Of a DNA stretch of 64,000 nt, positions 1 to 64,000 are shown in pieces. Both the position numbers and the translations under genes were made by a program. The notes under the pieces were generated by a model. The model was not told where the DNA came from, made no database searches, and saw only the letters and a list, made by a program, of their open reading frames with translations. Position 1 is the first letter of the stretch. Every line of letters starts with the position of its first letter. Origin of the DNA: Siphonodentalium dalli (taxonomy: Eukaryota; Mollusca; Scaphopoda; Gadilida; Siphonodentaliidae). The stretch is from assembly GCA_032622095.1 (NCBI GenBank), contig CP136062.1, positions 229,662,578-229,726,577 on the forward strand, given 5' to 3'.

Positions 1-92
1 TTGTGATAGCAAAATCACAATTCACATCGCATTGTGAAGGTCTGAATCATGGCATGTTCACCGCTCACATTTATTGTGTTCCTTTCTTGCAG

Positions 93-320
93 GATGGCAA
101 AGCTAAAGGTGCTGTCAATGGGAAAGTAACATTCACCATCGATGTTCCATCTAAAATCACAAATGGATTTGTTGGAATTGGAACATCTAATTTTGGATTG
201 GCTGACTACGACAATCTAGAGATCCATTCATCGTCAACTGGAGAAGAAAAATTCAAACTGATGAGGAAAGAAGACAACAAACTGTACTTTGAACCATTCC
301 ATGTACACAACAGAAACTGA
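93..320 (+). CDS. Terminal exon of an upstream galactocerebrosidase (GALC) paralogue
   Basis: The exon opens after the acceptor ctttcttgcag and runs 75 codons to TGA at 318-320. The protein resembles the end of the GALC lectin domain: a VTFTIDVP strand, the GFVGIGTSNFGLADYDNLEI block (human GALC has a similar GWAAIGTHSFEFAQFDNF block, from memory), then a C-terminal tail of about 30 residues, rich in Lys, Glu and Phe, that the human enzyme lacks. GALC removes galactose from galactosylceramide and psychosine in lysosomes. Only this exon is in the window; the rest lies to the left. It cannot belong to the gene starting at 18697, which is downstream on the same strand and lacks its own terminal exon here. 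Both genes therefore form a head-to-tail tandem pair. The reading frame is intact, so I see no sign of decay. Confidence 0.85.
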   Translation, partial: DGKAKGAVNGKVTFTIDVPSKITNGFVGIGTSNFGLADYDNLEIHSSSTGEEKFKLMRKEDNKLYFEPFHVHNRN

Positions 321-336
321 ATCCATGTGATTAAAT

Positions 337-425
337 ACTAACTCGTATTTAAATTCATGCACTACTATTTTTCGCACACTCGTCGGAGAGCGAATTTAAA
401 ACTGAGCGAAAAATAGTACGACTCC
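337..425. repeat. Small foldback repeat, family E
   Basis: Inverted repeat with the arms tactatttttcgc and gcgaaaaatagta around a gcgaatttaaa core, just downstream of the upstream gene's stop codon. Related copies lie near 4075-4135, 30865-30945 and 54990-55105. Function unknown; probably a short MITE. Confidence 0.6.
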
Positions 426-645
426 TGAGTTTATACCGAACAACAGGGAAACAAGAAGGCTTTTTGTTGATGACTTACATATATACATTACGTAAGGTTG
501 GACCAAATTTTATAGGCTTGTAGGACTATAATTTACGTGCGGCCAACCAACGTCAAAACCATAATGTAAGACATAATTATATAGCAACAAATCATGGTAA
601 CATCATTGATGTTGAATTAGTAGTCTTGTAAGATCGAAGATGCAT

Positions 646-973
646 GAAAGCACATCTCCCATATATTCTCCATGCTGGCGTCCAGCGAAAGCACATCTCC
701 CATATATTCTCCATGCTGGCATCCAACGAAAGCACATCTCCCATATATTCTCCATGCTGGCGTCCAACGAAAGCACATCTCCCATATATTCTCCATGCTG
801 GCGTCCAACGAAAGCACATCTCCCATATATTCTCCATGCTGGCGTCCAACGAAAGCACATCTCCCATATATTCTCCATGCTGGCATCCAACGAAAGCACA
901 TCTCCCATATATTCTCCATGCTGGCGTCCAACGAAAGCACATCTCCCATATATTCTCCATGCTGGCGTCCAGC
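646..973. repeat. 41-bp minisatellite, 8 copies
   Basis: Eight near-identical 41-bp units containing cacatctcccatatattctc and ccatgctggcgtcc. Units differ only at one or two positions, so the array is young. Long ORFs in several frames on both strands are by-products of a 41-bp period without stops; not coding. Confidence 0.95.
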
Positions 974-1049
974 TATGTTTTAATTTTGTTTTCTGATTTA
1001 CATTTTCTATACGCATTTGTGGTTTTACTTCGTTTGAGATTATATATGT

Positions 1050-1286
1050 TTAACCCTTTGAGTGCCAGCGGCCGATCTAATCGGCCCTAAACCTACACAA
1101 GTCTGTTAAAGAATATAAGAATAAATTATTAAAATTGTAAAAAAAATAAAATAATAATAATTGTTAGGCCAATGCATTCTCTTATATATGCGAGGCGACC
1201 TATGGTCGACTCGCATATATAAGAGAATGCATTGGCACAGGGTATATGGGTTGATACAAAAATCGACCTGGCACTCAAAGGGTTAA
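1050..1286. mobile_element. TTAA-flanked palindromic MITE, family A
   Basis: Begins TTAA-CCCTTTGAGTGCCAG and ends CTGGCACTCAAAGGG-TTAA. Internally it holds an AT-rich spacer and a hairpin with 27-bp arms (gccaatgcattctcttatat and its complement) around a gcgacctatggtcgac loop. TTAA target sites and CCC-ended inverted repeats are typical of piggyBac-like elements. Near-identical copies lie at 9056-9302 and 35004-35244. Confidence 0.85.
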
Positions 1287-1464
1287 AACTCTTTCAATAT
1301 CAAAATAATTATTTGGAACGTATGAACACCTGCCTTCACAACACATTAATGTTTCAGTTATTAGCTCAACTTTACTTTGTAAAGTTTGAGCTATTGCCAT
1401 GGCTTTGTCGTCCGTCGTCCGTGTGTGCGTGGTGCGCGTGTGTGCGTGTGTACGTAACGCGTCA

Positions 1465-3868
1465 ACAATAGAGGCTACAGGTCGTACCTTTGATCGGATC
1501 ATTATGAAATTTGTCATAGCTGTTGACATCAACATTTGTACCGGAATGATTCATTTTGGGGTCATACGGAAAAAAAACATGGCCGCCAGCGGCCATCTTA
1601 GATTTCAGAACTCAATCCATTAGCACGGGCTACAGGCCGTACTGTTCGTCTGATCGTCATGAAATTTGTCATGGATGTTAATATTGACATGTAGATGGGA
1701 ACGAGTAATTTTGGGGTCATTCGGCCAAAAAACATGGCCGCCAGCAGCCATCTTCGATTTTACTCTTTGCATGACTAAATCCTTTAGCACGGGCTACAGG
1801 TCGTACCTTTAGTCAGATCGTCCTAAAATTTGTCATGGATGTTAACAATGACATGTAGATGGGAACGAGTCATTTTTGGGTTATTCGGGCAAAAAACATG
1901 GCCGCCAGCAGCCATCTTGGATTTTACTCTTTGTATGACTAAATCCTTTAGCACGGGCTACAGGTCGTACTTTTAGTCTGATAATCATGAAATTTATCAT
2001 GGCTGTTGAAATTGGAATATAGATGGGAACGAGTCATTTTGGGGTCATTCGGACAAAAAACATGGCCGCCAGTGGCCATCTTTGTTTTCAAAATTCAATC
2101 CATTAGCACGGGCCACAGGTCGCACTGTTCGTCTGATTGTCATGAAATTTGTCATGGATGTTAATATTGACATGTAGATGGGAACGAGTAATTTTGGGGT
2201 CATTTGGCCCAAAAACATGGCCGCCAGCAGCCATCTTGGATTTTACTCTTTGTATGACTAAATCCTTTAGCACGGGCTACAGGTCGTACCTTTAGTGTGA
2301 TCATCATCAAATTTGTCATGGATGTTAACAATGACATGTAGATTGGAACGAGTCAGTTTGGGGTCAATCGGCTAAAAAACATGGCCGCCAGCAGCCGTCA
2401 TGGATTTTACTCTTTGCATGACTAAATCCTTTAGCACGGGCTACAGGTCCTAATTTTAGTCTGATCATCATAAAATTTGTCAAGAATGTTAATAATCACA
2501 TGTAGATGGGAACGAGTCATTTTGGGGTCATTCGGCCAAAAAACATGGCCGTCAGCAGCCATCTTGGATTTTACTCTTTGTATGACTAAATCCTTTAGCA
2601 CGGGCTACAGGTCGTACCTTTAGTCTGATCATTATAAAATTTGTCATGGCTGTTGATATTGGAATGTAGATGGGAACGAGTCATTTTGGGGTCATTCGGA
2701 CAAAAAACATGGCCACCAGCGGCCATCTTGGATTTCAAAATTTAATCCATTAGCACGGGCCACAGGTCGTTCTGATTGTCTGATCATCATGAAATTTGTC
2801 ATGGATGATAATATTTACATGTAGATGGGAACGAGTAATTTTGGGGTCATTCGGCCAAAAAACATGGCCACCAGCAGCCATCTTAGATTTTACTCTTTGT
2901 ATGACTAAATTCTTTATCACGGGCTGCAGGTCGTACCTTTAGTCTGATCATCATAAAATTTGTCATGGATGTTAACAATGACATGTAGATGGGAACAAGT
3001 AATTTTGGGGTCAATCGGCCAAAAAACATGGTCGCCAGCAGCCATCTTGGATTTTACTCTTTGTATGACTAAATCCTTTAGCACGGGCTACAGGTTGTAT
3101 CTTTAGTCTGATCATCATAAAATTTTTCATGAATGTTAATAATGACATGTAGATGGGAACGAGTCATTTTGGGGTCATTCGGCCAAGAAAGATGGCCGCC
3201 AGCAGCCATCTTGGATTTTACTCTTTGTATGACTAAATCCTTTAGCACGGGCTACAGGTCGTACCTTTAGTCTGATCATCATAAAAATTTTCATGGCTGT
3301 TGAAATTGGAATGTAAATGGGAACGAGTCATTTTGGGGTCATTCGGACAAAAAACATGGCCGCCAGCGGCCATCTTGGATTTCAAAATTTAATCCATTAG
3401 CACGGGCCACAGGTCGTACTATTCGTCTGATCATCATGAAATTTGTCCTGGATGTTAATGTTGATATGTAGATGGGAACGAGTAATTTTGGGGTCATTTG
3501 GCGAAAAAACGTGGCCGCCAGCAGCCATCTTGGATTTTACTCTTTGTATGACTAAATTCTTTAGCACGGGCTACAGGTCGTACCTTTAGTCTGATCATCA
3601 TAAAATTTGTCATGGATGTTAACAATGGCATGTAGATTGGAACGAGTCATTTTGGGGTCAATCGGCCAAAAAACATGGCCGCCAGCAGCCATCTTGGATT
3701 TTACTCTTTGTATGACTAAATTCTTTAGCATGGGCTACAGGTCGTACCTTTAGTCTGATCGTCATAAAATTTGTCATTGATGTTAACGATGACATGTAGA
3801 TGGGAACGACTCATTTTGGGGTCATTCGGCCGAAAACATGGCCGCCAGCAGCCATCTTGGATTTTACT
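1465..3868. repeat. 164-bp tandem array, about 14-15 units
   Basis: Each unit contains acatggccgccagcagccat, tagcacgggctacaggtcgt and gatgggaacgagtcattttg. Units are diverged by up to about 15%, and some variants recur (gttgatattggaatgtag), suggesting higher-order groups. Diverged relatives occur inside GALC introns at about 20270-20830 and 36235-36330. No open frame survives; I see no gene. Confidence 0.9.
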
Positions 3869-4197
3869 TTTCTCTTCATGTCTATAAACTAGTATTAGAC
3901 ATTCAACTTTCCACATTCCTAATCGCTCCATTGACTGTAATATATTAAATTATTCCCTTTCCAGTTGAGCTACAGTGTCATTGACACTTTCATGTTAAAT
4001 TATACACGATGTAAAGCCATCGTGATGGTGTTTAATATGCACAGGTATCTTCATTAAGGATTAAGATCTTCATAACTGAGCGAAAAATAGTACTGCACGA
4101 ATTTAAATACTAGTAAGGTAGTGCTCAAATAGTAAGATGGCCTTTATATTGTTAATTTTTTTGGGTGTAATTTTAGCTCCAAAAATGGTACGTGCCT
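3869..4197. other. Intergenic, no gene seen
   Basis: AT-rich unique-looking sequence with a family E remnant near 4075-4135. The segment agttgagctacagtgtcatt (3964-3983) is nearly repeated at about 36385-36410 in intron 6. Confidence 0.5.
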
Positions 4198-4447
4198 TTA
4201 ACCCTTCCATGACTGGAGCTACCTGAAATTTTGCGAAAACCCTGTGCCAATGCATTCTCTTATATATGCAAGTCTCCCCATAGGGAGCCTCGCATATATA
4301 AGAGAATACATTGGCCTAATAATATTTACCTTGAGCCAGTGTATTCTCTTATATATGTGAGTCTCCCTAGGTCACATATATAAGAGAATGCACTGGCACA
4401 GGATCTTTGATGCTGATCCAACACAGCTCCCATCATGACAGGGTTAA
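4198..4447. mobile_element. TTAA MITE, family A (CCCTTCCATGAC type), two hairpins
   Basis: Flanked by TTAA on both sides; ends CCCTTCCATGACTGGAGCT and AGCTCCCATCATGACAGGG. It contains two successive hairpins with ccaatgcattctcttatat arms. Confidence 0.75.
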
Positions 4448-4519
4448 ACATACAAATTGTTCATATATATTGATAAGTCTTGATTAGCTGTTTGTCATTT
4501 TGTTTATTATTTGAATGCA

Positions 4520-4850
4520 AGAAGAAAAATTCAAAATGATGAGGAAGAGGAACACACACTGGGATGAAAACTACAAATAATGCTTGAAACTCTACTTTGA
4601 GCCATTCCATGTATTCAACATTAATTACGTACATGTGATCAAATAGTGCTTGAAACTCTACTTTGAGCCATTCCATGTATACAACATTAATTACGTACAT
4701 GTGATCAAATAATGCTTGAAACTGTACTTTGAGCCATTCCATGTATACAACATTAATTACGTACATGTGATCAAATAATGCTTGAAACTGTACTTTGAAC
4801 AATTCCATGTATACAACATGAATTACGTCCATGTGATCAAATAGTGCTTG
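4520..4850 (+). pseudogene. Tandem array of GALC terminal-exon fragments
   Basis: The segment from about 4520 (gaagaaaaattcaaaatgat) aligns with the 3' end of the terminal exon at 242-320 and continues into its 3' flank. The piece encoding the end of that exon (ctttgagccattccatgtat) then repeats about four times with a period near 68 bp, each time followed by acgtacatgtgatcaaat, which matches the 3' flank of the real exon. The coding frame is broken. This is either a fragment of a lost GALC copy or a duplicated 3' end that later amplified. Confidence 0.8.
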
Positions 4851-4854
4851 AATT

Positions 4855-5220
4855 TTAAAGATGCTTGTCCCGAATTTAAACGCCCCTAAATTTCTATTTC
4901 TTCGGCTTCGGGGGTAAAACATATTTGATTCGAGTCAATGAACCCATCCATCAATGCTCAGAGTTATCAGATATCTATTTTTGAAATCTGTTATTTTTTA
5001 CCACCTGGAATATTTGCTGACCTGGCAAATATTCAACAAGCCGATCGATATACTCTCGATATCAAATTCTATTGAACAAAATATTTATATGTAGCACATT
5101 TTGGAAAATTTTATTCTTGAGTTGACAGTGGTTAGCATTATTTTTTGGTAATTGATCAATTCTGATAACTAAAGCATCTTTTGAAGAAATGTCTTTGTTG
5201 GAATCTGATGATACGGGGAC
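4855..5220. repeat. Family F repeat, partial copy
   Basis: Shares acagtggttagcattatttt, attctgataactaaagcat and gatgatacggggacc with the better-preserved copies at 20989-21394 and 37660-38104. The terminal TTAA motif is lost on the left. Confidence 0.6.
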
Positions 5221-5892
5221 CCTACATATTTATATGTTCTAGCACATCAAATCACAGGACGAACATTACAATTGACGTACATGATGAAAACAGATGTGAC
5301 CCTAAAATAAATAAAATATAAAACCTAACTACACTGAATGCATTTAGAATGAATCTTTCTTATGCTTCAACATGGAGTCTTAAATGATTCAGATACAAAT
5401 CAAATGGTAGTTAATGCTAACTAGCATTTCTATTATTCATGGTGCTCTATTCTGGAGACTTCAAAGTTCCATCTTTATTATAAATTAATTATATAAAATA
5501 CCCGGAAGGCACATTGTTACAAATCCAATCTTATTATCAAATTAAATACACTAGAAATCTCAATGACTTCACACTCAAATACTAAACTAAAATATGATAA
5601 GAATAAATTAAACTAAACATTTTACAAGAATACATCACAAGAAATCAATCTTACACACAATGACACATACATGCAATAATATATCAGCTTTCCAATTCAA
5701 GACGATTTAGGTCTGGAAATGTTTTCGATTTTATGAGATGAAGTTTAGTTTAAGGATAAAAGCCAGTGTTAATGGTTTGTGACCAGCGCTTATTTTATAA
5801 AAAGGTAGAATGAATAGCTGTCTCTCAACAATGGGCGGAGTTTTCCATTGGCTGGAAATTTATCAAGCGTCCAGGATAATCCTGATAATCCC
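5221..5892. other. Intergenic, nothing recognised
   Basis: AT-rich sequence without a convincing open frame, repeat or RNA gene. Confidence 0.5.
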
Positions 5893-6051
5893 GAGTGAGT
5901 GAGCGATCGGCCGCTGGAGTGAGTGAGCGATCGGCCGCTGGAGTGAGTGAGCGATCGGCCGCTGGAGAGTGTGAGCGATCGGCCGCTGGAGAGTGTGAGC
6001 GATCGGCCGCTGGAGTGTGTGAGCGATCGGCCGCTGGAGTGTGAAATGAAA
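5893..6051. repeat. 24-bp minisatellite, 6 copies
   Basis: Six copies of gcgatcggccgctggag plus a variable gtgagtga/agtgtga linker. The GC-rich unit contrasts with its surroundings. It directly abuts the mariner-like MITE that follows. Confidence 0.9.
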
Positions 6052-6055
6052 AGAC

Positions 6056-6270
6056 ACAGTAATGCCCTAAGTAATCGACCCCTTAACCACAGCAGAATTA
6101 TGGGTAACTTTTCAGGATTTAGTTGGAAATATGGCTTGTTGCCATTCTTCGGAAAGCTCTCACTGAGGGCTTTCCGATGAATGGCAACAAGCCATATTTC
6201 CGACAAAATCCTGAAAAGTTAACCATAATTCTGCTGTGGTTAAGGGGTCGATTACTTAGGGCATTACTGT
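6056..6270. mobile_element. Mariner-like palindromic MITE, family C
   Basis: Almost perfect inverted repeat over the full 215 bp: starts CAGTAATGCCCTAAG, ends CTTAGGGCATTACTG, centre ggaaagctctcactgagggc. Better copies are flanked by TA (33930-34142, 35458-35670, 53779-53991), so Tc1/mariner-type mobilisation is likely. Other copies: 21628-21741 (half), 32005-32182, 43099-43301 and 51205-51317 (half). Confidence 0.85.
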
Positions 6271-7126
6271 AACAGCTGTGTACGCAAATATATTATAAAG
6301 GGGCAGGGAATAGTGAAATGGTTAGATGTTAGTGATTTAGCATTTAGTAAAACATTAGTTAGTATAATTTATGTATTTTATGCCTGTTACACCATTTCCT
6401 TGAAGGGGAAGGAAACTATCGCATAACAAAAAGGCATGTGCATTAAGCAAGCTGTTCTCTGTTCGTGTGTTAAATTTCAGCACAAATCTCAACACAAGAT
6501 TGGAGATATGGCATCTCAAACATATCCGTGCAAGCATTTACGCCAGTAACTTAACAGCGCCATTTTGGAAGAATTATTATCTCCCTTGATAGTTTGTGAC
6601 GTCACAGCCTCACTTGGTTATTTAACACTAAACTGTATCCCGTACGATAGTCTGTTTTTATATATCAAAATAAATAAAACAGCAGATTGAATGTTTGTTG
6701 AGCACAATATATGATTATCTGTTGTGAATAAATTAGTTTAATTCATTGAAAGATTGTTTGGTTGTCATATTTCACATATAGAAGCCATGTGAGTTTGACC
6801 GGGATTGTCACATTGAAATGTTATGTGACCATTAAATGGCCGTAAATTAATTGTTCAAATTTATAACGTAAATCATTATTGGCTTATAATATATGCATGT
6901 AGTCTTCAATAGGCTGTGATTGCTTGGATTTTGCGCAGAATAACAAACAAACACGCCAAAATGATTTTTGTGTGACAGCCTTTATACATATCTGTACAAA
7001 GGATGAGTAACACGAAGTGAGGCCATGACGTCATGATCTTATAAATATGGATGCGCCGTAATTAGCAGGAGTTTTCTATTATGTGATGTGATATCTTTGT
7101 GTTTGAGCGTAACTGAGAACTGAGAG
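6271..7126. other. Intergenic, nothing recognised
   Basis: No repeat or gene identified. It contains tacgtca/tgacgtca-like sites but no coding context to link them to. Confidence 0.4.
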
Positions 7127-7297
7127 GTGTTTTATCGCACCATGGCTGATATACTAAATATAGAAAGGCCTGATTTGATGAGTGTTTTATCGCACCATGG
7201 CTGATATACTAAATATAGAAAGGCCTGATTTGTTGAGGGTTTTATCGCACCATGGCTGATATACTAAATATAGAAAGGCCTGATTTCATGAGGGTTT
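7127..7297. repeat. 55-bp direct repeat, 3 copies
   Basis: Three near-identical units with ttttatcgcaccatggctga and aaatatagaaaggcctgatt, starting at 7130, 7185 and 7240. Confidence 0.9.
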
Positions 7298-7338
7298 CCT
7301 TCCCCTTTAACGGGGTATGCTCCAAATATGATCAAGCC

Positions 7339-7480
7339 TTGAAATAGTGTATTTTACATTTGCAGAATGAGGTACCCGGAGGGTGAATTTAGTGATGCTA
7401 CCCTGCACAACAGGCTAGTATAACCATTCACCCTCTGCTTAGGCCTCATCTTCTGGGAAGTATCTATAGTCTCAAATTAA
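7339..7480. mobile_element. Family D (hAT-like) MITE, truncated
   Basis: Starts caagccttgaaatagtgt, followed by the hallmark atttgcagaatgaggt and ggtgaatttagtgatgct. Only the left part is present. Confidence 0.65.
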
Positions 7481-7606
7481 ACTATTAAATTTTCAATAAG
7501 AATTCGATCTCGGAGCATCTCTTTCCTGATTTGTTGTGGTCCACCACTTTCATCTATGCTCTGATTCTTGTCCTCTTCAAGGGTTTATTATTGAGACTGA
7601 TTGTTG

Positions 7607-7988
7607 TTAAAGGGGTACTGCACACTAAATCCGACCATTTATGGGACCATCTCCTTTTATACTCGACACAATATTGCTCATTCTGAATATGGGCACCATA
7701 AAACAAGATATGCAACAAATGAATTTGAGCCATGGATTAGTGCAAAATTCACTCATGTGCTCTGTAACGATCAAAAATATGGTAATTATAATGAAAATGA
7801 ATTTATGACTCCAGCCATTTATTCATTTTCATTATAATCACCATGTTGTTTGCATCGTTCATAGAACACATGAGTGTATTTTGTACTAATCCATGGCTCA
7901 AATTCATTCATTTGTTGCATATCTTCTGTTGAATATAAGAGGAGATGGTCCCATAAATGGTCGGATTTAGTGTACAGTACCCCTTTAA
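7607..7988. mobile_element. TTAA-flanked long foldback element, family B
   Basis: TTAA at both ends; arms of about 180 bp start AGGGGTACTG and end CAGTACCCCT with roughly 90% complementarity, centred near 7800. Its termini match the element at 15750-16341. The ORFs at 7601-7837 and 7874-8065 are the two arms and are not genes. Confidence 0.85.
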
Positions 7989-9055
7989 GGTATTTTATTT
8001 TGTATGATATGGTTTACGGATGTTTATGGCTCAAAGGTTGGGGAGTAAAAATAAAAAATAAATAAAATGGGTATAATTTTTTCTAAAAAAAATATGTGAT
8101 GTATAATAATCATATCTAAAACAAGTCACCAGATCACCTGGCTCTTCTTTGCCAGTTTCCACTTTCATCGGTGTCTGCCATATTGGCGTTGACATTTAAA
8201 TTACCCATGGGAAAATCTGGTATATTTGCATATTTACTGGTATGTACTAGATATAAAATATACCATAATTGTCGTCAGAGGCTTCTCTGTTCAATCGATT
8301 TTGTTGTATATTATACGCAAACTTAAAAACTTTTTAATCTATATTTTTTCATATTTCTGGATTATTATTGTCATTGGCAGAAATAAAAAAAAATAAAAAT
8401 TTCTTCTTTTTTTTTTTTAACAAACATATTTTAATGGGTAGGGATATTTGTAAACCAAGTAATAAAAAATAAAATGCCTCATGTTTAATTTAATAAATGT
8501 TGATTTTTAAAATAATTTTTATGCAAACTATATTTTTGTACTATTTTTTGACAATCTTTTTTCCCTCTCACTTCACATTTGACTGCCTTCAATAGTTTAT
8601 GTAATTCTCCACAGATATATATAGATCTGATGGTAATTTAAAGAAATTGTGTCATTACTTCATGGTTATAGGTAGTAAATTACCCAGGTTCATAGAATTG
8701 GTATTTTACTATCCAGTTTAATTCGCTTAAATTATTAAGAATTATCCAGGTTGATAAAGTCTCATCAACAGGTGACAAGCATGTGTGACTTGGTGGCCGG
8801 ACTAATGAATTTATGTGCATCAAACACGGCATCCTTTGTTGGAACCAAACAATAATTATAAATCACACAAACCAGACAAGAATCGTACCTGGTTCTTTAA
8901 TCCTTTGTATACTAAATACTCATTGACGAGTAGTTTCTTATGAGATGTTCAGATAATATGTTCAACTTATTTATATCTGAAAATGTTTTACCAAAGAATA
9001 TGAATCATTCTACCCTTGTTTTATCTGTGTTTTTGTCTGTCATCTGAACACCCCT
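7989..9055. other. Intergenic, AT-rich
   Basis: Long A/T runs around 8330-8560; no gene or repeat family recognised. Confidence 0.5.
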
Positions 9056-9302
9056 TTAACCCTTTGAGTGCCAGGGGCCGATCTGATCGGCCCTAAACCT
9101 ACACAATAAGTCTGTTAAAGAATATAATAAAATATATTAAAATTGTAAAAAATTGTAAAAAAGAAGAAAAAAAGAATTGTTAGGCCAATGCATTCTCTTA
9201 TATATGCGAGGCGACCTATGGTCGACTCGCATATATAAGAGAATGCATTGGCACAGGGTATATGGGTTGATACAAAAATCGACCTGGCACTCAAAGGGTT
9301 AA
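9056..9302. mobile_element. TTAA MITE, family A
   Basis: Same ends as the 1050 copy: TTAA-CCCTTTGAGTGCCAG and CTGGCACTCAAAGGG-TTAA, with the same internal hairpin. Confidence 0.85.
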
Positions 9303-9500
9303 ACATATAATAAATCATTCCAATGTACACTTTTATAACTGAATGGGAAAATCCAATTTCATCGAACCTTGGCAGAAACAAATTTAAATCAGTATTTAAT
9401 TGTCATATGTTATTTTATAAATCTTTATAAAGTCTTAAATCCTGATAAATAAAACTCTACATATCATTTCCATTGTAATTTATCCCAAGATATTATACTT

Positions 9501-9635
9501 TAACCCTTTCATGACGGAAGCTGCCAAGATATTATACCCACGATTGCTTTAACCCTTTCATGACAGGATCTGTGCTGGTGCAACATTAAGTATCCTGTGC
9601 CAGTGCATTCTCTTATATACACTTGGTCGCACCTG
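9501..9635. mobile_element. Family A fragments
   Basis: Two successive left ends (ttaaccctttcatgac at about 9501 and 9550) and a half hairpin arm (gtgcattctcttatat). Truncated. Confidence 0.6.
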
Positions 9636-9689
9636 CCCCGTGAGAACTGGTTCGCATTCAGTTTTGGACATGGTGTGCATTCAGCAATG

Positions 9690-9845
9690 TCATGGTGCGC
9701 TCTTGCATTTTCACGAGAAACAGACAAGACATTTCAGAAAATGGTGGGCATTTCTATCGTTATCAATTAAGGTGCGCTCTTGCATTTTCATGAGAAACAG
9801 ACAAGACATTTCAGAAAATGGTGGGCATTTCTATCATTATCAAGA
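9690..9845. repeat. Direct repeat of about 75 bp, 2 copies
   Basis: Two copies of ggtgcgctcttgcattttca through atggtgggcatttctatc. Very similar, hence recent. Confidence 0.85.
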
Positions 9846-10169
9846 ATACTTAAAATGTGTGAGTGTTCATCGATAGCTGTTGCTATAGATAACATTACTA
9901 GCCATTGGTTTTATCAATGTTTGTTGATCAAACTTCAAAATATCGAACCGATCAGTAAGATTTGTTGATTATATTCCGAATGTCTGTTTTTAAATGTTAT
10001 TTTCGCTACAAAAGCAGACTTTCCCAGATGATTTCATCTAGACTATTCCTGCTTGTCCTAATCCGATATGAAATGTCAGATATTTCAATGGTATTCACAC
10101 CATATGCAGCTGGAAGCTCCAGTCATGGAAGGGCTAAACATGCGTCTGTAGAATTTGTCAAATATATCA

Positions 10170-10600
10170 CACTAGCCGATGAGCCCGACGTTGTCCGGGC
10201 TATTCAAAAACCAAATTTCAAGTCGATAGCTCTACCCAGCCCGACGTTGTCCGGGCTATTCAAAAACCAAATTTCAAGTCGATAGCTCTACCCGTTTCCG
10301 AGATCTGGTCTGCGCATGCGCGAAGCTGGCGTCGCACGGGCTCGGCGACCCGATAAAATTCGTATCCGGGGCAAGATACATTCACATAGCAAATTTCAAG
10401 TCGATAGCTCCACCCGTTTCCGAGATCTCGTCTGCGCATGCGCGAAGCGGGCGCCACACAGGCTCGCCAATACGACAACGACGACCGCCTGGTCAAACTA
10501 CACACACGTACCAAGTTTCGTCCCGATCGGTCGAGAATCGTAGATTTGTATCAATGACATACAGACAGACAGACAAACAGAGGTCTTCAAAATATATATG
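10170..10600. repeat. GC-rich repeat with internal 56-bp duplication
   Basis: The segment cccgacgttgtccgggctat to gatagctctaccc occurs twice in tandem, and a third partial unit (aaatttcaagtcgatagctc, cgtttccgagatctcgtctg) follows. It ends in an acagacagacagacaaacag run. Typical of a dispersed invertebrate repeat; no coding frame. Confidence 0.65.
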
Positions 10601-10784
10601 AGATGCAGGTTTTGATACACGGTACTATATTTTTCAATTAGCAGAACATTAATTCCTACGGATATTCCTTTTCTTGGCATCAAAATATTACGTCAATATG
10701 CTTGAGGCGTTATAGTTCCGAGAAAAAACAAGATGACATTCATTTGACCCCACATTAATTCAATAGATGCCTGGGCCTTTCAGT

Positions 10785-11285
10785 ATCATATCCATGTTGT
10801 ATCCGTGTCGTATCGGTGTCGTATCTGTTTCGCATCCGTGTCAGATATGTGCTGTATCTGTCGGATCCACGTCATATTAGTGACGGATCTGTGTCATATC
10901 CATGTCATAAATATGTCGGATCCATGTGGTATCCGTGTCATATCTGTGTCGATCTGTGTCATGTCTGTTTGCATCAGTGTCATATTAGTGTCGTATCTGT
11001 CATATTCGTGTCTGTGTTGTATTAGTGTCACATTTGTGTCGTATCCATGTCATATCTTTGTCGTATCCGTGTCATATCCATGTGTCGTATCCATGTTGTA
11101 TCTGTGTCATATCTGTTTCGTGTCTGTGTAATATCCGTGTCGTAACCGTGTTGCATCCGTGACATATCCATTTCGCCTCTGTGTCATCTGTGTCGTATCA
11201 GTGTCATATCCATGTCGCATCTGTGTCATAACCATGTCGCATCCATGTCGCATCAGTGTCATCCATGTCGCATCCGTGTCATATC
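10785..11285. repeat. Degenerate 11-bp periodic repeat
   Basis: About 45 loosely conserved units of the type tcatatccatg / tcgtatccgtg. The Cys/Ser/Val-rich ORFs at 10805-11131 follow from the period and are not genes. Confidence 0.85.
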
Positions 11286-11334
11286 AAATTGAAGTGAACC
11301 TAATGCGAGGTGTAGATTAGAAAACTTCAACGTC

Positions 11335-12112
11335 ACTTTCAAGTCTGGAAATAGCGCGTCTGTCATTTGCAGAATGAGGTCCCCAGACGGTGAATTTAGT
11401 GCCGCTATCCCGCACAGTGGGCTAGCATCACCAAATTAACCCTCTGGGAACATCATTCTGCTTAGGCCCTCAACTGCTATGGGAGACCTAGGATCAGATT
11501 GAAGTTCCCCAGTTGAAGTTGGTGATGTTCACCCATTGGGCACCTCGATTATGCATTTTATCTTCTGCAAATTAGGGGATATAGAAACTTCCCAGAAGGG
11601 AAAATGTAACTAAATTTGAGACTATAGATACTTCCCAAAAGATGAGGCCTAAGCAGAATGGGGTATTCAGAGGGTGATTTTGGTGATGCGAGCCCGCTAT
11701 GCGGGATAGCATCACTAAATTCACCCTCTAGGTACCTCATTCTGCAAATGACAGACACGCAATTGGAGGCTTGGGGATTTATAAAAATCATTTTGTTGTC
11801 GTAATGTTGACCCAGAGGAGATGGACCATACATTTACTGGCTATTTTCATGTATAAGCTATATAAACTAAAATTTTATTTTAGTTACTTTTTCCCTACTT
11901 TTCAGTTTCTATATCCCCTAATTTGCAGAAGATAAAATGCATAATCGAGGTGACTAATGGGTGAACATAACCAACTTCAACTGGTGAACTTCAAACTAAT
12001 CCTGGGTCTCCCATAGCAGTTGAGGCCTCAGCAGAATGACATCACCAGAGGGTGAATCACTAAATTCACCCTCTAAGGGACTTCATTCTGCAAATGACAG
12101 ACACACTATTTG
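11335..12112. mobile_element. Family D (hAT-like) MITE complex
   Basis: Contains left end ctgtcatttgcagaatgagg, central repeats gtgatgttcacccattggg and ctatgggagacctagg, and a right end ctgcaaatgacagacacac. Two or more copies appear nested. Proteins of the type [11 protein letters not shown] read from this family are artefacts of the inverted repeat. Confidence 0.75.
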
Positions 12113-12159
12113 CAGGTTTGATCAATAATGTAAAACAACCACCTCAAAACACAATGTTA

Positions 12160-12262
12160 AAGTTTTATCCCACAGGGAGCCTCACACAGATGGAAACATG
12201 CACTGGAGAGTGTCGTCTGCTCCAGTCTATGTGGGGCTCTATAAAGGGTAATAGACACATTT
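12160..12262. mobile_element. Family H MITE, single copy
   Basis: Ends cagggagcctcacac and ggggctctataaaggg, related to the 92-bp satellite unit at 28.2-29.9 kb. Confidence 0.6.
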
Positions 12263-12387
12263 ATCTATTTCTTCAAGCAGCTTTATTTTTGGTGATGCTT
12301 TATATTTTTGGCACATTTACCCGCTGTGAGTACATTGGTATGGAATCCTAGATTGTATCTCTTTAATCTCATGTTATTAGATCTTTG

Positions 12388-12722
12388 TTCTCATTTATAG
12401 TGGGGCCTCGGTGGCTCAATCGGTTAGGGGTACAACTCCAAACCATTCCGCCCTCCAGCGCTGGCGATAAGGGTTCAAATCCACATGTTTCCATCGTGGA
12501 CTTTGTAACTCGAAATCGTTATCTGGTGGAGTTGCTAGTTACTCGCCGATGGCCGGTGATTTGCCGCACATGGTTGACGAGTTTATCAGCCATTGAAATC
12601 ACTGTTAGATTAGTCGCAAGTGTGCGGATTTCCTCCACCACTAAAACTGGCAATGTCGCGATATTGCCTTAGTTGCTAAAGCGACAATAAACCCCAATCA
12701 ATCAATCAATTCTCATTTATAG
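12388..12722 (+). mobile_element. tRNA-derived SINE with 13-bp target-site duplications
   Basis: Body 12401-12709. The head has a tRNA-type A box (tggctcaatcggttaggg) and B box (gggttcaaatcc); the tail ends in aatcaatcaatcaat. Perfect 13-bp duplications ttctcatttatag lie at 12388-12400 and 12710-12722. The cloverleaf is incomplete, so this is a SINE and not a functional tRNA. A diverged reverse copy lies at 60884-61016. Confidence 0.9.
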
Positions 12723-13024
12723 TCAATCTATAACAATCTGCATGATAAGTGGTCTTACCCAGGACCCATTGTCAGGAAACCAGGACCCATTGTCAGGAAA
12801 TTATGTCGTTAATATATTAGCAGTACACAAAAATTGGACATGATGACTATAGCATCAACATGATGATGATGACGATGCTATAGCATGTCAATGATACAAC
12901 ATATGTGTCACTCTGATGTCATATGGAAATGCCTAGTCTACTTTTGGAAAAGAAATGCATCTATTCCATTAAATTATGCCATATAACGAGCAAGGAAATG
13001 AAAATGATCTTTTGACAGTGTTTA

Positions 13025-13160
13025 TCGCGGTAACCGGACATTTCCCCACCCGTCCTTGAAATGGCAAAGCGGACATTTACCCACCCAGACATTTACCCAC
13101 CGGACATTTCCCCACTTACTCAATATCAAAGCGGACATTTCCCCAGCCGGACTTTCCCCC
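13025..13160. repeat. Short GGACATTTCCCCACC repeats
   Basis: About six irregular copies of ggacatttccccacc / ggacatttacccacc. Confidence 0.75.
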
Positions 13161-13222
13161 ACCTTATATAGTAGACTGTATATTTACTATTACTATTGGT
13201 GTGTGGTAAAATCAGATTTATT

Positions 13223-14190
13223 TCAATGAACGAACTTATATACATGGAACAGCAATAACGGAAAGTCCAAGTTCTTGCACACGTCGCCAAGTACGTGCTC
13301 TGGGTCAGATGGTAAAAACATCCCTGAATTCTCAGTCAAGTCGAACATTGTCCTTATGGCGTTGTGAATGGCCGTCTCAAAGTCGCACGAAACTGACATC
13401 GGGTCTGGGGAGAGTTCCAACATTTGGCACATATTAAAGACATATTATGTACTTCTTCGGGTGCTTGAAACTTATTAGTTAGTATCCAGGGGCTACGCCA
13501 ACTGGATGAATGTACCATTCTACTAACATCGCTGAAAATCTGAATCAAATCGATCGTACCACTCCATGGAAAACATCGTCTGAACTACGCTCAAATGTAA
13601 ATAATTACTACTCATTCGGGACGCATCTATCGGCGATAAACTAATGAAAACGATTTCGCCATCGCGGGTCACTGCATTTAATTAATATATAAGAATGACG
13701 GTGTGTGTTGTCAATTTGGATATACTATTTGTAAAAATTACTACTTTGAACAAGATTATTCTCCATTTATATTTGATCACCCTACCGGAGTGTTTCACAT
13801 CACTTTAAGGACTGCAGCAAGGAATTCCTCTTATGCTGACTGTTCCTTCGATGACAGAAACGCATAAACACATGACACAACAAGGGCGTCCTTCACAGCA
13901 CGGATCACAAACAGCTGTTTGAAGACCTCTAAATCTGCCAAGAACTTTAGTACATCGTCTGTAGCAAACACCATGATGCGTTTGTCACAGTCTCGGTTTT
14001 GCCAGCTGCCACACGTACTGGTAGTGGATACTCTGCTAACTTGTCTTTCATTATTTGGACAGTCTTTCCCCGGTTGCAGACGACTGCTTGTTTGATGTCA
14101 ATACGGGCTTTCATGGCATCAATAGCTGTCTGGTCGCTGTCACGGCAATGTTGCGTGCTGCTGATAACTGTTTTTACCCGAAGAACAAAA
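13223..14190 (-). pseudogene. MULE-type transposase relic, interrupted by a TTAA element
   Basis: Read on the minus strand, 14190-13809 gives a decayed protein with a FLYWCH-like linker region (HCRDSDQTAIDAM), then QLFVIRAVKDALVVS and CVYAFLSSKEQ, resembling the QLYTIH...YALLPNK block of MULE transposases. After one in-frame stop comes EEFLAAVLN. The continuation MCQMLELSPDPMSVSCDFET is at 13433-13370 and contains the DFE motif of the MULE catalytic core. The two parts are separated by the element at 13434-13808; joining them at one TTAA keeps the frame. Frameshifts and stops show it is dead. Family assignment rests on motif memory, not on a search. Confidence 0.65.
13434..13808. mobile_element. 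TTAA-flanked element, family I, inside the MULE relic
   Basis: 375 bp between TTAA copies at 13434-13437 and 13805-13808. A homologous copy with the same boundaries is at 32447-32822. Terminal inverted repeats are short or weak. No coding capacity; mobilised in trans. Confidence 0.8.
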
Positions 14191-14402
14191 TTATTACCAT
14201 TATATTTACAAATTCATTATTTGAGTATTTACCAATGAACGTGTCAATCGAGATCGAGATCTTATTTCTGTTTATAGAATGTTCACACGACGCTGCCACT
14301 GCGACTATGGTGCTCGTTATACGTCCAAGTGTGACAAATGGCATTTACAGTACGATCGATCCCACTTTGAAATGCGATCTGTTCACCCGGTGTCAGACCG
14401 GT

Positions 14403-15590
14403 TTTCCGAAGACCTATTACTACGAAGGCCCACAACTCCGAAGACCCGATTCTCCGACGGCCCACAACTCAGAAGACCCGATTCTCCGACGGCCCATAAC
14501 TCCGAAGACCCGATTCTCCGACGGCCCATAACTCCGAAGATCCGATTCTCCGAAAGCCCATAACTCCGAAGGGCCGATACTCCGAAGACCTATAATCCGA
14601 AGACCTATCCTATAACTCCGAAGGGCCGATTCTCCGAAGACCTATAACTCCGAAGGCCCGATTCTCCGACGGCCCATAACTCCGAAGGTCCGATTCTCCG
14701 AAGATCCGATTCTCCGAAGATTTTCTTTTATCGGGGTATTATCGTTTACTAAATAGTGTACAGTCCAGTGGCGAAGACAAGGGGTCCCATAATTCCCACT
14801 GCCCCCATTAAACCTCTACTTGCTATTTCAGACAATATGAGCCCATACCAAAACATGTCCAATGTCATGTAAACGCCCTGAAATCGTTCATGGGGCATCA
14901 AAATATTCAAACTTTTCCCACTGCCCCCACCTAAATGGGAATCCTGGCCCGCCACTGACTATACACCAGATACTATAACGTTACGTTGGCCCATGAGATG
15001 CCAGAGTAAAATGTACAGGGGTGTACGGGGAAGAACTTGTCGCCCCTGTGCATGTTAGGCTACTCTGATATTCTTGCAGCGTTTCGTTATAATATACCCG
15101 GTGCACACCAGTGGCGGAGCCAGGGTTCCCATTTACGGGTGCACATTAATTAGCATATGTGGGGGATATATCATGCATATGATATGCCGAAAGCATATCA
15201 CGAAGGCCTGATTTGGGGTGCGCATACATGGGAGGGGTCGCCCCCAATCGTTGGTCCGGGGGCTCCCCTGGGCAGGAACACTGTGAATATTTGAATGCCT
15301 ATAGGAGGGATTTCCTGACGTTTACATGATATTTGACACGTTTTTGGGGGCGGTCTTCCCTAGGGCCCCATTTAATAAGCGATAAAACATGATCTTTGGA
15401 GAATCGGACCCTTCGGAGAATCGGACCTTCGGAGAATCGGCCCTTCGGAGTTATAGACCTTCGGAGTTATGGGCATTCGGAGTTATAGGCCTTCGGAGTA
15501 ATGGGCTTTCGGAGTTATGGGTCTTCGGAGTTATGGGATTTCGGAGAATCGGAACTTCGGAGTTATGGGTCTTCGGAAAAACGCTACGTA
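14403..15590. mobile_element. Foldback element with inverted satellite arrays
   Basis: The left side (14403-14735) carries about a dozen units of the type cgattctccgaaggcccataactccgaag; the right side (15390-15590) carries the reverse complement (gaatcggacccttcggag, ggagttatgggtcttcgg). The arrays face each other across about 650 bp of unrelated sequence. Which exact bases are the ends is unclear. No ORF of interest. Confidence 0.75.
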
Positions 15591-15749
15591 ACCGTTCACC
15601 CACACCATCGGAGTTTGCATGGAATATGCAAATTTAAACTGGAATCCGATGTATTCCGTCACGAATGTGATATATATAGAAATATAGCATGAAATATGCA
15701 ATAAGAATAGTGCATGTGAAGTGGCACCCAAATGATCATAATACTCGAT

Positions 15750-16341
15750 TTAAAGGGGTACTGTACGCCAAATGTTGTTGTTGGTTTTTATAGTCTCAAG
15801 AGTCGGAGAATAAGGTAACAATTTTTTCATTATTTGAAAGTCTGTTGAGTACGACGTAGTGTTACGGATGACAAATTTACCGGAATGCAAAAATACAAAT
15901 TGTCGTTGTCGAGTAATTTTTGTACGGTTTTCAACCAAATGAATCAAATAAAAGTTATATTATATGCATACTAGTCCCATATAATCAATTAAGTTATTGT
16001 ATCGTAGCTAGTCAGTGAGTGGCTTGAGTGTTCTCCCCGTATTATCATAATATTTTAAGCGATCGTGTGTGCGATCGGTTTAACAATCCAGTATCCCTCA
16101 ATTACTTGATTTGATTACGGAAATTCGTAATTTAATTGACGCCATTTTATGGCTCCAGTCATAAATTCAATTTATATCAAATTATTAACTTTTAAATTAT
16201 TAAATTTTAAGATAGCCTATTAACCTGAGCGTTTACAGAATACATCTTCGACTCAAATTACTTATGTTTCTATATATTATCGATATTAGATCGTTGTTGT
16301 CACCGGAAATTTAATGAAAATGGCGTACAGTACCCCTTTAA
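15750..16341. mobile_element. TTAA-flanked element, family B, longer form
   Basis: Ends TTAA-AGGGGTACTGTACGCCA and TGGCGTACAGTACCCCT-TTAA. The interior lacks the long palindrome of the 7607 copy and has no transposase. The shared AGGGGTACTG terminus links the two. Confidence 0.8.
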
Positions 16342-16611
16342 AGCAAACTCAAATCTATATTGTAAATACAGGAGAAAAAGCAAAAACAACTATATCAACC
16401 AGAACAAGGTGTTTGTGGAACGAACTACCAAGTGAATGCAAGCTCCGAATTGAAATTGCAGGTAACGAGTCGAAACATGATATGGCATGCGCTTAGCATG
16501 ACATATAGTCAGCAATCTGCAACTGATGATGGTCTTATCAAAACATTTTGGCATCTTTTTAACTCATTTGGGAGTAATTTTCAAAAACCTAGAAATTCTA
16601 CCTTTGGCATT

Positions 16612-16685
16612 AGAGAGAGAGAGAGAGAGAGATATATATATATATATATATGTTTTATTCCTCCAAATATGGAGACCATTATGGT

Positions 16686-16733
<48 letters not shown>

Positions 16734-17160
16734 AACACAAAATTTAAATGATGACATATAATTATACACATACAATACGATTTATCTTGAGAAGGCTCAC
16801 TCGAAGTAAGCTCATCCATCAAAGTGTGAGTATGCCAATCTAATTCCATAAGTGATAACCAACTCATACCGAAGACCGAAGACCGACGAATAGTTCATGA
16901 AACACTATAAATAAATTGTAGCAGTAATAAACCGCAAAACAAGAAGTTAGAGACGAGTATATTTACATATATATACATATACATACATATATACTTTTGA
17001 AATATATATGTATGCATATATATATATATATACACACATACATACATACGTATACATATATATATATATATATGAGATGAGGTGAACTTCTGCACCGAGC
17101 GATGTAGGGATATGGACAAATATAGTCTATTGTGGCTGTATATATATATATATATTTGGA
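16612..17160. repeat. GA and TA microsatellites
   Basis: (GA)n at 16612-16631, (TA)n at 16631-16650, 16689-16728, 17020-17072 and 17138-17156. ORFs rich in Tyr-Ile come from these runs. Confidence 0.95.
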
Positions 17161-17189
17161 ACTTCTGTCTGTATGTGTGTGTTTATGTG

Positions 17190-17415
17190 TGTTATAAACT
17201 CGAAAACTGCTCTACCAATCCGACTCAAATTTGGTATGTTGGGCTACTTTCATGCCGGAGACAATAAGGGCGGGTCCAATTTCGCGTGCGACCGTGTCAT
17301 TGACCTTGACGTCGCTAATATTGGCATGCTTCTGGACCTCGACCGACCATACTCGAATTTGGTATGTAGGCCTACTTTGAACCCGGGAACAATATGGGCG
17401 GGTCCAATTCACTAA
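17190..17415. repeat. Dispersed repeat with cgactcaaatttggtatg
   Basis: Two diverged direct units (caaatttggtatgttgggct; gaatttggtatgtaggccta, each followed by caatatgggcgggtcc or similar). Related in style to the arrays at 41.7 and 45.3 kb. Confidence 0.6.
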
Positions 17416-18529
17416 TGTGCATGGTGCACATGCATATTAGCTAGTTAATAAATATTCTTCAACGAATAATTTGTGGATAAGATGGAGAATATTGATTATT
17501 TATGTTATTCAGCAAATTAAATAATAGTATTCATTATAAATATAGCGCATACACGTACTCCACGAGAACGCTGCATGTGTGGGTGACCCTATCGCGAAAA
17601 TTAAATTAAATTTGAATACGATGAAGAATATTGATTATTTATGTTTTTCATTCAATTAATCGTTTGGCTTTAAGCCATTCAAACTCAAATCACAGTTGGT
17701 CCAGCTCTTGTGAAGTCAAATCAATTAATGACTCAAGAAATCCCCGCGAAATCCAGCCACAGTGAAACTTTTAATTACTACTCACACGAATAAGACCAAT
17801 GAAACTACGGCTGAGCATTATTCATCCTGGAGTAATGGTGTAAAAATTGATCATGATATGATATTGGATTGTAATGATTACGGAAAGGATATCGACCTAT
17901 TGCTAATTGTGAATTACATTATTTGTATCCAAATAAGACCTTTAATGCATATCCTTCAATGAATAATAAACAATACTGGCTTAATTCATCAATTATAGTT
18001 CCCTTTTGCGTAGTTTGAAAACGGCGATAAGAATTTGCGGAGATCCCCATATATTATACGTCTTAGGCAATATATATATGTGGAATAAGACAATATGTCA
18101 ATTTTTTAAATGTGATAGGACACGCGCGTAATGCGCCGGACTGTTAAAAGATGTGCTCTGGGCAAAGCAGATCGGACAAAGCGGATCATTTATAACATGA
18201 CTAACTTCTGGTACACATGCGTAGATTAAGTGACTTTGGACAATTTTATTACGATGGGTCGTCAAAACTCGTGCCTTATCGGAGCATGTCCATAATTGAA
18301 AAACTTGAACGTTTGAAAACACGCTATTTTAATTATTGGCAATAAATATGTATAATTGTCAAAACTGATTCGCTTTGCCCGATGTGGTGATCCGACGGCC
18401 GGACAATTGACATATACGCATCCGTTCCGTTAAAATCAACCTATTTCGCCAATTCAATGGGAGCTCCGCAAATTCTGGGTCTTCCTAAAAACACTTCGGC
18501 CAATGAGGACCTACTGCAAATCATCACAC
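17416..18529. other. Intergenic upstream of GALC, nothing recognised
   Basis: AT-rich with short direct repeats (gaagaatattgattatttat). The minus-strand ORF at 18098-18322 has no recognisable domain. Possibly distal promoter. Confidence 0.4.
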
Positions 18530-18534
18530 CGCAA

Positions 18535-18696
18535 CGACTCGGCAATTTCCGCTTCGCGAAGCGGAAATAGCCGAGTCCATGAGAATGTCCTCGTGACACG
18601 CGTCTCACTCACGTGACACAGATGATCGAACCACTTGTCACGTGACAGCGTCAGAAAGTGCCGGCGAATTCTCACTTCTCACTTTTTCTTCACAAA
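18535..18696 (+). promoter_or_regulatory. GALC promoter region with CLEAR-type E-boxes
   Basis: GC-rich relative to its surroundings. It holds a perfect long palindrome (18537-18578; gactcgg, ttccgc, core TTCGCGAA), then TCACGTGAC at 18609-18617 and a complete 10-bp CLEAR palindrome GTCACGTGAC at 18637-18646, 51 bp before the ATG. CLEAR elements bind TFEB/MiT factors and drive lysosomal genes in animals. No TATA box is evident. The transcription start is not known, so these sites may be in the 5' UTR. Confidence 0.65.
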
Positions 18697-18843
18697 ATGA
18701 CATCAAAACCTCACCATTTTACCTGTATTTTATGCAAATTATTTGTTATAATATTATATGCATCCGCAGACTTGTACTGGGTTGATGACAGTTCTGGTTA
18801 CGGCCGCGTTTTTGATGGAATTGGAGGAATTAGTGGTGGAGGG
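18697..18843 (+). CDS. GALC: GALC exon 1
   Basis: Residues 1-49. The ATG at 18697 is chosen because the frame upstream offers only GTG and the hydrophobic signal segment follows at once. Mature part [20 protein letters not shown] matches the GALC N-terminus. Donor GTAGGT, phase 0. Confidence 0.92.
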
Positions 18844-21800
18844 GTAGGTTATCACTATCAGGACACCAGCAGCAGTAATACACGTAGTAATATAGTATCA
18901 CTCAGGTTACCATTGGTTACTAGTAGAAGAAACTAAATGTTTTCCATATACCATAGTGTTAAAGTTTGACCAGGTACATGCTAATTAAGGGGGAGGCAAG
19001 TGACTGGGAAATTCCATGCAAATCTCTGCAGAAAAAGTTATATATGAAGCAGTTGTCTATGGGAGACCCTTTTCACATTTATTAATTATTTATGCTTAAG
19101 CGCATATATTTGAGCTTAAGCGCAAATAACCTCTATCATTTGCGCTTATGCGCAAATATTTACGCTTAAGCGTAAATAGATCATATTTGCGTTAAAGCGC
19201 AAATCATTTGCGCTTAAGCGCAAATAAAAATTAATATTCATTGATTCCCCTCTGAATTAATTTTAAATGGCACAGGCCTAAACACAGCACTCAAGTCTAT
19301 GTAGGCCCACCATATGAGGGAAGCAATCCCCCAGTAACCCCTAGATCCCTTTTATGACAATGGAAATGTTTTAGATCTGTGCAGGATATGTCTCATTTAT
19401 ATAATATACTAGATCTCTGGGATGGAGACACAAATTCTTGGGGACAAGGTGCTGATAATATGAAAATAGGGTTTTTTCCCTCTATTTCAAGTCAATAAGT
19501 ACACCATATGAGGGAATCAAGCCCCCGGTAACCGCTAATTCCCTTTTTATGGCCATGGAAATGGTATACTATATATCTGTGCAGGAGATGTCCCTTTAAT
19601 AAAATATACTTGAGCTCTGGGAGTGAGACACCAATTCTTGGGACACCAGGGACAGAGATGCTGATATGCATATGGAAATCTGTTCTTTCCTCAACTTCGA
19701 GTCTGTATGGGGCTATTACTATGGGCCCATAATAATATACTATGAGATGGACTCAATCATTCACAATCAGAGGGAAGTAAGGGAGTGTTAGGTACATGTA
19801 TTTGCACTTAAGCGCTTATATACACATATTTGCGCTTAAGTGCAAATGATTTACGCTTAAGCGCAAATAAATAATAAATGTGAAAAGGGCCTCCCATAGT
19901 TGTCTGGGCACTAAAGTAGACATGTCATTAAACAGACATAACATTTAACTGGTAGCTGCACTTATAAATTAATTTTGAGAATTTTTTACTGGAATTACAA
20001 CACTTGATCAAGTTTTTTAAAAATCACTGCTGAATATAAAATTTAAAAAAATACACCAACTTTCTAATGGAATATATTCCAAGCCAACCCGCCAGATAAA
20101 TATGTATTGTTTTCAATACCGCACAAAGTCACACCCAGAAATATTTGCAACTCTGTAACTTTTCTGTGGAGATTTCCATGGAAATGTCCACTCAAAATTG
20201 ATATATATATATTAATCTTCAGAGTAACCTTTAGAATAGATAGGAGCCATAATTGTTTTCTGAAATTAGTTAAAAAAACATGGCCTCCAGCAGATATTTT
20301 GGATTTCAAATTTTAATCTATCAGCACACACTGCAGCCAGCATTTATTGGATAATTGTTTTGAAAATAACACAGGCATGTTTGGAATGACATCTAGATGG
20401 GAATTAAAAGTTAAATTTGAACAATTTTGGATGTAAAAAATATGGCCGCTGGCAGCTATATTAGATTTTATTCTTTGCATGACAAAATCCTTTGACACAC
20501 CCTACAGATCACATCCCTCATTTGATTGTCACCAAACTGTATATGGATCTATTGGTGACCTCCAGATGCCAGCAGCCATCTTGGATTTTTCTCCTTATAT
20601 GACTAAATCCTTTGACACACCCAACAGATGACATCCCTTGCCCAATCTTCAGGAATCAGGATGATTATTAGATGGAAGTCATCAAATGTATCTGAATTTT
20701 GTTAAAAACATGGCTACAGCATCCATCTTTGATTTAACTCTTTGCATGACTAAATCCTTTGACAAACCCTACATATCACTTCCCCCATCCGATTGTCACC
20801 AACCTTCATATTAATATTCAGGGTGACCTCTTGATGGAGCTACATGTATCAATTGAAAAAACAAATTCATTGTAAAACATTGACGCCAACTTGGGAAGTT
20901 GGAACTTGTAGCCCTTAATTATACTGCCTGTGTATGCGTCTTGACTGTTATAATAAAACATCTTATGATACTTATCTTAAACTGTAAGTTAAAGGTACTC
21001 AATCCGAATTAACGATCCTAAATATGTAAAAAATATTGAATTCGAGTCAAAGCTCAGAGTGATCAGATATCGTTTTTTATTTCTCGAGATGTGCAATTTA
21101 ATGTGGCCCAGAAACACGTGGTCAAACGGATGGTCTCGTACAAAATTGCGGATGAAGATGAATAACTCTAAAATCAAGTTGTAATATGGCCAAATTTTGT
21201 GATACTTAAGTGATGATACGGCTATATGTTGTTGAACAAAATGTTGATAAATAACAAGTTTTGGGAAATTTTATACCATAGTTAACAGTGGTTAGCGTTA
21301 TTGATCTATTCTGATAACTAAAGCATATTTTGAATAAATGTTGTTGTTGTTTCTTGATGATATGGGGATCCTCTGATCTGATTGAGTACCTTTGAACATT
21401 TTATCTTTATACAGGGTTTTTTTTGTATTGTAGGCGACTTCCATCTTATCCTTATATTGGTTTTTTTTTGTATTGTAGGCGACTTCCATCTTATCTTTAT
21501 ACTGGTGTTTTTTTGTATTGTAGGCGACTTCCAAACTTTTGGTGAACTACCCAGTGAAGCAGAGGAATGAGATTCTCGACTATCTATTCAAGGTTTGTAA
21601 AAAGTTACAATCAACAGCTGCTTTGTACAGTAATGCCATAAATAATCGACTCCTTAACCACAGAAGAATTATGGGTAATTTTTCAGGATTTTGTTGGAAA
21701 TATGGCTTGTTGCCATTCATCGGAAAGCTCTCACTGAATATGAGAGAATAATGTTTGGGATATATGTAAAAAAACAACTTTTTTGCCAAATTTGGTTGCC

Positions 21801-24800
21801 ATGTTGGAAGCCATCTTGAGCAATTTGGTCTATAAACACCGTAGTGTGACACATTTAAGATATACCAAAACAATAAACACCGTTCATACCAAAGATAGTT
21901 ACGTTTTACTTGAAATAATGGTCCAAACTTGAAAAGTGAGTTTGTGAGAGAAAAATCCAATATTTCTGGTAATGTCAGTGGTGACAATAGTAACAATTAA
22001 CCGTGGTGCATCAGACGTTTAGTATTCAATGTATAGAAGGTAGAATAGCCCTTTTTATTACACACTTAGACGTGATTTATAAGGATTTCTTGGTGAGTTA
22101 AAAGTGATAATGTCACACCTGTGAATTACGTCACCTGTGAGAGCACGCGATTTTTGACAGTTCCGCTCTAAGCCAGAACTATTTTCACTTTCTGCGGCTC
22201 AAACATGGTTGAAGTTGAACAGAAACGAACAGCTAACGATGATGCAGAAGCAGTTAATAAACTGTTAAAATGAAGAAGAATCTCACCTATTATCGACTCC
22301 GATGATTCGGACGATGTCATATTCTGAATTTCCACGTATTGCTCTTCAAGAGTTTGTTTACGTCGATGATTAAAATATCGTCACTTCGAAACTTAGCTTT
22401 CTACTTTTAGCACGATTTCCAAACATTTCCTGTATGAACCAACATTATTTACACACACCATCAGAATCTTCACAATATCCCGTTCCAAGTGCCATGCTTG
22501 TTCGGTCAGAATAAACACAATTTTGACAGAAAATTTCCGAAACTTTAAAAAATGAATCGCACCAAATTGAATCAAATTATGAGGTCAATCGGTATCGTTA
22601 CATCACAATTATTTAAATTATGTGTCCATCCGCGTAACTGCACGCGCAACTGTACGTTGGGGTTCAAAATGGGAGAATCAGCTGATCTGGGCTTATTTTG
22701 TCACATCTTCTCTTTAGAATTAGTAACTTTTAGTGGTTGAAAGTGTGTAATAAACAGAATAATCAATTGGTCTCTATTTATTCATCAACCACAACTTGTA
22801 AGCGTTTGCAGGACACGCTGGGGCAATATCTACAATTTTCCATGTTTTGGTGGCCATTTTGGCAGCTATTTTGAGCCAAAGTAAAAATTTTGGTTCCAAT
22901 GAGTTGGAATATTCATAGGTAATGATATGCCTCACTTACATAACACATTTCTGTTCATTTCTTGTTGAAATGTGACTAGAATCCCAATTGTGATTTTTTG
23001 TGAAATTTTATGCCACATTCTGTAAAATTTATTTTTTGAGGGATCGGAAGGGGCTAGGACCTCAATAATTGCATATTTCATTGCTCCAATGATCAGTTTA
23101 TATAAAAAATACAATAAAAAGTCACATTTCTCAACCAGTTCCAAACAGCATAAACTGAACTAGAAGATATCAGTGAAAAAAAGTCATATTTTCAACTTCT
23201 GTTGGCCATTTTGGTGGCCATCTTGGATGTGGAGTTTCAATTTTGCCCTATAAAAGTGGAATTATGTCTTAGCTTCATGAAAATATATACATTTTACGAG
23301 ATTTTCACGCTATAATTTGCATCAAACTGACTTAGCCTAGTCTGAAAAACGGCGGCCATGATGGCCATCTCGTCTGGAGTCTGCACGGCCACTTTTTGTT
23401 CTTGTTAACATTGCTTAAAAATTGAAGGAGATAATAAGGAACAAAATGAGTGGAGTAAAGTTAAGTCCCAGGGGGTGGGGGGGGGGGGGGGTTGAAAGGG
23501 TACCCCTATTAGCTCCCGGACTATATTCCCCACATTATCTTTTCAACTTTATAAGGTTCTCTGTCAAAACTGCAAAAAGTTACTAGGTTTTGTACTGCTG
23601 AAATATGATTTCTAGAGATTCATGGCACGATATACCTCATCTCGTGTTTCCCCCCACGACATGTTCTGTATCAATCACCACTTTGCAATGAATTGTATGT
23701 TCCATCTCTTTAAATTTTTGTGTAAAACAACATTGATTACATATCAACTTGAGGTTCCTGGAGGTCTAATATTCAAGAAGATAAAATTTTCTTGCCAAAA
23801 ATAGAGTTTTGATAAATTGATATGTTCCTCGATTTTCTAGGATAGAATTAGGATTATGTTATTCTAACTGTATAAAATTGTTTTCTTTTCAGCCAAACTT
23901 TGGAGCTTCTTTGCAAATTTTGAAAATTGAAATTGGAGGAGATGCACAAAGCACAGGTAATACAGTTCTCCATCAAAACATCTATTTCTATATATTATAT
24001 TTATACGGCAATAATTCATATATTATATTTATACGGCAATAATTCATATATTATATTTATACGGCAATAATTCATCATAAATTTATGAATTTGACACATT
24101 TTGTAATTGTTTAAAGATGCATAATCCGAATTAATGCTCACAAATTTGGGGGTAAAAAATATTCGAGTCTAGGAACCTACCCATCAACGCTCAGAGTGAT
24201 GAGATATCAATTTTTTAAATCTATTATTTTTCTCCACCAATATTTTTAGTGGCCCAGTAAACAGTCCACAAGAAGACGGTCTCAGACCAAATTGTGGATG
24301 AAGATGGATAACTCTAAAATCAAGTGGCTTTTTGTGTGAGATATTTGACAAACCAGCAAAATTTTGTTGAACAAAATGTTGATAAATAACATATCATATC
24401 ATATAAATATGATAACCATGTACCGAGAACCATCCCACACATGTGAACCATTTATGAGAACCATCCTACACATTTATGAGAACCATATGAGAACCATCCT
24501 ACATATGAGAACCATAGCTCCCACACATGAGAAGGATGTAAGAACCATCACACATGAGAACCATCTATGAGAACCATCATACATATGAGAACCATATATG
24601 AGAACAACATGAGAACCATTTATGAGAACCATCCTACACATGAGAACCATACATCCCACTCATGAGAACCATGTAAGAACCATCACATACATGAGAACCA
24701 TATATGAGAACAACATGAGAACCATTTATGAGAATCATATGAGAATCATCCTACACATGAGAACCATACATCCCACTCATGAGAACCATGTAAGAAACAT

Positions 24801-27800
24801 CCCACAAATGAGAACCATATATGAGAACCATCCCACACATGAGAACCATATATGAGAACCATCCCACTCATGAGAACCATATATGAGAACCATCCTACAC
24901 ATGAGAACCATGTATGAGAACCATCCCACACATGAGAACCATATATGAGAACCATTCCACTCATGAGAACCATATATGAGAACCATCCCACTCATGAGAA
25001 CCATATATGAGAACCATTCCACTCATGAGAACCATATATGAGAACCATTCGAGAACCATATATGAGAACCATCATACACATGAGAACCATATATGAGAAC
25101 CATCATACACATGAGAACCATATATGAGAACCATCCCACACATGAGAACCATATATGAGAACCATCCCACACATGAGAACCATATATGAGAACCATCATA
25201 CACATGAGAACCATATATGAGAACCATCATACACATGAGAACCATATATGAGAACCATCCTACACATGAGAACCATGTAAGAACCATCCTACACATGAGA
25301 ACCATATATGAGAACCATCCTACACATGAGAACCATATATGAGAACCATCCTACACATGAGAACCATCCCACACATGAGAACCATGTAAGAACCATCCCA
25401 CACACGAGAACCATGTAAGAACCATCACACACGTGAGAACCATATATGAGAACCATCCTACACATGAGAACCATATATGAGAACCACATGAGAACCATTT
25501 ATGAAAACCATCCTACTCATGAGAACCATATATGAGAACCATCCCACACATGAGAACCATATATGAGAACCATCCCACACATGAGAACCATATATGAGAA
25601 CCATCCCACACATGGGAACCATATATGAGAACCATAGCTCCCACTCATGAGAACCACGTAAGAACCATCCCACACATGAGAACCATATATGAGAACCATC
25701 CTACACATGAGAACCATATATGAGAACCATCCTACACATGAGAACCATATATGAGAACCATCCCACACATGAGAACCATATATGAGAACCATCATACACA
25801 TGAGAACCATATATGAGAACCATCCCACTCATGATAACCATATATGAGAACCACATGAGAACCATATATGAGAATCATCCTACACATGAGAACCATGTAA
25901 GTACCATCCCACACATGAGAACCATATATGAGAACCATCATACACATGAGAACCACATGAGAACCATTTATGAAAACCATCCTACACATGAGAACCATAT
26001 ATGAGAACCATCCTACACATGAGAACCATATATGAGAACCACATGAGAACCATTTATGAGAACCATCCCACACATGAGAACCATATATGAGAACCATCCC
26101 ACTCATGAGAATCATATATGAGAACCATCCCACACATGAGAACCATATATGAGAACCATCCCACTCATGAGAATCATATATGAGAACCATCCCACACATG
26201 AGAACCATATATGAGAACCATCCCACTCATGATAATCATATATGAGAACCATCCCACACATGAGAACCATATATGAAAACCATCCTACACATGAGAACCA
26301 TATATGAGAACCATCCCACACATGAGAACCATATATGAGAACCATCCTACACATGAGAACCATGTAAGAACCATCACACACGTGAGAACCATATATGAGA
26401 ACCATCATACATATGAGAACCATAGCTCCCACACATGAGAACCATGTAAGAACCATCACACACGTGAGAACCATATATGAGAACCATCATACATATGAGA
26501 ACTACATGAGAACCATATATGAGAACCATCCTACACATGAGAACCATAGCTCCCACACATGAGAACCATGTAAGAACCATCACACATGTGAGAACCATAT
26601 ATGAGAACCATCGTACACATGAGAACTACATGAGAACCATATATGAGAACCATTTATGAAAACCATCCCACACATGAGAACCATTTATGAAAACCATCCC
26701 ACACATGAGAACCATGTAAGAACCATCACACATGTGAGAACCATATATGAGAACCATCATACATATGAGAACCATAGCTCCCACACATGAGAACCATGTA
26801 AGAACCATCCCACAAATGAGAACCATATATGAGAACCATCATACACATGAGAACCACATGAGAACCATCCTACACATGATGATGATGATGATTGTTTATT
26901 TGTATAATATTTACAAGCTTATGACAATGGTGATAATAAACAAACAAAAATGATATTATACAGGAGCGACATGGCCCAGATGGGCCGTCTTCCTGTCGCC
27001 CTACGTATACAAACATGAAGTGGCAACTATTGAAGTGAAATGATAATGAAAAGGATAGAATGTAGTTCATAATAGACAAATAAAGCATCCAAACCACATA
27101 CATGAGAACCATATAAGAACCATTATCAGCACTACACAATCGCCCATACCTGACCCAAATTAAACCATGACAACAGCCAATCACAACGAAGCTTCTCCCC
27201 ACACAGACTATATAAAGGCGAGGTAATCCGTACTTTTTCACAAACCACATTTGGTCCTGAACGAGGATTTACAATAATTGAAACGCGTTGACCATATAAC
27301 AAAGTATTAGTTTTTTACTGGTGTTTTTCCTGGAGAATTCATTTTCTCATATACCTAACCTATTTTGTCTTCACACCAGTATTAAACAATGGCTACTTTT
27401 GTACCAGACAGTATGATGGCCAGCGATTCGGAGACAGCACTATTAAACAGTATATCAGACACAACTGTCTGGTCTGTCACAACGGACACCAACAGACCGT
27501 GAAAAAACACTCCCGCACGGTAGAGGAACCGAGCAGATACACCAAAGCCAGCATCACAAATGCGAATATCTCTACATACAGAACCATACGCAATCTCACG
27601 ACAAAGAAAAACAGACTTGCTCTCCAACAAGAATTCCTCGAATCATGCGTTTCCCACAGAGTCAGTCCAAGAGGACTATCTGTCATCCTACCCAAACCTA
27701 AGGGGCTCATATGTGGTCATATGTATCTATCTACTCACTTACAACAAATGAAACTCCCAATACGTAGGGGAGACTAAGCGTAAATTTAGAACGCGCCTAT

Positions 27801-30800
27801 CAGAACACCTGGCCGATATTACACATAACAGAGATACGCCGGTAGCATACCACTTCAATCTACCAGACCACGATACAAGTGACCTTCGACATCGGGTCAT
27901 TGAGATAATGAACTGTGACCCAGAGAGTGAATCGGGAAACCAACCCTGCAAAACGTGTGAAATCCACTGGATTTTCGCCCTCCAAACACTGACACCACTC
28001 GGTATGAACAGGAAGGACTTCTAGTCATATACCTTCAATTATTGCCTGACAATATTTACCTTGACCTTGTAAGCTAGGGTATTCTCTTATATAAGAGAAT
28101 GCACTGGCACAGGATCTTTAATGCTGCACCAGCACAGCTGCCGCCATGAAAGGGTTAACCATTAAACAGCACTTCCGTATGGAGCCTACATGAACCCAAG
28201 CATATGACAGTCATCAGTGCATTCTTCTCTCTGTATGAGGCTCCATAAAGGGTAAAATAACACTCCCGTATGGAGCCTCACATGAACCCAAGCAGACGAC
28301 AGTCATCAGTGCATTCTTCTCTCTGTATGAGGCTCAATAAAGGGTTATATAACACTCCCATATGGAGCCTCATATGAACCCAAGCAGATGACAGTCATTA
28401 GTGCATTCTTCTCTATGTATGAGGCTCCATAAAGGGTTAAATAACACTCCTGTATGGAGCCTCACACAAAACCAAGCAGAAGACAGTCATCAGTGCATTG
28501 TTCTCTCCGTCTGGGGCTCCATAAAGGGTTAAATAACACTCCCGTATGGAGCCTCACATGAACCCAAGCAGATGACAGTCATTAGTGCATTCTTCTCTCT
28601 GTATGAGGCTCAATAAAGGGTTATATAACACTCCCATATGGAGCCTCACATGAACCCAAGCAGACAACAGTCATCAGTGCATTCTTCTCTCTGTATGAGG
28701 CTCCATAAAGGGTCAAATAACACTCCCATATGGAGCCTCATATGAACCCAAGCAGATGACAGTCATTAGTGCATTCTTCTCTCTGTATGAGGCTCAATAA
28801 AGGGTTATATAACACTCCCATATGGAGCCTCACATGAACCCAAGCATATGACAGTCATCAGTGCATTCTTCTCTCTGTATGAGGCTCCATAAAGGGTCAA
28901 ATAACACTCCCATATGGAGCCTCATATGAACCCAAGCAGATGACAGTCATTAGTGCATTCTTCTCTCTGTATGAGGCTCAATAAAGGGTTATATAACACT
29001 CCCATATGGAGCCTCATATGAACCCAAGCAGATGACAGTCATTAGTGCATTCTTCTCTCTGTATGAGGCTCCATAAAGGGTTAAATAACACTCCTGTATG
29101 GAGCCTCACACAAAACCAAGCAGAAGACAGTCATCAGTGCATTGTTCTCTCCGTCTGGGGCTCCATAAAGGGTTAAATAACTCCCATATGGAGCCTCATA
29201 TGAACCCAAGCAGATGACAGTCATTAGGGCATTCTTCTCTCTGTATGAGGCTCAATAAAGGGTTATATAACACTCCCATATGGAGCCTCATATGAACCTA
29301 AGCAGATGACAGTCATTATAGTGCATTCTTCTCTCTGTATGAGGCTCCATAAAGGGTCAAATAACACTCCCGTATGGAGCCTCATATGAACCCAAGCAGA
29401 CGACAGTCATTAGTACATTCTTCTCTCTGTATGAGGCTCAATAAAGGGTTAAATAACACTCCTGTATGGAGCCTCACATGAACCCAAGCAGACGACAGTC
29501 ATTAGTGCATTCTTCTCTCTGTATGAGGCTCAATAAAGGGTTAAATAACACTCCTGTATGGAGCCTCATATGAACCCAAGCAGACGACAGTCATTAGTGC
29601 ATTCTTCTCTCTGTATGAGGCTCCATAAAGGGTTAAATAACACTCCCATATGGAGCCTCATATGAACCCAAGCAGACGACAGTCATTAGTGCATTCTTCT
29701 CTCTGTATGAGGCTCCATAAAGGGTTAAATAACACTCCCATATGGAGCCTCATATGAACCCAAGCAGATGACAGTTATCAGTGCATTCTTCTCCCTGTAT
29801 GAGGCTCCATAAAGGGTCAAATAACACTCCTGTATGGAGCCTCATATGAACCCAAGCAGACCAATCTCTACAAGAGCACACCAGTTATACTTCCTTTCTG
29901 ACTGTCACAGCTGGGTACAAGTCTGTGTTTCTATATTTAACATGAGGTTTTCCTGCAAAAATGGCGAAACCCTATCGCTCCAAAGTCAAATTTACTATGT
30001 GCTTTGAGAACAACTCCCGCACTAAAACATAATGACAGAATGGTAAATCAGAGTGGTAGTTTTGTTGACAATTTTCACAAGCTACTCGTCAAAATTGCAC
30101 AAATTAGAACTCTTGGGTTTGACTTGCTGTGCAAGTTGTGACAATGCCATACACGTGCATTTAGACTTCTGTGTTTTTTTCAATATTTTGTGTGCTTAAT
30201 AAGGGCAGCTTGTTGCTCTGTTCACTTAGTATATATCTTAATATCGCGGAATTCCACCAAAATGCCGCCGATAGCAGCAGTCTTACGAGTCATAAAGGGA
30301 GGTAAACCATGCATGGAGTTTGCAAGCAGACGACAGTCATCAGTACAATGTTCTCGCTGTCTGGGGCTCCATAAAGGGTTAAATATTTTCTTTAATTCTT
30401 TTTTTTAGATGGAACTGAAGCATCTCATATGCACGATCCATGGGATGAGAACTATCAACGAGGATACGAGTGGTGGCTGATGGTCGAAGCTAAAAAGGTT
30501 TCTATGATCCGTGGGGGGAGGGGGTGGTGAGATGAGAATTATCATCGCGGATATGAGTGGTGGCTGATGGTCGAACCTAAAGAAGTTTGTATGATCCGTG
30601 GGGGGGGGGGGGGGGAGTTGATGATCTGTTGGGGGGAGGGGGTGGTGAGATGAGAATTATCGCGGATATGAGTGGTGGCTGATGGTCGAACCTTAAGGGG
30701 TTTGTATGATCCGTGGGGGGGGGGGGGAATTGATGATCTGTGGGGGGAGGGGGTGGTGTTCATGGCTGAAGTGACTCATGGCAATCGATAAGCTACTGTA

Positions 30801-33800
30801 ATGACCGAAACTAAGAACTCTAGGAAAGCCATGAATTGGTGCCACTAGGTGCACTACCTTACTCGTAATTAAAATCGCTTTGTACTATTTTTCGCGCACC
30901 GATGGTTGTGCGAATTTAAAACTGAGTGAAAAATAGCTCGACTCTTGCCAACTCTCAGGGAAAATCAGCTGTGTTATTGAGTTACATGTACATACATTAT
31001 AGACAGTTGGACTTCGTATAGACAATTATATTGACATGTGAGAATGTGTTCTCAACACCATTATTCATATATATTATATCTCACGTGACTTTCTCGCATT
31101 CTGATTGGCTGCAAACTGCTATACTATTTTACGATAGTACCCCAGTAGGATTCCTACATGCCTACTATTCTTTTATTATTTATAGTAACAAATTCATTTC
31201 GCGAAATCGGGTTGCCGCCTGAAGATACGGCCAAACTTAAACTATACCTTGTACGATACTTGTTGAAATATTGGTATATCATTAGATTTATTGGTGAATT
31301 GTAATGATCTTACAAATGTCCGATCATAGCTAGCCAACGTATTTAATATAAGTTTGTCCATTTAGTTAGCAAGCGGCCAGTCCTAATTTTTTAATGACAG
31401 TGGACGTTATTTATAATTTCCTTTTCCGCTTTAATCGATGTTAAGCAAGTTATCTTCTAAAATTTCGGCAAAATGTTTTTGCTAATGACGTAATTATAGA
31501 AATAAATGCATGAATCATGAAGAGATGCTGTTAGATGTAACTAATGTATGCTCCCCTACCAACGTCAAAAGATTGCCGTAAATTGTAAAATCTGAGACCG
31601 ATTTCCAAAATTCAAGGCAAATAAAAATGTGACAAAATCAGACACAGAAATTGTGTGAGAATTTGCACCAATGTTCGATATAATATAATAAATAATGAAT
31701 GACTTGTCGTTGACTATGCCAAAATAGTGGTCCTCGATGAGGACCACTATTTTGGCATAGTCAACTCCAAGCCATTCATTATCTATATAATATAAAATCA
31801 TGGCAAAATCTTTGAAGTTGAAATTCTTGCAAGAAACACACATATTCCTGTACGAAGGGAACAAAAGTATAGCCTCATGTCCACCACCATGGAGTGACAA
31901 CATGGTTCTGAATCTGAGTTAAATATGTAAACCCAACTATTTGAAATACTCAGTCACATGTTGATTTTCTCTCAAGTCTGCCACCTACTTGGTTGTTTTA
32001 CAGCCACAGTAATGCCCTACGTAATCGACTCTTTAACCACAGCAGAATTATGCATAACTTTTCAGGATTTAGGGGAGAGCTTTCCGATGAATGGCAACAA
32101 GCCATATTTCCGACTAAATCCTGAAAAGTTACCCATAATTCTGCTGTGGTTAAGGAGTCGATTAATTAGAGCATTACTGTACTTCTTTAAAGTTCTTTTC
32201 ATTGACGTTCATAACTATATATTTGAGTGTCAGAATGATTATTTTGAGAATATAACGTTTTGCAACATTTTCTAATGTGAAAAAAGCCAAGATACCAGAA
32301 TGTGAAGTACTTTCAGAAAGGTAATTCTCGCATATATAAGAGAATGCATTGGGACAGGGTCTTTAATGTTGCACCAGCGCATCTCCCATCATGAATGGGT
32401 TAACAAATTCAGATTTCACACTCTGTTTCTTGTGGACTAATGTCATTTAAAGACATATTATGGACTTGTTTGAGTGCAATAAACTTTTAGTTAGTACTCG
32501 TGCGCTATGCCAACCTGGGGAATGTAGCATTCTACTAACATCGCCGAAAAATTCAAAGAAATCGATCGTACCACTCCATAGAAATCATCGTCAGAACTAC
32601 TCTCAATTGTAAATATTTACACCTCAATTCAGGATGCAACAATCAGCGACAAACTAACAAAAACGATTTCGCCATCCAGAGTCATTGCATTTAATTAATA
32701 TATAAGAATGACTGTGTGCGTGTTGTCAATTTTCATTATTATTCATAAGAATAACTACTTTGAGCAAGAATATTCTCCATTTCTATTTGAACACCCTACC
32801 GGAGTGTTTCACATCACTTTAACAGAATTTTTATTATTGAAAGGTGTTGATAGCATATAATGATGATAAGTATAATGAAAATCCTGTCCCAATGCATTCT
32901 CTTATATATGCGAGTCGACCATAGGTCAATTCACATATATAAGAGAATGCATTGACCTAAAAAAATTATATTATTTTTTATAATTGTTAAAAAATGTAAG
33001 AAAAAATGATAAAAAATGATAAAATTGTTAAAGGATGTAAAAATAATTATAAAAATAATAAAACTGTTAAAGAATATAAGAAAAAAATGAATATTTTTTT
33101 TATAGAATGTAAGAAAAATTTAGAAAAAAAATGATAAAATTTGTTAAATAATTTAAGAAAAAATGATAACAAATTGTTAAACAATGTAAGAAAAATTTAT
33201 AAAAAACAAAATGTTCAAAAAAATTGTTAGGCCATGCATTCTCTATATAGGTCGCCTCGCATATGTAAGAGAATGCATTGGCACAGGGTCTTAAATGTTG
33301 CACCAGCACAGCTCCCGTCATGAAATGGTTAAGAAATTCAGATTTCACGCACTGTTTCTCATGGACTAATGTCATTTATAATTTATATCATTGAAAGGTG
33401 TTGATAGCGTATAATGATGATGAGTATAATGTTTGTACAGTTAACCGATAAATGTAATTTAAATTGAATTGTTAATGCATACGTTTGTACAGTTAACCGA
33501 TAAATGTAATTTAAATTGAATTCATAATGCATACGTTTGTACAGTTAACCGATAAATGTAATTTAAATTGAATTCATAATGCATACGTTTGTACAGTTAA
33601 CCGATAAATGTAATTTAAATTGAATTCATAATGCATACGTTTGTACAGTTAACCGATAAATGTAATTTAAATTGAATTCATAATGCATACGTTTGTACAG
33701 TTAACCGATAAATGTAATTTAAATTGAATTCATAATGCATATGTTTGTACTTTCAGAGAAATACAAATATCAAGCTATATGCTCTGCCTTGGGCGTTCCC

Positions 33801-36800
33801 CGGTTGGCTTGGTAACGGAACAAGAAATCCATTCACTAATCTACAGATGACGGCTCTATATGTTGTGAAATTTATCATTGGAGCGAAAACTCACTATAAC
33901 CTTACTATGGATTATGTCGGGGTGAGATACAGTAATGCCCTAAGTAATCGACCTCTTAACCAAAGCAGAATTATGGGTAACTTTTCAGAATTTAGTCGGA
34001 AATATGGCTTGTTGCCATTCATCGGAAAGCTCTCGGCGAGAGCTTTCCGATGAATGGCAACAAGCCATATTTCCGACTAAATCCTGAAAAGTTACCCATA
34101 ATTCTGCTTTGTTTAAGAGGTCGATTACATAGGGCATTACTGTAATTTATTACACATTTTACCTAGGCAATCAGCAATGGTTAATTTATTTTTTTACTTT
34201 AAGTTATTACTTTGATTATATTTAATTGATTATATGATTATACTCACCAGAACTGTTATGTTTCATGGATTGTCCATGAGATTCCCGGATAGTCACAGCA
34301 ATTTCGCAAATACGGATAACCCCCAATTTCTCCCGGATTCAGCAAAACCTCGCATTCAAAATCCAAAAAAACGATGTTTATTCGTGCATTTGCTGGGTTT
34401 TCCCCCATGACAGTGATTTCCTTATTTCCAGTACCGCAAATACCCACACATTAACATTCACATAATGTACCATCGGTAACTTTTGATGTTCCCTCTGATT
34501 GAAGACTGATCAGTGGTGAACTGTGACTGATATTAATTGATTTTCGCACTCTGGTGAAGCCACACATATAAGGGTGTTATAGTACATGTATATAATACGT
34601 ACAATCACCAGTGTGCAGCTGTATTGTAAGGCCCCATTGATGAACATTTCTATTCTAAGTGATGGATACTTTATGATTTAAGCTGATTAGTGGTATGCAT
34701 TGCGAACGGAATGTGTCCATTTCGTTGGCATGTAAAACTGTAAGATGGGTAATTTTGTACATGTCCTTTTGTAACTCGGGTTTGTTTTTACTTATTTTAA
34801 ATGAAGTTCTCCTTCGTAAATGGGTGGCCGAGTTTAAATATTATTGTAAATAAATAGTTGTCGTCATAATTGACCATTATTTTGCCATAACTAGCGATAG
34901 TAAAATTATATTTTTTTTATGCCGATCTGTTTATTTCTTGATTGTGTTGTGAGTTGTCATTTATTATGTTGTTCCGTACACCATATAGAAGACTCATGAG
35001 TCCTTAACCCTTTGAGTGCCAGGGGCCGATCTCAACGGCCCTAAACCTACAAAATAAGTCTGTTAAAGAATATAAGAATAAATTATTAAAATTGTAAAAA
35101 AAAATAAAAAAAAATAAATTGTTAGGCCAATGCATTCTCTTATATATGCGAGGCGACCTATGGTCGACTCGCATATGTAAGAGAATGCATTGGCACAGGG
35201 TATATGGGTTGATACAAAAATCGGACCTGGCACTCAAGGGTTAATGATTATTGGAGGGGAGTGTTTTACTATTTAGTTTTGAGAATTGTGTTTCTGATGA
35301 AATGTTTTATGTCCAATTTCAGCTCTGGAATGAAAAGAATTATAATATAACTTACATCAAAGTAAGTATAATTATGTGTAACCATAGTGTATTATTCTCT
35401 AACCAATAGGATACATCAGAGTTAAAGACCCATGGTTGTTTCAAGCCTCAGATTGTACAGTAATGCCCTAAATAATCAACTCTTTAACCACAGCAGAATT
35501 ATGGGTAATTTTTCAAGATTTAGTCGGAAATATGGCTTGTTGCCATTCATCGGAAAGCTCTCAGTGAGAGCTTTCCGATGAATGGCAACAAGCCATATTT
35601 CCGACTAAATCCTGAAAAATTACCCATAATTCTGCTGTGGTTAAGGAATCGATTATTTAGGGCATTATTGTATCTCAAGTCCAAGTAACAGTCGATAAAT
35701 GTGTTAAATAGAGGATCAATAATGAGTTGCAATTCTAACAAAATTTATTAACAGAGTGCATTAGGTTCGAGCCGAGCTTTAGCGAGGCTCAAATAGAAAA
35801 TAGTGTATGAGGTTAATAAATTTTGTTTAGAATTGCGAAGAATTTCAGATCCTTTTTATCACATAATCTCATTTTGGCAACGAAAAACAATTTCGAAACG
35901 GCTGGGGTTAAACAAAATTAATATTGAATTCCTTATCTCAACCAAAGATTCTAATTAACATAATAATAACGATTCCATTACGCTAAGTTCTTATGTCACT
36001 GCGCATGCTGATAATACACTTGTGTCTTACTAAAAAATATGAGGCCGGGTTTAGGGGCTAATTATATGATATATACTTTCATATGGACTTCTACTGGTAT
36101 GCCACATCAAACCTGATAACCCTTTACCCAACAAACCGGCCAAAAATGGCCAAATAAAGCTGCAACAGCCTAAATTATCTTGGGTCTGTCTCAATAAAAC
36201 CATACAAATATGGATATCATTGGAACCGGCTCATTTAGTCACTAAATCCTTCGGCACACCATACAGGCCACATCTCTCATCCGATCATCACCAAACTTCA
36301 TATGGATTTTTGGGCCGACCCCTAGTTTACTTTTCTTCTTTATCATTTTATTCATTGCTCAACAAAAAATTAACTCCTTCCCAAGTTGTGCTACAGTGTC
36401 ATTGACACTTTCATTTAATGATATAATAGGGGTTTCATGCGATCTAGATAGACATGTTTAATCATCCAACCATGGTATATAGTACAAAGAATAAAAAACA
36501 GAATGGCAATAAACAATACCTATATCCATAGCCATGCGCGGAGAAGTGGAGTCTTGATTCATTTTTACTGCATTGTGTGTTTGGAGTCGCACTGGCTTAC
36601 TTTGTAATTAGAGTCTATTTCTCCTTCTGGAGACCCACTAGTCAGTGTAGGATTTGACAAAATAGTGTATGCAAACATATGACATAGCCGATTGACAGGT
36701 TGAATGCTGTCAAAGGAAAGATTTTGTATACCCCCCGCAACGAAGTTAGGGGGGTATACTGGAATCAGCTCATCCGTCCTTCCGTCCGTCGTACCATGGA

Positions 36801-39800
36801 CACAAATTTGTCCGGAGTTTTTCTCAGTCGTTTTTTTATCAATTTCCGTGAAACTTGGCACAGACATCAACCACCATAGGAAACTGTGCACCTGCGATTA
36901 TGACGTCTGTCGGTCTTTCTTTGGTGGAGTTATCCCCCCTTTTTCGACTTAGAATTTTTTTGCAACATGCATAATTTTGTCCTAGCTTTTATTCCTACAT
37001 TTTTAGGTCAATGTTTTTTAATCTTGGCACTGATATTTAGTACCATGGGAACCTGTGCACCTGCGATTATGATGTCTGTCTGACTTTTTTTTGTGGAGTT
37101 ATTCCCCTTGTCCGAGCTTTTGTTACTACATTTTTCGGTCAATAGGTTTAAGATTAGGTTTAGGGTTGTGCACCTACAATGGGAACTGTTATTTTATTAT
37201 TTTAACTAAATGTTTACTGACATGTGAAACATCTTAGTATTTTAAAAACACGGGGGGTATCCTTAGTCCCATTGGGACAGTCACACCTCTAGTTATTTTT
37301 GTGACTTGCTCAATCAGCAGAATCCGGTAGCTTGCTATGCTCTTCCGGGGAGATCACGCTCCAATCTGGTCTGTGCACATTTGCAGTAAAAAAATGACAT
37401 CTTTTGTGTAACTTCTTGTTTTAATTATATGTTTATGACATCATAACTCTTTGCTTACAGACTTTGAGGCAGACACTGGATGCATACAATTTACAGCATG
37501 TTCAGGTTGTAGCCGCGGATAACAATTGGGATATTGCTAAAGACATATTAAAAGATGTAGCGTTGGCAAATGCAGTCGGCATTATTGGGTTAGTATCGTA
37601 AGGCAAATAACCATCGACAATTTTGATAATATGAGTCTTATGCATTCTTATGAAGAGAGTTAAAGGTACTCAATCCGATTCGATGGTCCCCATATCATCA
37701 GTTTCCAACAACAACAAATTTTTTGAAATGCCTTTTCAGTTGTCAGAATCGATTATTTGCCCAAAAATAATGCTAACCACAGTCCACTATAGTATAAAAT
37801 TGCCAAAAACCTGTTATTTATCAAGATTTTGTACAACGAAATTTTGCCGGTTTGTCAAATATCTGAAACAAAAAAGCCACTTGATTTTAGAGTTATCCAT
37901 CTTCATCCGCTATTTGGTCTTGTCATCGACTTTTATTGGGCCACTAAATATTCCAGGTGGTGAAAAATAATAGATTTGAAAAATCAATATCTGATCACTC
38001 TGAGCTTTGATGGATGGGTTCCTCGACTCGAATCAAATATTTTTTACCCCCGAAGCCAAATAAATAGTTATTGAGGGGTGCTTAATCGGATTGAGTACCT
38101 TTAACGACAACAATTTAAATGTCAGAGAAAAAAAAGCTTGAGATATTGAGGAAACTTCCTCGTTCGATCTGAATGAAGACAGATAATTTTTTGACAGAAT
38201 TTCAACAGACCACCAAGCCTGCAAATAGCGTGTCTGTCATTTGCAAAATGAGGTCCCCAGAGGGTGAATTTAGTGACGCTATCCCGCATAGCGGGCTAGC
38301 ATAACTAAATTCACCCTCTGGGGACCTCATTCTGCTTAGGCCCTCAACTGCTATGGTAGACCTAGGATCAAATTGAAGTTCACCCGTTGAAGTTGGTGAT
38401 GTTCACCCATTGGGGACCTCGATTATGGATTATTATCTTCTGCAAATTAGGGGATATAGAAACTTCCCAGAAAGAAAAACGTAACTAAAAACAATGTTAA
38501 TTTGATACTATAGATACTTACCAGAAGCTGAGGCCTAAGCAGAATGAGGTCTCCAGAGGGTGAATTTGGTGATGCTAGCCCACTGTGCGGGATATCATCA
38601 CTAAATTCACCCTCTGGGGACCTCATTCTGCAAATGACAGACACGCTATTTGCAGGCTTGCAGACCACTGTTCATAGAAGAGAAGATCCCAGGCATTTTG
38701 CAGCATTCAACCAAGTCTGAGTTTAGTGTGCCTGTCATTTGCAGAATGAGGTCCCCAGAGGGTGAATTTAGTGACACTTTTCTGCATAGTGGGCTAGCAT
38801 CACCAAATTCACCCTCTGGAGACCTCAATCTGCATTGCCTCATCTGCTATGGGAGACATAGACTCAGATTTAAGTTCCCAAATGGTGAATATTGTGATGT
38901 ACACCCATTGGGAACCTCGATTATGCAATGTGTTGTCTGCCAAATTGGGAAAAAAGAGAAACTAAACTAAAAAATAGTTTAGTGTACCTCTCATTTGCAG
39001 AACTCAGGCCCCTCCAGAGGGTTAATCAGCTTAATCTTAATCTAGCCGGCTAGCATCACAAAATTCACCCTCTGTAGACGTCATATAAAAAAATTCAATA
39101 ATAAAAATTGTTAAAGAATGTAAGTTAAAATTGCTAAAGAATGTGTAAGAAAAAATTATCAAAAATGATAAAATTGTTAAAGAATATAAGAAAAAATGAT
39201 AAAAATTGTTATAGAGTTTAGAAAAAAATATCAAAAATGATAAAAATTGTTAAAGAATGTAAGAAAAAAATAATAAAAATTTATTAAAATTGTTCAAGAA
39301 TGTAAGAAAAATTGAAAGAAATTGTTTAGCCAAAGCATTCTCTTATATATGCGAGGCGAGCTATGGTCGACTTGCATATATAAGAGAATGCATTGGCACA
39401 GGTAGGGCGTTTTCATTTCGTATTGAATCTCGAATCAGGCAAACGATTCAAAATCGAATCGAATCTCGAATCGAATCATTGTTACTGAGCCAATCTAGTT
39501 CAAATACATAGATCGTCGAATAAACACCTGAAATTGCCTGGCGAAAACCGAATGGTGATCATTGATGTAGTGCAATATGCACCTACAACAAATGTCTATG
39601 CATTTTCTGTGCCTCAGGAATCGTTGAGTACAGATACAAAGAGCATACATAAATGGGAGAACGAATGTCAACGTAAATAGGGACAAGTGTACCGGGTGAT
39701 GCCTGTTTTATTTCGTTGAATAGCGCAGTATTATTCACTACATATATTACACTTGCGATGATTGTGTTGTCTGTCGCTTGAAGTTGAACTGAGAGACTTA

Positions 39801-42800
39801 TCGGATAATGTTTACAAAAATACTCAGAACTTAGATTCAGATTCGTATTGACTCAAATCAAACAAAGATCTTAAATCTGGTATACATGTGTGTTATGAAA
39901 TAATAGAATGTCCAATGATTCTCGGAATGACACTAGCACACAGCCTTGTATGACAATTTTGTTGTTCACTTATGTCTCTCTTACAGATTGAGTCAATTAG
40001 TTATATATCAGTTGAGAAATAACTCTTGTGTCAATTAAGGTTTATATGCATTATAACCGAAAAGTTTGAAGATAAATTATATAACTGGCGTAGCAATTTC
40101 ACAAGAGAACCACCATAACCACAGAAGGCATAAGTATAAAAGAAGCGTAAAACTTTGAGATTTATATTGCGGTCGAAAAAGACACACACCAAAGTTGAAA
40201 TTGATATGAATGTCAATCAGACATCCAATTATCAGTGATCAAGTGGTATCATGAATTCGTCTCTTTTGATTGGCTAGTGAACTGTGTACATGCATTGATC
40301 AACTGATCGATCCACTGTCGCAGCAGGTATTCCAGAAATATTTTGCATGTACTGTGACACGAGTTGTTACTTTCTGAAACCATATTTCTTTGCAAATGTT
40401 AGCTCGATCGAGTCTTGTTGATTTTTCTAGGTACTTATGCACCTAAATATTCATGGGTAATTGGCAGTAACTGTAATGGCAGAGCAGTACTACCTGAGGA
40501 ATTTGTATGAAGCATCGGAATCCCCGTTTATATAAAAAAATATCGAATAGTTTCCACGTACATTTTAGGTACGCGGTATATAGGTGTGGTCATATGGCAC
40601 GATGCTGCTATGAGTGCTGTCATTTCAATAGCAGAAGTAATCAAGAAATTTAGGTTATCGAGAAATAACTTTAATGTCTAAATAAAAATGTGGATTGACA
40701 GCTTAATGATTAAATTGTTTGGCGATAACATGTCCTGTCATCGGACATAACGGTGCGTGCGTACGTTTAAGTCTTTTACTACGTTATTATAGTGAAATTT
40801 CTTTTCTGGTAAGAGCATTGTGGTCTGTAGAAAGCAAGGAAATGCACCTGTCACCAAACATTCGACGAACTCCGAATCATGGTAGCCAATTTCGAATCGA
40901 ATCGAATCAGACAAACGATTTCGAATCACATCAAATCGAATCAATTCACAGGGCCCTAGGCATGGTCGACTTGCATATATAAGAGAATGCATTGGCACAG
41001 GGTGTTTAATGTTGCGCCAGCGCAGCTCCAGTCATGAATCTTATTTGCAGTGCACATTACCCCGGTACACTGACGACAACTGATGCCATTAACACTGGTA
41101 AACCACTGTGGGCGTCGGAGGATTATAGCACATGATTCTTATTTGCAGTGCACATTACCCCGGTACACTGACGACAACTGATGCCATTAACACTGGTAAA
41201 CCACTGTGGGCGTCGGAGGATTATAGCACATGATTCTTATTTGCAGTGCACATTACCCCGGTACACTGACGACAACTGATGCCATTAACACTGGTAAACC
41301 ACTGTGGGCATCGGAGGACTATAGCACATGATTCTTATTTGCAGTGCACATTACCCCGGTACACTGACGACGACTGATGCCATTAAAACTGGTAAACCGC
41401 TGTGGGCATCGGAGGATTATAGCACATTTAATGATAATGTTGGAGCCGGCTGTTGGGCTAGGGTTTGTATATAAATTATTATAAATATATTATGGCATCT
41501 GACACATGATGACTATCAGATATATGACCATCATTATTACTCAATATTTATGAAAAATCCACACCAGTCTCATACTCTCACCACTATCCATGCTCCCTCT
41601 TCTCTTCCTGTTTCTCCTCCACTATCTCTTCTCTTCTCGTTTCTCCCCACTATCACTCTCTGTTTTATTTCTCTCCCTCCTGCTATCCCGGACACTATCT
41701 TCCTTCTTCTTTTTATGCGCCCGTTTGAAAAACGTTCGTATTACGTAAATGGGTTGTCCGTCCATCCATTGTCCGTCCGTCCGCTTTTGGTTTCCGGATG
41801 ATAACTTTAGATTGAATCGAGTGAACTGAACCAAAGTTGGTATGTTAGTTTACCACACCAAAATACAGATCAAGTTGGAATATGGGTTTCGTCCGCATCA
41901 TTTTGACTGAGTTATGCCCCTTTTTTTACTTCGATTTTACCTGATTTGCGGTTTCCGGATGATAACTTTAGATTGAATCAAGTGAACTGAACCAAATTTG
42001 GTATATTATGGCCCTTTTTCGACTTAGAAACCTGTCAATTTCTAGTTTCCGGATGATAACTTTGGTTTGTGTGATCATATCTGAATCAAATTTAGAATGT
42101 TAGTTTATCAGCCCAAAATACAGGTCAGGTTCGAATATGGGTTTGCTCTGCCCATTTTTGTGAGACTTATGGCCCTTTTACGACTTAGAATCCTGTCAAT
42201 TTCTGGTTTCCGGATGATAACTTTAGCTTGTGTGATCATATCTGAATCAAATTTGGTATATGAGTTTATCAGCTCGAAATACAGATCAAGTTCGAATATG
42301 GGTACGATCCACCCATTGTGTTCTGAAATTTAGTATCAGATTTAGGGTCCTTGTTATTTTGTTCAGAAAAGCTGATGCCCCCGATGAAGCCACTTTTTCG
42401 GGGGACACTGTGGCCGGACGGGCTTTTATTCGACTTAGATTTTACCTGATTGTGTTTTATTTTTGTTATTATTTCATCTTAAGTCAAAAGTTTCAAACAA
42501 ATGAATTAAACCTTGCCCCACTCTACTCTAGAAATGGGCGTATTATGCCACGCCCCGATGGCGTGCTCTTGTTAGATGATGCTATGAATCTCTACTCTGG
42601 CTAATGCCCGTAGAGATCATATTCCACCAGTTCAAAACCTTGGAACATTTTGAAGTTTTGACAGGGAACCTTCTAAAGTCGAAAAAATAACTCGTGGGAA
42701 CATATTTCTTAGTTATTATCTGTTCCTTAATAATTTACTTCACTGTAGGTGAATGTCCCAATTCAAAGTGGCATGCTTTTCCGAGTTATTTGTGAGCCGA

Positions 42801-45800
42801 TATTGCAATAAACAATGAATTAATTAACCATTGGTTAATTATTTCTTGCAATTATGAGAACAGGCTTGTACAGCATATACTTATTCTCCCTGATTGCTTA
42901 ATGTGGTTTTATTCTGCTTTTCTTTACAGATTTTGAATCAGAATTACGTAAATGGATCCATGACAAGGTGAGTGTGACAAGACTGAGTTTAGTGTGCCTG
43001 TGAGACAAGACTGAGTTTAGTGTGCCTGTCATTGCAGAATGAGGTTCAGATAGCAAAACCTGTGTTTGTCCCTGATATTCAACTTGTCATTTATAGTATA
43101 GTAATGCCCTAAATAATTGACTCTTTAACCACAGCAGAATTATGGGTAACTTTTCAGGATTTAGTCGGAAATATGGCTTGTTGCCATTCATCGGAAAGCT
43201 CTCACTGAGAGCTTTCCGATGAATGGCAACAAGCCATATTTCCATCTAAATCCTGAAAAATTAAGTTGTGGTTATTGAGTCGATTATTTAAGGCATTACT
43301 GTATTCACAAAATTCAAGTCGATAAACGCTGAGCCCAAAAATTTTGAAATGTGCCCAAAATAAACATGAGAATGGAATTTTTTTCATTTGCAGAATGAGG
43401 TCCCCAGCGGGTGATGCTATCCCACTGTGCGGGCTTGCATCACCAAATTCAACGTTTAGGGACCTCATTCTGGTGGCCTCATTTACTGTGGGAGACAAAG
43501 ACTCAGATTGAAGTTTCCAAATGGCGAATATTGTGATGTACACCCATTTAGAACCTCGATTATGCAATGTGTCGTCTGCCAATTTGGGGATGTATAGAAA
43601 CTGAACTAAAAAAGATATAGAATCTATGCGAAGAAGTTTCTATAGAAATTTGATAATAAAGAAACGTTCTGAAGATGAGGCATAAGAAGAATGAGGTCTG
43701 TAGGGGGTGAATTTAGTGATGCTAGCCCACTATGCAGGATAGCGTCACTAAATTCACCCTCTGGGGACCTTATTCTGCAAAGACAGGGACACTAAACTCA
43801 GGCTTGATTACATAGCTATGTTTATTTACTGTAAAAGTACATTTATTCGTGGCGTTCAATTTTTGTGGTTGTTGATAACCACGTAATTAAAAACCCCGCG
43901 AAAAAATATTATCTTTGAAACTATCGCGGTGGCCATTTTGAGAATGTCATGCGGGAGGTACATGTAACTCTATTGACCCAATGTACATTCAGATCCTAGG
44001 GAGTTATGTTATGAGAAGAGAGTGACTTTCACCTAGGTTATGTAGGTTTATGTAATACAATCCCTTTGTTAACATTCTCAATAGTCGTCAACAAGAGCTT
44101 GGACACACGACATGCTAATTAATTATACTACAGTGCGGATGCGCAATTTACGACGGATCGCTGAGGTAACTGCACTTCTATTAGTTGGACTTGATTGTTA
44201 TTATTGGGGGTTTGGAGGCGACAGTTAGTACTGGTGGACCCACGAATTTACGAACCCACAAAATTGTCCTAAATGGCTGAACCACAAAAATTGATACCAA
44301 CGAATTTAAAGCCATTCACAGTACCAAGAAACACGGAAATGTCAAATTTTTATTGATATCAATGAAAATTTATCCTGAAAACGATCATTCTCAGAAAATG
44401 GATTTTCAACAATTTCCACGTTTTTTGGTCTCAATTTCGATACTATGGTTTGCCCTGATGTGCCCAAATAATCTAAGGCTTCTGATTGGTCATAACAGGT
44501 AGGTTTTTTTTTGTCTCTTACAGCACGATATCATTGAATCTGATAGCCAGATATTATTCAGCGCTTCTCTTTTATGTTTGCTCTGTCTATTACAGCATGA
44601 TATCATTGAATTGATAGCCTGATATTATTCCGCGCTCCCGTATTATGATTCTCTGTCTATTACAGCTCAATATGGAATCTGATAGCCCGATATTATTCCT
44701 CGCTCCTGTATTATGATTTCTCTGTCTATTACAGCACAATAGCATGGAATCTGATAGCGAGTTACTATTCCGCGCTCCCGTATGCTCGAGATGGATTAAT
44801 GACCGCAGAGGAGCCATGGAGTGGGAATTATGTTGTCGAATCTCCCATCTGGATCACTGGTCAGTGTTATAACTACTACCAAGCCTGATTATAGCGTGTC
44901 TGTCATTGGCAGAATAAGCTCACCAGAGGGTGAATTTAGTGATGCTGTCCTGTATAGTGGGCTAGCATCACTAAGTTCACCCTCAGGGGACCTCATTCTG
45001 CTTAGACCTTATCTTTTCTGGAAAGTTTCTTTATTATAATTTCTATAGAAACTCGGATTCGATTTCTTTTTTGGTTCAGTTTCTCTATATCCCCAAATTG
45101 GCAGAAAACACATTGCATAATCGAGGTTCCCAATGGGTGTACATCACAACATTCACCATTTGGGAACTTCAATCTGAGTGTATGTCTCGCATAGCAGATG
45201 AGGCTATGCAGAATGACGTCCCAGAGGTTGAATTTGGTGATCCTAGCCCCGCTAAATTCACCCTCTGGGGACCTCATTCTGCAAATGACAACAATGGCTA
45301 CTTTTTAGTCGAGTTTTTTTCCAAAACTCGACTTATAGTTTGATGAGGGACGGTGGGCGGGCGGGCGGCGTGTTTTGCTTATAACTCAACCGTTTATTGA
45401 TGGACAATACGCACATTTATTACAGAGTTATGGCCCTTTGCCATTTTTCACTGATTTTAGGCTCGTTAGCGCAACAACATCAACAAACGTTATCTGATTC
45501 GATTGAAATTTGGGATATAGGTGTCTCCCAAGAATATCTCGGTCGAGTTCGAAAACCGGCCAGGTCCGATAAAATTTGATAGAGTTATGGCCCTTAATTA
45601 GTCATTTTTCACGAATTTTCAGCTCGTTAGCGTGATAACTTCAACAAACGTTATCCGATTTGATTGAAATTTGGTATATAGGTGTCTCCCAAGAATATTT
45701 CGGTCGAGTTCGAAAACCGGCCAGCTCCGATAAAATTTGATAGAGTTATGGCCCTTAATTAGTCATTTTTTTCACAAATTTTCAGCTCGTTAGCGCGATA

Positions 45801-48800
45801 ATTTAACAAACATCATCCTATTTGATTGAAATTTTGATATATAGGTGTCTCCCATGAATACCTCGGACGAGTTAGAAAACCGGCCTAGTCCGATAAAATT
45901 TGATAGAGTTATGGTCCTTAAGTAGTCATTTTGTACGAATTTTGAGCTCGTTAGCGCGATAACTTCAACAAACGTCATCCGATTCAACTAAAATGTGGTA
46001 TATAAGTGTCTTCCAATAATATCCTGGACGAGTTCGAAAACCAGCCCGGTCCGATAAAATTTGATAGAGTTATGGTCCTTAACCCTTTGGCGAGTAGAAC
46101 GACATATATGTCGTCTATCGGTTGAGGAGTAGAACGACATATATGTCGTTTCAGGAAGTGTTATTTTACGTAGACATATCTTCAATAAATCATCTGATTT
46201 TTAAATGATTTGTATAGGAGTTATTTTGATTAATATAATGTCCCAAATGTATAAGTGCAATCGATTATGATAACACACGTTAACAAAAATTGTACATAAA
46301 TTAAAACGAATTATTGGACCTTTTTTATCCGAACTTGTTAATAATTATTGCTATGACGTTGACGTTAAATTTACTCATGACGTGATGTATATTTCGTTAC
46401 AGATACTCTCCAAAGGGTTAAGTAGTCATTTTGTACGAATTTTGAGCTTGTTAGCGCGATAACTTCAACAAACGTCATCCGATTCAACTAAAATTTGGTA
46501 TATAAGTGTCTTCCAATAATATCCTGGACGAGTTCGAAAACCAGCCTGGCCCAATAAAATTTGATAAGAGTTATGGCCCTTAATTAGTCATTTTTCGTGA
46601 ATTTTTAGCTTGTTAGCGCTATAACTTCAACAAACGTACTCCGATTTGTTTAAAATTTGGAATAGACATACTTGCCAAGAATATTTCGGACGAGTTCGAA
46701 AACCAGCCTGGCCCGATAAAATTTGATAGAGTTATGGCCCTTAATTAGTCATTTTTCGTGAATTTTTAGCTCGTTAGCGCGATGTGTGACTTGCTTCGCG
46801 CAATATCTCGAAAGAGTGCGAAAACCGGGTTTCTCCGAACTTTTTCCCCTGAGTTATACCCCTTAGTTTGTGAATTCTTCGCGATTTTGAAGCTGTTAGT
46901 GCGATAACTTAACAAATATTAACCGATTTTACCTATTAATTAGTCTACCGATACTGATGCACACCAACTTAACAAATATTAACCGATTTTACCTATTAAT
47001 TAGTCTACCGATACTGATGCACACCAATTGGCGGTAGCCACCGGCGGTAAGCCACCGAAAACGAGACACATCATCTCTGATGCCACCTCTTGTTTCTTAT
47101 TACAGCACACACTACCCAGTTCACAGACATCGGCTGGAAATATTTATCGTCAGATCACGGTGTCGTTACACTTCTCCACGGAGGCAGTATGGTTACTCTG
47201 GTCAGCCCAGATAAAAAAGATATTGCCATCGTCATAGAAACCATGGTATACTATCTAATAACTAATCTTATAGTCAGTCCACATAAAAGAGATATAACTA
47301 TCGTCATAGAAACCATGGTATACTATCTAATAACTAATCTTATAGTCAGTCCACATAAAAGAGATATAACTATCGTCATAGAAACCATGGTATACTATCT
47401 AATAACTATTCTTATAGTCAGTCCATATAAAAGAGATATAACCATCGTCATAGAAACCATGGTATACTATCTAATAACTATTCTTATAGTCAGTCCACAT
47501 AAAAGAGATATAACCATCGTTATAGAAACCATGGTATAATATGCCCAGATCAAATAGATATCAAATTCACCATAGAAACCATTGTAAAAAAATATTATCA
47601 TCGTGATAGAAACCATGATATTCTATCTGTGACAACTCCTCATGTAGTCAGCCTGGATAAGAAATAATATTACCATCGTCATAGAAACCATGGTATAGTA
47701 TTGCGATATGCTCTTTGAGTAGTCTGCTCAGAAAGTCACTCATGTTGTCAGATGTAGGGCCCTGCGAATAATCAAATTGATTCAGTCTCCTGAATCAAAT
47801 AAATTGTTTTTGATTTTCGGTTGTCAGAGTTTCGATTCGATTCACAGTATTTGATATCTACCATGAACTCTGTCTGGTAATTATTTCACAAAGAGAAACT
47901 GGAGAATTCAAATGCGCATTTGAGGCTTTGAAGTTCTTGCGAAATAACCTTTAAGTCAATATTAAAATTATAAATATATAATTGTAAATATTGTTAGGCC
48001 AAGGGTTTTCGCAAAATTTTAGGAAGCTCCAGTTATGAAAACATTAAAAATAACATAAAAAAAATTTCTTTACCTAAATGGCATCCACAATTTTCAATCT
48101 TCGTGTGATGATTATTTCCCGTTTTGTTTCAGTCTCATAACCATTCAGAGTGTATACGGCCGTTCTTACCAGAATATTCTGTTAAACCACAGAACATCAC
48201 CATAAGGCTCGGTGGATCCTTCGTAAGTTTTAAGTTATCCATAAAATGCAAGTTTAAAACTATATAGAGGATCTACAACCAGGCCCCAAGCTAGAAGGCG
48301 ACTGAGGCAAAGTTTTCGCCTTCAAGCCGGCGACTTCGCCCTCGGATGTCCGCAAGGTGAAAACGAAGTCGCCTTCCAAATTTGACAAAACTAGCTTGGG
48401 ATTTACGGTAATTTTAACTGTTCTAACAAGTCATTTTTAATTATAAATTGTATATTGTGTTCTGTATCCAGATATTCTAATCATATTGAGTGCTTTTGGA
48501 AACGGCAAATTGCAACGAAGTTTATGATGAGCTACTAGCTGCACGTTAGTTGTTACTTCGTTCCGTCCGGTCATTTTGTAACCGCAAATTGTATAGCCAT
48601 GCATGGTCACCACCAAACATGCAGTAGCCAATATAAACAAAGCATGCTGTCTTTTTAATGTCTATGCATTTAAACTCTAAAAATATCCATGAATTTTTAA
48701 TTTTAAGAAAAGTAGTTTGTGTCAGACTCCGTTTTCCAATCCAACTTTTTTACTTTTTGGAGTTGCAGATTTATTATGCACATGCTTGTTTACTATTAAA

Positions 48801-51800
48801 AATAGAGCTCTGAATGTGCATTGAAAGTACTTAGTTTAATGTCCTTATTGTTTATTTTAACAGACACCCACATTACAGCAGTGACCAAAAGCCATTTCCA
48901 AAAATTATAAATTTACAATAACAATTAATTTCTTCAGATATTAAAAGTCATTAAGTCAACATGTTTTATTTATAAATAAACCGATATTCGAAAATAAATA
49001 AGTGTTTCTTAAATTATGTTTTTCTTAAGTCTCTCCACTTCTCCATATTTTGGGCTGAAGTCTCCCTAAAATCTAAAGAGGGAGAAGTCACTTCTCCCTG
49101 TTTTCCAACCCTAGCTTGGGCCCTGTCTACAACTCGTCCCCAGTTTATAGCGGGATTTACAAAACAAGTCCAGTAAATTAGGTCTGGACCGAGCACTTTG
49201 GCGAGGTCCAGACCTAATTTACTGGATGAGTTTTGTAAATTCCGCTATAAACTGGGGAGGAGTGAGTTCTAGATTCTATTTATTACATGATTTAAAACCT
49301 AGAAAAAACAAACTTAAATCAACAAATGGCACGCAAAACTAACATCGGCTTCTATAAGGCACACAATGACATTTCACGTAACTATGCATTGTTTGCCCGC
49401 GTAAAGATAGTCCCAGATAAAGAAAGACTTTAATGGCGTAAAATGGCGTAAAATTAATAACATAACTTTTCAAACTCTTCATTCATTACAGTTTGTTGGA
49501 AAAATATTGGAAGCCATAGTATCTTGAGACGTAGCATACGGAAAGTAAACAGACGACAAACAGGAAGTCAAAGGTCACCTGGCACTATTTCCTGTTATCA
49601 AACGAACGTTTAATATCACAATTTATAGAATTGGTTTATTGAATGGAATAGGTGTAGGATCATGTAATAAATTTTATTTATAAACTGCTATCAATTGAGT
49701 ACCATGAGGTGACTTTTTATCTCGTCTCAGCTAAAGTTTTGGTGATTTTCGTATGCATAAAAGTGGAATACAGTGTCACCTTTATGCAAATAAATCATTA
49801 AAAAATAGTCTTTTTATGAGAAAATTGTTTGGTGATTGCATATTTTATGCAAATATACGAATTATATATTTAAGCGACATGAATTAACTGAAATTGATTG
49901 TACACCTCAAAATAAGTAAGTTTCCCCTCATACAATACCCTTTATCTTCTATGTTATTCATCCTATCGTATTGAAATTATTTGAATGAATTGAACACATG
50001 GTAATTTCAGCACATTGTAGTAGTTAACTGTCACAAAGGTGTCTTCATTAGAAAACAACGACCCTAAATTCCCACAGTATGATAACTGATCAACTTCAAG
50101 ACAATCACATGCAGTTATAAAGATGGTGAAACTTAACCCTTTCATGGTGGGAGCTGTGCGGGCACAACATTAAAGATCCTGTGCCAATGCATTCTCTTAT
50201 ATAAATGCGAGTCGACCATAGATCACCTCCCATAATTAAGAGAATGCAATGGGCTAACAATGTTTTATAAATATTTCTTACATTCTTTACCAATTTTATT
50301 TATCATTTTTTATCATTTTTTCTTACATTTTATAACAATTGTTGTAATTTTTTCTTATATTCTTTAACAATTTCATCATTTTTTTAAAATCATTTTTTCT
50401 TACCTTCTATAACAATTTTATATCATTTTTTTCATTGTTTCTTACATTCTTTAACAATTATAAAATATAATATAAAATTTTTAGGCCAATGCATTCTCTT
50501 ATATATGCGAGGTGACCTATGGTCGACTCGCATATATAAGAGAATGCATTGGCACAGGGTTTTCGCAAAAATTCAGGAAGCTCCAGTCATGAAAGGGTTA
50601 ACTGACACTTAAAACCCAGTTACTTTGTTCTACCTTGACCTTCTATTTCTCCGAATGGGCACTTTATACCCTTTATGGTGCCCCAGACAGAGAGAACAAT
50701 GCACTGATGACTGTCGTCTGCTTGGGTCTGTGTGAGGCTCCATATGGGAGTGTTAAATAAAAGGAAAATATGGGAGTGTTATATAACCCTTTATGGAGCC
50801 CCAGACAGTGAGAACAATGCACTGACTCGTCTGCTTGGGTCTGTATGAGGCTCCATATGGGAGTGTTAAATAAAAGGAAAATAAAACAATTACTTTACTT
50901 TATTTTTTACCAAATGGCATACACGATTAATAATTATTACTGGACACTTTAACCCTTTATGGAACCTCAGACAGAGAGAACAATGCACTGATGACTGTCG
51001 TCTGCCTGGGTTCGTGTGGGATTCCTAACTTGACCTTCTATTTCTTTGAATGGGCACTTTATACCACAAGTCGCCATTCGTAATCTAGAACGTTCATGCA
51101 TAATACCACAAGGCGACATTCATAATCTAGAATGTCCATGTCCCCAAATATATGCACAGTGAGCTTCGCACGAAAGCCTCTAAACAAGAAATAGTTCTCT
51201 GCTATATGCGAGAGCTTTCCGATGAATGGCAACAAGCCATATTTCCGACTAAATCCTGAAAAGTTACCCATAATTCTGCTGTGGTTAAGAGGTCGATTAA
51301 TTAGAGCTTTACTGTATCTGTTCTGTACAAGCCTGAGTTTAGTGTGTCAGTAATTTGCAAAATGAGGTCCCCAGAGGGAGAATTTAGTGTTGCTATCCCG
51401 CACAGTGGGCTAGCATCACCAAATTCACCCTATTGATCGAGACCTCATTCTGCTTAGGCCTCATCTTCTGGGAAGTATCTATAGTCTCCAATTAACATTG
51501 TTTTTAGTGACTTTTTCCCATCTGGGAAGTTTCTATATCCCCTAATTTGCAGAGAATAAAATGTATAATCGATGTGATTAATGGGTGAACATCACCAACT
51601 TCCAACTGGGGAACTTCATTCTGATACTAGGTATCCCATAGCTGTTGAGGCCTAAAATAATGAGTCCCCAGAGGGTGAATAGCCCACTATGTGAGATAGC
51701 CTCATTAAATTCACCCTCTGGGGACCTCATTCTGCAAATTACAGACACACTTAATTCAGACTTGGTTCTGTATTATTCAGATTGCTTCAATATAAGGAAT

Positions 51801-54800
51801 TAAAATTTATTTTTTCATTTTCAAAAATTTATTTTCAGGCTAAAATTTCATCACTTAATGTATGGTACAGCAAACTTGGCTTCAACGGAACAAAAACAAC
51901 CATGCTGGAGAAATTAACTCCCGTTAAAGTGAGTAGTACACAAGCCTTGAAATAGGGTGTCTGTCATTTGCAGAATGAGGTCCCCAGAGGGTGAATTTAG
52001 TGATTCTACCCGCATAGCGGGCTAGCATCACCAAATTCACCCTCTGGGAACCTCATTCTGCTGAGGTGTAAGCAAAATGAGGTCCCCAGAGGGTGAATTT
52101 GGTGATGCTAGCCCACTATGCAGGGTAGCATCACTAAATTCACCCTCTGGGGACCTCATTCTGCAAATTACTGACACCCTATTTCAATGCTTGGTAGTAC
52201 AGTTAACTCGTCCATGACTAGAGCTTCGAGATTTGTTTTGTGAAAACCCTGTGCCAATGCATATGCGAGTCTCACATGGGGAGCCTCGGATATATAAGAG
52301 AATACATTGGTCTAGTCATATTTATCTTGACCTTGTAAACCAGTGCATTGGCTCAGGATCTTTAATGCTGAACCAGCACACGTCCTGTCATGGAAGGGTC
52401 AATCACATAGCCTCGTGCAAGAGAAATTTATGGCAATAAGTGGGTATGTTTATGTGCGGGATTCCTATATTTGGCCCATTTTGTTTTAGTATTCACGATT
52501 TTGATCATGTCTTCCATCATCAACACATCACTCATTGGAGGTCCTAAATGGTGAATATTATGATGTACACCCATTGGGAACCTCGATTATGCAATGTGTC
52601 GTCTGCCAATTTGAGCATATAGAGAAACTAAACTAAAAAATAAATAGAATCTATGTGAAGAAGTTTCTATAGAAATTTTATAATAAAGAAACTTTCCAGA
52701 GAAGTTGAATCCAAAACAGATTGAGGTCCTCAGAGGTAAATTTAGTGATGCTAGCCCACTATGTGGGATAGTGTCACTAAATTCACCCTCAGTGGACCTC
52801 ATTCTGCAAAAGACCGGCAATCATTGAATATTGTGTTTGCTTTATTTATTTTTCTACTTATCTTCTTTTTTAAGACACCAAAACTAACTTTGTAATTGGC
52901 AGAATGAGGTCACCAGAGGGTGAATTTAATGACACTATCCCACACAGTGGGCTAGCATCACCAAATTCATCTTATAGGGACCTCATTTTGCTTAGGCCTC
53001 AAATACTATGGGATACGCGGTATCAGATTGAAGTTCTCCAGTTGAAGTTTATGATGTTCACCCATTGAGCACCTCGATTATGCATTTTATCTTCTGCAAA
53101 TTAGGGGATATAGAAACTGAACCCTGTGCCAATGCATTCTCTTATATATGCGAGTCGACCATAGGTCGCCTCGCATATATAAGAGAATGCATTGGCCTAA
53201 CAATTTTTTTAAATAAATGTTTCTTACAATTTTTAGGCCATAAAATATAAAACATCCATTACCCTGCAGGGAGCCCCACACATATATAGAAGCATATAGA
53301 AGAGTGTTGTCTGCTCATGTTTGTCTGGGGCTCTGTATGGGTGAAATAATAAAATTGTTAAAGAATACAAGAAAAATTTATTAAAATTGTTAGGCCAATG
53401 CATTCTCTTATATATGCGAGGCGACCTATGGTCGACTCGCATATATAAGAGAATGCATTGGCACAGGGTAAAAAAATCCCGACTTACGACTGGATTCGAT
53501 ATGGCGGGTCACAACGAACACTCACATTCTCTTGCTCATTTTTGATTTTGCCGTTTATTTTATTCACAAAGTTTGACTGTTTTATAGGTAACTAATGTCC
53601 AGTTTTCACTAAACCTTGCTCTTGATGAGGTTTACACACTGACAACAACAAATCGGGGAAATAAAGGCGACTACGGAACTCCGCCCGCATCGGCTCCATT
53701 CCCACTTCCTTATAAGGATAATTTTGAAGGTATGTCAAATGTATTAATCAAAGTAATTAAATCGATTCTGACTTGGTACAGTAACGCTCTAAGTAATCGA
53801 CTCCTTATCCACAGCAGAATTATGGGTAACTTTTCATGATTTAGTCGGAAATATAGCTTGTTGCCATTCATCGGAAAGCTCTCCCCGAGAGCTTTCCGAC
53901 TAATGGCAACAAGCCATATTTCCGACTAAATCCTGAAAAGTTACCCATAATTCTGCTGTGGTTAAGGAGTCGATTACTTAGAACATTACTGTATGTAGTC
54001 CACTGTATTAATCAAAGTAATTAATTTGATTCTGACTTGGTTGCAATAAACCCACTTTTCAGCATCTATATTACCGCCAACAGTTTCTTTTACAGGCCTG
54101 GAAATCTCAAGGCGGGCTGGCGGGCTGCCCGCCTAGAATTTTCCAAGGCGGGGTTTTTATAGGAAATTTATTTCGTTATTTTATTGTTTTATGAGAAAAA
54201 TACTGCCTCAAAATTGTAAAGAATTATATTGTACAGTGTGCACATGCGTGATTTCGGCAACAGATGGTAATGTCAAATGGGTATTATGGTGGAATCATTA
54301 AATTCCAGAACAAACTGTTCCGTAAATCAGAACTTTTGATCGATTCTCACACATTTTAAGAACAAAATAAATTATTTCTCTTCATAAGATTGAGCTTTCA
54401 ATATATTTCACTGGCTGTGGTGAATATTCTTGTTTAAACTGTTATTCAATTATTATAGTTGAGAAACTATTCTCTATGTCCCCAATTGCAAACACCCAGT
54501 AAATCAAAACAGCGGCTTGACCGCTGGAAGCAGCAATCTGCGAAAGCGCTCATGCCAACTTGTAATCGGTGATGGAATTCCGAATATGGATTACTTTGAC
54601 AAATAAAGCAGTCATTTTGTAACTGTATTCAAGTGTAAATATACTAGATTTAATATAATGCTACTTGATTGTGTATTTTATGTAAAATTACACAACATAG
54701 AAAATGTTTTAAACATTGACAAACTCACCCAATTTCGTTGCATGGGTTGGACACCGACTGACAAATTGTTAAGTACGAACACTCTTACATTTTGTCCATG

Positions 54801-57800
54801 GTTCATATTAATTACCATAACATATAAAATATAATTAAATATTCATGATGTATGTAGCTACTAATTTATTGTCTACACGATGTAAATCCACCGCGATGGT
54901 GTTTAATATACACATATACTATATCCAGCAATGACTTAGAACCGAAACTGTCATCAGCTCCAAGATATTTGAAAATATCACAGAAATATTACAAAAATAT
55001 TTTTGTCAGTTTTAAATTCGCGCAGCTAGGGGCGCGAATTTAAAGTGCGCGAATTCAAAACTGAGCGAAAAATAGTACTGCGCAAATTTAAATACGAGTA
55101 AGGTTTCGTTAGATTAAATTCCGGATTAAGATATAACTCTAAAATCAAGTGTTTTTTTTGACAAACCGTCCAAATTTCATTGAACAAAATGTTGATAAAT
55201 AACAGGTTTTGTGAAATTTGATACTATAGTTGACTGTGGTTAGCATTATTTTTGGACAATTATTCGATTCTGATAACTGAAGTATATATAGTCTCAAAAT
55301 AACATTGTTTTTAGTTACTTCTTATCCCATAATTTTCAGAAGATAAATCGAATAATCAAGATGACTATTGGGTGAACATCGCCAACTTCAACTGGGAACT
55401 TCAATCTGATCCTAGGTTTCACATAGAAGTTGAGGCCTAAGCAGAATGGGTTCCCAGATACAGATATCACAGAGATATAGAAACTGAATGGAAGGGAAAA
55501 AAGTAACTAAAACAATGTTAATTTGAGACTATAGATACTTCCCAGATTATGAGGCCTAAGCAGAATGAGGTCCACAGAGTGTGAAATTAGCGATGTTAGC
55601 CCACCTGTGCAGGATAGCGTCACTAAATTTGCTCTCTGGGGACCTCATTCTGCACTATTTGCAGGCTTGGCTGTCAAACAAGCTGCCTCACACATCATGC
55701 CACATACCATAGTCGTCTTATGACCAGAAAGTTTTCTAATACTACTTCTATTTATTACATTGTTTGTGTTATTACACACATGTGTATCCAGGTGAAATGT
55801 ACATGCAAAACACATGTTCTTTTACAATGACAAGACATTGCCGGTGTATCCTCATGTCACGTTTTTGGGTGATTGATCATCTGTATCAATTGATAACACT
55901 ATCTTCGTCTTAGGGGCCTGCACTCCGTAACTGTGGGATTAGAATGCACTCCGTATTTGTGTGATTAGAATGCAGGGGCATTTTTATTGATTTTATGTAA
56001 GGTCTATATAACTATACCAGATATCAAAATGCCGAAAGCAAAAAATAATGTGCAAAATCTGAAATCTATTTCTGTCATAATTCCCAGAACATGAGGATTA
56101 AGCGGAATGAGGTCCCCAGAGGGTGAATTTGGTGATGTTAGCCCACACTGTGGAATGGTGTCACTGCATTCGCCCTCTGGGGACCTCAAGCAAAACACGT
56201 CTGGTCTTTTGCAATGACAAGTCATTGCCGAAGTATCCTGATTTTTTTTTTGGGCGATCAGTCATCTGTATCTGTTGATAACACTATCATCATCATAGGG
56301 GCCTGCATGCTGTGACCGTGTGATTAGAATGCAAGGTCGTTATCATTGACTGTTTTCCTTGACTGTATATAGCGGAAATCTAGTGTTTTTGAGTGGATAC
56401 TGAAAATTATCTCATGAGTAACCGAGACAAATGTCTATTTTTCACGTCTGCTCATGTTTGTCTGGGGCTCTGTATGGTTGAAATTATAAAATTGTTAAAG
56501 AATACAAGAAAAAATTATTAAAATTGTAAAAAATTGTTAGGCCAATGCATTCTCTTATATATGCGAGGCGACCTATGGTCGACTCGCATATATAAGAGAA
56601 TGCATTGGCACAGGGTAAAAAAATCCCGACTTACGACTGGATTTGATATGGCGGGTCACAAATGTCTATTTTTCACGAGTGACTTGCCACAAGGTAAAAT
56701 AAACATTTGTTGTGGTCACGAATGAGATAAATTTTGGTATCCACTCTAAAACACCAGATTTTCTTTTTATTATACGCGTGCTGTGCATATACCCATTATA
56801 ACCGGGTCACATTCGAATCTAATACTTCATCATATAATGATACTAATGCTACTATATATGGTTAACATTTTACAATTCGATGATAGTTATTCAAGAAATT
56901 AAGTAACGTCAAAGCTACAATGAAAGTGTAATGTTCTGTATCTTCACTGATAACGATTATTATATGTTAGCGATTTCTTCTATAATCTATTGTAGAGCGT
57001 ATAATAAATAAGGTGTATGTAACTATACCAGATATCAAAATGAAGAAAGCGATAAATTATCTACAAAATCCAAAATGAAAAGAGCGTCTTTCTGCCATTG
57101 ACCAGTTTTCATGAATGTGACCCAACAACAATATCAACTCGGCAATCAATCCACAATCAATCCACAATCAATACACAATCAATACACATTGTTAATCTCA
57201 ATGCCAATCTAACACCCGATGTTAGCAAATAATGGTCTTATCAAACAATCGCAACATAGTAGATAATTATAGTCAGATTTGCATACTCTATTCACCCGTC
57301 AGTAAGCCCATCCTCGAAGATAAGCCCATTCTGTGTTTTTTACCCTAAATAAAACATGGGATGGTCCTCGTAGATAAGTCCACCCCATTTTTGAGCATTT
57401 CTTCTATATGCTTCTATATATGTGTGGGGCTCCCTGCAGGGTAATGGATGTTTTTTTATTTTATGTCCTAAAAAATGTAAGAAACATTTATTTAAAAAAA
57501 ATGAAAAAAAATTGTTAGGCCAATGCATTCTCTTATATATGCGAGGCGACCTATGGCCGACTCGCATATATAAAAGAATGCATTGGCACAGGGTAAAAAA
57601 ATCCCGACTTACAACTGGATTTGATATGGCGGGTCACATATGGAAGGTGAATACATAGAGAATACCTACAGCCGCGAGTGAAAATTCAATATTTTTTTCC
57701 AGACACGAATGAGATGTTTCAGGTATTCTTTTTATTATATGCATGTTATTAAAGCTCAAAGTTGCTAAGCTATGCAGCATTTTTACTTTTAATAGTAAAG

Positions 57801-60800
57801 CAATTTTAAGAATACTTCGTACTAATCATAAGTGCACAATTACCTGGATAAAGCAACAAGACTCTTGCACAGACATGAAACACGGAATCGAAACTAACAA
57901 GTCTCCGTGTCACCACAGTTGAAATTTATAAATCCCATGAGCAAGGACCCCAGCTGTACAGTGCATGATAAGAACTGGCTAGTAGAGCCCGAAGCCGCCA
58001 TAGCATGCCGCCGCCAGCCATATTGGCCACAAGCTGCCGCCAGCCATATTATCTCTAACGCCAGCCGCATGAAAAAATCTGCGCCGCCGGAATTGTAAAA
58101 TGGCTGAGCCGTGTGCATGGACTGATATGTTAAGGACAACTGTACTGCGAATCGCAAATAACTAAACCACATTGCCTAATATTGGCATACTCCCATGGAC
58201 ACGGCATGGTTGTTACACTATCAGAACACCCGGGGCCTCTCATTGTGGAATAGATTATTCCAATGCATGCTTTCATATAACGGAGCTTTTTGAAAGGGTT
58301 TAAAGTATAAATTGTTTATTTCGACACGACTCAGTCTCAGACATCGCTGACATTTGTCAATATATGCACATAACCTGTAGAAGAGAACAGAAAATAGTTT
58401 GAAATATTATATTTATCAATACTATCGGATTCAGCATTCAATGATGCATGCATATATCGCAAGATGCCAGTGATGATAGCCGTCTGAAGTCGACAGAAGT
58501 TCCAATGTAACTTATACCGATTATATAGAAGGGAAACTACATAGTACATCCCTGCCAGTATTTTACTGAGTCCTTCGTGTATTTTCGCCACAATGGAAAA
58601 GCCCAACACCAAAAGAATACGCGTGGTCGAGCCAGCCATGAAAATTGGTTGAGCCAGCCATGAAAACTAGTTGTCGTGGCTTCGGGGTCTACTGGCTAGC
58701 CAATCAAAAATGACGAATTTCGGACGACACTTGAGTGTCAATAGTGTCTGTTTCAACTTTATGCATGTGTGATTTTCTTTGGAAAGTTTTTTCGCTTGTT
58801 TTAGTTATGCCTTATCACATCAATAAAATCAAAGGATGTTTCACTTATTGTTCACACCTCTATCAGAGTAAATCCAATGGGATGGGGAGTAATGACTTAT
58901 TGTTCACACCTCAATCAGGAGTAAATCCAATGGGATGTGGAGTAATTACTTTGTGTTTTTGAAGGATCTTTTGCTAATGCAGAAGAGTGATGTATGTTCA
59001 CCTGCATCTCACTGTTGAGTTTTGATAAGAATTAGCTTGATTAATAAGCATTAACGTAACTAAATTCACTTGTGAACTCTTCTTGCAACCCTATTGTGTT
59101 TACAAATTGATCCCAAAATATACAACCTTATTCAAATTGATCCAAAATGTATCTGTCTATCACTGTTACTGGTTATTATCATCTGATTTAATCTTCTTAA
59201 TAATATAAATAAAACACATAATTATCTTCATTCAATATATAAAACATGATATTGGTATAAGATATGATGGTAGGTCGTAACATGAAAGCTAAATGAATTT
59301 TTGCACAGGGCGGTCCTCATGAGTAAGCCCATTACCATTGACCTAAAACATGCACTACCCCCCCCCCCTGGGGGCTTACTGACGGGTGTATAAAGTACAT
59401 GCACAATGGCCCAAAACACAATCATTTGCATTTACGTCATAATTCTTGCATATTTTTGTAGTTTATTTTCTGCTAGATTTTGACAGAGGGATGAAAGTTA
59501 CATCATGAAAATTATATTGCACAAACAATTTGAAACAACTGAACTTGACCTATCTGTGGAAGGTGGTTTTCTGGCTATAGTCTATGAGGACTCATTGGGT
59601 GCTGTGACATGTGATGATAGTACTAAAGTGTTTCCGCCGTGCCGGTTCTGGCCATGAAGTTTTTGTTCATCGTCTGTGTTAAAAGTTTTAGAACAGTTTA
59701 TCCTAGAATTGTGAACCAGATTTGTAAAATATAGCTTTTACTTGAACGAATGGCATTGGAATTTTAGGAATCTGCTCAGGCGTTTGTGAATTATGTCCTT
59801 ATAAGTTTGTACATATTTGAAATAGTGATCTCCCTTGTAACGTATTAAATCAATAGCTTCGTGTGATCGGCAGCGCACCTGCGTTTTCCACAATTGAAGG
59901 ACAATTAAAGTGGCGCGCTAATTTTTAATTTAAATTTTTTTATTTATAATTTTTACTTTTTTTTAACGACACACCCCTGTGGTATGGTTTCATGAAACAT
60001 CACCTGAACTGTTATATCGATATTGACTGTATTGCTTGCAGTTACGCTCAATTATGCGACACCTGATGATGAATTTGACGCACAGTGTTACGGTAACATG
60101 CTCCATTCAAATAATTTCAACTATCGGCAGGTGAAATGAAGACTATAGTTCGCAGTACTTGACCAATCTGTTAATTTATTTATCTATTTATTTATTTATT
60201 GGTGTTTAACCCTTTCAGTGCCAGATTTACGATCTGTAAAATAGGCCCTAAAAAAATAAAAAAAAATAAAACATTTTTTATTTTTTTGTGTTTAATTTTA
60301 TTTGGGTATGCTATAGCGAATTTAAAAACAAACTGGATAAAACCTTAGGGGCATGTTATAACTCAAATCTATCACCAAGTATTCATAGTAATAATTTTGA
60401 TGCCCATGAAAAACGTAAGATTCCCTGGCACTAAACCTACAAAATAAGTCTGTTAAAGAATATAAGAAAAAATTATTAAAATTGTAAAAAAGAATAACAA
60501 ATGATGAAAAATTGTTAGGCCAATGCATTCTCTTATATATGCGAGGCGACCTATGGTCGACTCGCATATATAAGAGAATGCATTGGCACAGGGTATATGG
60601 GTTGATACAAAAATCGGACTTGGCACTGAAAGGGTCAACAGCAGCCATGTCTATATCACGACGTTGTAAGGGAAAGTCTGTGCAGTAAATATACCAGTGA
60701 TTTCATTGGCTGGAAGAATGACCCATTGTCAAGCCTTGACAATAGTGTGAGATGTAAGCAGAATGAGGTCCCCAGAGGGTGAATTTGGTGATGCTAGCCC

Positions 60801-62677
60801 GCTATGCTGGGTAGAATCACTAAATTCTCCCTCTGGGGACCTCATTCTGCAAATGACAGACACACTATTTCAAGGCTTGCCCATTGTGCATGGTGAAACC
60901 ACCGACCATCAGTGAGCAAATGGCGACTCCCCAAGATAGTGATGACTCCCATATCGCAAGCGCTGGAGAGCGAGTGGCTCTGGAACAGAGCACCTTACCG
61001 ACTGAGCCACCATGGCCCTTGACCAATCAGAATGCGTAATTTATCAACAAGTGTTATACAGGGGCGCCGGAAGATGGGGGGAGGGGGGCAGAGGGGGCAG
61101 CTGACCCCCCTGCCCTTGACCAAGGGGGGCGAGCGGGGGCAGGACTTGCCCTTTTTCTGGAGACAGAAAATGCTTTTGTGTGTTTAATCTCGTGTTTTTA
61201 TAGCAAAATGTGACTTTTTTTATCCAAATACCACCAATTTCATAAGGAATATTTATTTTTTGTCAATTTTATCACAAAACGGCCATAAAAACCGACAAAT
61301 ACCATTAAAATAGGGATTTTTGCCACAATGAATTTATGGTTATTTTCCCGAGTTTGCAGAGAAAATGCCCTTTTTTTGCGGAAAAGTGCCCTTTTTGTAG
61401 GCTCTGCCCCCCCTGCCCTTGGATGCTTCCGGCGCCCCTGGTGTTATAATTACTAATACTACGATCATCTGACTCGCCAGGCTATGTTGATCATCAGGAG
61501 CCGTTTAATATGGCACAGCAAACAGGGTCAAACGAAGTGTTGTCAGCATCCACCACAAACAAAATCCTCCGGCAAATGGTACAACAGGTTCCGTGCTTGT
61601 GGTGCGCTGCTGATGGTGTCGGTAGGAGCAGTAACGTGTTCGGCAACCATTCTTGGTGAGAATTCAGAAATACACAAGACTTGAAATAGTGTGTCTGTCA
61701 TTGCAAGATGAGGTCCCCAGAGGGTGAATTTAGTGACGCTATTCCACACAGCAGGCTAGCATCACCAAATTCACCCTCTGGGGATCTCATTCTGCTTAGG
61801 CCTCATCTTCTGGAAAGTATCTATAGTCTCAAATTAACATTGTTTTTAGTTATGGTACTTTTTCCCTTCTGGGAAGTTTCTATACCCCCTAATTTGCGAA
61901 AGATAAAATGCATAATCGAGGTGACTAATGTGTGAACAGCACCAACTTCGACTGGGAACTTCAGTCTGATCCTAGGTCTCCCATAGCAGTTGAGGCCTCA
62001 GCAGAATGAGGTCCCGAGCGGGTGAATTCGGTGATGTTAGCCCACTGTGCGGGATAGCGTCACTCAATTCACTCAAGGTGTCACTCAATTATTTTTTTAT
62101 AGTGCCTTCATATATGGTTTTAATAACAATCTTCGCCATAAAATATGATTAAAATACTATAATTCATCACCATTCGAAACGTTTGTGTCTCAGAAGATGC
62201 CCATAGAGAAATAGAAAACAGCTGAAATCATAAAAAGATTTCCCCTGTTATGGCTCCCAGAATGCAACAGAATTCAAACTAAAAATGTATTTTCAATGGA
62301 AGGGGAATAACTCACAAACACACTGTCAGTATCTCAACAAAAACAACATGTTCACAGTTTATTATTTCAAATAAGTTGAAAATACAATGTTTTGGAGCTT
62401 CCTCTTTCAAATGGTATATAATATGGCATATATTTTATATAACGTGATCTGGGGTTTGAAAATTAAGTGGGCCTTTTAAAAAAATTCTGTTTTGCATATG
62501 ATTACAGGAACGATATTTATGTTGAGATAGACACGTCGATCGGTGATGTGAATGCCACAGATGGCGTCTTCGTCGCAGCTCGTATAGACACTGGTGGCTG
62601 TCAAACATTTCAGGCGACTGGAATATATTTCTTCATATTTCCCAAAAAGAATGAGTTCAAGGTCACAGGGGATTTAG
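18697..62677 (+). CDS. GALC: Galactocerebrosidase (GH59), 17 exons, 3' end outside the window
   Basis: Lysosomal beta-galactosidase that hydrolyses galactosylceramide and related sphingolipids. Seventeen exons with consistent phases give 613 codons: exons 1-10 signal peptide and TIM barrel, 11-14 beta-sandwich, 15-17 start of the lectin domain; about 70 residues remain beyond the right edge. Residues 10-24 form a signal peptide ([10 protein letters not shown]). Acid/base Glu182 lies in LWNEKNY and nucleophile Glu257 in WASEDYST; the sugar-contacting Arg of CIRPFLP is present (Arg383). Cys270 and Cys381 match the human Cys271-Cys378 disulfide as I recall it. Candidate N-glycosylation sites include NIT, NLT, NGT and NAT. 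All donors are GT and acceptors AG. No frameshift or stop is seen, so the gene looks functional. Introns total about 42 kb and are filled with MITEs and satellites. Assignment is from protein similarity by eye, across the whole length, hence high confidence. Confidence 0.95.
19057..19899. mobile_element. TIR element with repeated GCGCTTAAGCGC palindromes
   Basis: Inverted ends ctatgggagacccttttcac / gtgaaaagggcctcccatag with TTGT on both sides (19053-19056, 19900-19903). Just inside each end are clustered palindromes of the type tttgcgcttaagcgcaaat: about six on the left (19090-19225), three on the right (19800-19870). The middle shows a diverged direct duplication (caccatatgagggaa...). No transposase. 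Confidence 0.75.
20265..20830. repeat. Diverged relatives of the 164-bp array
   Basis: Four degraded units with catggcc, ccatcttggattt, gactaaatcctttgacacac and gattgtcaccaaact. Much older than the 1.5-3.9 kb array. Confidence 0.7.
20989..21394. mobile_element. TTAA-type foldback, family F
   Basis: Ends ttaaaggtactcaatccga and ctgattgagtacctttga (right TTAA decayed to TTGA). Ends 40 bp before the repeated exon 2 acceptors. Confidence 0.7.
21421..21523 (+). repeat. 45-bp tandem copies of the exon 2 acceptor
   Basis: The unit gcgacttcc ... ttttttgtattgtag occurs with acceptors ending before 21434, 21479 and 21524; only the last leads into the true exon. Units 1 and 2 carry the first 9-10 exon bases then diverge. 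In exon frame each upstream unit reaches TAG, the acceptor's own last three bases, so use of an upstream acceptor would truncate the protein. Confidence 0.85.
21524..21592 (+). CDS. GALC: GALC exon 2
   Basis: Residues 50-72, [23 protein letters not shown]. Acceptor tgtattgtag, donor GTTTGT, phase 0 on both sides. Confidence 0.95.
21628..21741. mobile_element. Mariner-like MITE, left half
   Basis: cagtaatgccataaataatc through catcggaaagctctcact; stops at the palindrome centre. Preceded by TA. Starts at intron base 36 after exon 2. Confidence 0.75.
21745..23892. other. Intron 2, mostly unassigned
   Basis: Contains diverged ggccattttggtggccatct repeats (22840-23380), a 15-G run at 23476-23490, and a short frame at 22205-22278 ([20 protein letters not shown]) followed after a stop by an acidic [15 protein letters not shown] segment. 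The latter may be a gene fragment of unknown origin; I would not call it a gene. Confidence 0.4.
23893..23956 (+). CDS. GALC: GALC exon 3
   Basis: Residues 73-93 plus one base: [20 protein letters not shown]. Acceptor ttttcttttcag, donor GTAATA, phase 1 out. Confidence 0.95.
24000..24080. repeat. 28-bp direct repeat, 3 copies
   Basis: Three copies of attcatatattatatttata followed by cggcaata. Confidence 0.9.
24112..24390. repeat. Family F copy, cut by the minisatellite
   Basis: Shares cgagtct...cctacccatcaacgctc and gatggataactctaaaatca with other F copies; the right part is replaced by the minisatellite that follows. Confidence 0.6.
24420..26880. repeat. 2.5-kb ATGAGAACCAT minisatellite
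   Basis: Built from two alternating half-units, acacatgagaaccat and atatgagaaccatcc, giving a period near 30 bp with some 14-15 bp insertions. Variants (cccactcatgag, catgtaagaaccatc, tagctcccacacatg) recur in blocks. Twelve or more long ORFs on both strands arise here only from the period. Confidence 0.95.
26881..27240. repeat. Low-complexity and dispersed repeat
   Basis: (GAT)n at 26878-26892, then a segment with gacatggcccagatgggccg tcttcctgtcgcc, likely the 3' end of a retroelement, and a stray gagaaccatataagaaccat minisatellite unit at about 27104. Confidence 0.5.
27380..28024 (+). pseudogene. Internally deleted Penelope-like retroelement with GIY-YIG end
   Basis: The 3' part (27700-28024) reads [12 protein letters not shown], one stop, then [20 protein letters not shown] and a tail ending GMNRKDF-stop: a GIY-YIG endonuclease with its YVGET motif and Arg/His positions. 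In typical members the stop and the preceding Tyr would be the two Cys of a CxxC motif. The 5' part, in another frame (27499-27720), reads [20 protein letters not shown], like N-terminal regions of such elements. The reverse transcriptase expected between them is missing, so this is a short deletion derivative. Frames are broken; inactive. Family assignment by motif only. Confidence 0.65.
28050..28160. mobile_element. Family A remnant
   Basis: Half hairpin gtattctcttatataagaga followed by ggcacaggatctttaatgct and ccgccatgaaagggttaa. Confidence 0.65.
28165..29862. repeat. 92-bp satellite derived from a TTAA MITE (family H), about 18 units
   Basis: Each unit begins tatggagcctca, contains gacagtcatcagtgcattct and ends tgaggctccata-aagggttaa, so every monomer has its own 12-bp inverted ends and a TTAA junction. 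Single copies of the same element occur at 12160-12262, 30296-30382 and 50660-51030. A distinctive monomer (cacacaaaaccaagcagaag) occurs twice, near 28460 and 29106, seven monomers apart. Confidence 0.9.
29863..30295. other. Intron 3, unassigned
   Basis: No repeat family or gene recognised; contains the unremarkable start of the ORF at 30190. Confidence 0.4.
30296..30382. mobile_element. Family H copy next to the exon 4 acceptor
   Basis: catggagtttgcaagcagac ... ggggctccataaagggttaa; its TTAA end is 26 bp before exon 4. Confidence 0.7.
30409..30497 (+). CDS. GALC: GALC exon 4
   Basis: Residues 94-123: [20 protein letters not shown] then [10 protein letters not shown]. Acceptor with a pure T tract ending ttttttag, donor GTTTCT, phase 1 in, 0 out. 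Confidence 0.95.
30531..30735 (+). pseudogene. Two degenerate copies of the 3' half of exon 4 plus its donor
   Basis: Segments starting at 30531 and 30649 repeat gatgagaattatc...ggatatgagtgg through the donor and gtatgatccgtgggg. Codons corresponding to GYEWWLMVE are retained; the ends read PKE and P-stop. No acceptor with a pyrimidine tract precedes them. Copies are linked by G runs of 14-19 bases. Confidence 0.85.
30736..31650. other. Intron 4, unassigned, with a family E copy
   Basis: Family E foldback at about 30865-30945 (tactatttttcgcgcac ... gtgaaaaatag). The rest shows nothing recognisable. Confidence 0.5.
31670..31800. repeat. Perfect 27-bp-arm hairpin within a longer inverted repeat
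   Basis: Arms 31709-31735 and 31739-31765 are exact complements around a 3-base loop (ctc-gat-gag). Complementarity continues outward for about 30 bp at lower identity (aataatgaatgac / gccattcattat). Confidence 0.85.
32005..32182. mobile_element. Mariner-like MITE with internal deletion
   Basis: cagtaatgccctacgtaatc to gagcattactgta; the left arm lost about 40 bp near the centre. Confidence 0.8.
32447..32822. mobile_element. TTAA-flanked element, family I, second copy
   Basis: Same boundaries and about 85% identity by eye to 13434-13808. The flanks (ggactaatgtcat | cagaatttttattattgaaa) recur without it at 33361-33410. Confidence 0.85.
32880..33330. mobile_element. Family A double hairpin with AT-rich spacer
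   Basis: One hairpin at 32891-32954, a spacer of diverged aattgttaaagaatgtaaga units, and a second, damaged hairpin at 33231-33281, ending gctcccgtcatgaaatggtt. Confidence 0.8.
33431..33742 (+). repeat. 52-bp tandem repeat running into the exon 5 acceptor, 6 copies
   Basis: Units start gtttgtacagttaaccgata at 33431, 33483, 33535, 33587, 33639 and 33691. The seventh start (33743) reads gtttgtac-tttcag and is the exon 5 acceptor, so each unit carries a TTTGTACAG look-alike at the same place. Nearly identical units. Confidence 0.9.
33757..33921 (+). CDS. GALC: GALC exon 5
   Basis: Residues 124-178, including [15 protein letters not shown] and a [20 protein letters not shown] end that leads into the acid/base motif. 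Donor GTGAGA, phase 0. Confidence 0.95.
33930..34142. mobile_element. Mariner-like palindromic MITE at the exon 5 donor
   Basis: 213 bp, nearly perfect inverted repeat, TA on both sides (33928-33929, 34143-34144). It begins at intron base 9. Confidence 0.9.
34145..35003. other. Intron 5, unassigned
   Basis: No repeat family or gene recognised. Confidence 0.4.
35004..35244. mobile_element. TTAA MITE, family A
   Basis: TTAA-CCCTTTGAGTGCCAG ... CTGGCACTCAAGGG-TTAA. Confidence 0.85.
35323..35361 (+). CDS. GALC: GALC exon 6 (acid/base Glu)
   Basis: Thirteen codons, [13 protein letters not shown], residues 179-191; Glu182 is the proton donor by family comparison. Acceptor tccaatttcag, donor GTAAGT, phase 0 both sides. 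Confidence 0.95.
35458..35670. mobile_element. Mariner-like palindromic MITE
   Basis: TA-flanked, 213 bp, near-perfect inverted repeat. Confidence 0.9.
35735..35835. repeat. Small hairpin, family G
   Basis: taacaaaatttattaac ... gttaataaattttgttta around gagccgagctttagcgaggctc. Loop pattern resembles the hairpin at 49.13-49.27 kb. Confidence 0.7.
36115..36420. repeat. Family K fragment and 164-bp-array relative
   Basis: ataaccctttacccaacaaa ... ctgcaacagcctaaa matches the element at 63266; tagtcactaaatccttcggc onward resembles the 164-bp unit. Confidence 0.6.
36728..37290. repeat. CCCCCC-ended dispersed repeat
   Basis: Starts gtataccccccgcaacgaag and ends acacggggggtatccttagt; internal diverged direct units with cctgcgattatgatgtctgt. 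Probably a non-autonomous element; no coding frame. Confidence 0.6.
37461..37588 (+). CDS. GALC: GALC exon 7
   Basis: Residues 192-233 plus two bases: [20 protein letters not shown], then [22 protein letters not shown]. Donor GTTAGT; codon 234 (Gly) is split with exon 8. Confidence 0.95.
37660..38104. mobile_element. TTAA-flanked element, family F
   Basis: TTAA-AGGTACTCAATCCGA ... TCGGATTGAGTACCT-TTAA, 445 bp. Other copies near 4.9, 21.0, 24.1 and 55.2 kb. Confidence 0.85.
38215..39085. mobile_element. Two adjacent family D (hAT-like) MITEs
   Basis: First copy about 38215-38660 (right end ctgcaaatgacagacacg), second about 38707-39085. Both show atttgcagaatgaggtcccc and ggtgaatttagtgacgc. 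Confidence 0.8.
39086..39402. mobile_element. Family A spacer and hairpin
   Basis: Tandem-like aattgttaaagaatgtaaga units (39105-39320) followed by a hairpin with a private gacttgcatat variant, ending cattggcacagg. Confidence 0.7.
39403..40958. mobile_element. Putative TIR element with subterminal GAATCGAATC
   Basis: Left end tagggcg...gaatctcgaatcaggcaaacg, right end gaatcagacaaacgatttcg ... cacagggccct. A related end (gtagggccctgcgaataatc) is at 47756. The interior (1.5 kb) has no recognisable ORF. It lies between two copies of a 40-bp family A segment. Confidence 0.55.
40962..41036. mobile_element. Family A half hairpin and right end
   Basis: atggtcgacttgcatatata ... gaatgcattggcacagggtg ... 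cgcagctccagtcatgaa. Stops about 14 bp before the first exon 8 acceptor copy. Confidence 0.75.
41037..41344 (+). pseudogene. Three tandem copies of exon 8 acceptor plus first 85 exon bases
   Basis: Exon-like starts at 41051, 41149 and 41247, exact 98-bp period. Copies 1 and 2 are identical; copy 3 differs at two bases. Each has the acceptor ttcttatttgcag, the [20 protein letters not shown] block and the WASEDYST nucleophile motif, then TGA directly in frame. No donor is present in any of them. Confidence 0.95.
41345..41462 (+). CDS. GALC: GALC exon 8 (nucleophile Glu), intact copy
   Basis: Residues 234-273: [39 protein letters not shown]. Glu257 is the catalytic nucleophile by family comparison. 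Phase 2 in, 0 out; donor GTTTGT. Only this fourth repeat copy has the complete 3' half and a donor. Confidence 0.95.
41560..41725. repeat. Pyrimidine-rich tract
   Basis: C/T-rich sequence (ctctcaccactatccatgct, ctccactatctcttctcttc); low complexity, strand-asymmetric. Confidence 0.7.
41730..42335. repeat. Array of about 4 units with gtttccggatgataacttta
   Basis: Units of about 130-180 bp share tttccggatgataacttt, aatttggtat and aaaatacagatcaagtt...gaatatgggt. No open frame conserved. Confidence 0.75.
42336..42929. other. Intron 8, unassigned
   Basis: No repeat family or gene recognised; the ORF at 42260-42604 is unsupported. Confidence 0.4.
42930..42967 (+). CDS. GALC: GALC exon 9
   Basis: Residues 274-285 plus two bases, [12 protein letters not shown]. 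Acceptor tctttacag, donor GTGAGT; Ser286 codon split with exon 10. Confidence 0.95.
42978..43050. mobile_element. Family D left end, partly duplicated, at the exon 9 donor
   Basis: caagactgagtttagtgtgc occurs twice in tandem, followed by ctgtcattgcagaatgaggt. Starts at intron base 11; the duplication creates a second gtgaga. Confidence 0.7.
43099..43301. mobile_element. Mariner-like palindromic MITE
   Basis: TA-flanked; right arm has a short deletion. Confidence 0.85.
43380..43800. mobile_element. Family D (hAT-like) MITE
   Basis: tttgcagaatgaggtcccca ... cattctgcaaagacagggac, with the internal gtgatgtacacccatttaga segment. Confidence 0.75.
43829..44321. mobile_element. TA-flanked MITE with ctgta...ttattcg ends
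   Basis: TA-ctgtaaaagtacatttattc ... cgaatttaaagccattcacag-TA; subterminal caatttttgtgg / ccacaaaaattg inverted. Resembles mariner-type MITEs that I recall as common in bivalve genomes. Confidence 0.7.
44511..44734 (+). pseudogene. Three degenerate tandem copies of exon 10 acceptor plus exon start
   Basis: Acceptor-like tctattacag precedes exon-like starts at 44524, 44596 and 44666, spaced 72, 70 and 69 bp from the next. Each retains gaatctgatagcc and tattattcc..gcgct before diverging into tattatgattctctgt, the next pyrimidine tract. Roughly 75-85% similar to the true exon, hence older than the exon 8 array. Confidence 0.9.
44735..44859 (+). CDS. GALC: GALC exon 10
   Basis: Residues 286-327: [41 protein letters not shown]. 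Phase 2 in, 1 out, donor GTCAGT. Ends the TIM barrel. Confidence 0.95.
44880..45290. mobile_element. Family D (hAT-like) MITE at the exon 10 donor
   Basis: caagcctgattatagcgtgt ... cattctgcaaatgacaa. Begins at intron base 21. Confidence 0.8.
45300..46860. repeat. 165-bp tandem array in intron 10, about 7 units
   Basis: Units share gagttatggcccttaattag, gctcgttagcgcgataactt and gagttcgaaaaccggcc. Interrupted at 46083-46417 by a TTAA element. Confidence 0.9.
46083..46417. mobile_element. TTAA-targeting element inserted in the 165-bp array
   Basis: 335 bp, ends CCCTTTGGCGAGTA and TACTCTCCAAAGGG (13 of 14 inverted), TTAA on both sides. Inside are two copies of gtagaacgacatatatgtcg. The neighbouring array unit at about 45915 has the uninterrupted site ggtccttaagtagtc. 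Confidence 0.92.
46906..47029. repeat. 61-bp direct repeat, 2 copies
   Basis: aacttaacaaatattaaccg to gatactgatgcacaccaa, two identical copies shortly before exon 11. Confidence 0.95.
47106..47245 (+). CDS. GALC: GALC exon 11
   Basis: Residues 328-374: [47 protein letters not shown]. Starts the beta-sandwich. Phase 1 in, 0 out at the first donor (GTATAC, 47246). The frame stays open for another 288 bp through the repeat that follows. Confidence 0.93.
47246..47535 (+). repeat. 72-bp in-frame tandem copies of exon 11 end plus donor
   Basis: Four additional units; donors ATG|GTATA at 47246, 47318, 47390, 47462 and 47534, spaced exactly 72 bp. Each unit encodes VYYLIT(N/I)LIVSP(H/Y)K then [10 protein letters not shown]; the last 16 residues or so mirror the true exon end [16 protein letters not shown], the first eight are former intron. 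No stop until TAA just after the fifth donor. Degraded copies continue to about 47700. Confidence 0.95.
47536..47870. repeat. Degraded exon 11 repeat copies and a GAATC-type element end
   Basis: accatcgtcatagaaaccat at about 47673-47692 and diverged forms before it; then gtagggccctgcgaataatc at 47756. Confidence 0.65.
48133..48222 (+). CDS. GALC: GALC exon 12
   Basis: Residues 375-404, [30 protein letters not shown]. Contains CIRPFLP with the conserved Cys and Arg. Acceptor ttttgtttcag, donor GTAAGT, phase 0. Confidence 0.95.
48280..49125. mobile_element. hAT-like element with perfect 8-bp duplication
   Basis: Ends CAGGCCCCAAGCTAG and CTAGCTTGGGCCCTG; TSD tctacaac at 48272-48279 and 49126-49133. 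846 bp, no transposase. Subterminal agaaggcgact / agtcgcctt motifs. Starts at intron base 58 after exon 12. Confidence 0.9.
49132..49268. repeat. Hairpin with about 55-bp arms, family G
   Basis: ccccagtttatagcggga ... ctataaactgggg around ggaccgagcactttggcgaggtcc. Arms nearly perfect. Confidence 0.85.
49269..50132. other. Intron 12, unassigned
   Basis: No repeat or gene recognised. Confidence 0.4.
50133..50600. mobile_element. TTAA MITE, family A, double hairpin
   Basis: ttaaccctttcatggtggga ... gctccagtcatgaaagggttaa. A damaged hairpin, an AT-rich spacer made of ttttatcattttttcttaca units, then a perfect hairpin at 50484-50553. Confidence 0.85.
50660..51030. repeat. Three inverted-orientation family H units
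   Basis: ccctttatggagccccagac ... tgaggctccatatgggagtg in units separated by ttaaataaaaggaaaat; same element as the 92-bp satellite but in the opposite orientation. Confidence 0.8.
51205..51317. mobile_element. Mariner-like MITE, right half
   Basis: gagagctttccgatgaatgg to ttactgta; the left half is missing. Confidence 0.8.
51325..51770. mobile_element. Family D (hAT-like) MITE
   Basis: caagcctgagtttagtgtgt ... ctgcaaattacagacacac ... ttcagacttg; full-length form about 445 bp. Confidence 0.8.
51839..51928 (+). CDS. GALC: GALC exon 13
   Basis: Residues 405-434: [30 protein letters not shown]. Acceptor attttcag, donor GTGAGT, phase 0. Confidence 0.95.
51941..52193. mobile_element. Family D short form with 8-bp duplication at the exon 13 donor
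   Basis: CAAGCCTTGAAATAG ... CTATTTCAATGCTTG, 253 bp. TSD gtagtaca at 51933-51940 and 52194-52201; the left TSD begins at intron base 5, inside the donor consensus. This copy identifies family D as hAT-like. Confidence 0.92.
52205..52405. mobile_element. Family A, damaged copy
   Basis: ttaactcgtccatgactaga ... cacgtcctgtcatggaagggtcaa with partial hairpins. Confidence 0.6.
52500..53115. mobile_element. Family D fragments
   Basis: Right part 52530-52815 (gtgatgtacacccattggga type centre, cattctgcaaaagaccg end) and left part 52885-53115 (ggcagaatgaggtcaccaga). Confidence 0.7.
53118..53470. mobile_element. Family A double hairpin with a family H-like insert
   Basis: Hairpins at 53126-53197 and 53393-53462; between them ccctgcagggagccccacac ... 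ggggctctgtatgggtg. Confidence 0.8.
53588..53729 (+). CDS. GALC: GALC exon 14
   Basis: Residues 435-481: [47 protein letters not shown]. Acceptor gttttatag, donor GTATGT, phase 0 in, 1 out. Confidence 0.95.
53779..53991. mobile_element. Mariner-like palindromic MITE
   Basis: TA-flanked, 213 bp; starts at intron base 50. The flank gattctgacttggt is repeated on the far side near 54030. Confidence 0.9.
54035..54990. other. Intron 14, unassigned
   Basis: No repeat or gene recognised. Confidence 0.4.
54990..55270. repeat. Family E foldback and family F fragment
   Basis: cgcgaatttaaagtgcgcga ... gcgaaaaatagtactgcgc, then ttaaattccggattaagata ... gttgactgtggttagcatta. Confidence 0.65.
55285..55675. 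mobile_element. Family D fragments
   Basis: tatagtctcaaaataacatt, ggtgaacatcgccaacttca and tggggacctcattctgcact. Confidence 0.7.
55815..56310. repeat. Direct duplication of about 390 bp with a family D piece
   Basis: acaatgacaagacattgccg ... gataacactatcttcgtctt at 55823-55912 is repeated as gcaatgacaagtcattgccg ... gataacactatcatcatcat at 56210-56298. Confidence 0.75.
56360..56770. mobile_element. Inverted-repeat element with nested family A hairpin
   Basis: ggaaatctagtgtttttgag ... and ...ctctaaaacaccagattttc form diverged arms; a family A hairpin lies at 56538-56609. A further related end is near 57690-57735. Confidence 0.65.
57293..59388. mobile_element. 2.1-kb element with 17-bp inverted ends
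   Basis: cacccgtcagtaagccc (57293-57309) and its exact complement (59372-59388). Contains a family A hairpin (57528-57597) and no recognisable ORF. Could be two unrelated insertions of a smaller element facing each other. Confidence 0.5.
59389..60041. other. Intron 14 end, unassigned
   Basis: No repeat or gene recognised. Confidence 0.4.
60042..60092 (+). CDS. GALC: GALC exon 15
   Basis: Residues 482-498: [17 protein letters not shown]. Acceptor tattgcttgcag, donor GTAACA, phase 1 in and out. It is short and its similarity is modest, but phase fits both neighbours. Confidence 0.85.
60206..60637. mobile_element. TTAA MITE, family A, longer variant
   Basis: TTAA-CCCTTTCAGTGCCAG ... TTGGCACTGAAAGGG-TCAA, 432 bp, standard hairpin at 60521-60590. 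Confidence 0.8.
60745..60882. mobile_element. Family D short form
   Basis: agcagaatgaggtccccaga ... cattctgcaaatgacagaca ... ctatttcaaggcttg; left end truncated. Confidence 0.8.
60884..61016 (-). mobile_element. tRNA-derived SINE head, reverse orientation
   Basis: On the minus strand: gggccatggtggctcagtcg (A box), ctccagcgcttgcgatatgg, matching the head of the 12401 SINE. Tail missing. Confidence 0.7.
61059..61440. mobile_element. hAT-like MITE with perfect 8-bp duplication before exon 16
   Basis: Ends CAGGGGCGCCGGAAG and CTTCCGGCGCCCCTG; TSD gtgttata at 61051-61058 and 61441-61448. Ends 40 bp before exon 16, leaving a short, purine-mixed acceptor region (gatcatctgactcgccag). Confidence 0.95.
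61481..61655 (+). CDS. GALC: GALC exon 16
   Basis: Residues 499-556: [57 protein letters not shown]. Lectin domain. Phase 1 in, 2 out; donor GTGAGA. Confidence 0.93.
61675..62075. mobile_element. Family D (hAT-like) MITE at the exon 16 donor
   Basis: caagacttgaaatagtgtgt ... gatagcgtcactcaattcac; starts at intron base 20. Right end degraded. Confidence 0.85.
62508..62677 (+). CDS. GALC: GALC exon 17
   Basis: Residues 557-613: [56 protein letters not shown]. Lectin domain. Acceptor atgattacag, donor GTAATT, phase 1 out into an exon beyond 64000. Confidence 0.95.
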
Positions 62678-62789
62678 GTAATTAATTAAATTATCAAGCT
62701 TAACTCTGAATCTCAATCATCTGAATTCAACCATTAAAACATTTAAAAAAGCTTCATGTCTGATTCCGTCACCGGCTGGGTACCAGTCA

Positions 62790-62995
62790 CGTTATTATCT
62801 GAACATTCCTAACGGAACTACTCATCAATGAGTGTATAGTATGGACAGGGTTAATAATAGGTTCTAACGGCCAGATATCTACTTTCAAAGGTTATTATTT
62901 GAACATTCCTAACGGAACTACTCATCAATGAATGTATAGTATGGAAAGGGTTAATAAGAGGTTCTGATGGCCAGATATCTACTTTCAAAACATGA
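62790..62995. repeat. 100-bp direct repeat, 2 copies
   Basis: gaacattcctaacggaacta to ggccagatatctactttcaa, twice with few differences. Confidence 0.9.
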
Positions 62996-63265
62996 AGTTT
63001 AAACACATTTTGAATTTTTGTCAGCCTGGTAAAAATTATGATCTTTTTCATACGTTTTCAACATAAAACTGATGGATGGTTTTATGCATCCCGCTGCCAC
63101 TTGCCAATGGCAAAAATAATTCAAATTTGGCAAAAACTATATTCATTTGGCAAGTCACTTTTTAATTCCTCAAGAAAGTGGACAAATATTGGTCACTCAA
63201 TACCATTCATTTCAGGACAGCATTGCCAATTTGCCATTAATGTTGTTTTATAAGGTTTGGATATG

Positions 63266-63665
63266 TTAACCCTTTACCCAACAAACTGGCCAAAACCGGC
63301 CAAATAAAGCTTCAACAGCCTAAAATATCTTCGGTCTGTCTCAATAGAACCATACAAATATGGATATCATTGGAACCGTCTCCTTGACCACATTGTGATA
63401 GTTAGTTATGCCCTGTGCCAATGCATTCTCTTATATATGCGAGTCGACCATAGGTCGCCTCGCATATATAAGAGAATGCATTGGCCTAAACAAAATCTTT
63501 TTTTAAAACACTTTTTACCATTTTTTCTTACATTCTTTAACAATTTTATAATTTTTAATGTGTTAAGCCAATGCATTCTCTTATATATGCGAGGCGACCT
63601 ATGGTCGACTCGCATATATAAGAGAATGCATTGGCACAGGGCCCTTCTGTTGGGTAAAGGGTTAA
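63266..63665. mobile_element. TTAA MITE, family K, with nested double hairpin
   Basis: TTAA-CCCTTTACCCAACAAAC ... CTGTTGGGTAAAGGG-TTAA. Two family A hairpins (63417-63486 and 63570-63638) lie inside. Confidence 0.85.
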
Positions 63666-64000
63666 CACCTCTATCAATATGAAGTTAATCTGATAACATT
63701 AGTATCGATGGGTGAAGGGATTACTAGTATTTATTGTGGTGGTGGTGTTTACATAGATAATCCTTTTTTTTACGTGCCCTTCTGGTGAAGCAACCCTTCT
63801 ACAATGTTTTTGTTCAGTGATTGGTTTGTTGTTCTATGATAAACAACAGTACAGTGGCGAGAGTTATTAATAATGAACTGCTTTCTTAACGATATCAAAA
63901 GTTGTTCAAATAGCGTTTGTAGAAATATAAGACTCAATGTTGCATCATCTGATAGCATTTGGCAATTTAAAAAAGAATTTGACAAAAAAATATTTTCATT
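63666..64000. other. GALC intron 17, unassigned
   Basis: No exon, repeat or RNA gene recognised up to the window edge. Confidence 0.4.

Follow-up and report, generated by a model that had tools for sequence, protein, structure and literature searches.

Does tandem duplication strike the edges of exons more often than the intron DNA beside them? The question is raised by an open GALC (galactocerebrosidase) gene within the window, the whole stretch of 64,000 nucleotides that was analysed. We mapped 16 exons of this gene, each preceded by AG and followed by GT, and joining them through these authentic sites gives an open frame (with exon 14 taken five codons shorter than its final coordinates); the last exon or exons were not found within the window. 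From the mapped coordinates, exons account for 1716 bp of the 43908-bp gene body (3.9%), in agreement with the share of about 4% given in a first-pass annotation of this DNA. A scan of the window with Rfam returned 0 matches at the gathering score. The exons are as follows.

18770..18843, + strand: GALC exon 1, the first recognised, by tblastn with GALC and AG/GT
21524..21592, + strand: GALC exon 2
23893..23956, + strand: GALC exon 3
30409..30497, + strand: GALC exon 4
33757..33921, + strand: GALC exon 5
35323..35361, + strand: GALC exon 6, single copy in the window gene
37461..37588, + strand: GALC exon 7
41345..41462, + strand: GALC exon 8
42930..42967, + strand: GALC exon 9
44735..44859, + strand: GALC exon 10
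47106..47245, + strand: GALC exon 11
48133..48222, + strand: GALC exon 12
51839..51928, + strand: GALC exon 13
53588..53729, + strand: GALC exon 14, single copy in the window gene
61481..61655, + strand: GALC exon 15
62508..62677, + strand: GALC exon 16

At exons 2, 4, 8, 10, and 11, a splice junction lies inside a tandem repeat unit. The first-pass annotation had counted six such junctions by including exon 5, but the 52-bp array there ends at 33750, 6 bp short of the junction at 33756, which belongs to no unit. The arrays at or near junctions are listed below.

21397..21533, + strand: exon 2 acceptor array, 45 bp x3, every unit including the acceptor plus some 9 bases of the exon
30444..30758, + strand: array of exon 4 end and donor, 3 copies, spaced 87 and 115 bp
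33431..33750, + strand: 52-bp array abutting the exon 5 acceptor, not spanning it
41033..41427, + strand: exon 8 acceptor array, 98 bp x4
42972..43029, + strand: 28-bp pair starting 5 bp past the exon 9 donor, a seventh, weaker case
44512..44783, + strand: exon 10 acceptor array, 69-72 bp x4
47201..47542, + strand: exon 11 donor array, 72 bp x5, with older decayed copies to about 47692

Comparison with four paralogs, copies A to D (C and D seen as far as exon 10), adds 13 array-junction spans to the 5 junctions of the window gene, and young and old junction arrays occur side by side in GALC genes. Homologous copies of the exon 4 donor array are present in all 5 genes, copy A also has the arrays of exon 2 and exon 10, and copies A and B both have the exon 11 donor array. 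Of the window gene's five spanning arrays, the one at the exon 8 acceptor was the sole array found in no other copy; since this sequence is single-copy in gene A, the array is young. The earlier description of the arrays as independent events therefore has partial support only. In all acceptor arrays the intact copy is the 3'-most, and in donor arrays the 5'-most, which had been put forward as a possible sign of selection. The geometry of tandem duplication suffices for this, because the exon body stays attached to that copy.

Arrays of this kind are already known from lancelets, as they match the minisatellites across exon-intron boundaries termed mirages, which the accessible parts of two reports describe in Adh3, troponin C, the globins BflGb6 and BflGb9, and PGBD5, with units of 10-160 bp (PMC3087553, PMC3902484). 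As far as those parts go, the two sets share tandem units of similar size that contain the junction at the 5' or 3' exon side, frequent AG or GT among the copies, and homogenisation within arrays; the boundary-containing unit, the 10-160 bp size, and the many copies with AG/GT by which mirages are defined were all found here. The definition further includes normal splicing and length differences between alleles or tissues, while the present data are the genomic sequence of one assembly. They differ from what is described for lancelets in coming from another animal group (the nearest proteins are molluscan), in affecting several junctions of one gene family, in the measured excess over intron background, and in the restriction to donors of a second sample, described below. 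In the literature searched, parts of which were accessible, we found no earlier account of a measured edge excess or of a donor bias such as that seen outside GALC, and no genome-wide count of junction-spanning arrays.

Whether the arrays exceed chance, as the first-pass annotation suspected, depends on what is counted. The base-overlap test that it called for shows no excess: with 22% of the window gene inside arrays, 5.75 of 32 junctions are expected in them and 5 are observed (P 0.69). The same trend holds in all five copies when locally self-similar bases are counted on the provisional exon sets used earlier (5/32 against 9.9 expected, 5/30 against 7.3, 5/24 against 6.3, 3/18 against 7.8, and 2/16 against 5.3). 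We dropped this test, as we consider base overlap the wrong null: it treats the copies within an array as if they were separate events, and extra copies inflate coverage. With each array reduced to one unit, 1.44 spanning arrays are expected in the window gene and 5 observed (P 0.016), a modest excess when this gene is taken alone. Halving the usable intron on account of dispersed repeats doubles the window expectation and raises P to 0.16, or to 0.10 for the window gene and copy B together. In the paralogs, expected and observed numbers are 0.80 and 4 (A), 0.89 and 4 (B), 1.02 and 3 (C), and 0.89 and 2 (D); since the copies are related, the five counts are not independent.

The excess is also visible as a gradient. 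Across 128 junctions of the five GALC copies, with every array collapsed to one unit, unit coverage is 16.4% in the last 10 exon bases and 14.5% in the first 10 intron bases, and declines to 12.7% at 10-49 bp, 7.6% at 50-149 bp, 4.7% at 150-399 bp, 3.6% at 400-999 bp, and 3.7% at 1-5 kb.

An independent sample of 80 exons (70 kinesin and 10 myosin) gave the same result. The kinesin exons are 70 of 123 matches, taken by E-value, passing over very long open frames and segmental copies that were nearly identical, and the myosin exons 10 of 85, picked for distinct places. The first 60 were fetched with both edges and the final 20 with the donor side only, giving 120 junctions plus 20 donors, all of which were used. 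The sample is small, with 19 arrays, of which 9 span a donor, against 2.33 spanning arrays expected (P 0.0002), or 2.79 (P 0.0005) when placements lying wholly in an exon are disallowed. Two donors, L040 and L086, had been re-placed by eye after the arrays had been seen; without them, 7 of the 19 arrays span a donor (P 0.005 to 0.015). Among the 60 kinesin exons fetched with both edges, 6 of 110 junctions are spanned, with 10 of the 120 set aside for weak motif scores. By contrast, only 1 of the last 20 donors sampled is spanned. All spanning arrays outside GALC, that is, in this sample, lie at donors. Around these kinesin exons, units cover 5.5-6.1% of the bases up to 10 bp from the junction, 1.6% of those at 10-49 bp, 0.8% at 50-149 bp, and 1.8% at 150-280 bp. 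Thus, in both GALC and the kinesin/myosin exons, units are commoner on exon edges than at intron positions 50-300 bp away.

The reading in which a genome rich in tandem repeats strikes some junctions by chance, exon edges being nothing special, draws on the base coverage given above. We regard it as rather unlikely, since the ratio of observed to expected units is 3.5 in the window gene and 3.9 in the independent sample, and since kinesin coverage has already fallen at 10-49 bp from the junction.

The short range of that fall also weighs against an explanation by survivorship, in which duplication is uniform and arrays last longer in exon-side DNA that is older and less broken by mobile elements and deletions. 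In its favour, sequence with 6 or more dispersed matches makes up at least 27% of the window gene's body (274 kb compared), GALC coverage declines over hundreds of base pairs, and the exon 4 array is old enough to occur in all five copies. However, the units of five spanning arrays (L060, L075, L077, L083, and L090) are 92-99% alike, too alike for these to be mere survivors of differential loss, and the present data lean toward the same excess among young arrays alone. We therefore consider survivorship an unlikely source of the excess.

Instead, we lean, with some reservation, toward minisatellites that arise by repeated short tandem duplication of a unit including the splice junction, favoured near exon ends and filtered by selection. 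Short tandem duplication would start, or expand, more readily in exon-end than in intron DNA. A duplication wholly within an exon would break the protein and be lost, while one crossing the edge would survive, since the exon would stay whole at one copy, splice site included, and the surplus copies would fall in the intron. The splice site would then be chosen by position, as the one adjoining the complete exon, because most copies have motifs no weaker than that of the real site: 25 of 32 scored spare sites score at least as high as the authentic site, and of the seven that score lower, one (L060) was read 2 bp out of register. Spare acceptors, lying upstream and met first, should be less tolerated than spare donors, which would account for the donor bias outside GALC. 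The GALC family itself, with 5 distinct acceptor arrays and 4 donor arrays, is not predicted by this argument.

More tentatively, exon ends, and donors especially, might be a mutational hot spot, where junctions are copied several times as often as intron DNA throughout the genome, with transcription, RNA-DNA hybrids at 5' splice sites, or chromatin as the cause. Arrays look several-fold more frequent at exon edges than in neighbouring intron DNA; if this excess holds genome-wide, it would tie a mutation process to gene structure, supply material from which new exons, isoforms, and introns can arise, offer a natural experiment on the choice that the splicing machinery makes among several equal sites in a row, and make mirages more than a lancelet oddity.

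That selection retains the spare sites, as back-up or decoy donors or for isoform choice, seems improbable. In its favour, 48 of the 51 spare donors at exon 4 (five genes) still have GT, and donors 2-5 of exon 11 are in frame without a stop, each adding 24 residues as a 24-residue repeat; the frame from the closest spare acceptor of exon 10 is open as well. On the other hand, 11 of 16 spare sites of the window gene would introduce at least one stop, and splice dinucleotides show no conservation beyond that of their flanks (donors 170/180, 0.944 against 0.916; acceptors 28/30, 0.933 against 0.896), in a count to which the exon 2 arrays and L040 contributed no scorable copy and from which exon 8 donor arrays were left out. 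The best-kept stretch of the exon 4 copies runs from about -30 to +10, a profile biased by the choice of copies through matches across the junction.

Spare splice sites are also supplied in intron gain by tandem genomic duplication (PMC4974935, PMC2891723, discussed in PMC3087553); in contrast to that process as described in the accessible text, no new intron was recognised here, and the mapped paralog exons lie at the same protein places. In human segmentally duplicated genes, half of the internal tandem repeats occupy coding exons and the ones at boundaries give rise to new introns, according to the part of the report available (PMC2812944). Like the present arrays, they have units of minisatellite size where exons meet introns in recent paralogs, whereas the copies here lie within existing introns, beside exons shared among paralogs, with no extra exon recognised in the genomic sequence of this species.

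Collapsed or stuttered repeats in the assembly are a very improbable source, as the arrays are common to paralogs yet diverged, and unit lengths differ at the same junction. Copy B has a repeat of its exon 12 donor at a distance of 618 bp, but GT is no longer present in it, and it was left out of the count. Array copy number varies among the GALC paralogs: a 62-bp unit holding the whole of exon 6 and its donor is repeated in copies B, C, and D, and the exon 14 acceptor lies in arrays of 66-bp units in A and 90-bp units in B. Over GALC and the kinesin/myosin exons together, the units of spanning arrays range from 21 to 138 bp.

The assembly (G000) comprises 2.23 Gb in nine contigs of 190-301 Mb each, and its contig 2, on which the window lies, carries at least five galactocerebrosidase (GALC) genes, the window gene among them; the other four are referred to as copies A, B, C and D. 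Copy A is located directly upstream of the window gene. For the latter, 16 exons were mapped, with AG/GT at every edge and an open frame across the joined exons. Among the best 120 of 3307 protein matches, the closest are molluscan galactocerebrosidases (Haliotis asinina, 74%; Babylonia areolata, 72%), and brachiopod and annelid galactocerebrosidases are found at 68-69%; the host is accordingly a probable mollusc.

Features in and around the window gene
Window 108-233 (window start): C-terminal GALC exon, the last exon of copy A
Window 24407-26879: strand-asymmetric ATGAGAACCAT array of 2.5 kb in intron 3 of the window gene; the 4-kb bin at this array has a GC skew of -0.25 and an AT skew of +0.29
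Contig 2, 194203470-194203562 (194.2 Mb), minus strand: lone single-exon GALC match outside the five copies

In the window gene, a splice junction lies inside the repeat unit of a tandem array at five sites, namely the acceptors of exons 2, 8 and 10 and the donors of exons 4 and 11. The first-pass annotation had claimed six such junction arrays; the sixth, at exon 5, ends 6 bp before the acceptor and therefore only abuts it, as does a pair of copies at exon 9, which starts 5 bp past the donor. The accompanying statement that the intact copy is always found on the workable side reduces to the plain geometry of tandem duplication, since, whatever stretch was duplicated, the exon body remains joined to the 3'-most copy at an acceptor and to the 5'-most copy at a donor.

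The comparison of the five genes bears on the age of these arrays. Across 15 compared exons, copy A and the window gene have 90-100% identity; the arrays at exons 2, 4 and 10 are common to both, with the exon 11 copies decayed in A. The proposal of independent events is thus weakened for exons 2, 4, 10 and 11, whose arrays recur in copy A, and upheld for the exon 8 acceptor, which is single in A. Each of the five genes carries copies of the exon 4 donor (window gene 3, A 11, B 3, C 11, D 28, each count including the authentic one adjoining the complete exon), and this array is therefore probably ancestral. In copy D (L024-L026, fetched stretches of the assembly; exon 4 donor at D 6948, in that copy's own coordinates), the 28 copies of exon 4 end and donor, authentic included, are dispersed through 15 kb of intron 4, with GT in 27 of them. 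Two arrays are common to copies B, C and D: one with a 21-bp unit over the donor of exon 8, and one whose 62-bp unit includes exon 6 in full (39 bp) together with its donor; the extra copies of this second unit lack the acceptor. The exon 14 acceptor lies inside arrays of different unit in A and B. Grouping by hand, with copies C and D covered up to exon 10, resulted in nine distinct spanning arrays (5 acceptor, 4 donor).

Distinct spanning arrays across the five GALC genes
Exon 2 acceptor
Exon 4 donor
Exon 6 donor
Exon 8 acceptor
Exon 8 donor
Exon 10 acceptor
Exon 11 donor
Exon 14 acceptor, 66-bp unit (copy A)
Exon 14 acceptor, 90-bp unit (copy B)

Comparison of copy B (L018-L019, B 39823-40370) with window 47102-47701 revealed 94% identity in exon 11; in the matched parts of the flanking exons, identity is 77% (exon 10) and 69% (exon 12). 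Exon 11 of copy B was probably subject to gene conversion, in which the donor array was transferred as well.

Tandem arrays cover 21.9% of the window gene body. When they were placed randomly, the check proposed along with the claim that junction hits exceed chance, 5.75 of the 32 junctions were expected to be covered and 5 were observed, i.e., there is no excess by bases; by local self-similarity, coverage of the junctions stays below that of the gene as a whole in all five GALC genes. However, an array of n copies represents one duplicated unit that was then expanded, and its chance of holding a junction therefore scales with unit length rather than array length. Under a null of one unit per array, 1.44 spanning arrays are expected in the window gene and 5 observed (0.80 and 4 in A, 0.89 and 4 in B, 1.02 and 3 in C, 0.89 and 2 in D). 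The sum of 18 observed versus 5.0 expected does not constitute a test, since the copies are related. With the window gene and B pooled and their shared exon 11 array left out, 8 were observed versus 2.33 expected (P 0.003), or versus 4.66 (P 0.10) if the usable intron is taken as halved by dispersed repeats. Unit-collapsed coverage in the five genes drops from 14.5-16.4% at the junction to 3.6-3.7% more than 400 bp away.

An independent sample was drawn from the kinesin family (123 matches), picked before any kinesin sequence had been seen: 60 kinesin exons were taken with both edges, and then 20 further donor edges (10 kinesin, 10 myosin), amounting to 80 exons of two motor-protein families from one assembly. 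Junction calling relied on a motif model derived from GALC junctions (64 of each kind, mutually related), and arrays were identified by TRF at a single setting (score 50, period of at least 20). In the 60 exons, unit coverage fell from 5.5-6.1% within 10 bp of the junction to 1.6% in the 10-49 bp zone and 0.8% in the 50-149 bp zone, and was 1.8% between 150 and 280 bp; the script called 6 of 110 scored junctions as spanned, every one a donor. Across all 80 exons, 9 of 19 arrays span a donor and none an acceptor, compared to 2.33 spanning arrays expected from random placement (P 0.0002), with the base composition of exon ends and introns taken as alike, and 2.79 when wholly exonic placements are barred (P 0.0005). 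These nine comprise the six called by the script, L106, and two (L040 and L086) in which the donor was moved by eye with the arrays already in view; without the latter two, 7 of 19 are spanning (P 0.005 to 0.015). Among the final 20 donors, 1 is spanned. Donors are affected more often than acceptors (9/80 versus 0/60, P 0.010), and in stretches such as L077, L083 and L090 the head-to-tail repetition of exon end and donor is visible by eye. Hence, in this small sample the junction excess holds in multi-exon genes unconnected with the original finding, and the claim of more hits than chance, which fails by base coverage in GALC, stands per unit, modestly in the window gene taken alone and again in the kinesin/myosin genes. 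One kinesin exon (L075, 106-307) has, besides its donor array, a 69-bp array ending exactly at the acceptor, like GALC exon 5. The myosin matches include 11 close myosin-head matches to the same profile part, clustered in both orientations on contig 4 (274.2-275.5 Mb).

Splice-edge duplication as such is not a new phenomenon, as the first-pass annotation had supposed. In lancelets, tandem repeats over exon-intron boundaries ("mirages") are described for Adh3, troponin C, globins and PGBD5, with splicing seemingly undisturbed and copy number varying among haplotypes of one globin gene (PMC3087553, PMC3902484), and in human segmental duplications minisatellites at exon-intron boundaries are reported to alter gene structure (PMC2812944). 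The junction arrays are therefore of a known kind, now found in another phylum. A literature search, with most subscription papers outside it, returned no genome-wide count of junction arrays against the intron background; new within the literature searched are the measured junction excess and the donor bias outside GALC.

Splice dinucleotides in array copies are no better conserved than their flanks, and thus there is no sign of the copies being selected as sites. Since the motif score of the spare sites equals or exceeds that of the authentic site in 25 of 32 scored, sites must, if the authentic one is used, be chosen largely by position. Of the window gene's 16 spare sites, 11 would introduce a stop; those without a stop are the nearest exon 10 acceptor, which would add 69 nt in an open frame, and exon 11 donors 2-5, which are in frame and would each add a 24-residue repeat.

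The excess is not only a matter of old arrays lasting longer beside exons, because five kinesin arrays have units that are 92-99% alike. The favored explanation is therefore a process in which short tandem duplication would be stronger in or at exon ends, with a hot spot that may lie in the exon, at the junction or early in the intron, and in which duplications falling wholly within exons would be eliminated by selection.
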